Source: Piezodorus guildinii
Taxonomy: Eukaryota > Arthropoda > Insecta > Hemiptera > Pentatomidae
Direction of reading: 5' to 3'
DNA: 64,000 nt
NCBI GenBank assembly: GCA_023052935.1
Contig: CM041294.1
Coordinates: forward strand, 14,371,791-14,435,790
The translations under genes were made by a program, and so were the position numbers. Positions within the stretch are counted from its first letter, which is position 1; each line of letters begins with the position of its first letter. The notes under the pieces are model-generated. The model ran no database searches and was not told the DNA's origin. It was given only the letters and a program-made list of their open reading frames with translations. Of this stretch, positions 1 to 64,000 are shown piece by piece.

Positions 1-105
1 TTCTTTAATAGTTTCACGTATTTTAATCTCTAACTGTATTTGAAAATTCTTTCATTGATTTTAAAAACGGAGGTAAGTTAAATCGTGTGTTGCCCACACC
101 AGATT
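1..105 (+). repeat. R880 repeat, 3' tail fragment
   Basis: The end of the recurrent R880 element, recognised by its terminal block GTGTGTTGCCC-CACCAGA followed by a T run. The same tail ends the copies at 16560, 39437 and 63192. The window edge or an older truncation removes the rest. Confidence 0.75.
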
Positions 106-151
106 TTTTTTCTCATCATTATCCTAAGTTTTCTTTTGGTTCCATATTTGT

Positions 152-288
152 GCGATATATCTTTGGCCGCTCTAAAAGTCTTTGATACATTAGTGTTATT
201 TATTTAATTGTTTACACATCCCTACGTTTCAGCCTCTAGTGACATTTTCAAGTATCATGCATATCCAAAAATGTATCAAAGACTTCTT
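152..288. mobile_element. MITE copy 1 (GCGATATATC TIR), damaged right end
   Basis: The left terminal repeat GCGATATATCTTTGGCCGC and an inverted right-side sequence (ATGTATCAAAGACTTCTT) match the better-preserved copy at 16609-16774. About 45 bp upstream of the MITE, following the R880 tail, is also shared by both copies. The two loci may therefore derive from one duplicated R880+MITE unit. No coding capacity. Confidence 0.55.
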
Positions 289-392
289 CTTCTTCACGTA
301 TTTTTATCTCTAACTTTATTTGAAAATTCTGTCATTGATTTTAAAAATGGAAGTAAGTGAAAGTCGTGTGTTGCCCGCACCAGATTTTTTTT
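289..392 (+). repeat. R880 repeat, second 3' tail fragment
   Basis: Repeats the terminal ~100 bp of R880 (CACGTATTTTTATCTCTAAC ... GCACCAGA + T run) directly after the damaged MITE. Confidence 0.7.
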
Positions 393-984
393 TACTTTTA
401 AACGTTCCAGAAGGTCCTCCCTTATCCCTTCTTGGCCGAAGGGAAGAAGTAAGTAGGAGGAGAGCTAGGACCTCGCCGCGAAGGGACAGATGAAGGCCGC
501 GGACTATCAAGTCGTGGATCAAGACTGATTGAGACGTATCCAGTCAGTCGTGAGTCTTCTAGGGCAGGTCCATTAGCTCAGTCCCACTATTCCTCAGTCA
601 CGGAGAGATAGCTCCCCGACCGATGGTTAATGAGCCTTTCAGGCCCCGATAAACCCTTCGCTGGGGGTAATGATTCTAGAAAAAAACATTTTTATTTTCC
701 ACTCTTCTCATAATGAGCTGAAAAAGAAAAAAAAAGGAAGGGTTGTCGCACCAATATTTCACTGTCACCGGAGAATTTCTTAAAAGACAAACAAAAAACA
801 AACAACTTAAAATATCACCTTTCCGTCTAATTTATTTCGCGTCGCATTTTCGATTTTCGCTCATGCTCGTTAAGAAAGATCCAGCCGCAGTGTCGTGAAG
901 GAAATAACGAATATTAAATTGAGCAAGTGAATACGATTTCATAAAACTAATAAGGCTCTTAGTATTCATATCCTGGATCATATC
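393..984. other. Unclassified spacer with GC-richer block
   Basis: A GC-richer block at about 400-665 contrasts with the AT-rich surroundings. No frame shows a recognisable domain; the 68-codon open frame on the minus strand here is not convincing. From 670 to 984 it is plain AT-rich sequence. Confidence 0.4.
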
Positions 985-1157
985 AGAATAAATGAACACG
1001 GTATTAGAGAGTTACTAAATCCCTTTGAAAAATAAATATGAATATAGGTAACGTTATTTAATTTTGAAATTCTACTTCGACTTCATTAAAAATTTTACAT
1101 TTTTTTCATTTAATTAGCAAAATAAATGCAATTTTCAAGAAGAAGAAATTTAATATA
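985..1157. repeat. Flank shared with the 46.5-kb mariner copy
   Basis: This stretch (ATAAATGAACACGGTATTAG ... to the mariner TIR) matches the reverse complement of 46470-46640. The mariner copies at 1158 and 45623 therefore sit at the same position of a larger repeat and share an insertion history. Confidence 0.7.
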
Positions 1158-1982
1158 TTGGGTTGTTTCACATGAAATGTCCGTTTTTATAGTTTCTGAA
1201 ATACATAATGGATTTTGCAGGTCTCTGTTGTTTTCTTCCGAATGTTTACATATTTAAAGTGAACAGTTTCAAAACCTCTACCTTTGTATTATAAACATTA
1301 GCTTCCCAATCAATTACCCACTTTTTAGAATACCTCCAAATATGTACATGGAGGCCGCTAGAAATATTTGCAAGGCGTTTGGGGAAGGGAGTGTTAATGA
1401 ACAGACCATTCGCCGTTGGACTTGGAAAACTTGTCCCGAAGAAGACCTCCGTCTGTAATAGACAACGATGTCGTCAAACATACAGTAGAAGGAAACCCTC
1501 TACCAAACTGTTAAAGGACTCTCAGCACAACTAAATGCAAGTGCATCTACCGTTTCCAGACATTTAAAGTGTATATGGAAAGTAAAAAAGCACGATACAT
1601 GGGCACCTCATGATCTCACTGAGCGGCAGCAAGACCCCATGTTTTAAAACATACCGTGCAAAAATTGAAAGAACTGGGCTACGAAGTTCTTCCGCACCCA
1701 CCATATTCTCCCGACTTGTCTCCAACAGATTACCACCTGTTCAGGAATTTAGACAACTTCGTCAAAGGAAAACTTTTTGAAAATGATGATCAAATGAAAA
1801 GTGCGTTTTCAGATTTTGTTTCACTTCAAAGCTCAGAGTTTTTCAGTTCGGGGATAAAAAAGTTGGTGTCATGTTGTGGAAAATGTGTAAAAAAAGAAGG
1901 TAAATACTTCGAATAAAATTATCTTGTTCTCATATCGTATTTTTAATAAAAATCCTTTAGCTTGAAAACGGACATTTCATGT
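1158..1982 (+). mobile_element. Mariner-family element, internally deleted, copy 1
   Basis: The left TIR begins TTGGGTTGTTTCACATGAAA directly after a TA dinucleotide. An inverted copy of its inner part (AACGGACATTTCATGT) ends near 1982, where the outer ~10 bp of the right TIR are lost. About 825 bp long, against roughly 1.3 kb for an intact mariner. The transposase region between the N-terminal helix-turn-helix and the third catalytic Asp is missing. Copies 2 and 3 are at 45623-46469 and ~47158-48052. Confidence 0.88.
1342..1916 (+). pseudogene. Mariner transposase remnant
   Basis: The first part encodes a degraded N-terminal DNA-binding region (EAARNICKAFGEGSVNEQ), interrupted by frame changes and stops. 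From about 1656 one frame stays open to 1916 and gives the C-terminal region with HPPYSPDLSPTDYHLF, which holds the third Asp of the mariner DD34D triad. The segment with the first and second Asp is absent: the sequence jumps from the linker after the helix-turn-helix to KELGYEVLPHPPYSPD. The same junction occurs in the copy at 45.9 kb. Catalytically dead. Confidence 0.85.
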
Positions 1983-2400
1983 ACTACATGTAAAATGATA
2001 TAAAGCTTTATAAATAAATCCGTTACCGGCTTTGATTTTGCTGCAAAGTTCTAGGATTTCTTTTCTTTTTTTTTTTTTCTTTAGTTCAGAGTTGAGCCAG
2101 AATAATGTCCGTGTACTGGTTTGAATCCTTACAAAAGTGCCCTATGGCTTCATACCCTACCTAGCTGAGAAGCCTTTTAACTGTGCAAACTAGGCAAATC
2201 AACGTTATCACATGCATTTTGATAATTTAATCGAGGTTACTCTTAATTTTTTTAATTAAAATATTTAAATTGTATGTTATTATCATAAATTAAAAACAAA
2301 AATAAAAGTCTTTCTTCCTTTGTAATGCCATCAAAAGAAAGAGATTCATATTCATACAATTTTTATTTTCTGTGTACGTAAGCACAACATATATTGAATA
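1983..2400. other. AT-rich spacer
   Basis: No recognisable coding, RNA or repeat feature beyond poly-T and poly-A tracts. Confidence 0.4.
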
Positions 2401-2401
2401 T

Positions 2402-3560
2402 CAGATGAGGAAGATGGTTGGGGGTGCGGTCATAAATTAAAAAACACAATTAAAAATAAGCGTTATTTTAATTATGTGCCGACGTTTCGGCCTACAATGT
2501 GGGCCTTCATCAGGGCTAAAAGAAACAAGATAACAACCAATGTAATTATAGACTTAATAATGCGTTAGGTATATAATAATAATATGACAGTAATAAATTA
2601 TGTGAAAATAAATAATATTAAATGTAAATGATAATAAGATGACAATTATAAAGTATGGAAATAAGGTGACAGTTATAAAGTATGGAAATAAACAAAATTA
2701 AGATGATAGTTATAAAGTATGGAAGTAGACATAATTGAGATGATAATATTGTAATGAGAATATATAAATAGAGACTAATGAAATGAAATGAAATGATAAA
2801 AAATGAAAAAAATAAAATGAATGAAAAAAAAATGAAAAAAATGATAAAGGAAATAAAAAAATGAAAAAAAATGATAAAGGAATGAAAAAAAAATGATAAA
2901 GGAAAAATATGTGAACAATTAAAATTTTAAATATTAACAATTTTGAGTTGATATATGACGGTAATATATTAAAAACATAGTTAAGAGAATAGGTAATATA
3001 TAAAAAAATATAGTCATTACAAAAGAGAAACAGTATGAATAAAAATTTAAATTTTAAAATAATGTAATATTAAACTAATAATTATATGTCAGGATATGTA
3101 ACGGAGAAAGATATGAGTATGGAAAGGGGGAGAAAGAAATGGGCGATGAAAAAAGACCCTTATCAATAAGAAAAAATACTTACATGACGTGCAAGCGTTG
3201 CCTACAGAAGTGATGTTTCCCAGTTTAAAAAACGCTCATTGCGTGGAACGGAAAACATGAGAACTAGAATGTCCGTTAGGAAAATTCCAAGAAGCTAAGT
3301 TATGTTTACTGATTCGATTGTTAAAAAATAGCCAAAAGTCATTACTTGAGAGTACTTGAGTTATTACTTATGAGTATTTGATAAAATTGTAAGAAATAGT
3401 GACGAGGTAAAGATTAAAAGATTTTAAGTAATAACGGATGACAATGATAAATGATGAATGATGATAAGGTAATAACGAATTATTATGTATTATCCGGTCA
3501 TATGGTTGTTTCAATAGGATTGATTGATAAATTTGTAGATAAACAACTAAGGAATACTTT
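2402..3560 (-). mobile_element. Ribozyme-bearing repeat (RZ-1), copy A
   Basis: A ~1.1-kb AT-rich repeat with no coding sequence. Its 3' end, on the minus strand, is at about 2402 (complement of GAGGAAGATGGTTGGGGGTG). It matches the reverse complement of 52190-54475, apart from that copy's nested insertions, and a short copy at 43598. A hammerhead-like motif lies ~75 nt from the end. Degenerate ~28-bp units around TTATAAAGTATGGAA occur at 2640-2730. The 76-codon minus-strand frame at 2710-2940 is a low-complexity artefact. Confidence 0.7.
2477..2517 (-). ncRNA. Hammerhead-like ribozyme motif H1
   Basis: On the minus strand: GCC, CTGATGA, one extra A, GGCC/GGCC hairpin, GAAA, CGTC, GGC. Stem I pairs GCC with GGC. 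The candidate cleavage triplet is GTC. Confidence 0.55.
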
Positions 3561-3954
3561 AAAAAATTTATGGAAATAAAATAGGCTAAAAATAATCAGT
3601 AAAAAAATATTTCAACAAAATTATATACTATTAAGAAGTAGTTATAACAATAAATTAAATATATTAATAACAACAATAATGAAAAAAATGAAAATATATT
3701 GAATAATTTAAACACCGACGTAAATAAATAGATTTTCGTCGTATTTATATTGTACTTAAACTCATAAAAAATAAAAACACTAAACACAATAAAAAAAATC
3801 GATTAGTTGCATTTCAGAAGTGTGGATCTATTAGAGAAAAATGCATGAAACTATTTTTCCTATTTTTGACCCTCACATTATTCAAAATTGCACTGCTCAT
3901 TATAATCAAAGAAGATTTTTCAGGAATTCGTTATTTATGGAAAAATAACTTTAT

Positions 3955-4470
3955 AAACATTTTTTTAAAGAAGAAAAATAACTTTATTCTGGGATTAAGT
4001 CCCCTAAGAATAAAATGAAATTTAACAATGTAAAATATTCACATCTGGCCTAGATACTAAATTAATGAGGAAAAAAGGAAAATAGATTTAACATTAGTAA
4101 AAATAAAATAAAAAAATAATGATAAGAAATAAATACATTTGGTGACAATATAATTAACTAATATTCAACGCTTTTGCTAAAACTAAAACAAAATGCACAA
4201 AAAAAAACACACACAAAGAGAACTACTAGTGTACATTTATTTCAACTTACTAAAACACTTTTAAAAATTAAAAGTATTGACTATCATTTAGCAGTAATTA
4301 TTATTGTCATATAGCGTCATTATGGGAAGTGAGAAGATACTGGAACAAAAGGTATTTGAAAGTGGAGAGAGAGGTTGCTCGACGGATGTTTGTTGGGAGA
4401 GAGAACTCCAAAAACTGGTGGAGCGGGCTAGAAAGGAACGTTGTTCAAACAAAAGTAAAATGTATTTCTT
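3955..4470 (-). pseudogene. CR1/L2-like LINE, 5'-truncated 3' end
   Basis: On the minus strand a frame around 4310-4450 reads SFLARSTSFWSSL, clearly related to FLARSTFFWNTL at the C-terminus of the LINE at 59196-60722. Downstream (minus sense), 3970-4010 matches that element's 3' UTR (AGGGGACTTAATCCCAGAAT versus AGGGACCTAGTCCCAGAATA). This is a short truncated copy of the same family. The coding part is frame-damaged and ends well before an intact stop context. Confidence 0.65.
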
Positions 4471-4499
4471 AATAAGTTTCATCAACACCTTTAATCTTT

Positions 4500-5560
4500 A
4501 TTGTATTTTATGACGTTTCGACGATTTTATTTATGAGCCCTAAAAAGGAGGTATAACTAAAGTATGTAAATTAGAATTGTTTTTTGTTTGTTTTTTTCGA
4601 TCAGGCCAATGAAGGATTACGCATTTTACACAAACAAAATTTCTTATTTTCCAAAAATATTTATATTCTGACTCTTATTAGTTCTTTTCTTTCCTCTGTC
4701 CTATTTCTACCAGGTTTGGATGGTTAGAAACCATTCATTGCAGATCAATTTTTCAATTTGTTTTTGTCCCTGTTTAAGAGCTTTCGTAATTCTTGAGATT
4801 TTGAGACATTTGTCAATATCTGTTGACAGTTTGTCCAGAAAAGAAAACGGCTGCACATTCTATACCTTTGATACTTTAAGTCAGGGTAAATTTTGTCTTA
4901 TTATCATGATGTTGCAACATTTAATTAAAATTTTTTTTTTAAATAATTAAAAATAGTATTTCCAGGATTTTTTTAGGCAACCCATTCTTAACATATTTTC
5001 TAATATACTAAATTTGTTATAAAATATGTTTCATTCTATTGTATTATCAGCTCGGTGCAGATCGTTTCAAGATCGAATCTCTCGACTATTCGTTTTGAGA
5101 AAATAAATATTGAGGATGGTGGTTATAAGAGATTGTAAAACAGTAAATAACTATTAATTAACATCCGGTGTTGGTTTCTCTCAGCCCTTTAAAAAAGCTG
5201 AAATCCGCATCCGCATCATGGTTCGACATTTTGGTTAATAAATATTTTTTTAATATTTTCTAATCTTTTATGACCGCCACTTGAACCATCTCATCTTTTA
5301 TATTTAACACGCTGTTAACTATTAACTATTTATATATCCTTAAAAAAAATTAAGCTATATCAAGAAAAGATTTTAACTGTATCACTTTTAAATATTTCTT
5401 GAACATACTAATTTAAGGTGTTTTGAAAAAGTAAACTAAATTACAGTATTCTGGTCATGTTCTGGGACTGTGAACTGTTATTTAAAAAAAAAAAAGTTTG
5501 TAGTCCTAAGACGCAAAAAAACTATAAAATATTTGCAAATAATCCCGGCTGATTACTATT
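4500..5560. other. AT-rich unclassified region
   Basis: Short open frames (for example 76 codons at 4720-4950) show no recognisable motif, biased composition or splice-linked partner. I see no repeat shared with the rest of the window. Confidence 0.35.
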
Positions 5561-5564
5561 ATTA

Positions 5565-5880
5565 TTTCCCTGGCCTCCTAAAAATGGCATCCTTAGCGGA
5601 GGTCATCAAGTTGATCCCTCGGAGGGCGGTCCAGTTTTTTAGAATCCGTGACTTACTATGATTGCCCCGGCAAAGGCACGACTCCTTGAGTTCCTTCAGA
5701 TCCCAGGCCGAGATACCGCCCCTCCCCCGGCCTACCTGTGCGAGGGTGGTCCTCATCCCTGACAATATAATGGCTCCTAGGATATCCTCCGGGGATGAAA
5801 TATACATGCCTCCGAATTATCATATCTTTACCCGGTAGATCCCACGATTGATGATCTTGTCTCCCGTTATAAGGCTTTTA
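5565..5880. other. GC-richer unclassified block, possible retroelement relic
   Basis: This stretch is clearly GC-richer than its neighbours and has short open frames on both strands (63 aa plus, 81 aa minus). No family motif is visible. It could be a decayed gag or other coding relic, or host sequence. No function is assigned. Confidence 0.25.
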
Positions 5881-6286
5881 TAACTGATAATTTTGGGCTA
5901 CCTGTATAAATAAATCATGAAGGTAAACATCCTTCCGCATATTTAAACAGATTGATTGAGTATTCTATTCCCTAGACAAACAAGTATCCTCTCAACAAAT
6001 GATAGAGAGAAATCATAATTTAGTATTTATTACAAAATTTACATGGACAGGAAAAAAAAATATTTTACTAATTTAATAAAAGTAATCCTAGGCTAAATTT
6101 GCATTCCATTAGGTTGCCAAATTATTGGCTGGTATGTTATATGAAATGTTTCATTAGATTCATCTTCGGAGTCCCCCAGACGCCCCAGCGCCTCCGACAG
6201 GTATGTCGAGTTGAAGTGGCTGAATCCAGTTTCTAGCCGACAGTATTTCTAGGGTGTTAATAATTGGGAAATTTTAATTTATTTTC

Positions 6287-6640
6287 TGTTATGTATATAT
6301 CGCTAATATTAAGTTCAGACGCAAGAGGGGGGCTCTGTTTACATTAAGAGGAATTAACTGATAGTGACCGCTTGGGGAGGGGAGAGTGCTCTGAGTTACA
6401 GGAGAGACAGGTCGCTTCGCTGTCGCTACTACGCTTGTCGTCTTTGTCGCTCGCCATCGTCGCCCGCAATTGTCCTCGTGACTTTAAGTACTCTTACGTT
6501 TATTAGAAAGTTAATTTTATTTGTTCATTGTATTTTTTTGTTTTCCTCAATATCTGTACTTTACAAAGTTGGAGACATTAATAAACCCCTAACGAAACCT
6601 AAACAAATATAAGGAATTCGGCGACTCATATTTAACGTTC
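6287..6640 (+). mobile_element. Possible solo LTR
   Basis: The stretch starts with TGTTATG, contains a GC-rich pyrimidine-biased core (6380-6480), an AATAAA-like sequence near 6579, and then a block resembling a primer-binding region (TTCGGCGACTCATATTTAAC). This layout suggests a solo LTR of a gypsy- or BEL-type element. No second LTR, terminal CA or target duplication could be pinned down, so the call is weak. Confidence 0.22.
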
Positions 6641-7373
6641 GGGTTGAGCCTGCGAGCGAGTGTGCTGTCGCCCCTCTCCCCAACATTGGGAGTTTTTCTA
6701 TTCCGTACTTTTAATTCTCAAAGCCCATCCTTCGTTTAACAGAATATCCCAGCCCACTATCCTCTATTTTCCTTCGCATCGAACACATACTTTAAAAAAT
6801 CATTTAGCTTGCGTGCCGTGCGTAAGATATGCAAATACCTTAACAAAAACTTTTCTATGATTTTATGATATTAGTGTGAGGTACAATTATAGTATCTCTC
6901 CATGCACATGTGTTTAGTAATATATAGTCATAGATGAATGCACTATTTTTGTATTTACTACACTATAGATAATGCAAGTAGTAGTTGTATGCCGTTCAAG
7001 ATATCCTATTTACTACTTTTATTAATAATATAAGTATAACCTTGTATTATATTATCACTTTCACCATTCCATCAATCAAGCTGGCTAGACTGCTGCGTAT
7101 GGAACATTTGGGTTCCCCAGTTGCAAGGTACTCAATGCACCACTAAAACGATCAGAGAGCTGTCAGCTAGTCTCACAAGGATGGGTTTTGACCCAACGGA
7201 TATTTCAAGCAGTGAGAGAAGAAAACATCTAGCAACAAAGCTGCATCGCAGCGTGGATGGGAGCGCATTGAGAGAATCCAAGAACTGTTTTCATCGACTC
7301 ATTGGCTGGCTGACTATGGAACTCCAGTGACTGGCCGTACATTTATCCAAAGTGTGCGAGCTCACATTAATTG
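6641..7373. other. Unclassified region
   Basis: An open frame of 69 codons (7121-7330) and a second frame through 7250-7370 look protein-like in composition but match no family I recognise. They lie directly upstream of a jockey 3' end and may be another decayed element. Confidence 0.25.
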
Positions 7374-7775
7374 AGGCTCTTCGAAACCATCTAATTCCTC
7401 CCGCATTCATTCCTAACAAGCCAAAATCCTTCGCAAAATCCTGAATGCTTCTTATTTAGTTACAAATCAACTCATTCGTAACGACCTTATCACCAGACCT
7501 AGCCCGTGATAGATACTCCTCTTTTCATTCTAAACTCCCTGTCCATACAAATCTACTTGTCCGTAATTTATAGATACCCTGATAACCCTCCAAGGCGACT
7601 GAAAAGAAGGTGGCCTCGGGACCTACTGAGTTAAAATAGTTAGTGAAGTGCTACCAGTGGATAGTTCTTTCTCAAGACATTTTCATGACTTTTTTTTTTT
7701 CATTCCTCATATTTACTTATTGTGTTCTTTAATACAGTTGTAAATTACTATAAATAAAAAAATAAATAAAAATTT
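7374..7775 (+). pseudogene. Jockey-clade LINE (subfamily A) 3' end
   Basis: 5'-truncated. The C-terminal reading (GSSKPSNSSRIH ... ILRKILNASYLVTNQLIRND ... RRLKRRWPRDLL) is broken by small indels and a stop, then runs into the subfamily A 3' UTR (AGTGCTACCAGTGG ... CAGTTGTAAATTACTATAAA) and an A-rich tail near 7756-7775. This is the same C-terminus as the fragments at 21211, 27123, 35629, 41973 and 55348. Confidence 0.85.
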
Positions 7776-8394
7776 CTATCCAAATGCCACACGTATACAA
7801 AAGAAAACAAAATATTTTTTCGATAAATTCTTAAAGAATACTTTACAATGAGCACTTGAAGCATTTTCAAATACCTTAAAATTGTAAGATATTACGTAAG
7901 ATGTTTTCAATAATTAATGATTGAGGAATGTAAGAACACTATTTAACTTTTTAATGTGAATGAATTTCTTCGAAACTCTTGATGTACCGATGTAATTTCT
8001 AAATATGTTTGAATGTTTTAGAAAAAAATACAATTTATGATAGAACTGAATAGATTATATCAATAATTCAGTGTTTAATATAAAGGTTACATCAATAATA
8101 TTATATTATAAAATAATTACGATATTTTTCGATAAATATTCAAAAATAAATATTTTTAAATATTCATTTGTTTAATTGTTTACTTTGATTCGATTGTTAC
8201 CGCCTATTTTAGTCCCTTATGTCCCCAGGGCACCATAATTACTTAAATATCCCATCGTCGTTGACTAACGCCTGCTCAGCTCACACAACCAGTAAGTAGA
8301 CATATCTGATTTAAATGTCTCTCACCTCTTTACCCATCCACTTTTAAAATCTCAACCTTTCCAACTTTTAGTTCTCTTCAAAAATTTCTAAGAA

Positions 8395-8398
<4 letters not shown>
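7776..8398. other. AT-rich spacer
   Basis: No feature recognised. Short A/T runs only. Confidence 0.4.

Positions 8399-8467
<69 letters not shown>
8399..8467. repeat. (AT)n microsatellite
   Basis: About 69 bp of uninterrupted AT dinucleotide repeat. Confidence 0.98.
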
Positions 8468-8469
<2 letters not shown>

Positions 8470-9010
8470 TATTTCACAGAGAGATATGTATACAAACGTA
8501 TTCACTATATTTTTATTTTTCACACTTTAAGAAAGAATGGACATTTTGTACGTCATAGATTTATAACTTTTTTTCTCTTACTGTTAAAAGTATTTTTTTA
8601 ATTTTTTAACTTTATAATGTCTCACTATTATAACTATTTAATCACTATATTTTTTTTCATACTTTAAAAAGTTAACTACGATTAATTAATTAAAAGTTAT
8701 AAATTAATTAAAAACTGTAAAAAAAATAACACATCTTTTATTAAAATTTCTTTTCCCTCTTTTGTTTTAAGAAATTATTACATTTATCAATTGTCATTAC
8801 TACTATCACTTTGTTTGTAATCTTTAGTATAATTTATTTTTCTTATCATCTTTATATATTGTATTCCACTGCTGGTTGTTATCTTAGTTTTTCTTATAGC
8901 CCTGAAGAAGGCCTATAATTTAAGCCGAAACGTCGGCACCAATAAATTAAGTTTACGATTAATTGTGGGTTAAATTGACTGCACCCTCAATCAACTTCTC
9001 TCATATATAC
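8468..9010 (+). mobile_element. Ribozyme-bearing repeat (RZ-2)
   Basis: AT-rich, non-coding, with a hammerhead-like motif at 8898-8939. About 45 nt further on it has the block GACTGCACCCTCAATCA, closely related to GACCGCACCCCCAACCA at the end of RZ-1. The 5' boundary is not defined; the start given is simply the end of the microsatellite. Confidence 0.45.
8898..8939 (+). ncRNA. Hammerhead-like ribozyme motif H2
   Basis: GCC, CTGAAGA, extra A, GGC/GCC hairpin, GAAA, CGTC, GGC. Stem I is GCC/GGC. Candidate triplet GTC. Confidence 0.5.
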
Positions 9011-9145
9011 ACACAGTCAACCATTGCCACTTCATGATAAAATAATTACTTTCATTACTTCAATCTCAGTGATTTTAGGATATTACTAAATTCTAAATAA
9101 ATGCAGAGGGAATATTTAATGTCTGAATAGCCTCGTAATTTTTAT

Positions 9146-9322
9146 AAAAAGAAGGTGGCCTCGGGACCTACTGTATTAAAATAGTTAGTGAAGTGCTACC
9201 ACTGGGTGGTTCTTTCTCAAGACATTTTCATGACTTTTTATATTCATTCTACATATTTACTTATTGTATTCTTTAGTACAGTTGTAAATTACTATAAATA
9301 AATAAAAAAAATTAAAAAAATT
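9146..9322 (+). pseudogene. Jockey-clade LINE (subfamily A) 3' end, very short
   Basis: Begins within the last codons (KKRWPRDLL), followed by the subfamily A 3' UTR and an A-rich tail. Confidence 0.85.
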
Positions 9323-10293
9323 TTCATAAAAATAAAATTTATTAATATTTAAGGCACATTGTTATATTTCGGCGTTACCTGAGGACTAAAGATTGGTTAA
9401 GGATGAAAATATTGTAATTAAAACAAAATAAGTGTAAATAAATCATCCTAGAACTTTCTTCAATATCCTTTCTCCTTTCTTTGACATTCCACCGGATTAC
9501 GTGTCTAAATTTAATCTATCCTCCATCAAACAAAAGAAGAGAAAAACACTTTGACATCCACGCAAAAACCGCTAACCAGCAGAAATCGCAGTGCCAAGTG
9601 AAAGGTGGAGTGCCCACGCTTCAAGCCAAGTGTTATTTCTTACTAATAGCTTCGAGAAAAAAAACTTTAACGTCCACAAAAGAGAAATCTCAGGCAAGAG
9701 AAAAATTATCGCAGTTTCTGTTCCTTACAGAATCGAGTCCAGTTGTTATTCTAGCAATTAATTTAGCAGTTAAGACTGCTAAATGCCTGGAGAAAAAGTT
9801 TTATAACAAGCGTTAAATCAAATTGGTTGCAATAAAATTACAATAAACGTTTGACGAATCGGGTCAAAACGAAGTGAAAGTGTCCTGGCAAACGCAGTTT
9901 TAAGATAATTGTAAATAATAGGAAGAGAATTAGGTAGATGTTGTCTCTTTTTAAACAATACTGTTCATAAAAATTATTTATTGACATAATTCATATCTAG
10001 TTTCTTTCTATTATTTATGAATTTACAATGACTATAAGTAAGGATAGTCGGAAAATTTACAATAAGTAGGCAGGAAATCATTTTAGAGTGCACCAGCCAA
10101 ATAATAACCTTTCATTGTCGTTTATTTGTTGATGTGCTTCATTCAAAAAGTGTAAAACTAATTTAGAGGGAAAAAACAAATGAAACAATATTTGATCAGG
10201 TGACTTATTAAAGTTATATGGATAACCAGTAATAATTATTTTTAAGAAATAAATAAAAATAATAAAATATAAAATTATTTCTATTCAATTTTT
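9323..10293. other. Spacer with a 111-codon open frame
   Basis: An open frame on the plus strand (9481-9816, 111 aa) is Lys/Gln-rich in its middle. It has no motif I recognise, no signal peptide and no clear neighbour. Its base composition is less AT-rich than the flanks. It could be a host exon relic or chance. The rest is AT-rich. Confidence 0.2.
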
Positions 10294-10781
10294 ACTTTCA
10301 CTTACTATATATAGTAAGAGAAAGTATTGCGATCGTGAAAATTTTCGCATTCCAGTTTTCAACGAAAATACACATTTTAGGGTCCCCTGTGTCCAAATAT
10401 CCAAGTCCCGCAAAAAGGTGTGTGTGTGTGATAACTTCCGGGCGGAAACGGTAAGTCCTATGAAACTGAATTTCATATTTAAGACAAATATACGCCCGAG
10501 ACGTACCAAAACCTTTTTCATCAAAATGAGCTTACCAGAAGAGCCACTTTATACCATGCATTTTGTACCTTAAACTCGCTATATCGATGTAAAATATAAT
10601 AGGCTTTAATATCATTTATGTTACATTCGGATTAAAATGGTCTGACAGGGCTTAAATGCCGATATTTTTCTTTCTCTAAAGTACCTTTAATTTTGTTAAT
10701 TCTATAAAAATAACTATATTATCTTGTTACCATATTAAAAACAGGTAAATATATAAATTGAATGAATTCGATACCCAACTA
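10294..10781 (+). repeat. R880 copy 1, 5' part (split by jockey insertion)
   Basis: Starts ACTTTCACTTAC, then a hairpin-forming CTTACTATATATAGTAAG and ATTGCGATCGTGAAAATTTT. It continues as in the full-length copy and is interrupted at the 16-bp target duplication 10766-10781. The element resumes at 15343, is interrupted again at 15588 and ends at 16560. A minus-strand frame (10285-10524) recurs in other copies, but is not clearly a protein. Confidence 0.85.
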
Positions 10782-10786
10782 TATTG

Positions 10787-11050
10787 AATATTTTTTTTAT
10801 TGAGATATATTACAATTTGTTACAAAATGAACAATAATAATATTGATAAGAGACCACATTCATACTATATATACAGAAAATAATAATAATGGTCAAATTT
10901 CATAAAATATAACATAAATTCAAATATATACAATAAAATAATAATAATAAATAAAAAACAAAACAAATCGAAACATAAACCTATTATTGAGATAAATAAA
11001 AAGTTGGCAAATAAATAAACATCTTACACACAATCATAACTATCATAGCA
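10787..11050 (-). other. Inverted LINE 3' UTR with poly-A
   Basis: Read on the minus strand this is AT-rich and ends ACAAATTGTAATATATCTCA, then ATAAAAAAAA next to the target duplication. The same sequence, diverged, forms 30902-31130 (minus). It belongs to the insertion above but points opposite to its ORFs. Confidence 0.65.
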
Positions 11051-11350
11051 TGCGCGTGAGTATAGCAGTCATATTTCAAGTCGGCTCTCGGATTTCTTGC
11101 TTTTACAGTTGGATTTCACTTCAGCACAGTCTTGAAAACATCATCAGACTTCAGGATAACAACAACAGTTATTATTGGAGCAAACAGCGGTAAGTTGTGA
11201 TATAATTTACAGTGTAAAGTGAATGCTGAGTCACCTCTTCATATCAGCTGATTGCCAATAGCCCGGCAAGGCTGGTCTTGCTTAACTTTTTTTAAGTTAT
11301 TGTTTTTTTTCCCACATCTGGTTATTATTTAATTACTTTCTATACATGAA
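11051..11350 (+). promoter_or_regulatory. Jockey-type 5' UTR, likely internal promoter
   Basis: The non-coding leader between the inverted segment and ORF1. LINEs of this clade usually use an internal RNA polymerase II promoter beginning at the first base. A plausible initiator is the CAGTC at about 11068, followed by a GC-richer stretch (TTCAAGTCGGCTCTCGG). This is inferred from family knowledge and position only. Confidence 0.35.
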
Positions 11351-11371
11351 ATGCGATATTATCATCAAGTA

Positions 11372-12661
11372 ATGTCCTCCAAAGCTTCAACTAAAAGATC
11401 TAGATCTAGTGGTTCAATCCCGTCACCTACAAAACAAAGACCCCGCCGTGATACTAATAAAAGATTAAATCTACAAGCAACCCCTTCCGGTACTAATTCA
11501 GAATCTGAACCACAACCTGGCACATCGTCACAAGGGATGACTGACGAATCGCCGTTTTTCACCCCAAATCCTTTTCAGATTTTACATAATGAAAAAGAAA
11601 ACATGGAATCTACTCCTATACCTAGTGAACCACGGCCTCCTCCAATATTTGTCAAAAATATTAGAAATTTCCAAATGTTGTGTGCGCAATTGAACAAAAT
11701 TACCGAATCTACCAGCTACTACTGTATGAGTAGAATCAATGATACCAAAATATCTCCTACTACTGCCGAGACATATAGAAAAATAGTGAAATACCTAACT
11801 GAAACCAAAGCAGATTTCCATACCTATCAGCTACGCCAAGAGAGAGCTTTAAGGGTTGTAATCAGAAACTTACACCCCTCGACACCAGTTGAAGCTATTA
11901 AAGAAGAACTAACGGAGATGGGCTATAAAGTGCGCCAAGTCACTAACGTCCTAAAGGATAAAATTCCTCTACCTCTCTTTTTTGTGGATTTGGAACCAGC
12001 TGAAGGAGTTGAAAAAATCTATGACCTCAATAGATTGTACTATTCCAGTGTAAGAGTTGAAAAACCTTACACAAAGAGAGAGATAATTCAGTGCCATAAT
12101 TGTCAAGCATATGGTCATACTAAAAGTTATTGTCATCACATACCTCGATGCGTGAAATGCGGTGAACAGCACAAGTCTGTGGAGTGTACAAAACCAAAAT
12201 CAACACCAGCTGTATGTGCTCATTGCCTGAAGGACCACCCGGCCAACTATAAAGGATGCCAAATCTATAAGGAGCTGAGGACCAGGTTTCAAAAACCTCA
12301 AGTACTGGATGAAACAACAAGACAAGTAAGAAACAGAAGAGAACCCTCAAAACTTATTGATGCCAATTTATCATTTGCCCACTTACTTGGAGGTGGGAAT
12401 CAAAGTACTGAAGCCGTGGCCCTGCCGGAACTACAAAATGTACCTCAATCCATTCCACATATACCTCCTTCTCAAAATGTAACCAATCCTAAGAATCCTA
12501 ATCCACCACAAATCTCTCATATTCCTCCTCCTTCAAACGCCACAGACCTTACCAGTTTGATGACATCCTTTATTTCCGAAATTAAATCCCTTGTTATGCC
12601 CTTAATTTCACTCCTTACGAATCTCGTAACAAATCTCATTCCTGCCTTAAAAAAACCATAA
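11372..12661 (+). CDS. LINE ORF1: gag-like nucleic-acid-binding protein
   Basis: An RNA-binding protein that packages the retrotransposon transcript. The frame opens at 11351, but the second Met (11372, MSSKASTKRS) is the better start, since the first codons resemble leader. Numbered from 11351, there is a basic, Ser/Pro-rich N-terminus (1-100), a central region that could hold an RRM-like fold (about 165-235), and three zinc knuckles: C248-C251-H256-C261, C267-C270-H274-C279 and C289-C292-H296-C303. This spacing (CX2CX4HX4C, CX2CX3HX4C, CX2CX3HX6C) is typical of jockey-clade ORF1. The C-terminus is Pro-rich and ends with a hydrophobic stretch. No stop or frameshift. The stop codon TAA is followed at once by the ATG of ORF2. 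Confidence 0.92.
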   Translation: MSSKASTKRSRSSGSIPSPTKQRPRRDTNKRLNLQATPSGTNSESEPQPGTSSQGMTDESPFFTPNPFQILHNEKENMESTPIPSEPRPPPIFVKNIRNFQMLCAQLNKITESTSYYCMSRINDTKISPTTAETYRKIVKYLTETKADFHTYQLRQERALRVVIRNLHPSTPVEAIKEELTEMGYKVRQVTNVLKDKIPLPLFFVDLEPAEGVEKIYDLNRLYYSSVRVEKPYTKREIIQCHNCQAYGHTKSYCHHIPRCVKCGEQHKSVECTKPKSTPAVCAHCLKDHPANYKGCQIYKELRTRFQKPQVLDETTRQVRNRREPSKLIDANLSFAHLLGGGNQSTEAVALPELQNVPQSIPHIPPSQNVTNPKNPNPPQISHIPPPSNATDLTSLMTSFISEIKSLVMPLISLLTNLVTNLIPALKKP

Positions 12662-15340
12662 ATGACCTCACCTAATTCCTTATCCATTCTCCTTTGGAAT
12701 GCGAATGGTGTTAGAACTCACACTGACGAACTTACAGCCGTACTGCAGGACAAAAACATTGATGTTGCACTCATTACTGAAACTAGACTAACCACTAAAC
12801 AGTACTTTAAAATACCAGGATACACGACATACCGGACAGACCATCCAGACGGCAAAGCCCATGCCGGTACTGCTGTCATAGTCCGCCGATCCCTCACCCA
12901 TCACTTACACCCAATTTCCGCCCACGATTACCTACAAGCAACTTCCATCGTTATCAAAACCTTTTCCTTTCCGCTTATCATCGCATCAGCATACTGCCCT
13001 CCTAAACATCCCATTTCCTCTGCCCAATTTGGATCCTTCCTCAACTCCTTGGGTAATCACTTCATTTTGGGTGCAGACTTAAACGCTAAGAACCAACAGT
13101 GGGGTTCTAGAACCACCAATTCTCGTGGACGGACATTGCAGTCTGCACTCAACTCCCGACGCTTTCATCTCCTACCTCCCGATTCTCCTACCTACTGGCC
13201 AACAGATCCTAACCGTAATCCTGACATCCTCGACTTCTTCATCCACAGCGGATTAGGCTCTCTGAATTTTTCCATAGCTCGCCTTGATGAACTATCCTCT
13301 GATCATAGTCCATTGATTCTAAATGTATCCATAACACCTATTCCTAAACCTATCCCACCGTCATTCATTAGGGGCCCTGTCAACTGGAACCTCTTCCGCG
13401 AAATTCTCACTAATGATATTGACCTCAGAGTGATTCTCAAAACCCCAAATGACCTTGACGACGCCGTATATTCCTTTACAACCGCTATTCAACAAGCCGC
13501 CTGGACTGCCTCCTCTCCCAAACAATCCCAAATAATTCCTTACAAAAGCCATTTACCACAACACCTGACAGACCTCATCAACAGCAAACGTCGAGCTAGA
13601 ACATTATGGCAACGCACCCGCCACCCAGAAGATCGCCGCTCCTATAATTTTTTTTGTAGAAAATTAAAGCGGGAGTTGGCGATCTTCCGTTCCCAATCCT
13701 ACAATACCTACCTCTCCTCTCTCTCGACTCGTGACAATTCCCTGTGGAATGTCACGAAGAGAATCCTAAAATCCCACACCATTTCCCATCCTCTCCGGCG
13801 CTGTGATGGTTCCTGGGCTGCTTCTGACAAGCATAAGGCCGAGGAATTCGCACAGCACCTTTCCAAAGTTTTTACTCCTCATCCAGAGCTTAATCCAACC
13901 CATACTGCAGCAGTTGAAGAGTTCCTCACGTCACCAATACCACTATCCTTACCACCTAAAGCAGTTAATCCCTCTGAGGTCAGATATCTTCTTAAAAAGC
14001 TTCCTCTTCGCAAATCTCCTGGATACGATCTCCTTACTCCCCAAATCTTAAGACAACTTCCACCTAAAGCCATTACATTCCTTACATATCTCTATAACTG
14101 TATCCTACGCACTACCTATTTTCCTCTCTTATGGAAACATTCAACTATGATCCTTTTCCTAAAACCAGGCAAACCTTCTAACAACACGTCATCTTACAGA
14201 CCTATCAGCCTACTTCCGATCCTCTCAAAAATTTTCGAAAAGCTCCTACTAAAACGAATCCTAGCCAAATTTCAAAATTTTCCTTCACATCAGTTCGGAT
14301 TTCGTCCTCAACATTCCACGGTTCAGCAAGGACTCCGAGTTGTAGACCACATTTCCTCCGCCCTTGAGTGCAAGGAGTATTGTTCGGGTGCCTTTCTGGA
14401 CATAGCTCAAGCTTTTGACCGGGTGTGGCACCCGGGACTGCTCTTTAAGCTCAAAACCCATTTACCTCAATCCTTATACCTAATCCTCCGATCCTATTTA
14501 TCCAACCGCTCCTTCCGAGTTCGCTGTGGTTCCGAATTTTCCGAACAATATACTGTTGAGGCCGGTGTTCCTCAAGGCAGCGTCTTAGGACCCGTCCTCT
14601 ACATCCTCTTCACCGCCGATATCCCTACCGACCCCAATACCTTTCTGGCAACATTTGCTGATGACACAGCCATTTTATCATCCGATTCCGATCCTGAAGC
14701 AGCATCGCTAAATCTCCAAAAGCACCTTTCCCTTGTCGAAGACTGGTGCAATGCTTGGCGCATTAAGGTTAACGAAAGCAAATGCACTCACGTCACATTC
14801 ACCCTTCGACGCAAATCCTGTCCAACGGTTAATTTCAATTCTATACCGCTTCCTTCCTCAGACACAGTCCGGTATCTCGGCTTTTTACTAGACAAAAGAC
14901 TGACGTGGAACCCACATACAAGACTAAAAAGAAAAGAACTCAACCGCAGATTCGGCCAGTTATACAGACTACTAAACAGAAAATCTCATCTTACAGTTGA
15001 CAACAAATTACTAATATACAAGACAGTACTGAAACCTATATGGACCTACGGACTTGAACTGTGGGGGACAGCTAAACATTCTAACATTAAACGCATCCAA
15101 TCCTTCCAATCCAAAGTCCTCCGAACAATAGTTAATGCTCCTTATTACGTTACCAACTGTACCCTACACCATGACCTTAATATTCCGTTTGTTTTAGACC
15201 TGGTACCATCCAAATTTTCCAAATTTCATCAGAACCTTAGTCATCATCCTAACCCTCTAGCACAATCCCTATCCAGCACCACCCATCCCTACAATCCTCC
15301 TCGAAGATTGAAACGGCAGTGGCCACGAGACCTATTGTAA
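12662..15340 (+). CDS. LINE ORF2: endonuclease-reverse transcriptase (jockey clade)
   Basis: An uninterrupted 892-aa protein that nicks target DNA and reverse-transcribes the element RNA. The N-terminal ~220 residues form an APE-type endonuclease: LLWNANGV near 8, LITETRL with the metal-binding Glu near 40, GADLNAKNQQWGSR near 138 and SSDHSPLIL near 213. RT motifs follow: YRPISLLPILSKIFEKLL, HQFGFRPQHST, LDIAQAFDRVWH, AGVPQGSVLGPVLY and the catalytic FADD near 665. The C-terminal region (PIWTYGLELWG, IQSFQSKVLR, RRLKRQWPRDLL) is shared with the other jockey pieces here. Every key residue I can check is present and the length is normal, so this copy could be recent. It begins immediately after the ORF1 stop (TAAATG), suggesting termination-reinitiation. 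Its own 3' UTR is displaced and inverted, which would probably block further retrotransposition. Confidence 0.95.
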   Translation: MTSPNSLSILLWNANGVRTHTDELTAVLQDKNIDVALITETRLTTKQYFKIPGYTTYRTDHPDGKAHAGTAVIVRRSLTHHLHPISAHDYLQATSIVIKTFSFPLIIASAYCPPKHPISSAQFGSFLNSLGNHFILGADLNAKNQQWGSRTTNSRGRTLQSALNSRRFHLLPPDSPTYWPTDPNRNPDILDFFIHSGLGSLNFSIARLDELSSDHSPLILNVSITPIPKPIPPSFIRGPVNWNLFREILTNDIDLRVILKTPNDLDDAVYSFTTAIQQAAWTASSPKQSQIIPYKSHLPQHLTDLINSKRRARTLWQRTRHPEDRRSYNFFCRKLKRELAIFRSQSYNTYLSSLSTRDNSLWNVTKRILKSHTISHPLRRCDGSWAASDKHKAEEFAQHLSKVFTPHPELNPTHTAAVEEFLTSPIPLSLPPKAVNPSEVRYLLKKLPLRKSPGYDLLTPQILRQLPPKAITFLTYLYNCILRTTYFPLLWKHSTMILFLKPGKPSNNTSSYRPISLLPILSKIFEKLLLKRILAKFQNFPSHQFGFRPQHSTVQQGLRVVDHISSALECKEYCSGAFLDIAQAFDRVWHPGLLFKLKTHLPQSLYLILRSYLSNRSFRVRCGSEFSEQYTVEAGVPQGSVLGPVLYILFTADIPTDPNTFLATFADDTAILSSDSDPEAASLNLQKHLSLVEDWCNAWRIKVNESKCTHVTFTLRRKSCPTVNFNSIPLPSSDTVRYLGFLLDKRLTWNPHTRLKRKELNRRFGQLYRLLNRKSHLTVDNKLLIYKTVLKPIWTYGLELWGTAKHSNIKRIQSFQSKVLRTIVNAPYYVTNCTLHHDLNIPFVLDLVPSKFSKFHQNLSHHPNPLAQSLSSTTHPYNPPRRLKRQWPRDLL

Positions 15341-15342
15341 AC

Positions 15343-15588
15343 ATTCGATACCCGACTAAAGAAGAAAACAGAAAAAAATATTTTTTTACTGCAATATTTT
15401 GTTTTTGAACATAAGAGCAGTAATATACATGTATGATATACCGTTGGAAAGCTATAGATTTTAGAAAAAATATTTTCTCATACACAAGCTTTTAAAAGTT
15501 AATAGAGAGTGATAGAATGAAGATAAAACTAACTGCTTATTTTAGATTATAATATAATAGATTTTTTAATAAAACACATGTTTCTATA
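15343..15588 (+). repeat. R880 copy 1, middle part
   Basis: Continues the R880 sequence from the jockey target duplication (AACATAAGAGCAGTAATATA ... AATAAAACACATGTTTCTAT), then is interrupted by the LINE at 15589. Confidence 0.85.
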
Positions 15589-16427
15589 GATAGATAGATA
15601 GATAGATAGATAAATGTGTTTTATTAATAAATTTTACATTTTTCTTTACATTCGTCTAGAGAACACAAAATACTGGCATGGATTTCCGTCTGCCAGGAAG
15701 TTGGTTTATTTATATACATTATTAATAAACAAAAGAATAAGCTGACAATAACAAAAAAATAAATAAACATTATACATTATTGTAAAAAGATAGAGGGATA
15801 ATCTTTGTTTCCCAAATAGAATAAACAAAATATAATTACACTTTAACTGTGACAACATATTCTCTGTTTATTTAACTATTGTAATTGAATTCTTTTATTA
15901 AAAAGCTTCTGTAGTTTACAGCACATTTCATAAATTTATACAGTGAGTTCCAATTAATTCCATTCAAAATGTCTTTTATTTTGTTTTCAGTCAAAATACT
16001 TTCTCCAAAATACTTTTTCCTAAAATGATTAAATGCCGTACATTTACCAAAAAAATGAATTATATTTTCGTCCTCCTTACTGTTACAAATTGAGCATGTG
16101 TAAACTATTTCCCTCATCCATGGTTTACAGTTTGGGGATATCATTTCGGCTCTTGTATTAAAAACTATTCTTATTAATTCTATATTGTTGTTGTCATTAA
16201 TGTAGTTTACACCATAATCTAGCTTCTTATAAATTAGATGGTGTTCGGCACCCATAACAGAGACCCCTAGTTCTTTTTTAAAATTTTTCTTGGCTGCAGC
16301 TATTATATTAATCATTTGACTATTCCACCTCGCCACCGATACGAACTCCCTATCAAATAGACAGCCTAAATCTTCTGCTAGTTTTACCCATTCGTTTAGC
16401 CAGCTACAATTTTTGTTTTTCATATAA
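15589..16427 (-). mobile_element. 5'-truncated LINE with (TATC)n tail
   Basis: An 839-bp insertion with the target duplication ATGTTTCTATA at 15578-15588 and 16428-16438. On the minus strand it carries the C-terminal coding region, then a 3' UTR, then a tetranucleotide tail (TATC)n, seen on the plus strand as (GATA)n at 15589-15612. LINE tails made of short tandem units instead of poly-A are known in several clades. Confidence 0.82.
15872..16425 (-). pseudogene. LINE ORF2 C-terminal fragment (open)
   Basis: An open frame of 194 codons up to 16456, but only the part from about 16425 (KNKNCSWLNEW) belongs to the element. The upstream residues come from the R880 flank, which explains the apparent start. 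A Cys/His-type motif, CSICNSKEDENIIHFFGKC, is followed by KDILNGINWNSLYKFMKCA and YRSFLIKEFN. Such a C-terminal zinc-finger-like tail is common in insect non-LTR elements. I cannot fix the clade. No RT domain remains, so it is not functional alone. Confidence 0.75.
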
Positions 16428-16438
16428 ATGTTTCTATA

Positions 16439-16560
16439 TAAATTCAATTTAATCAATTATTTAATAGTTTAACGTATTTTTATCTCTAACTGTATTTGAA
16501 AATTCTTTCATTGATTTTAAAAATTGAGGTAAGTGAAAGTGGTGTATTGCCCGCACCAGA
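16439..16560 (+). repeat. R880 copy 1, 3' tail
   Basis: Terminal R880 block ending GCCCGCACCAGA + T run, completing the copy begun at 10294. Confidence 0.85.
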
Positions 16561-16608
16561 TTTTTTTTCTCATCATTATCCTAAGTTTTCTTCTGGTTCC
16601 ATATTTGT

Positions 16609-16774
16609 GCGATGTTTCTTTGGCCGCTTTACAAAAGAAGTCTTTGATACATTTTTGTTATTTATTTAATTTTTTACACATCAGTAGGTTTCAGCCTCTA
16701 GGGCTATTCAAATATCATGCGTATCCAAAAATGTATCAAAAGCTTCTTTTGTAGAGCGGCCAAAGATATATCGC
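16609..16774. mobile_element. MITE copy 2 with ~45-bp TIRs
   Basis: 166 bp. The left end GCGATGTTTCTTTGGCCGCT and the right end, reversed GCGATATATCTTTGGCCGCT, continue as inverted repeats through ...ACAAAAGAAG...TTTGATACATTTTT. The interior is short and non-coding. The superfamily is not determined because no clear target duplication is seen. Confidence 0.7.
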
Positions 16775-16883
16775 TCATACATTTTTTTTTTTTTTTTTTT
16801 TTTTATATCTTATCACAAATTGGTTTCCTACAATGATACGACTGGACGAAAATCTTGGACACCCGCCAATACTTTTTAGTCTT

Positions 16884-17576
16884 AGAGGGTGAATCACACA
16901 CAATCTGGAATACTCAAGTTCGCTTTTAAATGTCCAGAGTACTTTTAACGAAGTATTCATGTTCTGTATTATGGTAGTCAGTCGGCGGTATAAAAACAGA
17001 GGAAAGATGATCAGCAAAAATTTCAGATTTTTCTCCATCTGACACGGCCCATGAACCATCTTCTTTTCGCAGTGGTACTGACCCCTGTCGATGATTCAAC
17101 AATTTCTTGGTATGCTTCCACAAGTTTCCATCGTCAGTTGATAGGTTGTTTAAAAAGGAATCATAGTTAGTTCTATTGAATTTTTGTATTTGTCGTTTAA
17201 GTTCGTTGTTCAGTCTGTTAAAGTTTTGTCTATCAGAAGGAAGTCTGTTAGTCTGCCATACCTTACGAGCTCTTCTCTTTGCTGTGATCAAGTCCCTTAT
17301 ATATTGAGGGTATTTTGGCAGATGATCTAATCTTGATGTTATCTTCTGAGATGATGACCATGCTGCTCTTTGGACACATTTAGTAAATGTTTCCACCGCA
17401 TCTTCTAATTCTGCTTCTGTTTTGATGGACATGGGTATTGAGAGATTTGTTTCAAGAAATTCTCGGTACAGATCCCAGTCCAATCCGCTATTTATAAGCA
17501 TGGGCACCCTTTGCGCATTGCATGGTTCGTCGAGAGGGTGAATCACACAAAATCTGGAATACTCAAGCTTTTAAAC
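16884..17576. repeat. 35-43-bp direct repeats flanking a LINE fragment
   Basis: AGAGGGTGAATCACACA...ATCTGGAATACTCAAG occurs at 16884-16918 and again at 17533-17567 with one mismatch. A further CTTTTAAA is shared after a 2-bp gap. Between them lies the jockey fragment at 16929-17532. Confidence 0.85.
16929..17532 (-). pseudogene. Jockey ORF2 internal fragment (linker region)
   Basis: About 200 open codons on the minus strand correspond to the region between the endonuclease and RT domains of the intact element. Compare LDWDLYREFLETN with VNWNLFREILTND in the intact copy, YIRDLITAKRRARKVWQTNR with LTDLINSKRRARTLWQRTRH, and SLWNVTKR with NLWKHTKK. No endonuclease or RT motif is included and no 3' end or poly-A is present. 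This is an internal piece, and the family differs from the intact copy at many positions. Confidence 0.8.
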
Positions 17577-18127
17577 CTGTGGCATTTAGCTATCTTATAT
17601 TCCGTCGAGTTATAGCTCGTGAAAGTTTTCAAAGGTGAATAAGTGAATCTAAAGAATTTTAAAGGAAATTTTTAGCGTGTCCGCCTCTTACCCTATCGCT
17701 CTTTCTAAATGTCAAGATTAGACTCGAGAAATCTTTGCAGCCTAAAGGCTAGGCTTTATATCTTTCTTAAAATCTAAAAGCGTAAAATCAGGGTAGTTTC
17801 TTAATCTAATTGGGTTTTAAGCAACTCAGTAAATGAAAAGGTGAAACTTGTGTGATTTCAGTATCATTTATTTTGCTTTAAATAAAATATTTTTTTAATT
17901 ATTTTTGATTGTATGATTGAAATACTTTTCATGTAAAGTACACTTACTAAATAAATTCCTATGAGCAATGAGAATTTAATTTTGTAAGTTAGGGGTAAAT
18001 TTTATAATTGAATTGAGAATGTGTTTTTTGCGATCGCATTGTTGTTTCCTGAAATATATCTACATAATTTTCAATTTAAAAACAATAAATAACATTATTC
18101 TATTTTTAAACATTAATTTATTAATTT
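17577..18127. other. AT-rich unclassified region
   Basis: No gene, RNA or shared repeat recognised. Confidence 0.4.
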
Positions 18128-18690
18128 TTTTTTGACGCGAAACGGCCTTAAAGACCACGCAAATATCATTTCCACCTAACTTTTCCCACACGTTCCACTC
18201 TTTTCCTCTCTTCCCACCTTTTCTTCATTCTCTCAGACTGGACTCTTCACTGTTCCTCGCTCCATACTCTCTCCTTTCTCACCTCGTTGGCACTCACAAG
18301 GATCTTTATCTTCCTCAATTTTTCCCTATATCCATCTCTATTGACACAATCCTGTGTTGAGATTCCCAACCTCACTATCTCATTCCTCATCTGCTGAATG
18401 TATCCTCCGGCCCCTTTATATCCCCACATTTTTTTGAAGATTTCTTTATTTATTCTGTTCGGACTCATCCTTAGGAAGAAACGCAGCCTCCTTAACCTAA
18501 TGCCCGTTTCCAGGTCATCCATTTCTTTGTAAAGTTCTCTGGTAGGCCTCAGCCTATATCCCTCTAGTAAATTTACTGGCCCATAAATCTTCCTTAAGAT
18601 CTTCCTCTCAATTCCCAAATTTATTAATTTTATTTTAAAAAATTTTAATTTTTGTCCAAAGTTCTCTACGAACTTTCCGGACAACACAAT
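18128..18690 (-). pseudogene. RTE-like LINE 3' end
   Basis: An open frame (18247-18687, minus) contains IYGPVNLLEGYRLRPTRELY and then TGIRLRRLRFFLRMSPNRI, the C-terminal 'RRLRFFGH' region of the RTE-type 'endonuclease-reverse transcriptase' family. The usual Gly-His after RFF is replaced here. The 3' UTR reads GTGGTCTTTAAGGCCGTTTC and ends in an A run at 18128-18136 (plus-strand T run). 5'-truncated: RT and endonuclease are absent. Confidence 0.75.
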
Positions 18691-18894
18691 ATTTAGAAAT
18701 ATGAAAATATCTCTTATAATATTCCTTTTTCAAGTAAAGTTCTGAACCAATTAGTTGTAGGAAGGTACTAGTTGTTAAGGTACTACGTATATGCTTATCC
18801 ACCTCAAAATATTGTAATTAGAAATTTAAGATTTTTTGTTCAAATCCTTCAGGCATAATGACCACATAATAAGGTCATAGATATCATTTTTTTT

Positions 18895-19025
18895 GTTTAT
18901 TATTTTAATAATGAACCTTTCTAATCGACCAAATTAAAAACTTTACCTCATCCTCATAATTTCAGAACTTACTTTTCAAGATGCGTTGAACCCGAATAAC
19001 GAATAAAAAAATTCGCTGTATAAGA
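18895..19025 (+). repeat. Repeat unit shared with 33500-33920 (empty SINE site)
   Basis: AATAATGAACCTTTCTAATCG ... TTTCAAGATGCGTTGAACCCG matches the flanks of the SINE at 33529-33819, but without the SINE. Confidence 0.75.
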
Positions 19026-19106
19026 CGGCGACCAAATCCACAAGTACAGCTGTTTATCAGCCAATAAACTCGAAGATCATAGGCGAACGGCAACAGCCTT
19101 GGTCCG

Positions 19107-19436
19107 CTCTTGAAAACAACAAATTGAAAAATGTCAAACCGACCATCAGCTGCTGGGTCTCATCAAGAAATTGCAGGCGTGAGGAGGTAGTTATCGCCCG
19201 CCTGAGGATAGGACACCGCCGCCTCACTCATGGCACGTAAGGATCCACCTCGATGTCAACTGTGTAAAGTGACTCTCATAGTAAGTCATATTTTTGAAGA
19301 GTGTCCTCGTTACAGTAGGGAATTTGTAAAATATAGCGTACCACGTAAAGTCTCGGAGGCATTGAGCGATAGTGATCGGGCCGTCGGCGGTGTCATTCAA
19401 TTGGTGAAGAACATTCGTTTATATCACCTCATTTAA
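19107..19436 (+). pseudogene. I-like LINE ORF2 C-terminus
   Basis: Encodes RLRIGHRRLTHG followed, after a one-base frame change, by PPRCQLCKVTLIVSHIFEEC. This is the CX2C...H...C motif found after the RNase H domain in I-, R1- and LOA-type LINEs. It ends at a TAA. The catalytic RNase H residues lie upstream and are not included, so this is a dead 5'-truncated copy. Confidence 0.72.
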
Positions 19437-19537
19437 CACAGTCAGGCTATTTTAAGCACTTTTTGATATTTTACTCACAATTATTATTTATTTATTTATT
19501 TTTTTGCCAATCATCATGTTTGCAGTTCCGATTAAAT

Positions 19538-19914
19538 CATAATGTTTATTTATGAATATATTATTCGGAACAGTCTCTTCTTATTTGTTTATATATTTAT
19601 TTATCATAACACATAAAACATGATTATTAAAACATTACGTTTCGAGGTAACTTATGCCTCATCTTCAGATTTTCAAATATCATATTTATTTCCATATTGT
19701 ATCCCGAAATAGATAAATTACTATTGTAGTATTATTCATATTAAGTTCCTAGATATGAATAATTCTGTTAAAATTTATCTTTTCATTGTCACATATTAAT
19801 TATCTCAACCTTTTGTTGCTATGCACTAGCAACTATCATGTGGTTATCTATTCATATATAGGAACTTAATATGAATAATGCTACAATAGTAATTGATATA
19901 ACATAATGTTTATT
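19538..19914 (-). mobile_element. Ribozyme-bearing mini-element RZ-3 (351 bp) with 13-bp TSD
   Basis: Insert 19551-19901 is flanked by CATAATGTTTATT at 19538-19550 and 19902-19914, inside the 3' UTR of an I-like LINE. It is non-coding. It contains motif H3 about 82 nt from its minus-strand 3' end and an inverted repeat of ~46-bp arms (19722-19768 / 19850-19896). A related copy is at about 49375-49760 (plus). Confidence 0.8.
19633..19672 (-). ncRNA. Hammerhead-like ribozyme motif H3
   Basis: Minus strand: AT, CTGAAGA, extra T, GAGG/CCTC hairpin, GAAA, CGTA, AT. Candidate triplet GTA. Stem I is weak (AT/AT). Confidence 0.5.
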
Positions 19915-20055
19915 GTTCCTAGAGTTCTGTTTTATTCTTAATCATTTTGTCCCAATTTTTTTTTTTTCCCTCATCATTGGTAATGTTAAGATGTTTTGGG
20001 CAATAATAACCACTCGCAGTTTTTTGCCCTTAAAACAAAAACAACCAACCAACGA

Positions 20056-20388
20056 ATAAAAAAAAATCCTTTTTCCGCTGTCCGAGGCATTTCTCCGAAA
20101 CTAAGGGACCATTTTTTTTCTCTATTTGACTTAAAAATACTAGGGCATTTGACAATGATCCTAACACCAAGAGTTTTATATCAGCTGGTTATTATTAAAA
20201 TGGCGGCCGATTAAATTCAATAACTCAGTTATTTTTGAAGATAGAAGGAAAAATATGTATAAAGTTTTAGATCAGTTAAGCGCGATAAACATTTAAAAAA
20301 GGAAAGAAAAAGGTTGATCTGTACATTCCTACAAAATGAATTAAAAATACTTGAAATTGGTTCAGAACTAACTGAGATATAGTATTTT
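20056..20388. other. AT-rich stretch related to the 36.6-37.4 kb repeats
   Basis: Contains AACTCAGTTATTTTTGAAGA, the same phrase that recurs in the degenerate tandem region at 36620-37400. Nothing coding. Confidence 0.4.
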
Positions 20389-21210
20389 ACTTTCAATTAC
20401 CTCTCTATATGAAATCTATATAGTAAGGAAATGTATCGCGATCATGAAAATTTTCGAATTCCAGTTTTCAACGGAAATACACGTTTTAGAGTCCCCTGAG
20501 TCCAAATAACCAAGTCCCACAAAAAAGGTCTGTGTGTGTGTGTGTGTAGTAACTTCAGCGTGTAAATTAAAAGTCCTATGAAACTGAAATTCCATATTTA
20601 AGACAACTATAGGCCCGAGATATTACAAAAACTTTTTCATCAAAATCAGCTAACCAGAAGAGCCACTTTATACAATGCATTTTTAACCTTTTTAGGATTT
20701 TCTCAAAAACGGCTCCAACTATTTTGATCAAACTCGCTATATCGGTGTGAAACTGGATGTTCTTTAACATCATGTAGGTTTCATTCTGATTGAAGTAGTC
20801 TGACAGGGCTTAAATGCCAGTTTTTTAAATTTTCTTCCTCTAAAGTACGTTTAAATTTGTAAATTTGAATAAATTAACCATATCATCTTGATAGCATTGA
20901 TAATTAACGGCTGAATATCCAATCTGAACGAATTTGATAAATAACCAGAGGAGAAAAGAGGAAAAATAAATGTTTGGTTTTTTTTTTTTTCAATATCTAA
21001 TTATAGTAATATGAATGTATAATATACCATTAGAAAGCTGAAGATTTTAGAAAAAAAAATATCATAATACAAAGGTGTAAAAGGTGACGAGTAAGGCATA
21101 AATTTATTAAATTTTACATAATTTAATCTAAATTATATGTTTCCAACGAAGCAAAATGAACTTTTTATTTAAATTAACTTAAATATTTTTTAACTTTAAA
21201 TTATTTAACC
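20389..21210 (+). repeat. R880 copy 2
   Basis: Starts ACTTTCAATTACC and follows the R880 order: ATCGCGATCATGAAAATTTT, CCCCTGAGTCCAAATAACCA, (GT)n, TCTGACAGGGCTTAAATGCC, AATATACCATTAGAAAGCTG. Diverged, and lacking the normal 3' tail, where a jockey 3' end follows. Confidence 0.8.
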
Positions 21211-21925
21211 TAACAAATCCCATCAAATCACGTTTACCCTTCGTCGCAAACCTATGACCTCCTGTCCCACTGTATCCTTTAGTAACATCCCACTAATTCC
21301 TGTTGAACAGATCCGCTACCTAGGACTCCAACTTGACAAACGTCTAACTTGGAACCCTCACACCAGACTGAAAAGACAAGAAACTGCTCGCAGATACCGA
21401 TTGTTACAACACTTACCTGACAAACGTTCAAAGTTTCCAATCTACTACAAAAAACTAATTTACATAGCCATTATTAGACCTATTTGGACATATGGTATTG
21501 AGCTATGGGGATCCACCAAGCCATCAAATTCCTCCCGCATCCAATCCTTGCAATCCAAAATCCTCCGAAAGATCCTAAATGCTCCGTATTTTATCACTAA
21601 TAAAACTATCCACAAAGACCTGAATATTCCGTTAGTTGCGGACTTAGCCAGAACTACATATACCTCATTTAATTCCAAACTACCAGCCCACTCAAACCCG
21701 CTTGTCCGCATCCTCTCATCTCCATATACTCCTGATAACCCTCGGAGGCACCTGAAAAGACGGTGGCCTCGAGACCTGCTAATGACATAAACATTGAAGT
21801 GCTACCGCTGGGTAGCTTCTTCACAAGACTTTTCAAGCCAATTGTTACTTTTTTTTTCACATTTACTTGTATTTTTTCCTATACAGTTGTAAATATCAAT
21901 TAATAAATAAAAAAAAAATTTTAAT
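21211..21925 (+). pseudogene. Jockey-clade LINE (subfamily A), 3' portion, open C-terminus
   Basis: 5'-truncated downstream of the RT catalytic motif. The frame 21254-21790 (178 aa) is open and reads FSNIPLIPVEQIRYLG, LDKRLTWNPHTRLKRQE, PIWTYGIELWGSTKPSN and LKRRWPRDLL. It continues into a 3' UTR with AGTGCTACCGCTGGGTAGC and CAGTTGTAAATATCAATTAA, and ends in poly-A at 21908-21918. No catalytic domain. Confidence 0.9.
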
Positions 21926-22546
21926 AGTTTTTTTTTGTTTTTTTTATCTTCAAAATTTTGTACTCAGACCTGTCAATAAATGTTGACAATCAGTGAATGT
22001 GATGATGAAGGAATGATAGTTGGCGTGGTAGGCATTGCCCAGCGGCACCTCTTCCTGGCGTGATTCTTAAGACGGATTTAGCTTAGAAGGTCCCTCATCC
22101 AACTTCTTTTCAGTCTTCTGCGAGTATTGTCCGGCATGTTACTAGTGGCCATGCTTCGTCTTAGATTGTTTGTATGTTCGTGTAAGTTGTTGTGAAAGTG
22201 TTTGTAGAGGGTCCGAATCTGTTCGTTGACTGTTGGCATGTGAAGGTCTGTATGTAAAGTAGTGTTGCTAACGTACCATGGTGAGTTTGTAAAAGTTCTG
22301 AGAGTTTTGGATTGAAAAATTTGAATTTTGCGTATGTGTGTCTTTTTGGCAGTCCCGTATATCTGTGAGGCGTAAGTCCAAATGGGCTTCAGTAGGTAAG
22401 TGTAAGTGTTCAGTTTATTTTTAAGTTTTAATTTTGAACGTCATGAGAGTAGTAAGTATAAAAGTTTTAGTCTTTTGTTTAGCGTTATCTATTTCTTCTT
22501 GATGTGTGGGTCCCATGTCATTCTTCTGTCGAATGTCAAGCCCAGA
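21926..22546 (-). pseudogene. Jockey-like LINE (subfamily B) 3' end
   Basis: On the minus strand the readings KPIWTYASQIYG, QIFQSKTLRTFTNSPWYVSN, TTLHTDLHMP and TRRLKRSWMRDLLS define a second jockey-like subfamily with a different 3' UTR. Small indels break the frame. The poly-A tail is the T/C-rich run around 21926-21945. Related pieces are at 57597-58090 and 34530-34735. Confidence 0.75.
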
Positions 22547-23222
22547 TATTTTATTTTTTATTTAATTAAAATTGAATTTTAAAACTGTATATAACATGAA
22601 TACAAGAAGTAAAAGTGTTGAATTATATTATAGAGCGTGAAAAGGCTTGTGAATAAACCACCCAGCGATAGAACTTCGATGTTTATTTAAGTAAGTAGAT
22701 CCCGATGCCATCTTATTTTCAATCACCTTGGAGGGTTATCAGGAATATGAAGGGTTGATAGGTTGCGGACAAGAGTTGTTATGTAGGTTGGGAGTTTGAA
22801 ACTGAAAGTGGTGTATCTGTACGAGAAAGGTCTGCAACTAATGGAATATTAAGGTCGTTATGAATGATTTTAACAGCGGCGTGGTCTAGTGGATAGAGCG
22901 CTAGTCTGCTGTGCTCCGGGTCCTGGGTTCGAATCCCGGCTGTGGCGGAATATTATTTATTCTGTTAATTCAGTCGGGGGCGACCCTAGGATATGGAGTC
23001 CCTCCTGGGGTAGACCCAGCCTCTATAAAATGGGTACCCAAATTAATTGGGGAAAAACCTGGCGGCTGAGCGCGATTAAGGAATAATCACCTCATTGCAC
23101 TTCCGTTGGCCTAGAAACAGTACGAATCTCTATATGTACTGAGCCCAAGACCCTTCATGGGTTGTAGTGGTACAGGTTTTATGGATGATTTTAATTGTGA
23201 AGTAGTAAGAAGCATTTAAGAC
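22547..23222 (-). pseudogene. Jockey-clade LINE (subfamily A) 3' end, split by SINE
   Basis: The C-terminal region of subfamily A on the minus strand, with GATAACCCTCCAAGG-type codons for the RRLK end and the codons after VLNASYYFT, is interrupted at 22874-23180 by a tRNA-derived SINE. Frame-damaged and 5'-truncated. Confidence 0.75.
22860..23194 (+). mobile_element. tRNA-derived SINE, family 1, full length
   Basis: SINE 22874-23180 is flanked by a 14-bp duplication, ATGAATGATTTTAA / ATGGATGATTTTAA. The head (22877-22948) is tRNA-like with A box TGGTCTAGTGG and B box GGTTCGAATCC. The body ends with TGTACTGAGCCCAAGACCC and CATGGGTTGTAGTGGTACAG. Other copies: 36889-37193 (minus, full) and 24655-24795 (5'-truncated). 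Confidence 0.92.
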
Positions 23223-23312
23223 TTTGCGTTTATCAGTTTTTAAACTGATTTTAATAACCAAGGTAAGTGAAATCAATGTGTTGCCCGCACCATATTTTTT
23301 TTTTTAATTAGC
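23222..23312 (+). repeat. R880 3' tail fragment
   Basis: GGTAAGTGAAATCAATGTG followed by TTGCCCGCACCATA and a T run. Confidence 0.6.
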
Positions 23313-23786
23313 TATAGAAAACACTAAGTTTAAGAAGAATATTTCCAACTAAAGCCTGATCCCTCGGGCTAGTAAAAGCAAGAGGATGACTCGGGTACCT
23401 CGCCCCCTTAAAGATTCAAAGCCGACATATGGGGAAGTAACAAGCCCGTTCCTGGGGGTGAGTTATGTAGCGAGGCCAATTGGTTAGATAGTCCCTTATC
23501 TCTTCTTATCACTCCTTGCTCTGATTGGATGCCCTGGGCTCTTGTTTCACCAGATAGCCTTAGCCATCTGATACTGCCTGAAGTCATAGGGTCTCCATAA
23601 AATATGGCCCTATTAAACATGAAGGGTGATTGTCTCCATATGCATGAATAATAATTCGAATGTATTTTTTAAAAAAAACTTTAAATATGTTGTTGTGAAT
23701 TAGAAGGATTGGTGGGTTTTCATCTTTCAGTTTAAAAAAACTAACATAACATTTAAAAGGAGGAATATGCATCCATCTTTTAAAGA
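23313..23786. other. Unclassified, GC-richer 23340-23620
   Basis: Short open frames on the minus strand without recognisable motifs. Could be host or decayed repeat. Confidence 0.3.
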
Positions 23787-23900
23787 GTCGCCTGTAGCAT
23801 AGAGGCTATCATAACAGCCTTCTATGTCAAAAGTCATGGGTTCAAGCCCGCAGGTCACCCTATAAAGTGACGCCAGCAAAAGTTTCTTTGTATATTGGTT
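23787..23900 (+). mobile_element. tRNA-derived SINE, family 2, head only
   Basis: tRNA-like head with TAGCATAGAGGC (A-box region) and GGGTTCAAGCCCGCAGGT (B-box region). The body diverges after about 23880. Confidence 0.6.
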
Positions 23901-24104
23901 CCTGTAAAAACCTTATAGATATAGTGGTGGATTTTTTTTTTTTTTTAACATCTAATGTAATAGGATAATGTTAAACTTAAGAAAGAAACTAAAAAAATGC
24001 AAATACTCGTTGACGGTAAGAAGATAAGAAATGTTTTTATTTTTTTGTTTTTATTTTAATCGAATAAAGAATGTGTGATAATATTATTAAATAACTACTT
24101 TGAA

Positions 24105-24375
24105 AAGTGACCCTTGTAGAGTAGTGAATACATAACAGCCTTCTATGCCCAAGATCATGGGTTCAAATCCGCAGGTGGCCCTAGGATTTTTAATGGGAGT
24201 AAAAAATCCCTTGTTATGCTGTCCTTCGGAGGGGGCGTTAAAAGGGGGTCCCAAGTCAGTGCGATGTCAGGTAAAGATCCCTATCTCAATTTAGGACTCC
24301 TACTGTAGCATCCTCCGAATAGCCACAGGAGCATTAAGTGACGTGGAATAAGTAAAATTAACTTCCATCTTCCCA
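24105..24375 (+). mobile_element. tRNA-derived SINE, family 2
   Basis: The head has GGGTTCAAATCCGCAGGT. The body contains TTTTTAATGGGAGTAAAAAA, GTCAGTGCGATGTCAGGTA and GTAGCATCCTCCGAATAGCC, as in the copies at 33529-33819 and 39988-40281. The A box is poorly conserved. Confidence 0.8.
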
Positions 24376-24654
24376 ATGTACATAGATACATTGCCACATC
24401 TTGTATTAACTTTTTCTAAAACATTAATGTACGAAATAAAGAAAAGGAAAGTATCTAAATGATTTATACAATGATATTGTAAACTTTTATGAATTATAAT
24501 ATAATGGTAAATTTGATGAATGTAACATAACTTAAAAATAATTTTTTATTTTTAAATCTGTTTTAAAAATATGTCTGCTTTATTTTCTTCCAAAACGAAA
24601 AATTCGGTGGTCCTCCTTCGTCTTTAGTATTTTATACTTCTTTAAAATTATATA

Positions 24655-24795
24655 ACTGGCGGCTGAGCGCGATTAAGGCCTAATCGCCTGATTGCATAGC
24701 CGTTGGCCTTGAAACAGTACGAATCTCTATATGTACTGAGCCCAAGACCCTTCATGGGTTGTAGTGGTACAGGTTTTTTTTTTTTTTATATATAT
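24655..24795 (+). mobile_element. tRNA-derived SINE, family 1, 5'-truncated
   Basis: Starts within the body (GGCGGCTGAGCGCGATTAAG), runs through TGTACTGAGCCCAAGACCC to GGTACAGG, then a T run. The T-rich end appears to be the family's normal 3' end. Confidence 0.85.
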
Positions 24796-24904
24796 ATAAA
24801 ATTAGTTCCAAATCACACATATGTCCAGTTATATTATTTTGATTTTGTTATAATGTAAGTTTCGTAACGTTTTTTAAACGATAACGTATGATTAAGACGA
24901 AACT

Positions 24905-25350
24905 CTGAAAGCGAAAATTGATCTTCATGTCTTCAACAGACCCTCCCTTAAATGCAGATTTGTACATAACAGAGATCCTTGAACAATATGCTATACTTTT
25001 TGCTCCATTTATTGGGGAAAATATTATTTTTATGCGTGATAATGCTCGACCACACACTGTCATCTTTGTTCAACAATATCTTAATGATACACAAATTTAG
25101 ACTTTATGATGGCCAGCTCGTAGCCCTGAATTATATCCTATTGAACATCTCTTAGATGAACTTAGCAGACTTGTGAGAAAAATAATTAACCCTCCTGAAA
25201 ACTTACTGGAGCTAAGAACTTTAGTGGAAGCATGAGAGGATATCCCGCAAGATGTTGCAGCAAACCTTATAAGAAGTATACCTACAAGGCTCCAGGCAGT
25301 AATTCAAGCAAGAAACTTTCTTTTCAAACTTACACTTCTCGTTATTGAAA
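24905..25350 (+). pseudogene. Tc1-like transposase C-terminal relic
   Basis: The open part (24918-25100) holds FMRDNARPH, with the second catalytic Asp. After a stop and small changes come WPARSPELYPIEHLLDELSR, with the region of the third acidic residue (DD34E group), and PENLLELRTLVEA. N-terminal helix-turn-helix regions are missing and there are at least two in-frame stops. No TIR was found. Dead copy. Confidence 0.82.
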
Positions 25351-25439
25351 GTTGAATTCAACAGAGAAAAATATTTTTTTTATTATATATTTCCGGACAT
25401 GAGCGGTAATCCATTATTTTCTGATATCACCCCACCACC

Positions 25440-25729
25440 CAAGCCTGGGAGGTGGCAAGGATCACTACCTCTCGTTGACGTTGTCGCCGAGGGAAGGAGT
25501 TCGGACTATGTCTGAACTCAATTTATTGCCAAAACCCTGAAGAATGGTCCCTTCCATTTTGCTATGGATAAATAAAGGCTTAGAAGAAGCCCTTGAAAGA
25601 TTACTAGTGCATCCAGCGCATATAGCAATCCTCTTTAGAATACCTCCGGGTAACAGAAGGACAAATCTGACAGCTATACACATTACATTTGTATTTGTAT
25701 TTTGTTCGAAAATAAAACCAGAGGGTAAG

Positions 25730-25757
<28 letters not shown>
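25440..25757 (+). mobile_element. LINE 3' UTR (subfamily D) with poly-A
   Basis: CTGAAGAATGGTCCCTTCC ... GCATATAGCAATCCTCTTTA ... AATAAAACCAGAGGGTAAG, then a 29-bp A run. The same 3' UTR occurs at 26508-26712 and, split, at 26713-26787 plus 29024-29056. The parent LINE clade is unknown. Confidence 0.65.
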
Positions 25758-25772
<15 letters not shown>

Positions 25773-26089
25773 TTCCGCTAATTTTCCCTTTCTGTCTATT
25801 TTATTTTCTTAATCATGATTTTACCTCTGAATAATCCCAAAAGAATAATATTTTATAAAAATGTTGATGTAATTTCACCGGACTTTGCAATAATTTTATT
25901 TATTTTTTGTGGAGCAGTGTATGATACTTTTTTATTTGACAAAGTAGTAAATAAAAAAAATATAAAAACGATTGAGACTGCCTCTTGATTGTTCTTTCTA
26001 CCATAATATCAACAATTGACTATACACTCTCGATTATTGTTTTTCTTAGTAACAGGACTAATAGTAATAGTTAATCTGTTAGTGAACTC

Positions 26090-26500
26090 CTCCAGCAGTT
26101 TCAAAATGGAGTACTAAGACGAATAGTGAGGCATACTTCTCTACAGAGGACGAAGACAGACCAAATATACGACACCTTCGAACTTCCGTCTCCGGTACTG
26201 CACGTACTGTTTAACACACTGACTCCGACAGAACGGCCACTGCGCTGGCAAGACTATGTATGGACCCTCAGACTAGACTGAGAAACCATAACTTGACTAA
26301 CTGACTCAGAAAGACTAGTGAGCACCATCACTAGACGTGACTCCCATTCGCTCCCATATACCGAAATTTTTTGTATCCTCTCTCCTCTCTTAGAATGCAT
26401 GTAATGCAGAAAAAGAGATCCCATATTCCTTCCTCTATTTCCGATTTCCAACCCCCAACTCCCATGGGGATTAGAAAAAAAAAAAAAAAAAAAAAAAGAA
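26090..26500 (+). pseudogene. LINE ORF2 C-terminal relic with poly-A
   Basis: A frame reading QQFQNGVLRRIVRHTSLQRTKTDQIYDT resembles the 'QxFQNxxLR' stretch at the end of jockey/R1-type ORF2, followed by PLRWQDYVWTLRLD and an A run at 26476-26497. Stops are present. Family assignment is tentative. Confidence 0.45.
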
Positions 26501-26507
26501 AAAGTAA

Positions 26508-26712
26508 ACTCTGAAGAATGGTCCCTCCCATTTTTTAATTGATAAATAAAGGCATAGAAGCCCTTGAAAGGTTAATAGTCCATGCAGCGCATATAGCAAT
26601 CCTCCTTAGAATATCTTCGGGTAATAGAAGGACAAATATTTGTGACATGTGTACATATCATATTTGTATTTGTATTTTCTGTAAATAAAACCAGAGGGTA
26701 TGAAAAAAAAAG
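26508..26712 (+). mobile_element. LINE 3' UTR (subfamily D), second copy
   Basis: Same order as 25520-25757, diverged, ending CCAGAGGGTATG + A run. Confidence 0.65.
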
Positions 26713-26865
26713 TTAGTGAACTAAATCCCTTAAAATGTAAAAATTGCATGGGTAATAAAAGGTCAGATATCCTGAAATATATATTGTTTGATCAGTTCTC
26801 GACTGCTGAAAATTTAAGTTTCTGTTGTTCTCAGGTTTCAGTCAATGAATAAACAATTTTATGTA

Positions 26866-26904
26866 TGCGACGTTTCGAGAATTTATTGTTCTCTTAATCA
26901 TGCA
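26866..26904 (-). ncRNA. Hammerhead-like ribozyme motif H4
   Basis: Minus strand: TGC, ATGATTA, extra A, GAGAA/TTCTC hairpin, GAAA, CGTC, GCA. Stem I is TGC/GCA. Positions 3 and 8 are A and T, a compensated pair. Confidence 0.5.
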
Positions 26905-26984
26905 ACTTTGGACCAAATAGTGTCTTAATTAGACATGTGTAGTCCACAAACTTTGAAAGAACGAAAAATAGTAGTTTGTAGACT

Positions 26985-28901
26985 ACGCATGTCTAATTTT
27001 TATTTAAAAGAAATTTACAACTGTATTACAATAAAATACAATAAGTAAATGTGCTAATAGATCAAGTGGGCGTGATACAGGCATGTGAAGAAACTACCCA
27101 GTGGTAGCACTTCAAAGTTTATTCAGCTAAGTAGGTCTCGAGGCCATCGTCTTTTCAGCCGCCTAGGAAGATGATCAGGAATAGGAGATGAGAGTTTGCG
27201 GACGAGTGGGTTGGAGTGGACGGGTAATTTGGAATAAAAGGAGGAATATCTAGTTCGGGCTAGATCTGCGACTAATGGGATATTTAGGTCTTTATGAATT
27301 ATTTTATTGGTGACAAAGTAAGGGGCGTTTAGGATCTTTCGGAGGATTTTGGATTGCAAGGATTGAATGCGGGAAGAATTGGATGGTTTGGTGGATCCCC
27401 ATAACTCAATCCCATATGTCCAAATAGGCCTAATGATGGTTATATAAATTAATTTTTTGTAGTATGTGGAAAGTTTTGATCGTTTGTCCAGTAAGTGTTG
27501 TAGTAAGCGGTATCTACGAGCTGTTTCTTGTCGTTTCAGTCTAGTGTGAGGATTCCAAGTAAGACGTTTGTCTAGATGGAGTCCTAGGTACCGGATCTGT
27601 TCAACTGAGGTGAGTGGAATATTGTTAAAGGAAATAGTGGGACAGGCGGACATAGGTTTTCGACGAAGGGTGAAGGTAATTTGATGGGATTTAGTAGGGT
27701 TGATTTTAATTCTCCACTTTTGACACCATTCTTCAATGGAAGAAATGTGGGACTGAAGGGTTTTGGAAGCAACAGATGGGTCATTATTTACGGATAACAC
27801 ACAAGTGTCATCTGCGTAGGTTGTGAGGACAGTACCAGGATGGATTGGAATATCAGCTGTATATATGGTATAAAGGATTGGGCCCAAAATACTACCCTGA
27901 GGTACACCAGCGGACTGAGGAAATATGGATGAGTAGGAAAGGTTATGACTTACTTTAAAGGTTCTATCAGTGAGGATAGGATCGGATTAATAAGAAGTAC
28001 GTAGGAGAGAGGAATTGGCGAAGTTTGTAGAGCAGCCCTGGGTGCCAAACCCGGTCAAAGGCTGTTGTACGTCAAGAAAGGCTCCAGTGCAATACATCCC
28101 GCGCTCCAATGTAGAAGATATCACATCCACCACACGGTGACACTGTTGTATAGTGGAATGGGATGAGCGAAATCCAAACTAGTGGTCAGGAATCACATGG
28201 TTAATATCTAGGATTGGGTATATACGTTTAAGGAGCAGTTTTTCTAGGATTTTCCCCATAATGGGCAAAAGAGAGATAGGACGGTATGAAGATGGGTTTT
28301 CAAGAGGCTTTTTAGGCTTAGGGAGCATTTTGATGATTGAAAATTTCCAAGGATCAGGAAAATAAGTGGAACGCAGCGTGGCATTATATATATAGCAGAG
28401 GATGAGTATGGCTTTTCTGGGAAGCTGTTTCAGGATGCGGGGCGTGATGAGATCGTGGCCAGGAGCTTTTTTGGATGGTAATCTTTGGATGAGGCTAATA
28501 ATTTCTGAAGGGTGAAAGGCCTTGGGAGGAAGGGTCATTTGGAGTGGAACAGTTAGTTCTGCTTCAACATGTTGAATATGGATCGGATCAAGGATATCAG
28601 GATGCGGATTAAACGTTTTAGAAAGGTGTTCACCAAAGATTTGGGATTTTTCTTCATCGGATTTCGTCCAGGTCTGGGAATCAGTGAGAAGTGGATGATT
28701 AAAGGATTTGTATTTTAGTAATGTTGCAGTTGTTTTCCATAAAGATTTGTCTGAAGTAGTTAAGGTTTCTGTAAAGTTCTGAAATTATTTTGAATTTTCG
28801 TATTTCTGTTTTTAATTTGTTAGTTAGTTTACTGTAATGGGTTTTGTCTCAAGGATATCTGGTTCTATGCCACTTTGCTCTTGCTCGACGCATGTCTAAT
28901 T
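26985..28901 (-). mobile_element. Jockey-clade LINE (subfamily A), 5'-truncated, 1.9 kb
   Basis: Insertion 26999-28887, flanked by ACGCATGTCTAATT at 26985-26998 and 28888-28901. On the minus strand it runs from the endonuclease-RT linker through the RT domain to a 3' UTR ending TTGTAAATTTCTTTTAAATA. Confidence 0.9.
27123..28538 (-). pseudogene. Jockey reverse transcriptase, disrupted
   Basis: Two open segments. 28179-28538 covers PPKAFHPSEIISLIQRLPSK and SSYRPISLLPIMGKILEKLL. 27123-27887 begins at GPILYTIYTADIP, contains the catalytic YADD (TTYADDTCVL) and continues to PRRLKRRWPRDLLS. Between them, about 27890-28180, the region of motifs FGF and FDRVWH is present but broken by frameshifts and a stop. 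RT motifs are recognisable, so this is a fairly young truncated copy. The endonuclease is absent. Confidence 0.9.
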
Positions 28902-28924
28902 AAGACACTATTTTGTCCAAAATT

Positions 28925-28962
28925 ACAGATTATGAGAACAATAAATTCTCGAAACGTCGCAT
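28925..28962 (+). ncRNA. Hammerhead-like ribozyme motif H5, degenerate
   Basis: GAGAA/TTCTC hairpin, GAAA, CGTC, GCAT retained. The upstream core reads AGATTAT instead of ATGATTAT, so probably inactive. Confidence 0.35.
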
Positions 28963-29056
28963 AGATAAAATTGTTTTTTCTTTGACTGAAACTTCAGAAC
29001 AACAGAAACTTTATATATATTGTATTTGTAAATAATAAAAACTGGAGAGTGTGAAA

Positions 29057-29994
29057 AAAATAAATGAACTGAACTCTACTCAAAGTGATCAGTATTACTT
29101 TTTTTTAATTCGTATATTTGTAGCCTCGTTCATGTTCTTATTTTATACAAAGACTTCTTGTTATTTTATACAAGGATCCCAGAGTATTGATGCAAGATGG
29201 CCCCAATGTTTGCCTTTAATATTGTACCAACGTTCGTGACTGTTGTTTCGTAACACGTGAGCTAGTGTATATTGAAGGCTGCCCATCCTAAAGGTCACAG
29301 CTATGCTTCACCTATTCCTAAATGTCATCTAGTATTCTTTTTAGCAACCATTAATCAATAAAATTTTATATTAACAACTTCGGAAGAAATCATTTTTTCT
29401 AAATTTAAAAAATCTAGCACTAAATAGCATTGATTCTTCTTGAGTTTTTTTTCACCTATTAGATATATTTTTATACTTAATTTCAATTAAGTATAAAAAA
29501 AAAAAACATTTTCCTACTTGTGGGTTCAAGTATGTAGAATATTTTATTTGATTGAAGTGTGTGACAGTGAAATAAAAATAACCACATTGTGACAATATTA
29601 ATAATCATAAAAATTGAAAATACGAATAAAAATAAATTTGATGCTGAAAAATTACCTGTATTGTTTTAATATGGAAGATATTTTTCAATGAATAGATGAG
29701 AAACGTTAATTGCTTTATATGAATTGATTTATTAATGTGATATAAATATATTTAAATAGAAAAGATGGTTCTAATATAATAAAAGTAACTATAATGTTTA
29801 TAAAACCTCAACCTATTAATAATTAAATCTATAGCATAAAAAATTAAAACTGATTTCGTTATGACACCATAAAGGTAGTTGTTTTATTTGCAACAATATC
29901 GAGCTCACCAATGCAAAAGTATATACGAGTATTTTATAAATTAAATCAAATTTATAAATATATTAACGGGAATCCTGGTCATCATACTCTTATT

Positions 29995-30071
<77 letters not shown>

Positions 30072-30557
30072 TATTTCTTCAAATAAAGTAACATATGAAA
30101 ACTGATTTTTTCTTTTCATAAATAAACATAATTTTATGTTAAATAACTTCATAAGTTCATTTAACTATACATATTCTTATTATTAACGGTCACTTTTATC
30201 TTCTCAGCTTCTTATGTGAGTTTATGTAACTGAGATATAATATTTAAAGAATATTTTTAATTCAATAATTCAATTATATAATTCTATAATATAATTATAT
30301 AATTATATAATTGAACAACAGCCTCCTCAATAGACTGATCATTAAAGTCATAGAAACAATTTAGTACGAGAATGAATAATTATAGGTCAATACCAAAACA
30401 TTGTTTTGTATGAAAATCATATTATTATACTGTTTTTATAGCTATTATGCATTAAATTAGTGTATTATATATTATAAAAAACCTGGAATATTGTTTCATA
30501 AAGGAGTTTTATTATTGCATTATATTTTCTTAAAATAAAATCATTTAAATTTAAATA
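29057..30557. other. AT-rich region without recognised genes
   Basis: Holds a short perfect palindrome (about 29467-29498, arms TTTTTATACTTAATT/AATTAAGTATAAAAA), an (AT)n tract at 30000-30069 and an AT-rich palindromic stretch near 30275-30315. No coding signal; the Tyr-Ile repeat frame over the microsatellite is an artefact. Confidence 0.5.
30000..30069. repeat. (AT)n microsatellite
   Basis: About 70 bp of AT/TA repeats with one phase switch near 30039. Confidence 0.97.
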
Positions 30558-30838
30558 TTTTTTTTTATTTATTTATAGTAATTTACAACTGTATTAAAGA
30601 ACACAATAAGTAAATATGATGAATGAAAAAATAAAAAAAGTCATGAAAATGTCTTGAGAAAGAACTACCCAGTGGTAGCACTTCACTAACTTCTAACCTT
30701 CTTTTCAGTCGCCTTGGAGGGTTATCAGGATATCTAACGAAGATAAATTACGGATTTGTATGGGCAGGGAGTTCAGAATGAAAAGAGGAGTATCTATCAC
30801 GGGCTATGTCTGCAACAAATGGGATGTTAAGGTTAATT
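30558..30838 (-). pseudogene. Jockey-clade LINE (subfamily A) 3' end
   Basis: Minus strand: last ~45 codons (LNIPFVADIARD-like, RRLKRRL) and the subfamily A 3' UTR. The A-rich tail is at the left edge. 5'-truncated. Confidence 0.8.
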
Positions 30839-30901
30839 TAAAATCATTGATTTATGATGTTGATCAAAATAAAAATTAAATCACTTTATTTTTTATATAA
30901 T

Positions 30902-31130
30902 ATTTATTTATTGCGATATATTACAATTTGTTTCTATATGAACATTAGTAATAGGGATATATCACATTCACACAATATATACAGTACACAATGATAAAGT
31001 CAAATTACATAAAATATAATACATATATACAAAAAAAACAACCTATAATTGAGTTATATACGAATAAATGAAATAAAGAAGTAATAAATACATTAACATC
31101 ATACTCACAATCATAACTTTATACAATATT
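30902..31130 (-). mobile_element. Jockey-type 3' UTR fragment
   Basis: Same sequence as the inverted 3' UTR at 10787-11050, ending on the minus strand in AATTGTAATATATCGCAATA and an AT-rich tail. No coding part. Confidence 0.6.
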
Positions 31131-32129
31131 AAAGCTGTAAACTACTCGAATTATAAATAAAAAGCACTCACTTTAATATTCTGTATATTTTTAAATGCTT
31201 CCCATTTACAAGAAATTTCTGAATATCGAAGAGGAGGAGTATTGATTTTCTCTTGAACCTCTCTCCATTCTTTGTGAAGTGACCAGCGATAGCCTTATAG
31301 TGAAAGTTAGCTTAATGTTGTCCAAAATAAGAAGCTTATAAAAGATAAAAAGTAAACAAATTTTGGTTAAATGGAAGTTACGTTAGTTCGATTAGGTTTT
31401 ATGAATTTTGTTATCGGATAAAATTACAAATTAAGATGTAACATTTATTTAAAAATGTTAACATAAAAAGATGGTTAATAAAAAAAAATGTAATAGAAGG
31501 TAATTGTATTCCAGCTATAAATTATAAATTAATTTTCTTACCAGTAGAGTTTTAATTCCTTTGTGATTTATGTTGAAACCGTAATCTTTAATTCTAAATG
31601 ATTAATAAGTTGTGGACAGTTTAAACTAAAAATTAAATTTCAATATTAACAGACATATAAAAAGAAGTTCTTAAATACAGTATCTGGAATGTTTTCTTTA
31701 AAATAATCTTTATTTATTCAATTTAAAGGAGATAGCTACATCATAAATATGATAAAATTGCCAAAAGATACATCACAATACTGTTTTTTTTTTAATTCAT
31801 AAAAATATTCATGTTTTTATTTATTAATATTAAACCATTTATAGTTAAAGGTCCCCCTTTTGATCAACTGCCCCTTCACGCACTGCACGCATTGTTCTAC
31901 TGTTATGCAGGTCTAGTATATCCGCTGCTCCCGAAACTGTCCCCTTGAGAGTCAATAGCTGATTCGTCAATTTAATTTATTTTTGAATTATAAATATTAT
32001 AAATATTTTTTTATATATTTACAGGGGGGGGGGGATCATCATAAAATAAACGAATCATTCTTAAATGGAGCAAACAATTCGTTAACGCTGTAATGTAATT
32101 CGTTGTAATGTAATGTAATTCGTTAACCG
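31131..32129. other. Unclassified region
   Basis: Mostly AT-rich. 31190-31290 has an open, protein-like stretch on the minus strand (LHKEWREVQEKI) that could be a decayed ORF. A 10-bp G run lies at about 32024-32033. Nothing else recognised. Confidence 0.3.
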
Positions 32130-32813
32130 CACCCGAACTGGCCCGCCCCTTAACAGAAACGGTAAAAAGAAGGTGGCAATCCATGTGGGATGAAAGCCCA
32201 TCCAGTAAACTTAAACTGATTAAGAAAAACGTGAACCCCTGGAAAACCTCAATCCGTAACTCTCGTCGAGAAGAAGTTGCTATTACCCGCCTCAGAATCG
32301 GACATAGCCGACTTACTCATGGTTATTTAATTACGAGAGAAGCCCCTCCTAAATGCTCGCACTGCAACACAATTTTCATCAATCAGCCACGTATTTGAAG
32401 AATGCTCTTATTATCGTACAATATTACACCAGCTGGGTATACCGCCCAATATAAGAATGGCTCTGCGGGACGATGAGACCATAATAAATGCCGTAATTAA
32501 GTTTCTAGCAAGGGTCAAACTGTTAAATAGCCTCTGACATCCAACACATCTATCGAAGACATACCCTCTTTATTATGTATCTGTTTAATTTATTATCCTA
32601 TTTATGTCTAATTTCTGCTGTTATTATTTTATTTTTATTTATTTTTTTTAATCTGTATCCTTTACTTATTTTAATTATTTATTTTTTCTTCTTATTCTTA
32701 ATCTCACTTGAATTAAAAATAACCTCCTTGAAGAATCAATCATAATAACAAACCATCGGGCGTTGATGACCTAGATGTTCTATGCCCTAAAACAAAACAA
32801 AACAACAAACAAT
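32130..32813 (+). mobile_element. I-like LINE 3' end
   Basis: C-terminal coding remnant plus a 3' UTR ending GATGACCTAGATGTTCTATG and CCCTAAAACAAAACAAAAC, a 3' end typical of I-group elements in insects. Confidence 0.75.
32160..32540 (+). pseudogene. I-like LINE ORF2 C-terminus
   Basis: Reads WQSMWDESPSSKLKLIKKNV, ITRLRIGHSRLTHGYLITRE and PPKCSHCNTIFINQ. After a one-base shift it resumes as SHVFEECSYYR and ends near 32537. The CX2C...H...C motif follows the RNase H domain, as in the copy at 19107-19436. 5'-truncated and frameshifted. Confidence 0.78.
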
Positions 32814-33518
32814 TCGTTAACATTGAATTATGTCAAGCTGTTGGGTAAATATTTAAAATAAAAGGAAAGAAATGCTATATAAAAGGTATGTTTTTTAATT
32901 AAAATAAATGTTAAATTTAAAACGTAACAGTTTTATTAAATAATCCATGAATTGTCTGAATTTTCATATTTTGGTTAGGTTAACGATTCCTTATCAGTCA
33001 ATACTTATGTACATTACAACTAAGTACCTTTAAATGCATCTGAGAACTAGTATGGATTTTGTTTAATGATAAAGAAATAATCATTAGATTGCATTGTATA
33101 AACTAAAAAATATTGCATTGAGAACTGAAAAAGTAATCTTCATAACAATAGTATTTAAAAACTTCAGAAGGAGTCAATAATCCTCATTAGAAACTATTTC
33201 TCATCACGTTCCCTTTTGTTATATCTATAATATAGATGTATATGTCAATGTATTTTTTTTTATTATTAAATTATTATATCATTACTGTTATTTTTTATAA
33301 TGATGATGAAATATCAGTGGATCTAACTTATATCTTTTCCATTAGCGCTTAACATCGCATAAGATGATAAAGCACTCAATGACTGTTTTATGGCAAGTAG
33401 AGTTGCTCAATTAAACAGTGGATCGTTGTCTTGTTTTTAAGCGACGAAAACCTAGATGTGGTTGCACTATATTTTTGGTAGTTTTACAATAAATGCTTTT
33501 GGTTTATTATTTTCAATA
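32814..33518. other. AT-rich spacer
   Basis: No recognised feature. The last ~50 bp belong to the repeat shared with 18895-19025. Confidence 0.4.
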
Positions 33519-33829
33519 ATGAACCTTTGTTTGTTTGTTTATTCGTTTAACGTCACTTTATGCTACTAAGGCTAATCGGACGATGCTACAATGGGAGTCC
33601 TAAATTTTGACTATCCAAGTTTTATTAGGATAGGGATCTTTAACGAGTACCTGACATCGCACAGGCTCGGGATCACCTTTTAACGTCCCTTCCGAAGAAC
33701 GGCATAACTAAGGATTTTTTACTCCCATTAAAAAATTCCTAGGGTCACCCGCAGGTTTGAACCCGTGACCTTTGGCATAGAAAGCTGTTATGCTAGCAAC
33801 TACGCTATGGGTGACCCCTATGAACATTT
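33519..33829 (-). mobile_element. tRNA-derived SINE, family 2, full length
   Basis: SINE 33529-33819 with the duplication ATGAACCTTT / ATGAACATTT. On the minus strand: tRNA-like head with B box GGTTCAAACC, body with GTCAGGTACTCGTTAAAGAT, and tail CATAAAGTGACGTTAAACGA ending in (AAAC)n. The unoccupied version of the site is at 18908-18917. Confidence 0.92.
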
Positions 33830-34231
33830 ATAATCGGCCAAAAAAAAAAAAAATTACCACCCCCACAATAATTGAGAGCTTACGTTTCAAGATGCGTAGA
33901 ATCCGAATGACGAATAAGAAAAAAAATACGTTTCTCCTAAGCTATATAAACAGTTATACCCTAAAATTGTTATTCGGAAATAATAAGCCATTGTGTAATA
34001 ATTTTTTTATTTTGATTTCTATCCCGTTCTAATGAATTCATTTCGGTAAAAAAAATAATACTATTGTTTTCAACTTGATAAGTTTAAACCGGCTGTAAAA
34101 TGATCTAATCCTAATATTTAGGTACTTATAGTACAAACAACTTATATATATTGTTTGATCAGTTCTCGACTGTTGATAATTTAAATTTGTGTTGTTCTCA
34201 GGTTTCAGTCAATGAATAAACAATTTTATCT

Positions 34232-34270
34232 ATGCGACGTTTCGAGAATTTATTGTTCTCATAATCATGC
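34232..34270 (-). ncRNA. Hammerhead-like ribozyme motif H6
   Basis: Minus strand: TGC, ATGATTA, extra T, GAGAA/TTCTC, GAAA, CGTC, GCA. Compensated A3/T8. Confidence 0.5.
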
Positions 34271-34403
34271 AATTTTGGACAAAATATTGTCTTAATTAGA
34301 CATGTTCAGCCTACAAACTTTGAAAGAACACTGAAACAGAACAGTGTTCTTTCAAAGTTTGTAGGCTAAACATGTCTAATTAAGACACTATTTTGTCCAA
34401 AAT

Positions 34404-34442
34404 TGCATGATTATGAGAACAATAAATTCTCGAAACGTCGCA
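34404..34442 (+). ncRNA. Hammerhead-like ribozyme motif H7
   Basis: Plus-strand counterpart of H6 in the other arm, with the same core and stems. Confidence 0.5.
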
Positions 34443-34489
34443 TAGATAAAATTTTTTATTCATTGACTGAAACTTGAAAACAACACAAA

Positions 34490-34529
<40 letters not shown>

Positions 34530-34531
<2 letters not shown>

Positions 34532-34735
34532 AATCTTCATATTTATTATTCGCACCTGTCAAAAGCAATAAGTGACATTAAGCAAATGTGCTATAGAAAC
34601 ATAAACAGCGGTCATATGGCTATGAAGAAGGTAATTGTCCTGCAGCATCCTTTGCTAGGCTTTAATTTAGGAGATAAGGTTTCTCATCCAACTCCTTTTC
34701 AGCCTTCTTCTAACAGGCATTTCAGTTGATAACAT
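34530..34735 (-). pseudogene. Jockey-like LINE (subfamily B) 3' end
   Basis: Minus strand: the last codons (RRLKRSWMRNLI-like) and the subfamily B 3' UTR, as at 21926 and 57597. Very short. Confidence 0.6.
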
Positions 34736-35284
34736 ATCATTTTATTCATTTCCATGAAATGTGGTTTTGTACACCCCAGTTAATATAAAATCTTCATTTC
34801 CATGATATCCAAGCGCTGGAGGATCTTTCCACCCCAGCTCTATGACAATCCATTCCTTCCATCGACTGAAGCTAACAAGATAAATGGCCAAGAAGCGGGT
34901 GAAACGGAGCTTCACTTCCGATGACGGCAGACAGCACAATGGTCTCGTTAGATGTAACGGCAGCTGCCATTGGTCGGGCGCTACCCCCACCACCCCTCCC
35001 TTCCGGGGTTGCTTTTACCCTGTATTGTAGCTCCCAGCTCTTTTCCGACTGTATATTAGCCCCATTGTAGTCTTCCAGCAAAGTATAGCAATCTCAATGT
35101 TTTGTTATATTTTACATAAAATAAATTACATTTAGGAGTCTGGTGATCGTCTATTTTTACCAGTAATAAAAATAATCAATACGTCTCATCATATAAAAGA
35201 CTAACAGTATTCCGCGGGTTTGCTTGCGACTATTTCCTTGTTTTGTAAATTTATTTAGGCTTACAATAAGAGTAACTATCTATC

Positions 35285-35285
<1 letters not shown>
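34736..35285. other. GC-richer unclassified block (34800-35050)
   Basis: Contrasts in composition with its flanks and ends in an AATAAA-like stretch near 35120. An LTR or host exon is possible. No motif settles it. Confidence 0.25.

Positions 35286-35318
<33 letters not shown>
35286..35318. repeat. (CA)n microsatellite
   Basis: CA repeat followed by TATA. Confidence 0.95.
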
Positions 35319-35324
<6 letters not shown>

Positions 35325-35329
35325 ATTTT

Positions 35330-36095
35330 AACATGAATCTTACAGCCTCTCACATTCTTCAATCCCACATCCGAGACCTTGAAGTATGGTGCCAGAATTG
35401 GAGGATAAAAATTAATTCTAACAAATCCCACCAGATAACATTTACCCTACGTCGTAAACCAATGACTTCCTGCCCTACAGTATCCTTTAATGACACTCCG
35501 CTAGCCCCTGTCGAACAGATTCGATACCTAGGACTCCACCTTAACAAACTGCTCGACGTTTTCGACTACTTCAACACTTACTGGACAAACGCTCCAACCT
35601 TCCACTTAATTACAAAAGACTTATTTATATGACCATCATAAGACCGATATGGACTTACGGAGTAGAGCTATGGGGCTCTACTAAACCATCGAATTCTTCT
35701 CGTATCCAATCCTTACAATCCAAAATCCTTCGTAAAATCCTTAACGCTCCTTACTTTGTCACGAATAAGCTTATCCATAAAGACCTTAATATCCCATATG
35801 TTACTGAACTAGCCCGAACCAGGTACCAATCATTCCATGAAAAACTCCAATTCCACTCTAATCCACTAGTTTCTATCTTATCATCCTCTTCAATTCCTGA
35901 TAATCCTCCGAGGCGTCTGAAAAGAAGATGGCCCCGAGACCTTCTAGTTTAAAATATTTTTAGAGCGCTGCCAATGGGTGGCGTCTCTTCATGTATTTCA
36001 TGTCAGTTTCCTATATCCATCACATTTACTTGTTGTATAGAATTATACAGTTGTAAATATCAATAAATAGTTTTAAAAAAAACAAAAAAACAAAA
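35330..36095 (+). pseudogene. Jockey-clade LINE (subfamily A), 3' third
   Basis: 5'-truncated after the RT catalytic motif. 35333-35560 reads HILQSHIRDLEVWCQNWRIK and FTLRRKPMTSCPTVSFND. A ~45-bp deletion removes the LTWNPHTRLKRQE region. The frame resumes at 35629-35952 (PIWTYGVELWGSTKPSN ... RRLKRRWPRDLLV). The 3' UTR and A-rich tail end near 36095. Confidence 0.9.
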
Positions 36096-36619
36096 AACAT
36101 GAATCTTAATTTTCCCTCCTTCAAAACCACGAGACGAATTTTGATTCGATTTTCACTATCATCTAGAGCATTATTTCCTTAAGGTTTATAAATAAAATTC
36201 ATTGCAATAAAGTTTTTCTTTAGATGGGAACAATTAAATTTTCTTTAATCAAGGCATCAAAAAATCTTTCCTGAAACATGAGTGTAGACGTATATATCCT
36301 CTCTTACAATGAACAGAAATTGTATATACATTAATAATTAAACTTCAGTCAGGTCATTTAGACAGTAATTTCAAATATTAACACATACTTCTGATATTAA
36401 TACTATTTGGTGTTTACAACATCATCAGGTTAAAATAAAAGGTCAACCTTGAGATTAAAAAAAAAAAAATAAACATAAAAGGAAATATAACTCTGTAACT
36501 CTTTTCGCAAAAATATTTCTAATACTTTCATATACACTATATATATTGAAGTATTTTAAGAACGCAACATTTAAAATGTATTATATACAAATATTAGTAA
36601 ATCCTTCTAACTTAAATAA
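36096..36619. other. AT-rich spacer
   Basis: No recognised feature. Confidence 0.4.
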
Positions 36620-37400
36620 ATAAGTAAATCCTTTCGTTTAACCAAAAAGCCGCGAATAATTATTAAAAAAAGAGAAAAAATAATACAAAAAAAATTAAAA
36701 TTTTTCCCATAACTCAGTGTTATTTTTAAAGATAAATAACAACATTGAGAGTTTAAGAATCAGTAGAGTGCAAAAAATAAGAAAATAAAAATCAAAAATG
36801 ATTGAAATCTTGCCTATACATAAGCTTGTAACTCCGTTATTTTCGAAGATAAAGAAAAAATATATTAGTGTTTTTAACCAGAAATATAACCTGTACCACT
36901 ACAACCCATGAAGGGTCTTGGGCCCAGTATAGACATTTGTACTGTTTCTAGGCCAACGGCAGTGCAATGAGGTGATTTAGCCGAGATCGCGCTCAGCCAC
37001 CAGGTTTTTTCCCCAATTATTTGTGGTACCCAATTTAAAGAGGCTGGGTCTGCCCCAAGAGGGTCTCCATACCCTAGGTTCGCCCCCCGACCGAATTAAC
37101 AGAATAAATAATATTCCGCCACAGCCGGGATTCGAACCCAGTACCCGGAGCACGGCAAAATAGCGCTCTATCCACTAGACCACGCTGCTCCCTAACCAGA
37201 AATATACGAATAATTAAAAAAAAACATTGAAATTTTTCCCTAAATACACCCATAACTCAGTTATTTTTGAAGATAGAGAAAAAACGTATCAGTGTTTTTT
37301 AACCAAAAAACCATGAATAATTAGAATAAAAAAAACAAAGAAATAAATTGAAATTTTATTTTTTTTAATTTTTTTTTTTGAAGATAGAGAACGGTTTGTA
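36620..37400. repeat. Degenerate tandem repeat region
   Basis: Recurring phrases AACTCAGTTATTTTTGAAGA, GATAGAGAAAAAA and TTTTTAACCA...CGAATAATTA suggest three to four diverged units. One was later interrupted by the SINE at 36889-37193. A related phrase occurs at 20220. Confidence 0.5.
36876..37206 (-). mobile_element. tRNA-derived SINE, family 1, full length (minus)
   Basis: SINE 36889-37193 with the perfect 13-bp duplication AACCAGAAATATA. Minus-strand head with A box TGGTCTAGTGG and B box GGTTCGAATCC, and the same body and end as the copy at 22874. Confidence 0.93.
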
Positions 37401-37679
37401 AAGATTTTCATAACCACTACAGCACAATGAACAAAAAAAAAATCCACAAAAGTTGATCAATATATTCCAACAAAAAGAAAAGAGAATCATTGACATTGGT
37501 AAAGAACAAGCAGAAGTATAGGGTTTTGAAATTAGCGGTGGTGATATTCCATTTTCCATTGAATTATATATTCTTTTTTATATTAATTAATTTTGCCTTT
37601 AAAAACGGCTATATAAACATTTATATCCTAATATAGTTATTTTTAAATAATAAACCACTGTTTAATAATTTGCAGCGTT

Positions 37680-38393
37680 TTACTTTCACTTACTATATAT
37701 AGTAAGAGAAAGTATTGCGATCCTGAAAATTTTCGAATTCCAGTTTTCAACGGAAATACACGTTTTAGGGTTCCCTGAATCCAAATAACCAAGTCCCACA
37801 AAAAGGTCTGTGTGTGTGTGTGTGTGGTAACTCCCGGGCGGAAACGAAAAGTCCTATGAAACTGAAATTTTATATGTAAGATTACTATACGACCGAGATG
37901 TTACGAAAACTTGTTCATCGAATTCGGCTAACCAGAAGAACCCCTTTAAACCATCCATATTGCACCTTTTTATGATTTTCTCAAAAACGGTTCCGACGAT
38001 TTTGATTAAACTCGCTATATCGCTATTTAATGGGCTTTAATATCATGTAGGTTTCATTCTGATTAAAATGACCTGACAGGGCTTAAATGCCGATATTTTC
38101 AAAATTTCTTTCTCTAAAGTACCTTGTTGATTTTGTTGATTCTATAAAAATAACTATATTATCTTGTTACTACTGATGAAAAACAGGCAAATATAAAAAT
38201 TGAATGAATTCAATACCCAGCTAAAGGAGAAAACTGAAAACGTTTATGAACATAAGAACAGTAATATACATGTATGATGTACCGTTGGAAAGCTAAAGAT
38301 TTAAAAAAAAATATTTTCTTACACTCAAGCTTTTAAAAGTTAATAGAGAGTGATGAAAAGAAGATAAAACTAAGCGATTATTTTAGATAAAAA
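37680..38393 (+). repeat. R880 copy 3, interrupted by an inverted R880 copy
   Basis: Typical start ACTTTCACTTACTATATATA. Stops at GATTATTTTAGATAAAAA and resumes at 39277 (ATATGATAGATTTTTTTAAT) to the tail at 39437. Confidence 0.88.
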
Positions 38394-39276
38394 TCTGGTG
38401 CGGGCAACACACGACTTTCATTTACCTCGATTAAAATCAATGAAGGAATTTTCAAATACAGTTAGAGATAAAAATACGTGAAACTATTAAGTAATTAATC
38501 AAATTAAATTTCTATAGAAACACGTGTTTCATTAAAAAATCTATTATATTATTATCTAAAATTATCAGTTAGTTTTATGTTCATTTCATCACTCTCTATT
38601 AACTTTTAAAAGCTTGTGTATGAGATGATATTTTTTCTAAAATCTTTATCTTTCCAACGGTATATCATACATGTATATAACTGTTCTTATGTTCAAAAAC
38701 GAAAAATTGCATTAATAAAATATTTCTCTGTTTTCTCCTTTAGTTGGGTATCGAATTTATTCAATTTATATATTTACCAGTTTTTCATCAGCGTTAACAA
38801 GATAATCTAGTTATTATTGTTGAATCTACAAAATTAAAGGTACTTTAGGGGAAGAAAATTTAAAATATCGGTATTTAAGCCCTGTCAGACCATTTTTATC
38901 CAAATAAAACCTACATGATATTAAATCCCATTAAATTTTACATCGATATAGCGAGTTTAATCAAAATCGTCGGAACCGTTTTCGAGAAAATCGAAAAAAG
39001 GTGCAAAATGCATGGTATAAAGTGCCTCTTCTGGTAAGCTTATTTTGATGAAAAAAGTTTTGTCACGTCTCGGGCGTATAGTTGTCTTAAGTATGAAATT
39101 TCAGTTTCATAGGACTTACCGTTTCCGCCCGGGAGTTACCACACACACAGACCTTTTTGCGGGACTTGGTTATTTGGACTCAGGGAATCCTAAAACGTGT
39201 ATTTCCGTTGAAAACTGGAATTCGAAAATTTTCACGATCGCAATAATTCCCCTTACCATACATAGTAAGTGAAAGT
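38394..39276 (-). mobile_element. R880 full-length copy (defines element ends)
   Basis: An 883-bp copy inserted in opposite orientation inside copy 3. On the plus strand it begins TCTGGTGCGGGCAACACACG and ends CATAGTAAGTGAAAGT, with A-rich flanks on both sides. Subterminal inverted repeats: ACTTTCATTTACC near one end and GTAAGTGAAAGT at the other. A stem-loop (CTTAC...GTAAG) lies at the latter end. The class is unresolved (MITE or Helentron-like). No coding sequence I would defend. Confidence 0.8.
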
Positions 39277-39437
39277 AAAAATATGATAGATTTTTTTAAT
39301 AAAACACATGCTTCAATAGAAATTCAATTTAATTAATTCTTTAATTGTTTCACAAATTTTTATCTCTAACTGTATTTCAAAATCCTTTAATTGATTTTAA
39401 CAACGGTAAGTGAAAGTCGTGTGTTGCCCGCACCAAA
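39277..39437 (+). repeat. R880 copy 3, 3' tail
   Basis: Completes the copy begun at 37680, ending GTGTGTTGCCCGCACCAAA. Confidence 0.85.
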
Positions 39438-39886
39438 TCTTTTTAATTGTACCTATTGCGAATAAGAATAATTATTTTAAATAGCTAATCGTAAGTATAA
39501 TTAATGCAAAGCATTGAAGAAGCCTTAGGAAGGCTGAGCCGAGTTCTGAGGGAAGCCGTATCGACTGAAGAGGGCATTAAGTTGATTAGCTGGCTGTTAG
39601 CCGAAATCAGTGCGCCTGCGCGGCCGACCGGCACTCATGTATTCCCTCTCCCAATTCTGTTATTACATTTATAATTCACCTCTTCACTGGGCCCACTAAA
39701 TAGATTAGTGAGTATCAGCTGTCAATTTAGTGTGGTTTAGTGTCAGTCCTCGCTGTCAGCTGTCCTTTTGAAGCTTCCGTCCTTAGATTTTTTATTACTT
39801 AAATAGATTTCTCCAAATAACCTTGACGGTTTAATGAGGTTAGAGTGAATTGCGAAATCCATATAGTTCGAAAAGTAATTAAAGAA
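39438..39886. other. Unclassified, GC-richer 39510-39790
   Basis: No motif recognised. Composition differs from the flanks; an LTR relic or host sequence is possible. Confidence 0.25.
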
Positions 39887-39950
39887 TTTTTCGTTTATTA
39901 TTTTAACGTTACTTTATGCTACTGTTGTCAATCGGACGATAGTATAGTGT
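39887..39950 (-). mobile_element. SINE family 2, 3' fragment
   Basis: Complement of the SINE 2 tail (ATCGTCCGATTGACAACAGT, AAGTAACGTTAAAATAA). Confidence 0.6.
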
Positions 39951-39978
39951 GGTGACTTGTGTCTTGTGACTTGAAATA

Positions 39979-40290
39979 ACAATTGTTGCGAGGGATCACT
40001 TGTAGCTGGTTGGCTAGCATAACAGCCTCCTATGCCTAAGGTCACGGGTTCAAACCCGCAGGGGGTCCAAAGAATTTTAAATGGGAATAAAAAAAATCTT
40101 AGTTATACTGTCCTCCGGAGGGGACGTTAAAAGGTGATCCCGAGCCTGTGCGATGTCAGATACTCGTTAAAGATCTCTATCCTAAATAACCTGGATAGGC
40201 TAAATTTAGGACTCCCACTGTAGCATCGTCCGATTAGCCATAGTAGCATAAAGTGACGTTAAATAAATAAACAAACAAACAACGATTGTT
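39979..40290 (+). mobile_element. tRNA-derived SINE, family 2, full length
   Basis: SINE 39988-40281 with duplication ACAATTGTT / ACGATTGTT. Head with TAGCTGGTTGGCTAGCATAA and B box GGTTCAAACC. Tail AAATAAATAAACAAACAAAC. It lies just upstream of motif H8, inside an older ribozyme repeat. Confidence 0.88.
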
Positions 40291-40294
40291 CAAT

Positions 40295-40335
40295 CACCCT
40301 GAAAATGGCATAAAATTTAGGCCGAAACGTTGGCA
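40295..40335 (+). ncRNA. Hammerhead-like ribozyme motif H8
   Basis: CC, CTGAAAA, extra T, GGC/GCC hairpin, GAAA, CGTT, GG. The 3-8 pair is C/A, so probably decayed. The downstream block ACACAGTCAACCATTCTCAC resembles the 3' region after H2. Confidence 0.4.
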
Positions 40336-40665
40336 CAAATATATTGAATTTCTACTTAATATCTACACACAGTCAACCATTCTCACATTATTACTTTTTA
40401 TTTCAGTTGGATTCGAGCCCCATAAAAAATATGTTACCTATTTATTCGATAATAGTAATTTGCTAATAATGCAACTAATTATTCAAGATTTTTTGTTTTA
40501 TGCTTAGCTGTGTACAAAGTACAATTATCTTGTCAAATGTTCAAAAACTATATTTAGTTCTAAGTTATGAAATAAATTAAATGTACTATTTACTATAGCA
40601 ATTTGTGCAGAATGATAATATATGAATCGCCACTATTAAATTCAAAACCATATTTCTTAGCTGAT

Positions 40666-41140
40666 GTTGATCCTCTTGCAAATATTATTAGTGCGATATC
40701 TCCCTAAAAGGAAGGCGCTAAGCACTTATGACTCAATTTTCTTATTTCTTGTTATTTTTGTCTTGCCAGTATTGTCTCATTCTTTGGCTGAACTTCTCTT
40801 TTCTTTCTGCAGACCATTTGGGTCTGTATGGTTTCTGATTGTTTTGCTCGAGAATTACTTCCCATTTGTTTATTTTGTCTCTAAATATGTTTCTGTCTTG
40901 GATTTCCTCTTGGCTTATGTCTGCTCTTCGTAAGTCTTCTTGTGTCTGTTTGATCCAGCTTGCAGTTCTTTTGAGTGTTGCTGTTGCTTCGTGTATTTGT
41001 CGTGTCAGTCTTGTTTCAGGTAGTCCTTGTATGTGCCCATAGAATTTCAGTCTTCTTTTCTTGATGTCTGTCTCGATGTTGGCGTGTTCTTCTGTTGTTT
41101 ACTTGCTTTGCAGTCTGTATCCATCTTCTGTTTCTCTTGC
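40666..41140 (-). pseudogene. RTE-like LINE 3' end
   Basis: On the minus strand the frame from about 41100 down to a stop at 40742 reads KKRRLKFYGHIQGLPETRLT and RQIHEATATLKRTASWIKQT, then KWEVILEQNNQ and WSAERKEKF. RRLKFYGH is the C-terminal signature of RTE-type 'endonuclease-reverse transcriptase' proteins. A stop interrupts the upstream part. RT is absent. Confidence 0.72.
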
Positions 41141-41862
41141 AATTATTATTTTTTTTTTTTTTATAATAAGAATTAACAACCTATCGACAGGGACATTTGT
41201 ATACCTAAATTTGTCTATCCACAGATTACAACCAAAAACATAAAATTTTTTTTTTGGTCGATTAAAAAAGTTCATCTTTTGAAAATAAAGAAACATAATG
41301 AACCCGGCAAAGAATATTATTTTATATTGCATTTCCGTTAATCAATAGTGTAATAGTTATATATAGTAGAATTTTATATAATATGATAGCAACAAGTAAT
41401 GATTATAGAATCTATGTTTTGTATAACTGTAAAGCAAAACGAATAACTAACATTAGCAACGTAGTTATAAACAACGTGGTACTGTTGGCCATTCTTGCTA
41501 AGATTAAAAAAATTAAATATCTTCCAACTTTTCTGTTGATAAACATCTCACCTACATCTTCCAAGCTATCTAATCAACAGGCATTTTGTCGGCATAGCTA
41601 ACCTTATGAAACGTTCCAGCCTTGATAATTAAAAACTAGAAAAAGAGGTAAAGGCTTGTTTTATTGGTACAAAATATATTTATACATTTATAAACATATC
41701 CACTTTTTCATGAAAAGAGAAGGACAGCGAATCGTCATGCAAAGTCTAAAAAACAAATAATCACATGCACATTTTAGGCAAAAGCTTTAAACATCAAATG
41801 AACTAAATCTAATTAGATATTTAAGATACATACACATTTTATTACTGATACATTCATATAAG

Positions 41863-41867
<5 letters not shown>
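41141..41867. other. AT-rich spacer
   Basis: Nothing recognised; only short open frames. Confidence 0.4.

Positions 41868-41948
<81 letters not shown>
41868..41948. repeat. (TA)n microsatellite
   Basis: About 80 bp, one phase switch near 41881. Confidence 0.97.
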
Positions 41949-41949
<1 letters not shown>

Positions 41950-41960
41950 AAAGTGTTTTT

Positions 41961-42565
41961 AATTATATGTATTCCTCACACAAGACTGAAACGACAAGAA
42001 ACTGCTCGAAGATATCGATTACTACAACACTTACTTGACAAACGTTCAAATCTTCCAGTATATTACAAAAGACTCATTTACATCACTATCATCAGACCTA
42101 TTTGGACATATGGAATCGAGCTTTGGGGCTCTACGAAACCATCTAATTCCTCCCGCATCCTTACAATCCAAAATCCTTCGCAAAATCCTGAATGCTCCTT
42201 ATTTTGTCACAAATCAACTCCTCCATTATGACCTAAACTTCCCATTTGTTGCAGACATAGCCCGTGATAGATACACCTCTTTCCATTCTAAACTCCCTGG
42301 CCATACAAACCCACTATTCTGTAACTTTTCTTCCTCGGATATCCCTGATAACCCTCCGAGGCGACTGAAAAGAAGGTGGCCTCGGGACCTACTGTCTTAA
42401 AATAGTTAATGAAGTGCTACTGTACCACGTACCACTGGGTAGTTCTTTCTCAAGACATTTTCATGACTTTTCATTTTCATACTACACATTTATTTATTGC
42501 ATTCTTTAGTACAGTTGTAAATTACTATAAATAAATTAAAAAAAAAAAAAAAAAATTATATGTAT
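41961..42565 (+). mobile_element. Jockey-clade LINE (subfamily A), 3' end with 12-bp TSD
   Basis: Insertion 41973-42553 between AATTATATGTAT repeats (41961-41972 and 42554-42565). Codes for PHTRLKRQETARRYRLLQHL, PIWTYGIELWGSTKPSN and RRLKRRWPRDLLS in two frames. A small deletion near 42160 and an extra ACTGTACCACGT in the 3' UTR distinguish this copy. Poly-A at 42537-42555. Confidence 0.9.
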
Positions 42566-42575
42566 ATATCTTTCG

Positions 42576-43074
42576 AACACACCCTGCCGAGCAAAAGTTT
42601 GAGACTACCTTTTGATGTAAACAATCATGAACAACCTATTTGAATGCCTAAATAAAATATAGGTGTCTTATTATTATTTGTATTTATTAACCAATTTGCT
42701 AATTATGTGTAAGAAAGATTTGTGACTATCCTAAATAAGAAATAATTTGATTAAATCTAAATATTACTCAGACCTCTAGCGTGATAAAAATAAATAAGAT
42801 TAAACGATGTGGTTTTTGTTCCTGGGCCTTTATTTTCAGTCTGTTAATCGCCATAGGGGAATAGAGAAGATAAATTTAATTCTTAGTTATATTAATTGAT
42901 TTATCGACTGCCAAAGTTGTAAGAAGTTCACTTTTTCGTTGAATTGCGTAGTGCAATCCACATAATACAACAAAGGGAAAACATTCCAGCGCCAAAGTGC
43001 CGCACAACAAAAAATTCAAACAGCTTAATTAATGTAAGCCAAAGTTGGTCTCAAACCTTTGACCGGCTGTGTAT
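42576..43074. mobile_element. Tc1/mariner-type MITE with ~36-bp TIRs
   Basis: Left end ACACACCCTGCCGAGCAAAA followed by GTTTGAGACTACCTTTTG; right end reversed TACACAGCCGGTCAAAGGTTTGAGACCAAC. The phrase 'CCGGTCAAAGGTTTGAGACC' is typical of Tc1-type TIRs. About 500 bp, no transposase. Confidence 0.65.
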
Positions 43075-43597
43075 GCTAGTCTCAATCATCAATTATTCTT
43101 AAATAACTATTTTTATTGAGTTATAAAACGTTCTATCCTAATTTGGATATTAATAATAGTGATGAAATACAAGATTCATGATACATTCCATCAAATAATA
43201 AAGACAACTTTTGATTACTTATTACATATGTATACGATAACCATTTATAGCAGGGTCATTGAGTTCATTGTACCCCTTTGCATAACGATAGCATATCCCA
43301 CGAGAAGAAACGTCGGTTGGATACATCTGTAAGAACGGCGTATCGATAGCGGAAGCTGACGGACACGAACGGAAGACGTGACTAACCCTGCCGCGTGTCC
43401 GTGTATCCTGCCGCGTGCCTCCTCCACTCTAAATCTCTGACTCAGCTAATGCTGTCTATTGAAATATGTTTGCCGTCCAGTCTATATATCATACATAGTC
43501 GGCTAAGCTGGAGTAAGTTGGGTATGTATTAACCATGAAAAACTCATATTCGGACTATTCAAGGATATGGTTTATTTCTGAACCAAAAAAAAAAAAA
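43075..43597. other. Unclassified, GC-richer 43250-43440
   Basis: A 60-codon minus frame has no recognisable motif. Confidence 0.25.
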
Positions 43598-43736
43598 AAA
43601 TAGGTTAGGAAGATGGTTGAGTGTGAGGTCATAAATTAGAAACACACATTTAAAATAAGTGCTATTTTAATTATGTGCCGACGTTTCGACCTACAATGTG
43701 GGCCTTCATCAGGGTTGATTCTGAGACGCTGTCTAA
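43598..43736 (-). mobile_element. Ribozyme repeat RZ-1, 3' fragment (empty mariner site)
   Basis: Minus-strand end of RZ-1 with motif H9. The sequence around 43660 is the unoccupied equivalent of the site that holds the mariner at 53515-54413. Confidence 0.8.
43677..43714 (-). ncRNA. Hammerhead-like ribozyme motif H9
   Basis: As H1 but with stem GGCC/GGTC, a G-T wobble that keeps pairing. Candidate triplet GTC. Confidence 0.5.
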
Positions 43737-43744
43737 AGGAGTCC

Positions 43745-43950
43745 TTAGACACTTATTTAGGTAATAAATTAAATACTCTTCTTGACCTTATCTTCATCCA
43801 GTTTAACTGTTTGTAGTAAGGTGTGATATGTTTATGGATTGGGGTTTGCGTTATATAACGTATACCCGAAATAGAGTGATAGGCTGCAAAAGAAGCTCCA
43901 CGTAAGCTTTTTGCATTTAGGGAAATCAGCCCTCCAAATAAACTGACCAA
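43745..43950 (-). pseudogene. CR1-clade LINE C-terminal fragment
   Basis: The minus-strand frame contains HITPYYKQLNWMKIRSRRVF, a phrase typical of the C-terminal part of CR1/Kiri-type ORF2, preceded by SISGIRYITQTPI. A stop follows at FNLLPK. Nothing of the RT core remains. Confidence 0.6.
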
Positions 43951-45169
43951 AAAACACTACAAAGAATGAACTAAGGACATGAAGTGGTTGGCCTAATTCC
44001 TTAAAAAAAAACAAAAAAAAAAACTACAATTTGGATACAATACACCTATGAGGATTATGCTCGTTACATAGGACGAATTAAATAGAAATTATTTGTTTTC
44101 AGTAGGTGAAAAAAGCTTTTCTCATCTACAATTGCGATATTTAAAAAAAAATAAACATAAAATAATAATTGACGACGATCCCCTTAAAAAAATACTAAAA
44201 TAATCTTTTATTGTGTGAATGTGGTGAAAATATAGTTATTAAATAATTAATATATACACAAATACAGACAGTTAGACTTAAGTTATTTCGGACAGGTTCT
44301 TGCATCGGGAAGAGAGTTTCTATTTTGAAAACTGTCCGTTTTACTGTGGTAATCCTAGTTACCAGTGAATTATTTCGATTCGTATCCTTTTAAAAGGATA
44401 ATCGAGTCAAAAATGGAGGTTCTCTTCAATTTTGAACCGTATCCTGGTTACAATAAATGTGAATTGTTAAGAATCCTTTCAACAAGAATGGCGACTTTAA
44501 CTTAAAACAGTCCTTAAAATATGAAAATCGGGCGTATCCTTTGAAATAGTAAATTAGTCCTTTTCGGGTAATAATAAATTAATAATAATAATGAAATAGT
44601 AAATTAGTCCTTTTCGGGTAATAATAAATTAATAATAATAATAATGAAATAATAAATTAGTCCTGTTTACCTAGTAAAATCCAACAGAAATATCATCAGT
44701 TCAGAGAAATGAAGAAACGTTTGTAAACAAAATAATATCTTTTATATCACTACAAGCTTTTTTTACAAATATTTTCTAATTTACCCATCTCTTACTTTCC
44801 ATTATTTCTCGCTTTTTTTTTTATAATTATTTTATTTTATTCCAATTCTATTTTATGTGTATATTAATTTTTTAAACTGTTTTTCACAATAATTAATATT
44901 TTTATATAAAAAAAATAAAAGATTACAAGATACGCTATGATAACTAACCAATTTTTTTTGTAAACGACCAACTTGGCTAAATAAAGTAATATATAGACTG
45001 ATATGTGCGCTATTTATGCATTGATACCTTTTAAATAGAGAATTAAAGGAATTAAAAAATCAAATTTGATTTTCTGTACATAACAGAACTGCCGATGAAA
45101 CGCTCGGTATTTACTAGTTATATGATTTCACTATATTGGCATGGTGATTAAAAACCCATCTACGAACTA
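43951..45169. other. AT-rich region with a 52-bp tandem duplication
   Basis: At 44545-44665 a unit with ATGAAATAGTAAATTAGTCC, TTTTCGGGTAATAATAAATT and AATAATAATA occurs about 2.4 times. No coding signal. Confidence 0.5.
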
Positions 45170-45622
45170 TATTATATATTAAAGTACTGAATTAACTTTT
45201 AAAATTAATATCCCGAAACTGATAGAGGCTAATGTGTCAGTATATCGGCAACTAAACTTTTATTTAACGAGTATATTTAATTTTTCCTTTACACTTCATA
45301 TTTCATTTTAAGCTTAATAGCATTCATCACCAACCCTTTCTAACCAGAGTGAGAAGGTCGAAATACGTTCGGCGGGACCGTCACGAAATAAATTGCGAAG
45401 CCGCAAAAATCTCCACTATAGGCTGCGAATTCAACCCACCTTTAGTTTTGGAATCTTTGTATCTAATGGTACTGATAGGAGAACTAGTATGGCAAGTGCG
45501 CCGTTTAGTTTTTGTGTCAACCCCTCAGGGGTATCCAGAGGTAGTCACCCTTTGCAAGCTAGAATGGGAGTGTAAAATTCATTTATCAATAAGAGAATTT
45601 TTATTTATTAAGAAAAGTTTTA

Positions 45623-46469
45623 TTGGGTTGTGTCACATGAAATGTCCGTTTTCAAGTTAAAGGATTTTCATTAAAAATACGATATGAAAACAAGATAATT
45701 TTATTCCAAGTATTTACCTTTTTTTTCTACACATTTTTCCCAACGTGACACCAACATTTTTATCCCCGAACTGAAAAACTCTGAGCTTTGAAGTGAAACA
45801 AAATCTGAAAACGCACTTTTCAACAAGTTTTCCTTTGACGAAGCTGTCTAAATTCCTAAACAGAAGGTAATCTGTTGGAGACAAGTCGGGGGAATATGGT
45901 GGGTGCGGAAGAACTTCGTAGCCCAGTTCTTTCAATTTTTGCTCGGTATATTTTGAAACATAGGGTCTTGCTGCCGCTCAGTGAGATCATGAGGTACCCA
46001 CGTATCGAGCTTTTTTACTTTCCCAATACATATTAAATGTCTGGAAACGGTAGATGCACTTGCATTTAGTTGTGCTGAGAGTCCTTTAACTGTTTGGTAG
46101 GGGTTTCCTTCTACTGTATGTTTGAGGACATCGTTGTCTATTACGGACGGAGGTCTTCTTCGGGGCAAGTTTTCCAAGTCGGTATCCCCAGCTGAAAACT
46201 TAGCCAACGTACGACGAATGGTCCGTTCATTAACACTCCCTTCCCCAAACGCCTTGCAAATATTTCTAGCGGCCTCCATGTTCATATTTGGAGGTATTCT
46301 AAAAAGTGGGTAATTGATTGGGAAGCTAATGTTTATAATACAAAAATAGAGGTTTTTAAACTGTTCACTTTAAATATGTAAAGATTCGGAAGAAAACAAC
46401 AGAGACCTGCAAAATCCATTATGTATTTCAGAAACTATAAAAACGGACATTTCATGTGAAACAACCCAA
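45623..46469 (-). mobile_element. Mariner-family element, internally deleted, copy 2
   Basis: 847 bp with complete TIRs (TTGGGTTGTGTCACATGAAA / TTGGGTTGTTTCACATGAAA) and a TA duplication on both sides (45621-45622, 46470-46471). Same internal deletion as copy 1. Confidence 0.93.
45714..46285 (-). pseudogene. Mariner transposase, internally deleted
   Basis: The N-terminal frame (46285-45932) encodes a paired-type helix-turn-helix domain: MEAARNICKAFGEGSVNERT, FSAGDTDLENLPRRRPPSVI and the second helix-turn-helix LSAQLNASASTVSRHL, ending VPHDLTERQQDPMF. After the deletion junction, near 45940, the second frame (45935-45714) gives ELGYEVLPHPPYSPDLSPTD with the third Asp, and is frameshifted after GKL. 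First and second catalytic Asp are missing. The N-terminal DNA-binding part is well preserved, so a truncated protein could still bind TIRs if expressed. Confidence 0.88.
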
Positions 46470-46640
46470 TATATTAAATTTCTTCTTCTTGAAAATTATA
46501 TATTCATTTTGCTAATTAAATGAGAAAATGTAAATTTTTTAATGAAGTCGAAGTAGAATTTAAAAATAAAATAACGTTACCTATATTCATATTTATTTTT
46601 CAAAGGGATTTAGTAACTCTCTAATGCCGTGATCATTTAT

Positions 46641-48054
46641 ACAATATGTAAAGATTCGGAAGAAAACAACAGAGACCTGCAAAATCCATTGGTGACTAAA
46701 AAACGCATCTCAGGAACAATTAATATATTAAACGTACTGAAATTAACTTTTAAAATTAATATCCGAAACTGATAAGGTTAATGTGTCAGTAAAATTGCAA
46801 CATAAATTATTATTTAACGAGTATATTTTAATGATTTATTAACTCTCTATCGTTCATTTATTGCTTAATAGCATATCACCAGCCTTTTAGTTAATGAGAA
46901 TCGACAATACGTGTCATGTTGAGGACCGTCAACGGAACGATGTTTCCGGAAGCCCAAGAAATCTCCACTAAATAGGCCAGGGCGAATTCAAACCCACCCT
47001 TAGTCTTGGAATTTTTGTTACTCTGAATAGGTACTCGTAAAAACTATTATGGAAATCGCGTTTAAGTTTTATTTCATAGGGTATCCAGATAAGTCGCTTG
47101 CAAGTAGAATTTGGGAGGTCAAATTATTTACAATACAAAGTACAATTAAAGTTTTTTATTTGTTTGTACAATGAAATGTCCGTTATTAAATTTAAAGATA
47201 TAAAAAAATACGATATGAAACAAGACTAATTTATTAAATTTCTCTTCTTTTTCATATATCATTTTTCAACGTGACACAACGTTTTTATTAACTGAAAACT
47301 CTGAGCTTGAAGTGAAACAAATTAAAACTCACTATTTCATTATCATATTTTCAAAGAGTTTTCCTTTGACGAATTGTCTAAATTCCTAACAGTTGGTAAT
47401 CTGTGGAGAACAATCAGGGGAAATATGGTGGATTGTCGAAGAACTTGGGACCATTTCTTTCAACATTATTAACATCGTTCTTTTGAAACATAGTGTCATT
47501 CTGCATCAATGAGATCAATGAAGTAATGCATCGAGTTTTTATACGTTCCTATATCAATTATATTTCAAGGAAACGTAGATCAATCCTGTCATTTAACTGT
47601 GAACTGACAGTCCTTACTGTTTTAGTGGTATTCACTACCTGTATGTTTGAGGACATCTTGTCTATTGCGGACGGAGGTCTTCCTCGGGGCAAGTTTTCCA
47701 AGTCGGTATCGCCAGCTGAAAACTTAGCAAACCAACGGCGAATGGTCCGTTCATTAACACTCCCTTCCCCAAACGCCTTGCAAATATTTCTAGCGCCTCA
47801 GCTACTGAATAGCCGAGTTTAAACTCGTACAAAAATATTACTCGAAAATCGCGTTTTCAATGTTCATATTTAGAGGTATACTAAAAAGTGGGTAATTGAT
47901 TGGGAAGCTAATGTTTACAATACAAAGGTACAGGATTAGTAACTGTTTACTTTAAATATGTAAACATTCGGAAGAAAACAATAGAGACCTGCAAAATCCT
48001 TTATGTACTATCAGAAACTATAAAAACGGACATTTCATGTGAAACAACCCAATA
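46641..48054. repeat. Duplication unit 2 (with mariner copy 3), indel-rich
   Basis: Opens with an exact ~47-bp copy (46643-46690) of 46374-46421, then repeats unit 1 with a very high density of one- to few-base indels. Mariner copy 3 runs from about 47158 to 48052 with an intact right TIR and TA (48053-48054). It carries a ~55-bp extra segment near 47795-47855. Confidence 0.75.
47158..48052 (-). pseudogene. Mariner-family element, copy 3, badly degraded
   Basis: Right TIR CATTTCATGTGAAACAACCC. The N-terminal helix-turn-helix region is recognisable near 47645-47790 (complement), and the rest is scrambled by indels. Junction sequence consistent with the same internal deletion as copies 1 and 2. 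Confidence 0.75.
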
Positions 48055-48841
48055 ATTGATTATTTGATCCAAAACTTTATATGGTATATTTAATTGTTTT
48101 AACTTGGGTATGATTTAAGTCGTTATTAAGCAGAGGAACATAAAGTTAATAATGTAGGACCCGCGAATACCTCATAGCATTCAGCCGAAGGAAACTTTCA
48201 GCTTTCTTAAAGCAATCATTTTCTCTGATAAGAGAGAAATATTACTCACGTTGAGTGCAATCTTTCTATACCTCATACCTAAGCGAAAGTATTGCTTATT
48301 GATAACCTTATCGGTCAGATAAAAAAGTATTCAAAGACCTTAATACCTCAGCTAATCGTTTTTCTTAACAGGCATAGCGAACTTAAATAATTAAACTAAT
48401 AGAGGGAGAAAGAGGGCGGAGCTCGTAGGCTGGAAGCCATCCATTACCTTACCGGTCCGGATCAGATAGGGCCTGGAACGGTACGATCCTATCTCTGGAG
48501 CGGTGTGTCGTCATATGATAGATCTTGGACCATTGTGCAAGTTCTGGCCCACAGCCGTTCCAGACAATACTCTGGTTCCTTTATGTAATCGACTACTGTG
48601 TGGTCGTCCAGCCCCGTAGCCCACGTCCATTCTAGAACTATTTCTCTTTAGTGATATATTTTGAGACAGACACATAGGAAAGGCTTAAAGAGATTTGCTA
48701 AATAAGCTCGGCCGAGAATTGATCCCTCCAGAATCAAACACGACACGGATAGAGAAACAGATGGATATAAATCTTTTTAAGAATTTCGTATTGGAGCTCT
48801 CTTATTCTTGTTTATGTCTTAAGGATACCTCTCTCTGGACC
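48055..48841. other. Unclassified, GC-richer 48410-48640
   Basis: No frame, RNA or repeat recognised. This is one of the few stretches with no visible relationship to the repeats here, so host sequence is possible. Confidence 0.3.
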
Positions 48842-49231
48842 AATTGAGACGTTGATTTCCAAAAAATACTAAAGGACATTTTTTTATAAATTGATTTTTT
48901 GTCATATTTGTATTCTCATCATTTAGTTTTATCTAAATAAATTTATTTGATGTTATCTAATGAATTCTCAAGTCCTTAAAAAACGTGATTTAGAAATGCG
49001 GTCATTTTCTAAAAGTACTAATTACGCATTTATTTTCGTTCCAAATCATTCTAAAAAAATTCATTTCATAACTTTAATATGATGTTATTATTATGTAAAA
49101 AAATAATTCTAAATTTTAAGACAAAAATACCCAAATTAGCTAGTTTAATAATATAGTAATGAGAGATTTACGCGCTTCTGTAAAATTTCGTAGAATGGAT
49201 ATAGTACCTTTTGGAAATCAACGTCTCAATT
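48842..49231. mobile_element. MITE (AATTGAGACG TIR), copy 1
   Basis: 390 bp with TIRs AATTGAGACGTTGATTTCCA...; right end reversed AATTGAGACGTTGATTTCCA and AAAGGTACTA. AT-rich interior. The second copy is 57206-57596. Confidence 0.85.
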
Positions 49232-49374
49232 TTCTTGTGCCACATAAAATACCAACTATTGTCCTCCTATTTATAAAGTGTACAAGCTATCCTCTATGTG
49301 ACTGCTTACTGTTTTGTTCCATTTTTTAGCGGTGGTTAGGAGCTTACCTTCTTAGCCAAAATTTATTAAATGTT

Positions 49375-49760
49375 AAAATAAAATTTATTTTAATAGATTG
49401 ACATGATAATTCGTATATAGGGGCTATGTATGAATAATAGTACATTATTATATGACCTATATTATGATATAATATGGAAATATATGTAAGTAGAATTTTT
49501 AATAAAGTTTTTTGTATAAACAGAATTTTAAATATTGTAGGTGATAAATGAATTCTAAATTATTGATAATTTTGTTATTGTTTGCATGGTTACTTATAAT
49601 ATTGAATTGTATTTTAGATGATTTTTAATGATTGAAGATGAGGCATAGAAAGTACCTCGAAACGTTACGTTGTTATTTAATCAAGTTTTATAAATGATAT
49701 AATAAATAAATATATAAATAAAAAGAAGAGATTGTTCCAAATAATACATTCATAATTAAA
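49375..49760 (+). mobile_element. Ribozyme mini-element RZ-3, second copy
   Basis: Plus-strand relative of 19551-19901, sharing GAGGCAT...CCTCGAAACG and the 3' end GAAGAGATTGTTCC...ATTCATA. The left boundary is approximate. Confidence 0.6.
49629..49672 (+). ncRNA. Hammerhead-like ribozyme motif H10
   Basis: TTGAAGA, extra T, GAGG...CCTC hairpin, GAAA, CGTT. Position 3 is T opposite G8. Stem I is not clear. Confidence 0.35.
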
Positions 49761-49828
49761 TGTTTTAATTTTTAGTGATGGGATTCAGGCATTTTATCCA
49801 AACGAACCCTTATTTCGGCGTAATTTTT

Positions 49829-50641
49829 ACTTTCACTTACCTATATATGAAATCTTTATATTAAGTGAAAGTATTGCGATCGTGAAAATTTTCGAATTCC
49901 AGTTTTCAAGAGAAATACACATTTAAGGGTTCCCTTGAGCAGAAATAACAAAGTCGCGCAAAAAGGTGTGTGCATAAGCCTCGCCCGTAAACGAAAAGTC
50001 GCACGAAACTGAAATTTCGTATTTAGGACAACAATACGCCCGAGATGTTCCAGCAAATTTGTCATCAAAATTAGCTAACCAGAAGAGCCACTTCAATATA
50101 CATTTTGTACAATTTTCGCAAAAGGAGCTAACGATTTTGATTAAACTCGCTTGGATTGGCTTTAATATCATGTAGGTTTCATTCTGATTTAAATGCTCTG
50201 ACAGGGCTTAAATGCCGAAATTTTATATTTTCTTTCTCTAAAGAACATTTAATTTTCTGAATTTGGCCATATCATCTGATTAGCATTGTTATAAAAAACA
50301 GTTAAACAGCTAAAATGCAATTTTTATGTTTTCCTACATGAAAAGAGTAATATAGATGTATAATCAACCGTAAGCTAAACATGACTTCATTGGAAAGTTA
50401 ATGATTTTAGAAAAAATATTATCTTTTGAAAAATATTGTAAAGTTAACGGAGAGTGATGAAAATCTGATAAAACAAACTGATTGTCGCAGATAGTATATA
50501 ATAGATTATTTAATAAAACACATGTTTTTCAATAAAATAATTATTTCGAAATCTATTTTCATTTCCGTATGTGTCAAAAATTCTTGAATTAATATAAACA
50601 ACTGGGGTAAGTCAAAGTTTTGTGTTACGCGCACTGTAATT
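49829..50641 (+). repeat. R880 copy 4
   Basis: From ACTTTCACTTACCTATATAT to a diverged tail (GTGTTACGCGCACTG). Colinear with the full copy. Confidence 0.82.
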
Positions 50642-51039
50642 TTAATATTAGCTTTTGATTTCCTACAGTAATAGAACATATTTTTATAGGATAACCATAG
50701 AGGTTGCTGCTAAGCTCATACCATATCTTCCTCATTTATCACTTAAAGTATGAGTCAGTACAGTATACTTTACTGCTATAACCTTACTATGACATTATAA
50801 GCAGCATAACTGCTGAATATTAAATTATCAAAAACGTGGATTAGTAAATCTGTCTCCATCTTGACGGAAGAAAATAACCGTAAGTCTTGAATAGAGCGAT
50901 CATATGAGACAACGATCAAAGTCTGTTCATTTCTCAGATATAAATCTGGTCAGAGAGGGTTAGGTTTAAATCGCGATGGGCCGATTTTATAAAGTTTTTA
51001 TTCAACCTTGCTATAACAGGTGAGCAAACAAACCTATCT
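50642..51039. other. AT-rich spacer
   Basis: No recognised feature. Confidence 0.4.
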
Positions 51040-52150
51040 AGTTCTTAGAGTATATGATGGTAATCTATCTATCTGCGGGGCTCTACAACCCTTGGTGGGC
51101 CTTGGCCTCCTCAATGAGCCGCCGCCATTCTGTGCTGCCGCTCTCCAGTTCCTGACTCGCAACAGGCTTCGTGCGTCCGCCGCCACTCCATCAACCCATC
51201 GCAGCCTTGGCCTACCGGTTCGTCGGGTACTGTGAATGGGGGTTTCCAAAGCTCTTTTGGGCAGTTCTTCCCCTTGCATACTTGCGACATGGCCAGCCCA
51301 ACTGAGCCTTCCCAGCTTTATAAATTTAAGAATATCCATTTCTCCAAAAAAGGTCATGAAGTTCCCTGTTCCTCCTAATTCTCCATCCATCTCCATCTCT
51401 CACAGGGCCAAATATTATTCTCAAAATTTTTTTTTTCTCGAAGGTTAGCAGGCTATTTCCATTTTTCGCTAAGATGGTCCAGGTCTGAGAAGCGTAGGAA
51501 AGAACAGGGCGAATTAAGGTTTTATAAATGACCAATTTGGTACCCCTAGTAATAGATATGCTGCGGAGAGTGTTCAGAAAGGCGTAATATGCCCTTTTAG
51601 CCGCTACCAGTCTTTTCCTTATCTCAGGAGAGACATCGTTAGCTGGTGTCACTAAGGATCCCAAATACGCGAATTCGTTGACCCTCAGGAATGTGTAAGT
51701 TCCTACAATCAGTGCCTCCTCGCCACCAGCCCCTCTGTACATATATTTGGTCTTCTCCTCGTTGCTTTATCGTTTATCGTTCCAAATGCTTCTACCAACG
51801 CCGGTCGGGTCCTGTCCACGATATCCAGATCGTCAGCATATGCCAATATTTGTACACTCCGGGTGAAGATCGTGTGACTTGTCTGGATTCCTGACTCCCG
51901 TACAACTTTCTCCAGTGCAAGATTTAAGAGCAAACAAGCCAGCCCATCCCCTTGTCTTGATCCTTTATTTGAAGGAAATGGATCTGAGCAGTCAGACTGG
52001 ACCCTTACCTGGCACTTCACATCTTTCATTGTCAACATCATGAGACGTATTAGTTTCCTTGGAATGTCCATTTCTCTCAACGCCTCATACAGCTTAGGTC
52101 GTTTGATGCTGTCATACGCACTTTTAAGAAAAGCTTTTATACATTGATTC
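51040..52150 (-). pseudogene. RTE-clade LINE, RT domain to 3' end
   Basis: Three overlapping minus frames. 52164-51709: DIPRKLIRLMMLTMKDVKCQ, SNKGSRQGDGLACLLLNLAL and catalytic YADD (ILAYADDLDIV). 51742-51326: NEFAYLGSLVTPANDVSPEI, YKTLIRPVLSYASQTW. 51396-51034: KFIKLGRLSWAGHVASMQGE and RRTGRPRLRWVDGV. This is the order of RTE 'endonuclease-reverse transcriptase' proteins. A small deletion and frameshift lie near 51730. 5'-truncated before the FDS motif. It ends in GATAGATAGATT-like units at about 51063. Base use is GC-richer than the flanks. Confidence 0.88.
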
Positions 52151-52752
52151 TCAAAATTCATCAAAATAAATTCGACATTTAATTTAATTAAATTCGTTAT
52201 TAGCTAATCGTCATTTATTATCGTCATCCGTTATTACTTAATATCTTTTAATCTTTACCTCGTCACTATTTCTTACAATTTTATCAAAAATTTAAGTAAT
52301 AACTCAAGTACTCTCAAGAAGTAACTTTTGGCTATTTTTTAACAATCGAATCAGTAAACATAACTTAGCATCTTGGAAAAGTCCTAACGGAGATTCTAAT
52401 TCTCATATTTTCCGTTTCCACGCAATGAGCGTTTTTTAAACTGGGAAACATCACTCCTTTAGGCAGCGTCTTCAGGACAGAGTCAAGTATGTATCTTTTT
52501 TCTTATTGATAAGGATCTTTTTTCATCGCCCATTTCTTTCTCCCTCTTTCCATACTCATATCTTTCTCCGTTACATATCCTGACATATAATTATTAGTTT
52601 AATATTACATTATTTTAAAATTTAATTTCTTTTCTTTTTTAATTTTTGTGGAAGTTTTCTTAATTGGAACATTCAATAAAGCACCCACTACCTTCCATTC
52701 ATCATCCAATTACTTTATTTCCTAAGTCTTTTAACACCTTTTTTTTCGTCTT

Positions 52753-52790
52753 AGTCGACGTTTCGGGGTTATTTCCCCATTTTCAAGACT
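52753..52790 (-). ncRNA. Hammerhead-like ribozyme motif H11
   Basis: Minus strand: AGTC, TTGAAAA, extra T, GGGG/CCCC hairpin, GAAA, CGTC, GACT. Compensated T3/A8. Confidence 0.55.
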
Positions 52791-52884
52791 GAAACTTATT
52801 CCTCACAGTGAGCCAATAGACAAGTAGCAGTGTGCTATAAGATGTAATGAAGAATGAAAAATTTTGTAGCAAGGAATAAGTTTC

Positions 52885-52923
52885 AGTCTTGAAAATGGGG
52901 AAACAACCCCGAAACGTCGACTA
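52885..52923 (+). ncRNA. Hammerhead-like ribozyme motif H12
   Basis: Plus-strand counterpart of H11. Stem I AGTC/GACT has four pairs. Confidence 0.55.
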
Positions 52924-53460
52924 AGATGAAAAAAAAGGTGTTAAAAGATTTAAGAAATAAAGTAATTTGATGATGAATGGAAGGTAGTGGGTGCTTTATT
53001 GAATGTTTAAAATTTAAATTATTTTTTATTCATACTGTTTCTATTTTGTAATGACTATGTTCTTTTTTATATATTACCTATACTCTTAACTATGTTTTTA
53101 ATATATTACCGTCATATATTACTTCGAAATTGTCAATATTTAAAATTTTAATTGTTCACATATTTTTCCGTTGTCATTTTTTTTATTTGCTTAGTCTCTC
53201 TTTATATATTCTCATTACAATATTATCATCTCAATTATGTTTACTTCCATACTTTATAACTATCATCTTAATGTTGTTTATTTCCATACTTTATAACTGT
53301 CACCTTATTTCCATACTTTATAATTGTCACCTTATTTCCATACTTTATAATTGTCATCTTAATATCATTTTACATTTAATTTTATTTATGTTCCCATAAT
53401 TTATTAAAGTCATATTATTATTATATACCTAATTACATTGGTTGTTATCTTGTTTCTCTT

Positions 53461-53500
53461 AGCCCTGATGAAGGCCCACATTGTAGGCCGAAACGTCGGC
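53461..53500 (+). ncRNA. Hammerhead-like ribozyme motif H13
   Basis: GCC, CTGATGA, extra A, GGCC/GGCC, GAAA, CGTC, GGC. Best-preserved copy of the RZ-1 type, 13 bp from the mariner insertion. Confidence 0.58.
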
Positions 53501-53512
53501 ACATAATTAAAA

Positions 53513-54415
53513 TATTGGGTTGATGCAAAATTAATGCAGGTTTCCTCTATTGCAATATCTTAATTCCAATTGTGTAAACAAAGCTAATCCTAACATTGAT
53601 CATTATTATACCAAAACAAACCTTATCTAATACCCTCTCTTTCATCATGAATTTGTTTAGTAAAATCGTTTTGTTCAGTGTGTTCAAAGGTCTTGAATCG
53701 AAAATGTCAAAGTGCGATTTTCGTCAAATTTATTTTTACGAATTTAAATTAGGGCGCAGCGCTGCGCAAACGGCTCGTAATATTAATGAAGTGTGGGGTC
53801 AGGGGGCTATTAATGAGTGCACGGTGCAGCGTTGGTTCCAGAAGTTTCGCAGAGGAGATTTCGACCTCGAAGACAAGGAAGGTCGGGGCCGTCATCTTGC
53901 TCTGGACAACGACCAGCTGAGGTCAAAAGTGGAAGAAGACCCGACCAAAACCACACGAGAAATGGCGGCGGAACTCGGAACTCAAAAATTGCAACGTCTT
54001 TGCCCAGCATTGATGAATCGGAAGGGGCCGATCCTGCTCCACGATAACGCCAGACCACACGTTGCACAACCAACGCTTCGACGACTGCACGAGTTGGGCT
54101 ACGAAGTTCTCCAACATCCGCCTTATTCATCTGACCTCTCTCCTACAGACTTCCACTTTTTCAGGCGTCTGGACAACTTTTTGAGGGAGAAAAATTTTCA
54201 AAACCAGGACGACATTGAAAATTCTTTTCGTGATTTCATTGAGTCCAGGGATTCGGATTTTTTTTCTGGTGGAATAAGAAAGCTTGTTGAACGTTGGCAA
54301 AAGTGCATTGATTCAGATGGAAATTATTTTGTTTAAATATATATGGTTAAAGTAAAGATATGGCGTATTTACAATACCTACTAAAAACCTGCATTAATTT
54401 TGCATCAACCCAATA
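53513..54415 (+). mobile_element. Mariner element (second family), TA-flanked
   Basis: 899-bp element at 53515-54413, TIRs TTGGGTTGATGCAAAATTAA, TA on both sides. Different TIR sequence from the 1158/45623 family. The paralogous RZ-1 copy at 43660 shows the empty site. Confidence 0.95.
53704..54336 (+). CDS. Mariner transposase with in-frame internal deletion
   Basis: An open 210-aa protein. The frame opens at 53596, but the Met at 53704 (MSKCDFRQIYFYEFKLGRSA) matches the usual mariner start. The N-terminal helix-turn-helix pair is kept (GRSAAQTARNINEVWG, EDPTKTTREMAAELG). Then about 120 residues, including the first catalytic Asp, are missing, and the frame continues in register at KLQRLCPALMNRKGPILLHD. 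The second Asp (LHDNARPH) and third Asp (YSSDLSPTD) are present with 34 residues between them (DD34D). No stop or frameshift. It cannot catalyse transposition, but the open frame with a DNA-binding domain could act as a TIR-binding repressor. That role is inference only. Confidence 0.85.
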   Translation: MSKCDFRQIYFYEFKLGRSAAQTARNINEVWGQGAINECTVQRWFQKFRRGDFDLEDKEGRGRHLALDNDQLRSKVEEDPTKTTREMAAELGTQKLQRLCPALMNRKGPILLHDNARPHVAQPTLRRLHELGYEVLQHPPYSSDLSPTDFHFFRRLDNFLREKNFQNQDDIENSFRDFIESRDSDFFSGGIRKLVERWQKCIDSDGNYFV

Positions 54416-54475
54416 ACACTTATTTTAAATGTGTGTTTCTAATTTATGACCGCACCCCCAACCATCTTCCTCATT

Positions 54476-54542
54476 TAATTTAATTAGGGCAAAATAATAC
54501 CCCTTCGACAGAATATAACACCATCAAAGACTCAGTGGCGGA

Positions 54543-54606
<64 letters not shown>

Positions 54607-55096
54607 AAAATAAAATCAACAGAAAACGGTATAATGTGTACATTTTTTACACCCTACCATCTACCACCCTGATCAAGGTATTAAGGACCTCCTATAATCC
54701 TACGGGATTGATGATTAAAAATAATTGGACGAACGTATCTTAATTTGCTTCCAGCTGCCTGTCTGTACAAAAGGAATAAGTAAGAAGATTACACAAAAAG
54801 CGTCGCATGGTGGGATCCATGGAAGCAGCGATCGGAACGGAGTAATGAAGAGAGTTAATGTTGTAAAGGCCACGTGGGCAATATCGCGCACGTGCAGGAT
54901 TAGGGCGTCCCCCAGGGCTGCATAATGAGGTCTACTTCTCTATAACATTTAGCGCGCTTTGTTGTCTCCCCTTTGTCTTGCTACTCTATATTTTCTTCCT
55001 TGGAAAAGGAGAAACAAAACATGCATTAGGTTTAACTATAAAAAAATAAGAAATGATGCATAACGTATTCAATTTAAAGATCTTTACTTCATTTTT
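54476..55096. other. Unclassified spacer with (AT)n
   Basis: An (AT)n tract at 54546-54603, then a moderately GC-richer stretch (54720-54990) without recognisable coding. Confidence 0.4.
54546..54603. repeat. (AT)n microsatellite
   Basis: About 58 bp of AT repeats. Confidence 0.97.
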
Positions 55097-56186
55097 TTTA
55101 TTTTTTTTTATTTAATAGATTTATTGCTATTTACAACTGTATAATGATATACATCTAGTAAATGAGATACAAGATAAAAATGTCATGGATTCACATGTGG
55201 GGATACTACCCATTGGCAGCTATCCAAAGACTATGTTAAACTAGAAGGTCTCGTGGTCATCTTCTTTTCAGACGCCTCGGAGCATTATCAGGGATTGTAG
55301 AGGGAGCAAGGATTGAAACAAGTGGATTAGAGTGGGAATGGAGTTTGTCATGAAAGGAGTGGTAACCTGGTTCGCGCCAAGTCAGCAACATAGGGAACGT
55401 TAAGGTCTTTATGGATGAGTTTATTTGTTACAAAATAAGGAGCGTTGAGGATTTTTCGAAGGATTTTTGATTGCAAGGATTGGAGACGGGAAGAATTTGA
55501 TGGTTTAGTAGAGCCCCAAATCTCTACTCCGTAAGTCCATATCGGTCTGATGATAGTCATATAGATGAGCCTTTTGTACTTAAGTGGAAGGATAGAGCGT
55601 TTGTCTAGTAAGTGTTGAAGTAGTCGAAAACGTCGGGCAGTTTCTTGTCTATTCAGTCTTGTATGAGGGTTCCAAGTAAGACGTTTGTCCAGGTGCAGTC
55701 CTAGGTATCGGATCTGTTCAACCGGGACAAGAGGAGTGTTATTGAAGGATACTGTTGGGCAGGATGTCATAGGTTTACGACGAAGGGTAAAGGTGATTTG
55801 GTGGGATTTATTGAATTTATTTTATTCTCCAGTTCTGACACCATACTTCAAGGTCTTTGATGTGTGATTGAAGAGTTTGGGAGGCAATAGTTGGATCGTT
55901 GTGGACTGATAACACACATGTGTCATCAGCATAGGTAGAAAGGAAAGTGCTAGGATGGGATGGATATCAGCTGTATAAACTGTGTAAAGGATGGGTCCTA
56001 GAATACTGCCTTGAGGAACACCTGCATACTGATTAAAAAGGGATGAACAGGAACGGTTATGATTTACTTTGAAGGACCTGTCTGTGAGATAGGACTGGAT
56101 AATAAGGAAGTATGTAGGTGGGAGGAATTTACGGAGTTTGTAAAGCAGTCCCGGGTGCCACACTCGGTCAAAGGTACTTCATTTTT
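55085..56186 (-). mobile_element. Jockey-clade LINE (subfamily A), 5'-truncated, 12-bp TSD
   Basis: Insertion 55097-56174 between TACTTCATTTTT repeats (55085-55096 and 56175-56186). It starts within the RT motif FDRVWHPGLL and ends with the subfamily A 3' UTR and A-rich tail. Confidence 0.92.
55348..56163 (-). pseudogene. Jockey reverse transcriptase C-terminal half
   Basis: 56163-55822: WHPGLLYKLRKFLPPTYFLI, YAGVPQGSILGPILYTVYTA, then frame loss just before the catalytic motif. 55770-55348: FNNTPLVPVEQIRYLG, LTWNPHTRLNRQETARR, PIWTYGVEIWGSTKPSN and LARTRLPLLS, then a shift. The 5' half of RT and the endonuclease are absent. Confidence 0.88.
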
Positions 56187-56734
56187 AGGTTAGAAATTTA
56201 AGAACTCATGCAAGCTTTTTGACCTGTTTATCTTTACCGAGAAAAATGTTGCATAGCTCAAATCAGCAGAGAACGATCGGGAGAATCTATACTGATAAAT
56301 CTGCATGTGCAGCGTTAGACGGTGACAAAATTCACAAGTAAAAATTTGATACTAATTGTTTTCTCAGCCGAATTGGCGGCTATTGGAAAATCTATCTGAC
56401 TAGTCATCATCAGAGGAATCAATAAGTATTTGCCATTTTGTTTATGTTTTCAGAAAAACCTGTTATACAGCAGGTCCACTAAACCATCATAGAGATGGCA
56501 GATTCTTGTAGAAAAATAGATTTATTTTTCGTTCCCAGTCATTCTCGGATTTACGGAAACTAGCGAGTTGTCAAAGCAGCAGCTAGGGCACATTCGTTAG
56601 AAGTAATAACTCTCATCATCAGAATTATTAAAACCAATAAAAACAATTTTAAATTAATGGCTACAAACCTGGAATATATTGGGTAATAACAATCTTTTTT
56701 TTTTTTTTAATCTTTATATATTTATTGGAAGGAA
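56187..56734. other. Unclassified spacer
   Basis: No recognised feature. TCATCATCAG-like words near 56408 and 56620 lack the GAAA partner of the ribozyme motif. Confidence 0.4.
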
Positions 56735-57200
56735 TTAGTCCGGGCCGCGGTCATTAAATGAAACAACTAAATAGTTTCAACTATTTTATTGTTTGCCAAC
56801 ATTTCGACCCCCATTGTGGGTCATCATCAGGACTAAAAAGATACATTCAAAATAAGATTAAATATACTATTTTAAAAACTATTGCGCTAGAGAATGTCAA
56901 TATTATAACATAAAAGGAACTAGATGTGTAAAGAAATCGATTAATTAAATTACAATGACAAAGGTATACTAATGAGAGCTATACAGAACAGATAATGATT
57001 AAAGATAATGTACAAATATATAAGAAAAAATTACATGAAATAAAAAAAATAAATAAAAAAACATTGAAAACTGGAGTACAGTGGAGATACGTACCGTGTT
57101 GTAGGCGAATGGAAACTAGGTGCAATTTGGTACTATGGAATATAGGCAGGTAGATAGGAAAGTACTCCTTCCAGTAAGTCTTAACGGTCAACTAATTATA
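56735..57200 (-). mobile_element. Ribozyme-bearing repeat (RZ-6)
   Basis: Non-coding, with motif H14 about 60 nt from the minus-strand end (TGACCGCGGCCCGGACTAAT). The 5' boundary is uncertain. Confidence 0.5.
56795..56834 (-). ncRNA. Hammerhead-like ribozyme motif H14
   Basis: Minus strand: GTC, CTGATGA, extra T, GACCC/GGGTC hairpin, GAAA, TGTT, GGC. Stem I GTC/GGC uses a G-T pair. Confidence 0.52.
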
Positions 57201-57205
57201 TCTAC

Positions 57206-57596
57206 AATTGAGACGTTGATTTCCAAAAGGTACTAAAGGACATTTTTTACGAAATTGATTTTTTTACATATTTGTATTCTCATCTTTTAGTTCTATCTAA
57301 ATATTCTATTTGATCTCATCTAATGAATTCTCAAGTCCTTAAAAAACACGATTTAGCAATGCAGTCATTTTCTAAAAGTACTAATTACGCATTTATTTTC
57401 GTTCCAAATCATTCTAAAAAAGTTCATTTCATAACTTTAATATGATGTTATTATTATAGTAAAAAAATAATTCTAAATTTTAAGGCAAAAAGACCCAAAT
57501 TAGCTAGTTTAATAATATGGTAATGAGAGATTTTCGCGCTTCCTGTAAAATTTCCTAGAATGGATATAGTACCTTTTGGAAATCAACGTCTCAATT
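57206..57596. mobile_element. MITE (AATTGAGACG TIR), copy 2
   Basis: 391 bp, TIRs of at least 31 bp (AATTGAGACGTTGATTTCCA + AAAGGTACTA). About the same length as copy 1 with few differences, so recent activity is likely. Confidence 0.88.
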
Positions 57597-58090
57597 CATA
57601 TATTTATATTCACACCTGTCATGTACTTGAAACAACCAGTGAATGTGATTGTTCAATGAAGGTGATGTAGCGTGATAGGCAAGGTGGAGAGAAGGTGCCC
57701 AGCGACACCTTTTCCTGGCGTGTTTCTTAATTAGCATATGTTAGGAGGTCTCTCATCCAACTTCTTTTCAGCCTTCTGCAAGTGTTGTGGGGCATGTCAG
57801 TAGTGGCCATGTTTTGTATTAGTGAGTTGGTATGTCCGTGTACGTTTGTTGTGAAAACGTTTGTAGAGGGTCCGAATCTGTTCGTTGACTCTTGACACTT
57901 GAAGGTCTGTATGTAAAGTAGTGTTGCTTACGTACCATGGTGAGTTTGTAATAGTTCTAATAGTTAAAGATTGAAAAATTTGAATTTTACGAATGTATTT
58001 TCGGCAGTCCTGTATATCTGTAAGGCTTAAGTCCAAATGGGTTTCAGTAGGTAAGTATAAGTGTTTAGTTTAGTTTTAAATTTTAATTTT
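57597..58090 (-). pseudogene. Jockey-like LINE (subfamily B) 3' end
   Basis: The minus frame 58036-57797 reads KIQIFQSLTIRTITNSPWYV, SNTTLHTDLQVSRVNEQIRT, then RRLKRSWMRDLL in another frame. The 3' UTR has GGTGTCGCTGGGCACCTTCT. It abuts the MITE at 57596. Confidence 0.78.
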
Positions 58091-58228
58091 GAACGTCTTA
58101 AAGACATCTAACCCACCGTCAGCTGCTCGACCACATCTTCCAGAAAATGCCGGTGTACATTTACTTGATGTATTTTTTTTTTTTTAATTCAGTTGTAAAT
58201 ACCAAAAAACGATAAAAAAAAAAAAAGT
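58091..58228 (+). mobile_element. Jockey subfamily A-like 3' UTR fragment
   Basis: ACATTTACTTGATGTA ... CAGTTGTAAATACC, then a poly-A run at 58214-58226. Confidence 0.55.
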
Positions 58229-58850
58229 TTATTTACGCCTTATAACTTTCTGGCCTATTCTGGTTCGAACGAGATTATAAAAAAAGAATTAGCAAACCCC
58301 AATTGTACGTGATTATAGGGTTCTCGATTTATATCTAACCATGGCTGTTTGACCCGTCGAAATACTGTGCGTTTGGTTCAATAAAATTGGATAAATTTGT
58401 ACTTTTTTGCCAGTCTAATGATACAGGAACTAGGAAACCCCCGTAGCACTTTTTGAGATGGAAGACCACACACCTTTACTATAGACATGATAGGTTGCCT
58501 CGATGACCGGCCAAGGTTGTAGCTACCGCAGGATTTCGGCCTCCCATTACCTCCTCAAGGAGAAAACGATCTTGGAAGAGTAAACAACTTCGTTGGTCTG
58601 TCCTGTAATCTACCATGCGACTGTTTGTAAAAGGTTTAGAGTAACGCATAGGTTGTTATTACTTTTCAATTATTCCTGTCATCGAGAGTTTGTGGGAAAT
58701 GATATGTTACTTTTTCAATTAGAGCAATTTTCGACTGTTAAATTGCAGGACACACGCTAACTGTTGGTAGATTTTTAAGTTAATAGCTGGCATGATCAGC
58801 TTGATGGAGAGGAAAAATATTCTTTTTTACTGAAAATTTCTTATTGATCT
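58229..58850. other. Unclassified spacer
   Basis: No frame or repeat recognised. Confidence 0.35.
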
Positions 58851-61078
58851 GGTATCAGGCGTACAAGACTTGCAGAGGATTATGAAGCGTTTAAGATACT
58901 TCGTAACTTGACACAAACAACAGTAAGGCGTGCGAAATCCAACTATTTTCATGAAGCTCTGTCCTCTTCCCCTGATTCTAAAACCAAATGGTAACTCCTT
59001 CGTAAACTTTCCCTCTGTAAATCCTTTACCTCATCAAGTTTCTCAATACCATCTGACGAACTAAATTCATACTTTTCTACTGATTCCTCTAACATTACTG
59101 TAGCCTCTTCTTCCAATTGTTCACTCCCACCATCATTTAATTGCGATAATTTTTACTTCTCAAATATTTCTCCCACAGACCTTATTTCTTCCATAATGAA
59201 ATCCCACACCACTTCCATCGGCTCTGATGGAATACCCGTCAAACTGTTAAAATTATGCCTACCTGAAATCCTACCAGTTCTTCTTTTCATTTATAATTTC
59301 TCCCTCCAGAACTCTGTATTCCCTACTTCATGGAAAAAAGCCCTAGTCCATCCCATCAACAAAATCCCTAATCCGACATCACCTAAAGATTATCGCCCTA
59401 TCTCTATCCTGTCTAATCTCTCCAAACCTCTAGAACGAATTGTACAATCCCAAGTATCCCACTTTCTTGAAGAGACTAATCAACTTGACCCTCTTCAATC
59501 CGGCTTCCGACCTGGCTTCTCCACGCAATCAGCCCTTACCAAAATCACTAGTGATATCCACACCGCAATAGAGATAAAAAAAATAACAGTCCTAATACTC
59601 CTAGACTTCTCCAAGGCCTTTGACTCCCTTAACCATTCGATCCTCTTTTCCAAATTAAAATGTTTATCCTTTTCTAATAGTTCTATCCAATGGTTCCAAT
59701 CTTTTCTTTCCGAACGTTCTCAAGCAGTTACTATTCCTAATGAACCCTTATCTTCCTTCCTAACTCTATCCTCAGGTGTTGCTCAAGGTTCGAGTATTTC
59801 CCCCCTTCTGTTCAATACCTATATCAATGACCTCCCTAATTCAATCCATCACTGTTCCTACCACCTATACGCTGATGACCTCCAAATCTATCTATCCTTC
59901 CCTCCTTCCGAATTATCATTAGCTTTTGCAAATATTCAGGCAGACCTAGATAGGATCAGTGCCTGGGCAAACCTGAATAGTCTAAAGCTTAATCCTATGA
60001 AAACCCAGGCCATTTTAATCGGTTCCAATTTCCTCCTTAGTTCTATCATCACCCTTCCTTCACTTTTGCTTAATAATCACCCTATTACCTTCAGCGCCTC
60101 CGTCAAAAACCTTGGCGTAATCCTTGACCAAAACCTATCCTGGAGACCCCATATTGCCCAAATTTCCAAAAAATCGATAAGTACACTAAAACTATTTCAA
60201 CGGTCCCGTCACCTTCTCCCACAATCCTCCCGGAAGCTCCTTGTATCCTCTCTTATTTTTCCCCATTTTGACTATTGTTGTGCGGTATATGGCGGCCTCT
60301 CGAAGGTGCTTGAGGGTAGATTGAAACGTGTCATGAACTGTTTCATAAGATTTGTCTTCGGTACCTCTAGACGGTCGCATGTATCACATCTCTATGACGA
60401 GTCAAATTGGCTGTTTCCCTCTATTCGAAGACAATATTTCCTTGGTTCCTTTCTCTATCAAGTCATCCGCTCCCATCGCCCCTCCTACGTTTATAGTCTC
60501 CTGCAATTTAAATCCACAATCCATACTCAGGAAACCAGATCCCGTCCTTCTGACCTCTATACGCCTTCCCATCGAACCAAAAAATATGAATTTTCCTTTT
60601 TAGCCCGGTCCACTTTTTTCTGGAATACTCTCCCAACAAACATCCGTCATGCTCCTTCCCAATCTTCATTCAAATCGCTCCTTTTTAAACACCTTCTTGC
60701 TTCCCAACTAGATGCCAACTAATTTCAGTATAAAAATTTGAGCTATGTGAGAAATGTCCACACTTCATGTCATAAATGTTATAAAGTTTTCATTATTATT
60801 TTTAATTATTCTAAAGTTTTTTTTTTCTTTGGTTTGTTAACCCTGTTACTTTTAGATACTATTGTAATCTTTTTAATTGTTATTTTTCATTTCTTTCTGT
60901 TTTTACCATTTAAAATACTTGTATATATTTATTGTAATCATTATGTTATAAGTCTTTTTTGTTTTTATTTCTATGTGTTCTATGGTCAGTCATAATACTT
61001 ATTTGTTTTGTACCTGTATGTTATTCTTAAGGGACCTAGTCCCAGAATAAAGTTCTTTTTTCATTCATTCATTCATTC
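58851..61078 (+). mobile_element. CR1/L2-like LINE, 5'-truncated, ~2.2 kb
   Basis: Runs from the endonuclease-RT linker (LRNLTQTTVRRAKSNYFHEA) through RT to a 3' UTR with AGGGACCTAGTCCCAGAATA and a (CATT)n tail at 61061-61078. Short tandem tails are typical of the CR1/L2 group. A possible target duplication ACTGAAAATTT / ACTAAAATTTT is not certain. Confidence 0.85.
59196..60722 (+). CDS. CR1/L2-like reverse transcriptase, 508 codons open
   Basis: Reverse transcriptase of a non-LTR element. The reading continues upstream in the same frame to about 58858, but a stop (58992-58994) follows SKTKW, so the listed Met is just the first one after that stop and not the native start. Motifs in order: DYRPISILSNLSKPLERIVQ near 65, LDPLQSGFRPGFSTQSALTK near 97, LILLDFSKAFDSLNH near 133, SSGVAQGSSISPLLFNTYIN near 192 and the catalytic YADD (LYADDLQIYL) near 224. 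The C-terminal region has WANLNSLKLNPMKTQAILIG, VKNLGVILDQNLSW and FLARSTFFWNTLPTNIRHAP, the usual CR1/L2 ending. RT looks intact; the endonuclease is missing. A short relative lies at 3955-4470. Confidence 0.9.
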   Translation: MKSHTTSIGSDGIPVKLLKLCLPEILPVLLFIYNFSLQNSVFPTSWKKALVHPINKIPNPTSPKDYRPISILSNLSKPLERIVQSQVSHFLEETNQLDPLQSGFRPGFSTQSALTKITSDIHTAIEIKKITVLILLDFSKAFDSLNHSILFSKLKCLSFSNSSIQWFQSFLSERSQAVTIPNEPLSSFLTLSSGVAQGSSISPLLFNTYINDLPNSIHHCSYHLYADDLQIYLSFPPSELSLAFANIQADLDRISAWANLNSLKLNPMKTQAILIGSNFLLSSIITLPSLLLNNHPITFSASVKNLGVILDQNLSWRPHIAQISKKSISTLKLFQRSRHLLPQSSRKLLVSSLIFPHFDYCCAVYGGLSKVLEGRLKRVMNCFIRFVFGTSRRSHVSHLYDESNWLFPSIRRQYFLGSFLYQVIRSHRPSYVYSLLQFKSTIHTQETRSRPSDLYTPSHRTKKYEFSFLARSTFFWNTLPTNIRHAPSQSSFKSLLFKHLLASQLDAN

Positions 61079-61401
61079 AAAAACTAAAATTTTTCCCTGA
61101 CTGGGAAAAGCAGAAGATCATGGATTTTTTAATCTATAATCTACTTATTTTTCCAGGCTAAATTTTATATAACAAAAAATGTTCTCCATTAAATTTCTGA
61201 TTTGGGAGCTGTTGTCAAAATTATTTCAGCAACATCAACAAAGGTAGAACGTGCGAAAAAAACCGCCGACTCTAAAAACATCTAAGCAAAACGTACTTTT
61301 TCCTTTTAGAAACAAATAGCTTACAAACAGCAAGTTAACAGATAAATGTTTTATACACAAATAACTTCAAATTTTCGATGCGAGGAGCACAAAAACAGCT
61401 T
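61079..61401. other. AT-rich spacer
   Basis: No recognised feature. Confidence 0.4.
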
Positions 61402-61712
61402 TTTACAGTAAGGGAAAGTATTGCGATCGTGAAAATTTTCGAATTCCAGTTTTCAACGAAAATACACGTTCTAGGGTCCCCTGAGTCCAAATAATCAAGT
61501 CCCGCAAAAAGGTGTGTGTGTGTGATAACTCCTATGAAACTGAAATTTCATATTTAAGACAAATATACGCCCGAGACGTTACAAAACCTTTTTCATCAAA
61601 ATTAGCTTACTAGAAGAGCTACTTTATACAATGAATTTTGCACCTTTTTTCGATTTTCTCGAAAACGGTTCCGACGATTTCGATTAAACTCGCTATATCT
61701 ATGTAAAATTTA
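61402..61712 (+). repeat. R880 copy 5, 5' part
   Basis: Starts slightly truncated at CAGTAAGGGAAAGTATTGCG. Interrupted at the duplication ATGTAAAATTTA and resumes at 62689. Confidence 0.85.
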
Positions 61713-61763
61713 TTATAGGTGGAATAGTCAGGAATCAGTCATTTTTGAAAAGTTTTTAATTTT

Positions 61764-61804
61764 GCCAACGTTTCGGCTCAAGCTTGTGAGCCATCATCAA
61801 GGCT
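61764..61804 (-). ncRNA. Hammerhead-like ribozyme motif H15
   Basis: Minus strand: GCC, TTGATGA, extra T, GGCTC/GAGCC hairpin, GAAA, CGTT, GGC. Stem I GCC/GGC. T3-G8 wobble. Confidence 0.52.
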
Positions 61805-62569
61805 ACAAACATCAGAACAAAAGAGATACATATTAATATGATAATGAAAATTTTTTCTGAATTTAGTGACAATGATAACATTTGAAATAAAACAGAAAAT
61901 ATACCAACATACTTAAATATTATAGATACAAATAATGATAATATGATACATAATCTGATGATGATAAGCATAACAAATTTTTACAGAACTTTAGACTTTA
62001 ATATAAAAGTAAAAAAAAAAAAAAAAAAACATATATATATAAACGTACCATTACTGAGCCATGTCCAAGCATAAACTGAGGAAAACCATAAACATAGGTA
62101 GTATGGGGAGGGGTTCGTGTAAAAACCCTGAAGGTTTTCCCCTCTAAGTGTAAATACTACAGCTTATCTTTGTTTTTAAAAAGTTTTACAAAATTATATA
62201 ATGGAAAAAACAAAATAATATATCCGTATGTACAATAAGGTTGAACATTTTTAACAGAAAATTATAAACACTAGAATCTGAGGTATTTAAAAGATCATGA
62301 GGTATATAATAAAAAACAAAATAAAATAAATAAATAACAAAAACAAGAACCAGAGGTGTTGTAAACAAAAAGATAAATATACAGTAAATAAATAAAATAT
62401 ACATTACACAAGCAATTTGTACAATAAAGTGATAGAGTTATAATTTAAGGAGACGGAAGATGTTAGCATACGAGGGAGAAATTATCTCTTTGTCAGTTTT
62501 ATGATTTACGGGAACTTGATCTTTTTCCATATGGATATATATAGCTTCGGAGATGGCTCACAAGCATAT

Positions 62570-62607
62570 ATGATGATGGCTCACAAGCTTGAGCCGAAAC
62601 GTTGGCA
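62570..62607 (+). ncRNA. Hammerhead-like ribozyme motif H16
   Basis: Same hairpin and 3' part as H15, but the upstream strand (ATAT) no longer pairs with GGC, and position 3 is A opposite G. Probably inactive as a monomer. Confidence 0.4.
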
Positions 62608-62688
62608 AAATTAAAAACTTTTCAAAAATGACTGATTCCTGACTATTCCACCTATAATAGTTTCTACAGTCGACTATACACCCTCAAT

Positions 62689-63192
62689 ATGTAAAATTTA
62701 ATTTTTTTTAATATCATGTAGGTTTTATTCTGATAAAAATAGTCTGACAGGGCTTAAATGCCGATATTTTCTTATTCTAAAGTACCAATAATTTTGTATA
62801 TTTTATAAAAATAACCATATTATCTAGTTAGCATTGATAAATAACAGCCAAATATGCAAGTTGAGAAAATTTGAAAAGCAATTAAAGGAGAAAACTGAAA
62901 AAATATTTTTTTAATGCAATTTTTCGTTTTTGAACATAAGAGCAGTAATATACAAGTATGATATACCGGTGGAAATCTAAAGATTTTAGAAAAAATATTA
63001 TCTCGTACACAAGCTTTTAAAAGTTAATAGAGAGTGATGAAAAGCCGATAAAACACATGTTTCTACAGAAATTTAATTTTATTAATTCTTTAATAGTTTC
63101 ACTCATTTTTACCTCTAACTGTTTTTGAAAATTCTTTGATTGATTTTAAAAATGGAGGTAAGTGAAAGTCGTGTGTTGCTCGCACCAGATTT
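62689..63192 (+). repeat. R880 copy 5, 3' part
   Basis: Resumes AATATCATGTAGGTTTTATT and runs to the tail GTGTGTTGCTCGCACCAGA. Confidence 0.87.
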
Positions 63193-63626
63193 TTTGACAT
63201 AGAGTGTATCAATAAAGCCACAACAATTAATAATATGAAGCAAAACGTGACTGTTACCATTCTCCTAAACGGTATACCGCGGAAGGTTCTAGCGAAAAAT
63301 GTTATATAAAACCAAAAAACTCCATTAAATTTACAATGTCATTACAAGCGTCTGAAGTTTTATTGAAATCACTAGCAAAAACGCTACGGACTAATTTTAT
63401 AACTCAATATATAAAAATCCTTAGTGAATAAAATGAAAAGGAAACTGTACTTTTTTTTTGGTGGTTTTCTTCAATTAATTTTTATTCGTTCATCTTGTGA
63501 CGAAGTTATAAAATATATTTGAAATTATTTGACGATAAATAAGTCGGATAATCTGTTGCTATGTTTTTAACTGGCTGCTTTTCTAAGGCAGCGGTAGCTT
63601 CAAAAACTAGCTTACTTACTATAGCA
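63193..63626. other. AT-rich spacer
   Basis: No recognised feature. Confidence 0.4.
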
Positions 63627-63795
63627 TTTCCAAGTCAATTGTAACCTTTTCCAAGTCAAATGTAACTTTTTCCATTTCAAATGTAACCTTTTCCAAGTCA
63701 AATGTAACCCTTTCCATTTCAAATGTCACCTTTTCCAAGTCAAATGTCACCTTTTCCATTTCAAATGTTACCTTTTCCAAGTCAAATGTCACCTT
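63627..63795 (-). repeat. 21-bp minisatellite, 8 units, open on minus strand
   Basis: Units alternate between two versions, TTCCAAGTCAAATGTMACCTT and TTCCATTTCAAATGTMACCTT. On the minus strand they stay in one frame and read EKVTFDL / EKVTFEM alternately (frame 63804-63619, 61 aa, starting MKKK). No flanking domain is visible. It could be a repetitive protein segment or a non-coding minisatellite whose unit length happens to be a multiple of three. Confidence 0.7.
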
Positions 63796-64000
63796 TTTCT
63801 TCACTTCTAGCCTTAAATATTCCGTTTTATTTATTTATTTATTGAAAAATAATTAGTTTAATTAACATTATGACTTTTTTAATAATTTTGGCATATAATA
63901 ATTGATACTTTTTGTGGGTCGCTTAGATATTTGATATCAAGTTCTGTTTTTAACAAGCTAATATTTAAAAAAATAATTATCGTCTATTTAGTTTTAAGAT
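63796..64000. other. AT-rich window end
   Basis: No recognised feature. Confidence 0.4.

What the first reader, a model, noticed from the sequence alone, without database searches (positions are those of the whole stretch)
2477..62607. Sixteen hammerhead-ribozyme-like motifs scattered through small repeats
Seen: 16 sites share (C/T)TGANGA or close variants, a hairpin whose first pair is always G-C, GAAA, then (C/T)GT and A, C or T. The hairpin differs between families yet stays paired: GGCC/GGCC, GGC/GCC, GACCC/GGGTC, GGCTC/GAGCC, GAGAA/TTCTC, GAGG/CCTC, GGGG/CCCC. The outer stem also changes with pairing kept: GCC/GGC, GTC/GGC, TGC/GCA, AGTC/GACT. The base after GT is never G, as the NUH cleavage rule demands. 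Known: hammerhead ribozymes occur in Penelope-like elements and retrozymes. Inference: these are type I hammerheads whose ACGT stem III is self-complementary and would favour a dimeric fold.
Basis: partly seen in the sequence, partly recalled or inferred. Interest (0 to 1): 0.88.

Follow-up and report, generated by a model that had tools for sequence, protein, structure and literature searches.

The report
Penelope-element hammerhead ribozymes, insect genome
The sixteen small RNA-cutting motifs are real and match the known "minimal hammerhead ribozymes" of Penelope-like jumping elements, here in non-coding remnant and miniature copies, with one unexpected twist: a base pair in the supposedly fixed catalytic core has changed partner in whole families.

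Summary
Confirmed. A pairing-based scan finds exactly the 16 sites, against 0.09 expected; a covariance model separates them from the rest (E up to 1.2e-6, next 0.85). They are minimal type I hammerheads of Penelope-like elements (PLEs) in a 1.2-Gb insect, probably hemipteran, genome. In the same genome the family-D motif flanks an open frame of 941 aa with a GIY-YIG match. Family D in the window is a solo inverted-repeat PLE insertion with a 12-bp AT-only target duplication and a 44-bp one-sided tail. D, E and F carry outward-facing hammerheads in inverted arms; whole D, E1 and F transcripts have no predicted stem II, so a dimer is unlikely there in situ. The extra base before stem II is the rule in this genome: 24,369 matches with it, 143 without. 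What may be new is that the 3-8 core pair covaries: C-G 17,075, U-A 5,386, C.A 620, U.G 589, and A-U in 95 of 100 listed rows of a family-E-type pattern. Copies are relatives, so independent changes may be few. Cleavage was not tested; two key papers were not readable.

The parts
2481..2513 (-). H1, family A hammerhead (C3-G8, inserted A)
8902..8934 (+). H2, relative of family A (C3-G8, inserted A)
19636..19668 (-). H3, family B (C3-G8, inserted T)
26869..26901 (-). H4, family E, left arm of E2 (A3-U8, inserted A)
28926..28958 (+). H5, family E, right arm of E2 (5' side decayed)
34236..34268 (-). H6, family E, left arm of E1 (A3-U8)
34407..34439 (+). H7, family E, right arm of E1 (A3-U8)
40299..40331 (+). 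H8, family C, next to a SINE-like repeat (C3.A8, stem I short)
43680..43712 (-). H9, family A fragment (C3-G8)
49632..49666 (+). H10, family B (U3.G8, first stem I pair broken)
52757..52786 (-). H11, family D, left arm (U3-A8)
52889..52918 (+). H12, family D, right arm (U3-A8)
53465..53497 (+). H13, family A hammerhead of copy A2 (C3-G8)
56798..56830 (-). H14, single family in the window (C3-G8; GAAATGTT)
61767..61800 (-). H15, family F, left arm (U3.G8 here; most listed genome rows with the same hairpin are C3-G8)
62570..62603 (+). H16, family F, right arm (5' side decayed)
52626..53005 (.). Element D, 380 bp: inverted pLTR ends of a PLE; arms 52668-52803 and 52872-53007; left end carries a 44-bp extra tail
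52614..52625 (.). Left copy of D target duplication TTTAAAATTTAA (right copy 53006-53017)
   Evidence: single copy at the empty site within 2980-3110
34152..34492 (.). Element E1, 341 bp foldback, arms 151 bp at 96%, 8 nt between; about 31-bp tail on the left; duplication ambiguous in TA repeats
26788..29012 (.). Element E2, same family as E1, with a LINE inserted; duplication ambiguous
61713..62687 (.). Element F, 975 bp, inverted 98-bp arms, 30-bp tail on the right
61700..61712 (.). Left copy of F target duplication TATGTAAAATTTA (right copy 62688-62700)
52191..54471 (+). Family A copy A2, with D and a mariner nested in it; 15-bp duplication CATTTAATTTAATTA at 52176-52190 and 54472-54486
2400..3481 (-). 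Family A copy A1 (no target duplication found)

Best explanation
The 16 motifs are the minimal type I hammerhead ribozymes that Penelope-like elements carry in their pseudo-LTRs. In the window they survive in non-coding PLE remnants and miniature elements. Mechanism: a PLE protein (reverse transcriptase plus GIY-YIG endonuclease) nicks AT-rich DNA and starts cDNA synthesis at one of two internal sites about 27-44 nt apart, 53-131 nt downstream of the hammerhead cut site. When both strands of the target are extended, two pseudo-LTR ends are laid down head to head, hammerheads facing outward, with a tail on one end and a 12-13 bp duplication. Some of these (D, E) then recur as mini-elements. The ribozyme, where intact and in tandem pLTR-ORF-pLTR copies, probably processes the RNA, perhaps as a dimer or helped by the protein. 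In the inverted miniatures it is probably masked. Shown here: motif, PLE association of family D, tails, duplications, outward polarity. Inferred: PLE origin of the other families, the two-strand insertion route, dimer use, masking in vivo. Not shown: cleavage.
For: GIY-YIG search of the window's own genome: 103 matches listed (150 of 2,216 candidates scored), stop-to-stop frames up to 961 aa. Of 20 GIY-YIG loci that I chose from that list, 20 hold at least one hammerhead motif; of the 8 loci returned automatically, some of them overlapping those 20 or each other, 7 do, L058 not. L074: hammerhead, 941-aa frame, hammerhead in direct order plus an inverted one; the hammerhead is that of family D, and the GIY-YIG match in this frame has 30.6 bits (cut-off 22.6). 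The 941-aa protein aligns over nearly its whole length (36% identity) with a homologue that has a GIY-YIG domain; other homologues have a reverse transcriptase domain. D left arm and tail align with PLE sequence leading into the frame. Tails 44, 30, 31 and 27 bp (D, F, E1, E2) and AT-rich duplications of 12, 13 and 15 bp (D, F, A2) fit the optional 30-40 bp tail and AT target of PMC11167929 (main-text section read) and the inverted pLTRs with a 31-bp tail of PMC3846280 (passages). Polarity: among the first 100 of 1,052 genome-wide D sites, successive sites within 1 kb are outward in 16, direct in 2, inward in 0.
Against: No cleavage assay or RNA data. Only family D is tied to a PLE frame by sequence; for A, B, C, E, F and H14 no frame was found in the loci held, and no genome search for one was made. 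Family A (one hammerhead, about 1 kb of AT-rich DNA) could be another kind of non-autonomous element. E1, E2 and a third copy in L075 share their ends, so E was copied as a palindrome, which the two-strand model does not by itself explain; PMC3846280 proposes self-priming instead. Its duplications are 8-10 bp, some insertions having none; those here are 12-15. In PMC11167929 hammerhead mutants did not affect insertion. Pfam scans of the 941-aa protein itself report no family at all, neither RT nor GIY-YIG, up to E 5; the GIY-YIG match comes from the six-frame search. Stem II of H13, a single-hammerhead copy, is also predicted at only 0.15 in a 220-nt context.
Confidence: 0.88

Rival explanations
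1. The small repeats are animal retrozymes: non-autonomous retroelements with type I hammerheads that spread as small circular RNAs.
For: Small, non-coding, type I hammerheads, animal genome (PMC7229834, passages).
Against: That paper describes short tandem repeats of 150-450 bp. In the window the same-family pairs D, E1, E2 and F are inverted, listed genome neighbours are outward 16, direct 2, inward 0, and family D is a PLE fragment.
Confidence: 0.06
2. Foldback or MITE-like DNA transposons that happen to carry a hammerhead-like palindrome in their terminal inverted repeats.
For: Long inverted arms; E copied as a palindrome.
Against: Ends are asymmetric by a 27-44 bp tail and duplications vary (12, 13, 15 bp), unlike a cut-and-paste element with fixed duplication; D derives from a PLE.
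Confidence: 0.03
3. GAAACGT plus the hairpin is kept as a protein-binding or priming signal of the PLE, not as a ribozyme. This is compatible with the PLE identity and differs only in function.
For: In PMC11167929 hammerhead mutants still insert; D and E lack canonical C3 and G8.
Against: Stem I, stem II, a variable N7 and the 3-8 covariation follow the hammerhead fold, including non-helical core positions.
Confidence: 0.12

Closest known systems
Minimal hammerhead ribozymes of Penelope-like elements (Cervera and De la Pena 2014; Lunse, Weinberg and Breaker 2017; both seen only in reference lists and through reviews)
   Same: Type I, no real stem III, in PLE pseudo-LTRs, thousands per genome
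   Different: Whole families here have U3-A8 or A3-U8 instead of C3-G8; whether those papers record this could not be checked
PAc, Poseidon element of Anolis carolinensis (PMC11167929)
   Same: pLTR hammerhead, optional 30-40 bp tail, AT-rich target, GIY-YIG plus RT protein
   Different: C3 and G8 are described as conserved there; the PAc frame begins at stem II, that of L074 about 100 nt or more downstream; tandem repeats there, many head-to-head miniatures here
Adineta vaga Penelope elements (PMC3846280)
   Same: Inverted pLTRs, mostly head-to-head, optional tail on one inverted pLTR, unrelated sequences captured between solo pLTRs
   Different: Low copy number there; duplications of 8-10 bp or none; the word ribozyme does not occur in that text
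Metazoan retrozymes (PMC7229834)
   Same: Non-autonomous, type I hammerheads
   Different: Tandem repeats with canonical hammerheads; here inverted pairs and minimal hammerheads

Membership tests
Hammerhead ribozyme, type I | CUGAnGA, stem II, GAA, NUH and stem I in type I order | tested here: met
   10 of 16 have at least 3 contiguous stem I pairs
Hammerhead ribozyme, type I | Canonical C3 and G8 | tested here: not met
   Window: C-G in 6 of 16 (H1, H2, H3, H9, H13, H14), A-U 3, U-A 2, other 5. As a pair it covaries genome-wide
Hammerhead ribozyme, type I | Covarying stems | tested here: met
   10 rows (8 window families plus 2 from L063 and L069): stem I 28 of 30 cells paired vs 17.2 shuffled, P 5e-5 (8 distinct rows 22 of 24, P 3e-4); stem II 30 of 30 vs 23.1, P 1e-4 (4 distinct rows 12 of 12, P 0.04; biased, because the scan required pairing)
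Hammerhead ribozyme, type I | Self-cleavage | not testable with these tools
   needs a transcription assay
Penelope-like element | ORF with RT and GIY-YIG endonuclease | tested here: met
   For family D only, elsewhere in the same genome: GIY-YIG in six-frame search, RT domain in homologues; hmmscan of the 941-aa frame itself reports neither. No PLE frame seen in the window
Penelope-like element | pLTRs, direct or inverted, with optional one-sided tail of about 30-40 bp | tested here: met
   for D, E, F; single-hammerhead families not resolved
Penelope-like element | Variable, AT-rich target duplication | tested here: met
   D 12, F 13, A2 15 bp; E ambiguous; A1 none found
Animal retrozyme | Short tandem repeats of 150-450 bp, circular RNA | tested here: not met
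   inverted pairs in the window; circular RNA not testable

The most novel reading that the evidence does not exclude
The C3-G8 pair of the hammerhead core, usually described as conserved, has been replaced in nature by U3-A8 (family D and a GGCAAAGAGCC-hairpin family) and A3-U8 (family E), each in thousands of PLE copies, one of them flanking a 941-aa open PLE frame. This would be comparative proof of the 3-8 base pair and a natural collection of re-paired hammerheads, perhaps tolerated because PLE hammerheads are protein-assisted.
Probability: 0.45. Interest if true: 0.62.

Novelty: new variant of a known kind. Interest (0 to 1): 0.45.

Why it matters
PLE hammerheads are known, but their in vivo role is called a mystery (PMC7761336, passages). 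This genome has tens of thousands, in several families, with open-frame and miniature forms side by side. That makes two questions testable: whether a hammerhead with a swapped core pair still cuts, and whether PLEs make head-to-head miniatures by extending both strands of the target. The Rfam copy used here reported none of these sites.

Tried and rejected
Rfam as evidence: rejected after the positive control failed. Retrozyme and MITE readings: rejected on orientation, tail and duplications. Viral hammerheads with U3-A8, A3-U8 or C3.A8: three collection scans gave 22, 5 and 5 stretches, of which 0, 0 and 0 have a stem III of 3 bp and a stem I of 4 bp by script, against 16 of 22 (one extra base), 17 of 26 (none) and 0 of 6 (two) for the canonical core. 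So viruses give no support for the core swap. G3-C8: 0 genome matches. H17 never G: kept only as weak evidence. Genome-wide counts come from relatives, so the 3-8 association is not a count of independent events; the minimum is one change for U-A and one for A-U. Pfam and NCBIfam on the PLE frames gave little (GIY-YIG only in a 366-aa frame of L069), and no solved structure matched. Structure prediction was not run. Papers not held: PMC5785218, PMC4209133, PMC5850863, PMC8557442. Literature searches on the core pair: 'C3-G8' with hammerhead gave 0 papers; G8C/C3G gave 11, of which among the 10 listed only PMC11167929 held all three terms. Penelope with stink bug gave 0; a Hemiptera search listed nothing that by title covers this (10 of 42 listed). 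These do not show that the variation is unpublished.

In the table I used one row per family in its best-preserved form. For stem I, H5, H9, H10 and H16, which pair worse, and the further genome copies were left out; H3 and H8 were included with their mismatches.
Full report
OBSERVATION. The 16 sites are real. A scan that required only GAAA(C/T)GT, a hairpin and a CTGANGA-like heptamer returned exactly 16 on both strands, against a mean of 0.09 in 200 shuffles. A covariance model leaves a gap from E 1.2e-6 to 0.85. All 16 have one base, A or T, between A9 and stem II. In 10 of 16 stem I has three or more contiguous pairs; the rest are weaker or decayed. Rfam found none, but it also found none in viral three-stem hammerheads, so this says nothing.

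WHAT IT IS. The closest named relatives of a LINE frame in the window are an entry labelled Pantoea sp. Taur (77% identity; possibly host sequence in a symbiont assembly) and the water scorpion Ranatra chinensis (53-57%), so the host is probably a hemipteran; this is inference. Its own genome, 1.203 Gb in 434 contigs, could be searched. GIY-YIG matches listed number 103 (150 of 2,216 candidates scored), in stop-to-stop frames up to 961 aa. Of 20 such loci chosen from that list, 20 hold at least one hammerhead motif; of the 8 loci returned automatically, some overlapping, 7 do. In L074 a 941-aa frame lies between two direct hammerheads, with a third inverted one, and that hammerhead is the family-D motif of the window. 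The protein aligns over nearly its length (36%) with a homologue that has a GIY-YIG domain, and other homologues have a reverse transcriptase domain; hmmscan of the 941-aa protein itself reports neither. This is the architecture of Penelope-like elements as described in PMC11167929 and PMC3846280.

THE WINDOW COPIES. Families: A (H1, H9, H13, with H2 related), B (H3, H10), C (H8), D (H11, H12), E (H4-H7), F (H15, H16) and single H14. D, E1, E2 and F are pairs of inverted arms, 98-151 bp in D, E1 and F and 84+40 bp in E2. D can be read against its empty site in another copy of family A: 380 bp with TTTAAAATTTAA duplicated; F is 975 bp with TATGTAAAATTTA duplicated; A2 has a 15-bp duplication; E is ambiguous in TA repeats and A1 shows none. 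One end of each pair is longer than the other by 44 (D), 30 (F), 31 (E1) and 27 (E2) bp. The D tail aligns with PLE sequence running to the start of the frame. PMC11167929 reports that such tails lie between two internal initiation sites and that its PLE protein extends both target strands (main-text section). Two-strand extension would give head-to-head ends with hammerheads outward, as seen here; this step is inference. Among the first 100 of 1,052 D-motif sites genome-wide, successive sites within 1 kb are outward in 16, direct in 2, inward in 0. PMC3846280 calls head-to-head the most frequent arrangement, suggests self-priming, and reports duplications of 8-10 bp or none (passages), so the 12-15 bp here are longer.

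FUNCTION IN SITU. As RNA, 34183-34492 (most of E1) and 52634-53007 (most of D) fold into long hairpins of -223 and -229 kcal/mol. The predicted probability of stem II of the sense hammerhead is 0 in whole D, E1 and F, but near 1 for most pairs in the D or E1 right arm alone; in a single-hammerhead copy (H13, 220 nt) it is only 0.15. E2 was not folded. So the miniatures are probably silent as ribozymes when transcribed whole, and the dimer idea applies to tandem copies.

THE EXTRA BASE. The generic pattern with one extra base matches 24,369 times genome-wide, its reversed control 5. With no extra base it matches 143 times, control 2, and some of these rows are also one-base forms. Two extra bases were not searched in the genome. 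[quoted passage not shown] Viral contigs hold both forms with three stems: 16 of 22 loci with one extra base, 17 of 26 with none, 0 of 6 with two. So the base is a fixed habit of this lineage, not a new structure.

THE CORE PAIR. Within the generic pattern, positions 3-8 are C-G 17,075, U-A 5,386, C.A 620, U.G 589 and G-C 0; these sum to 23,670 of 24,369. In the first 100 rows: C-G 77, U-A 13, U.G 3, C.C 3, A.G 2, C.U 2, C.A 0. A second pattern with GAG/CTC in stem II matches 2,833 times; reading its first 100 rows by eye, 95 are A3-U8, 2 C-G, 1 U-A, 1 U.U and 1 A.A. In the exact D motif, position 8 is A in 99 of the first 100 rows while position 7 varies (A 69, G 28, T 3; rows, counted by eye). 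So three Watson-Crick pairs are each common in large families while C.A and U.G are few. Against: copies in a family are relatives, so the independent events may be as few as two; the mismatches could be decay of C-G copies, and their number, about 3.5% each of the C-G copies, is not shown to be lower than at neutral positions; a PLE with an open frame (L063 type) changes U4 instead and keeps C3-G8, so core drift is not confined to pairs; viral scans found no such swap; and no activity is known. PMC11167929 reports that C3G or G8C abolishes cleavage of the PAc hammerhead and the double change partly restores it, which makes re-pairing plausible.

DENSITY. 40 kb of genome (8 stretches of 5 kb cut from a random list of 140 positions) held 1 site against 16 in this 64-kb window, so the window is rich, though the sample is small.

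VERDICT. Ordinary in kind (PLE hammerheads), well supported, with a core-pair variant that deserves a bench test. Confidence in the identity is set at 0.88 because only family D is tied to a PLE frame by sequence.

Noticed in passing
12662-15340 (+): Open 892-aa LINE frame (endonuclease plus reverse transcriptase); related fragments elsewhere in the window.
   Followed up: partly
26985-28901: LINE fragment inserted in the right arm of E2 with a 14-bp duplication ACGCATGTCTAATT.
   Followed up: partly
53578-54336 (+): Mariner-type transposase frame nested inside family A copy A2.
   Followed up: no
63627-63797: Tandem array of a 21/42-bp unit, about 8 copies.
   Followed up: no
39974-40290, 33465-33834, 24089-24356: Dispersed repeat that looks like a SINE (tRNA-like by eye); H8 lies just after one copy's tail.
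   Followed up: no
L063 4773, 8464 and sites in L061-L081: PLE family with open frames of up to 961 aa whose hammerhead core reads CAGAAGA, that is U4 changed to A.
   Followed up: no
L005, L008, L010, L012, L022 (viral contigs): Three-stem hammerheads with one extra base before stem II, not reported by Rfam in the ones tested (L005, L012, L022).
   Followed up: partly
L032 1318-1377 and 1810-1867 (-): Two twister-P5 ribozymes in a viral contig that also holds a hammerhead-like site.
   Followed up: no
34274-34402: MicroRNA-family hits below cut-off lie in the E1 palindrome.
   Followed up: partly
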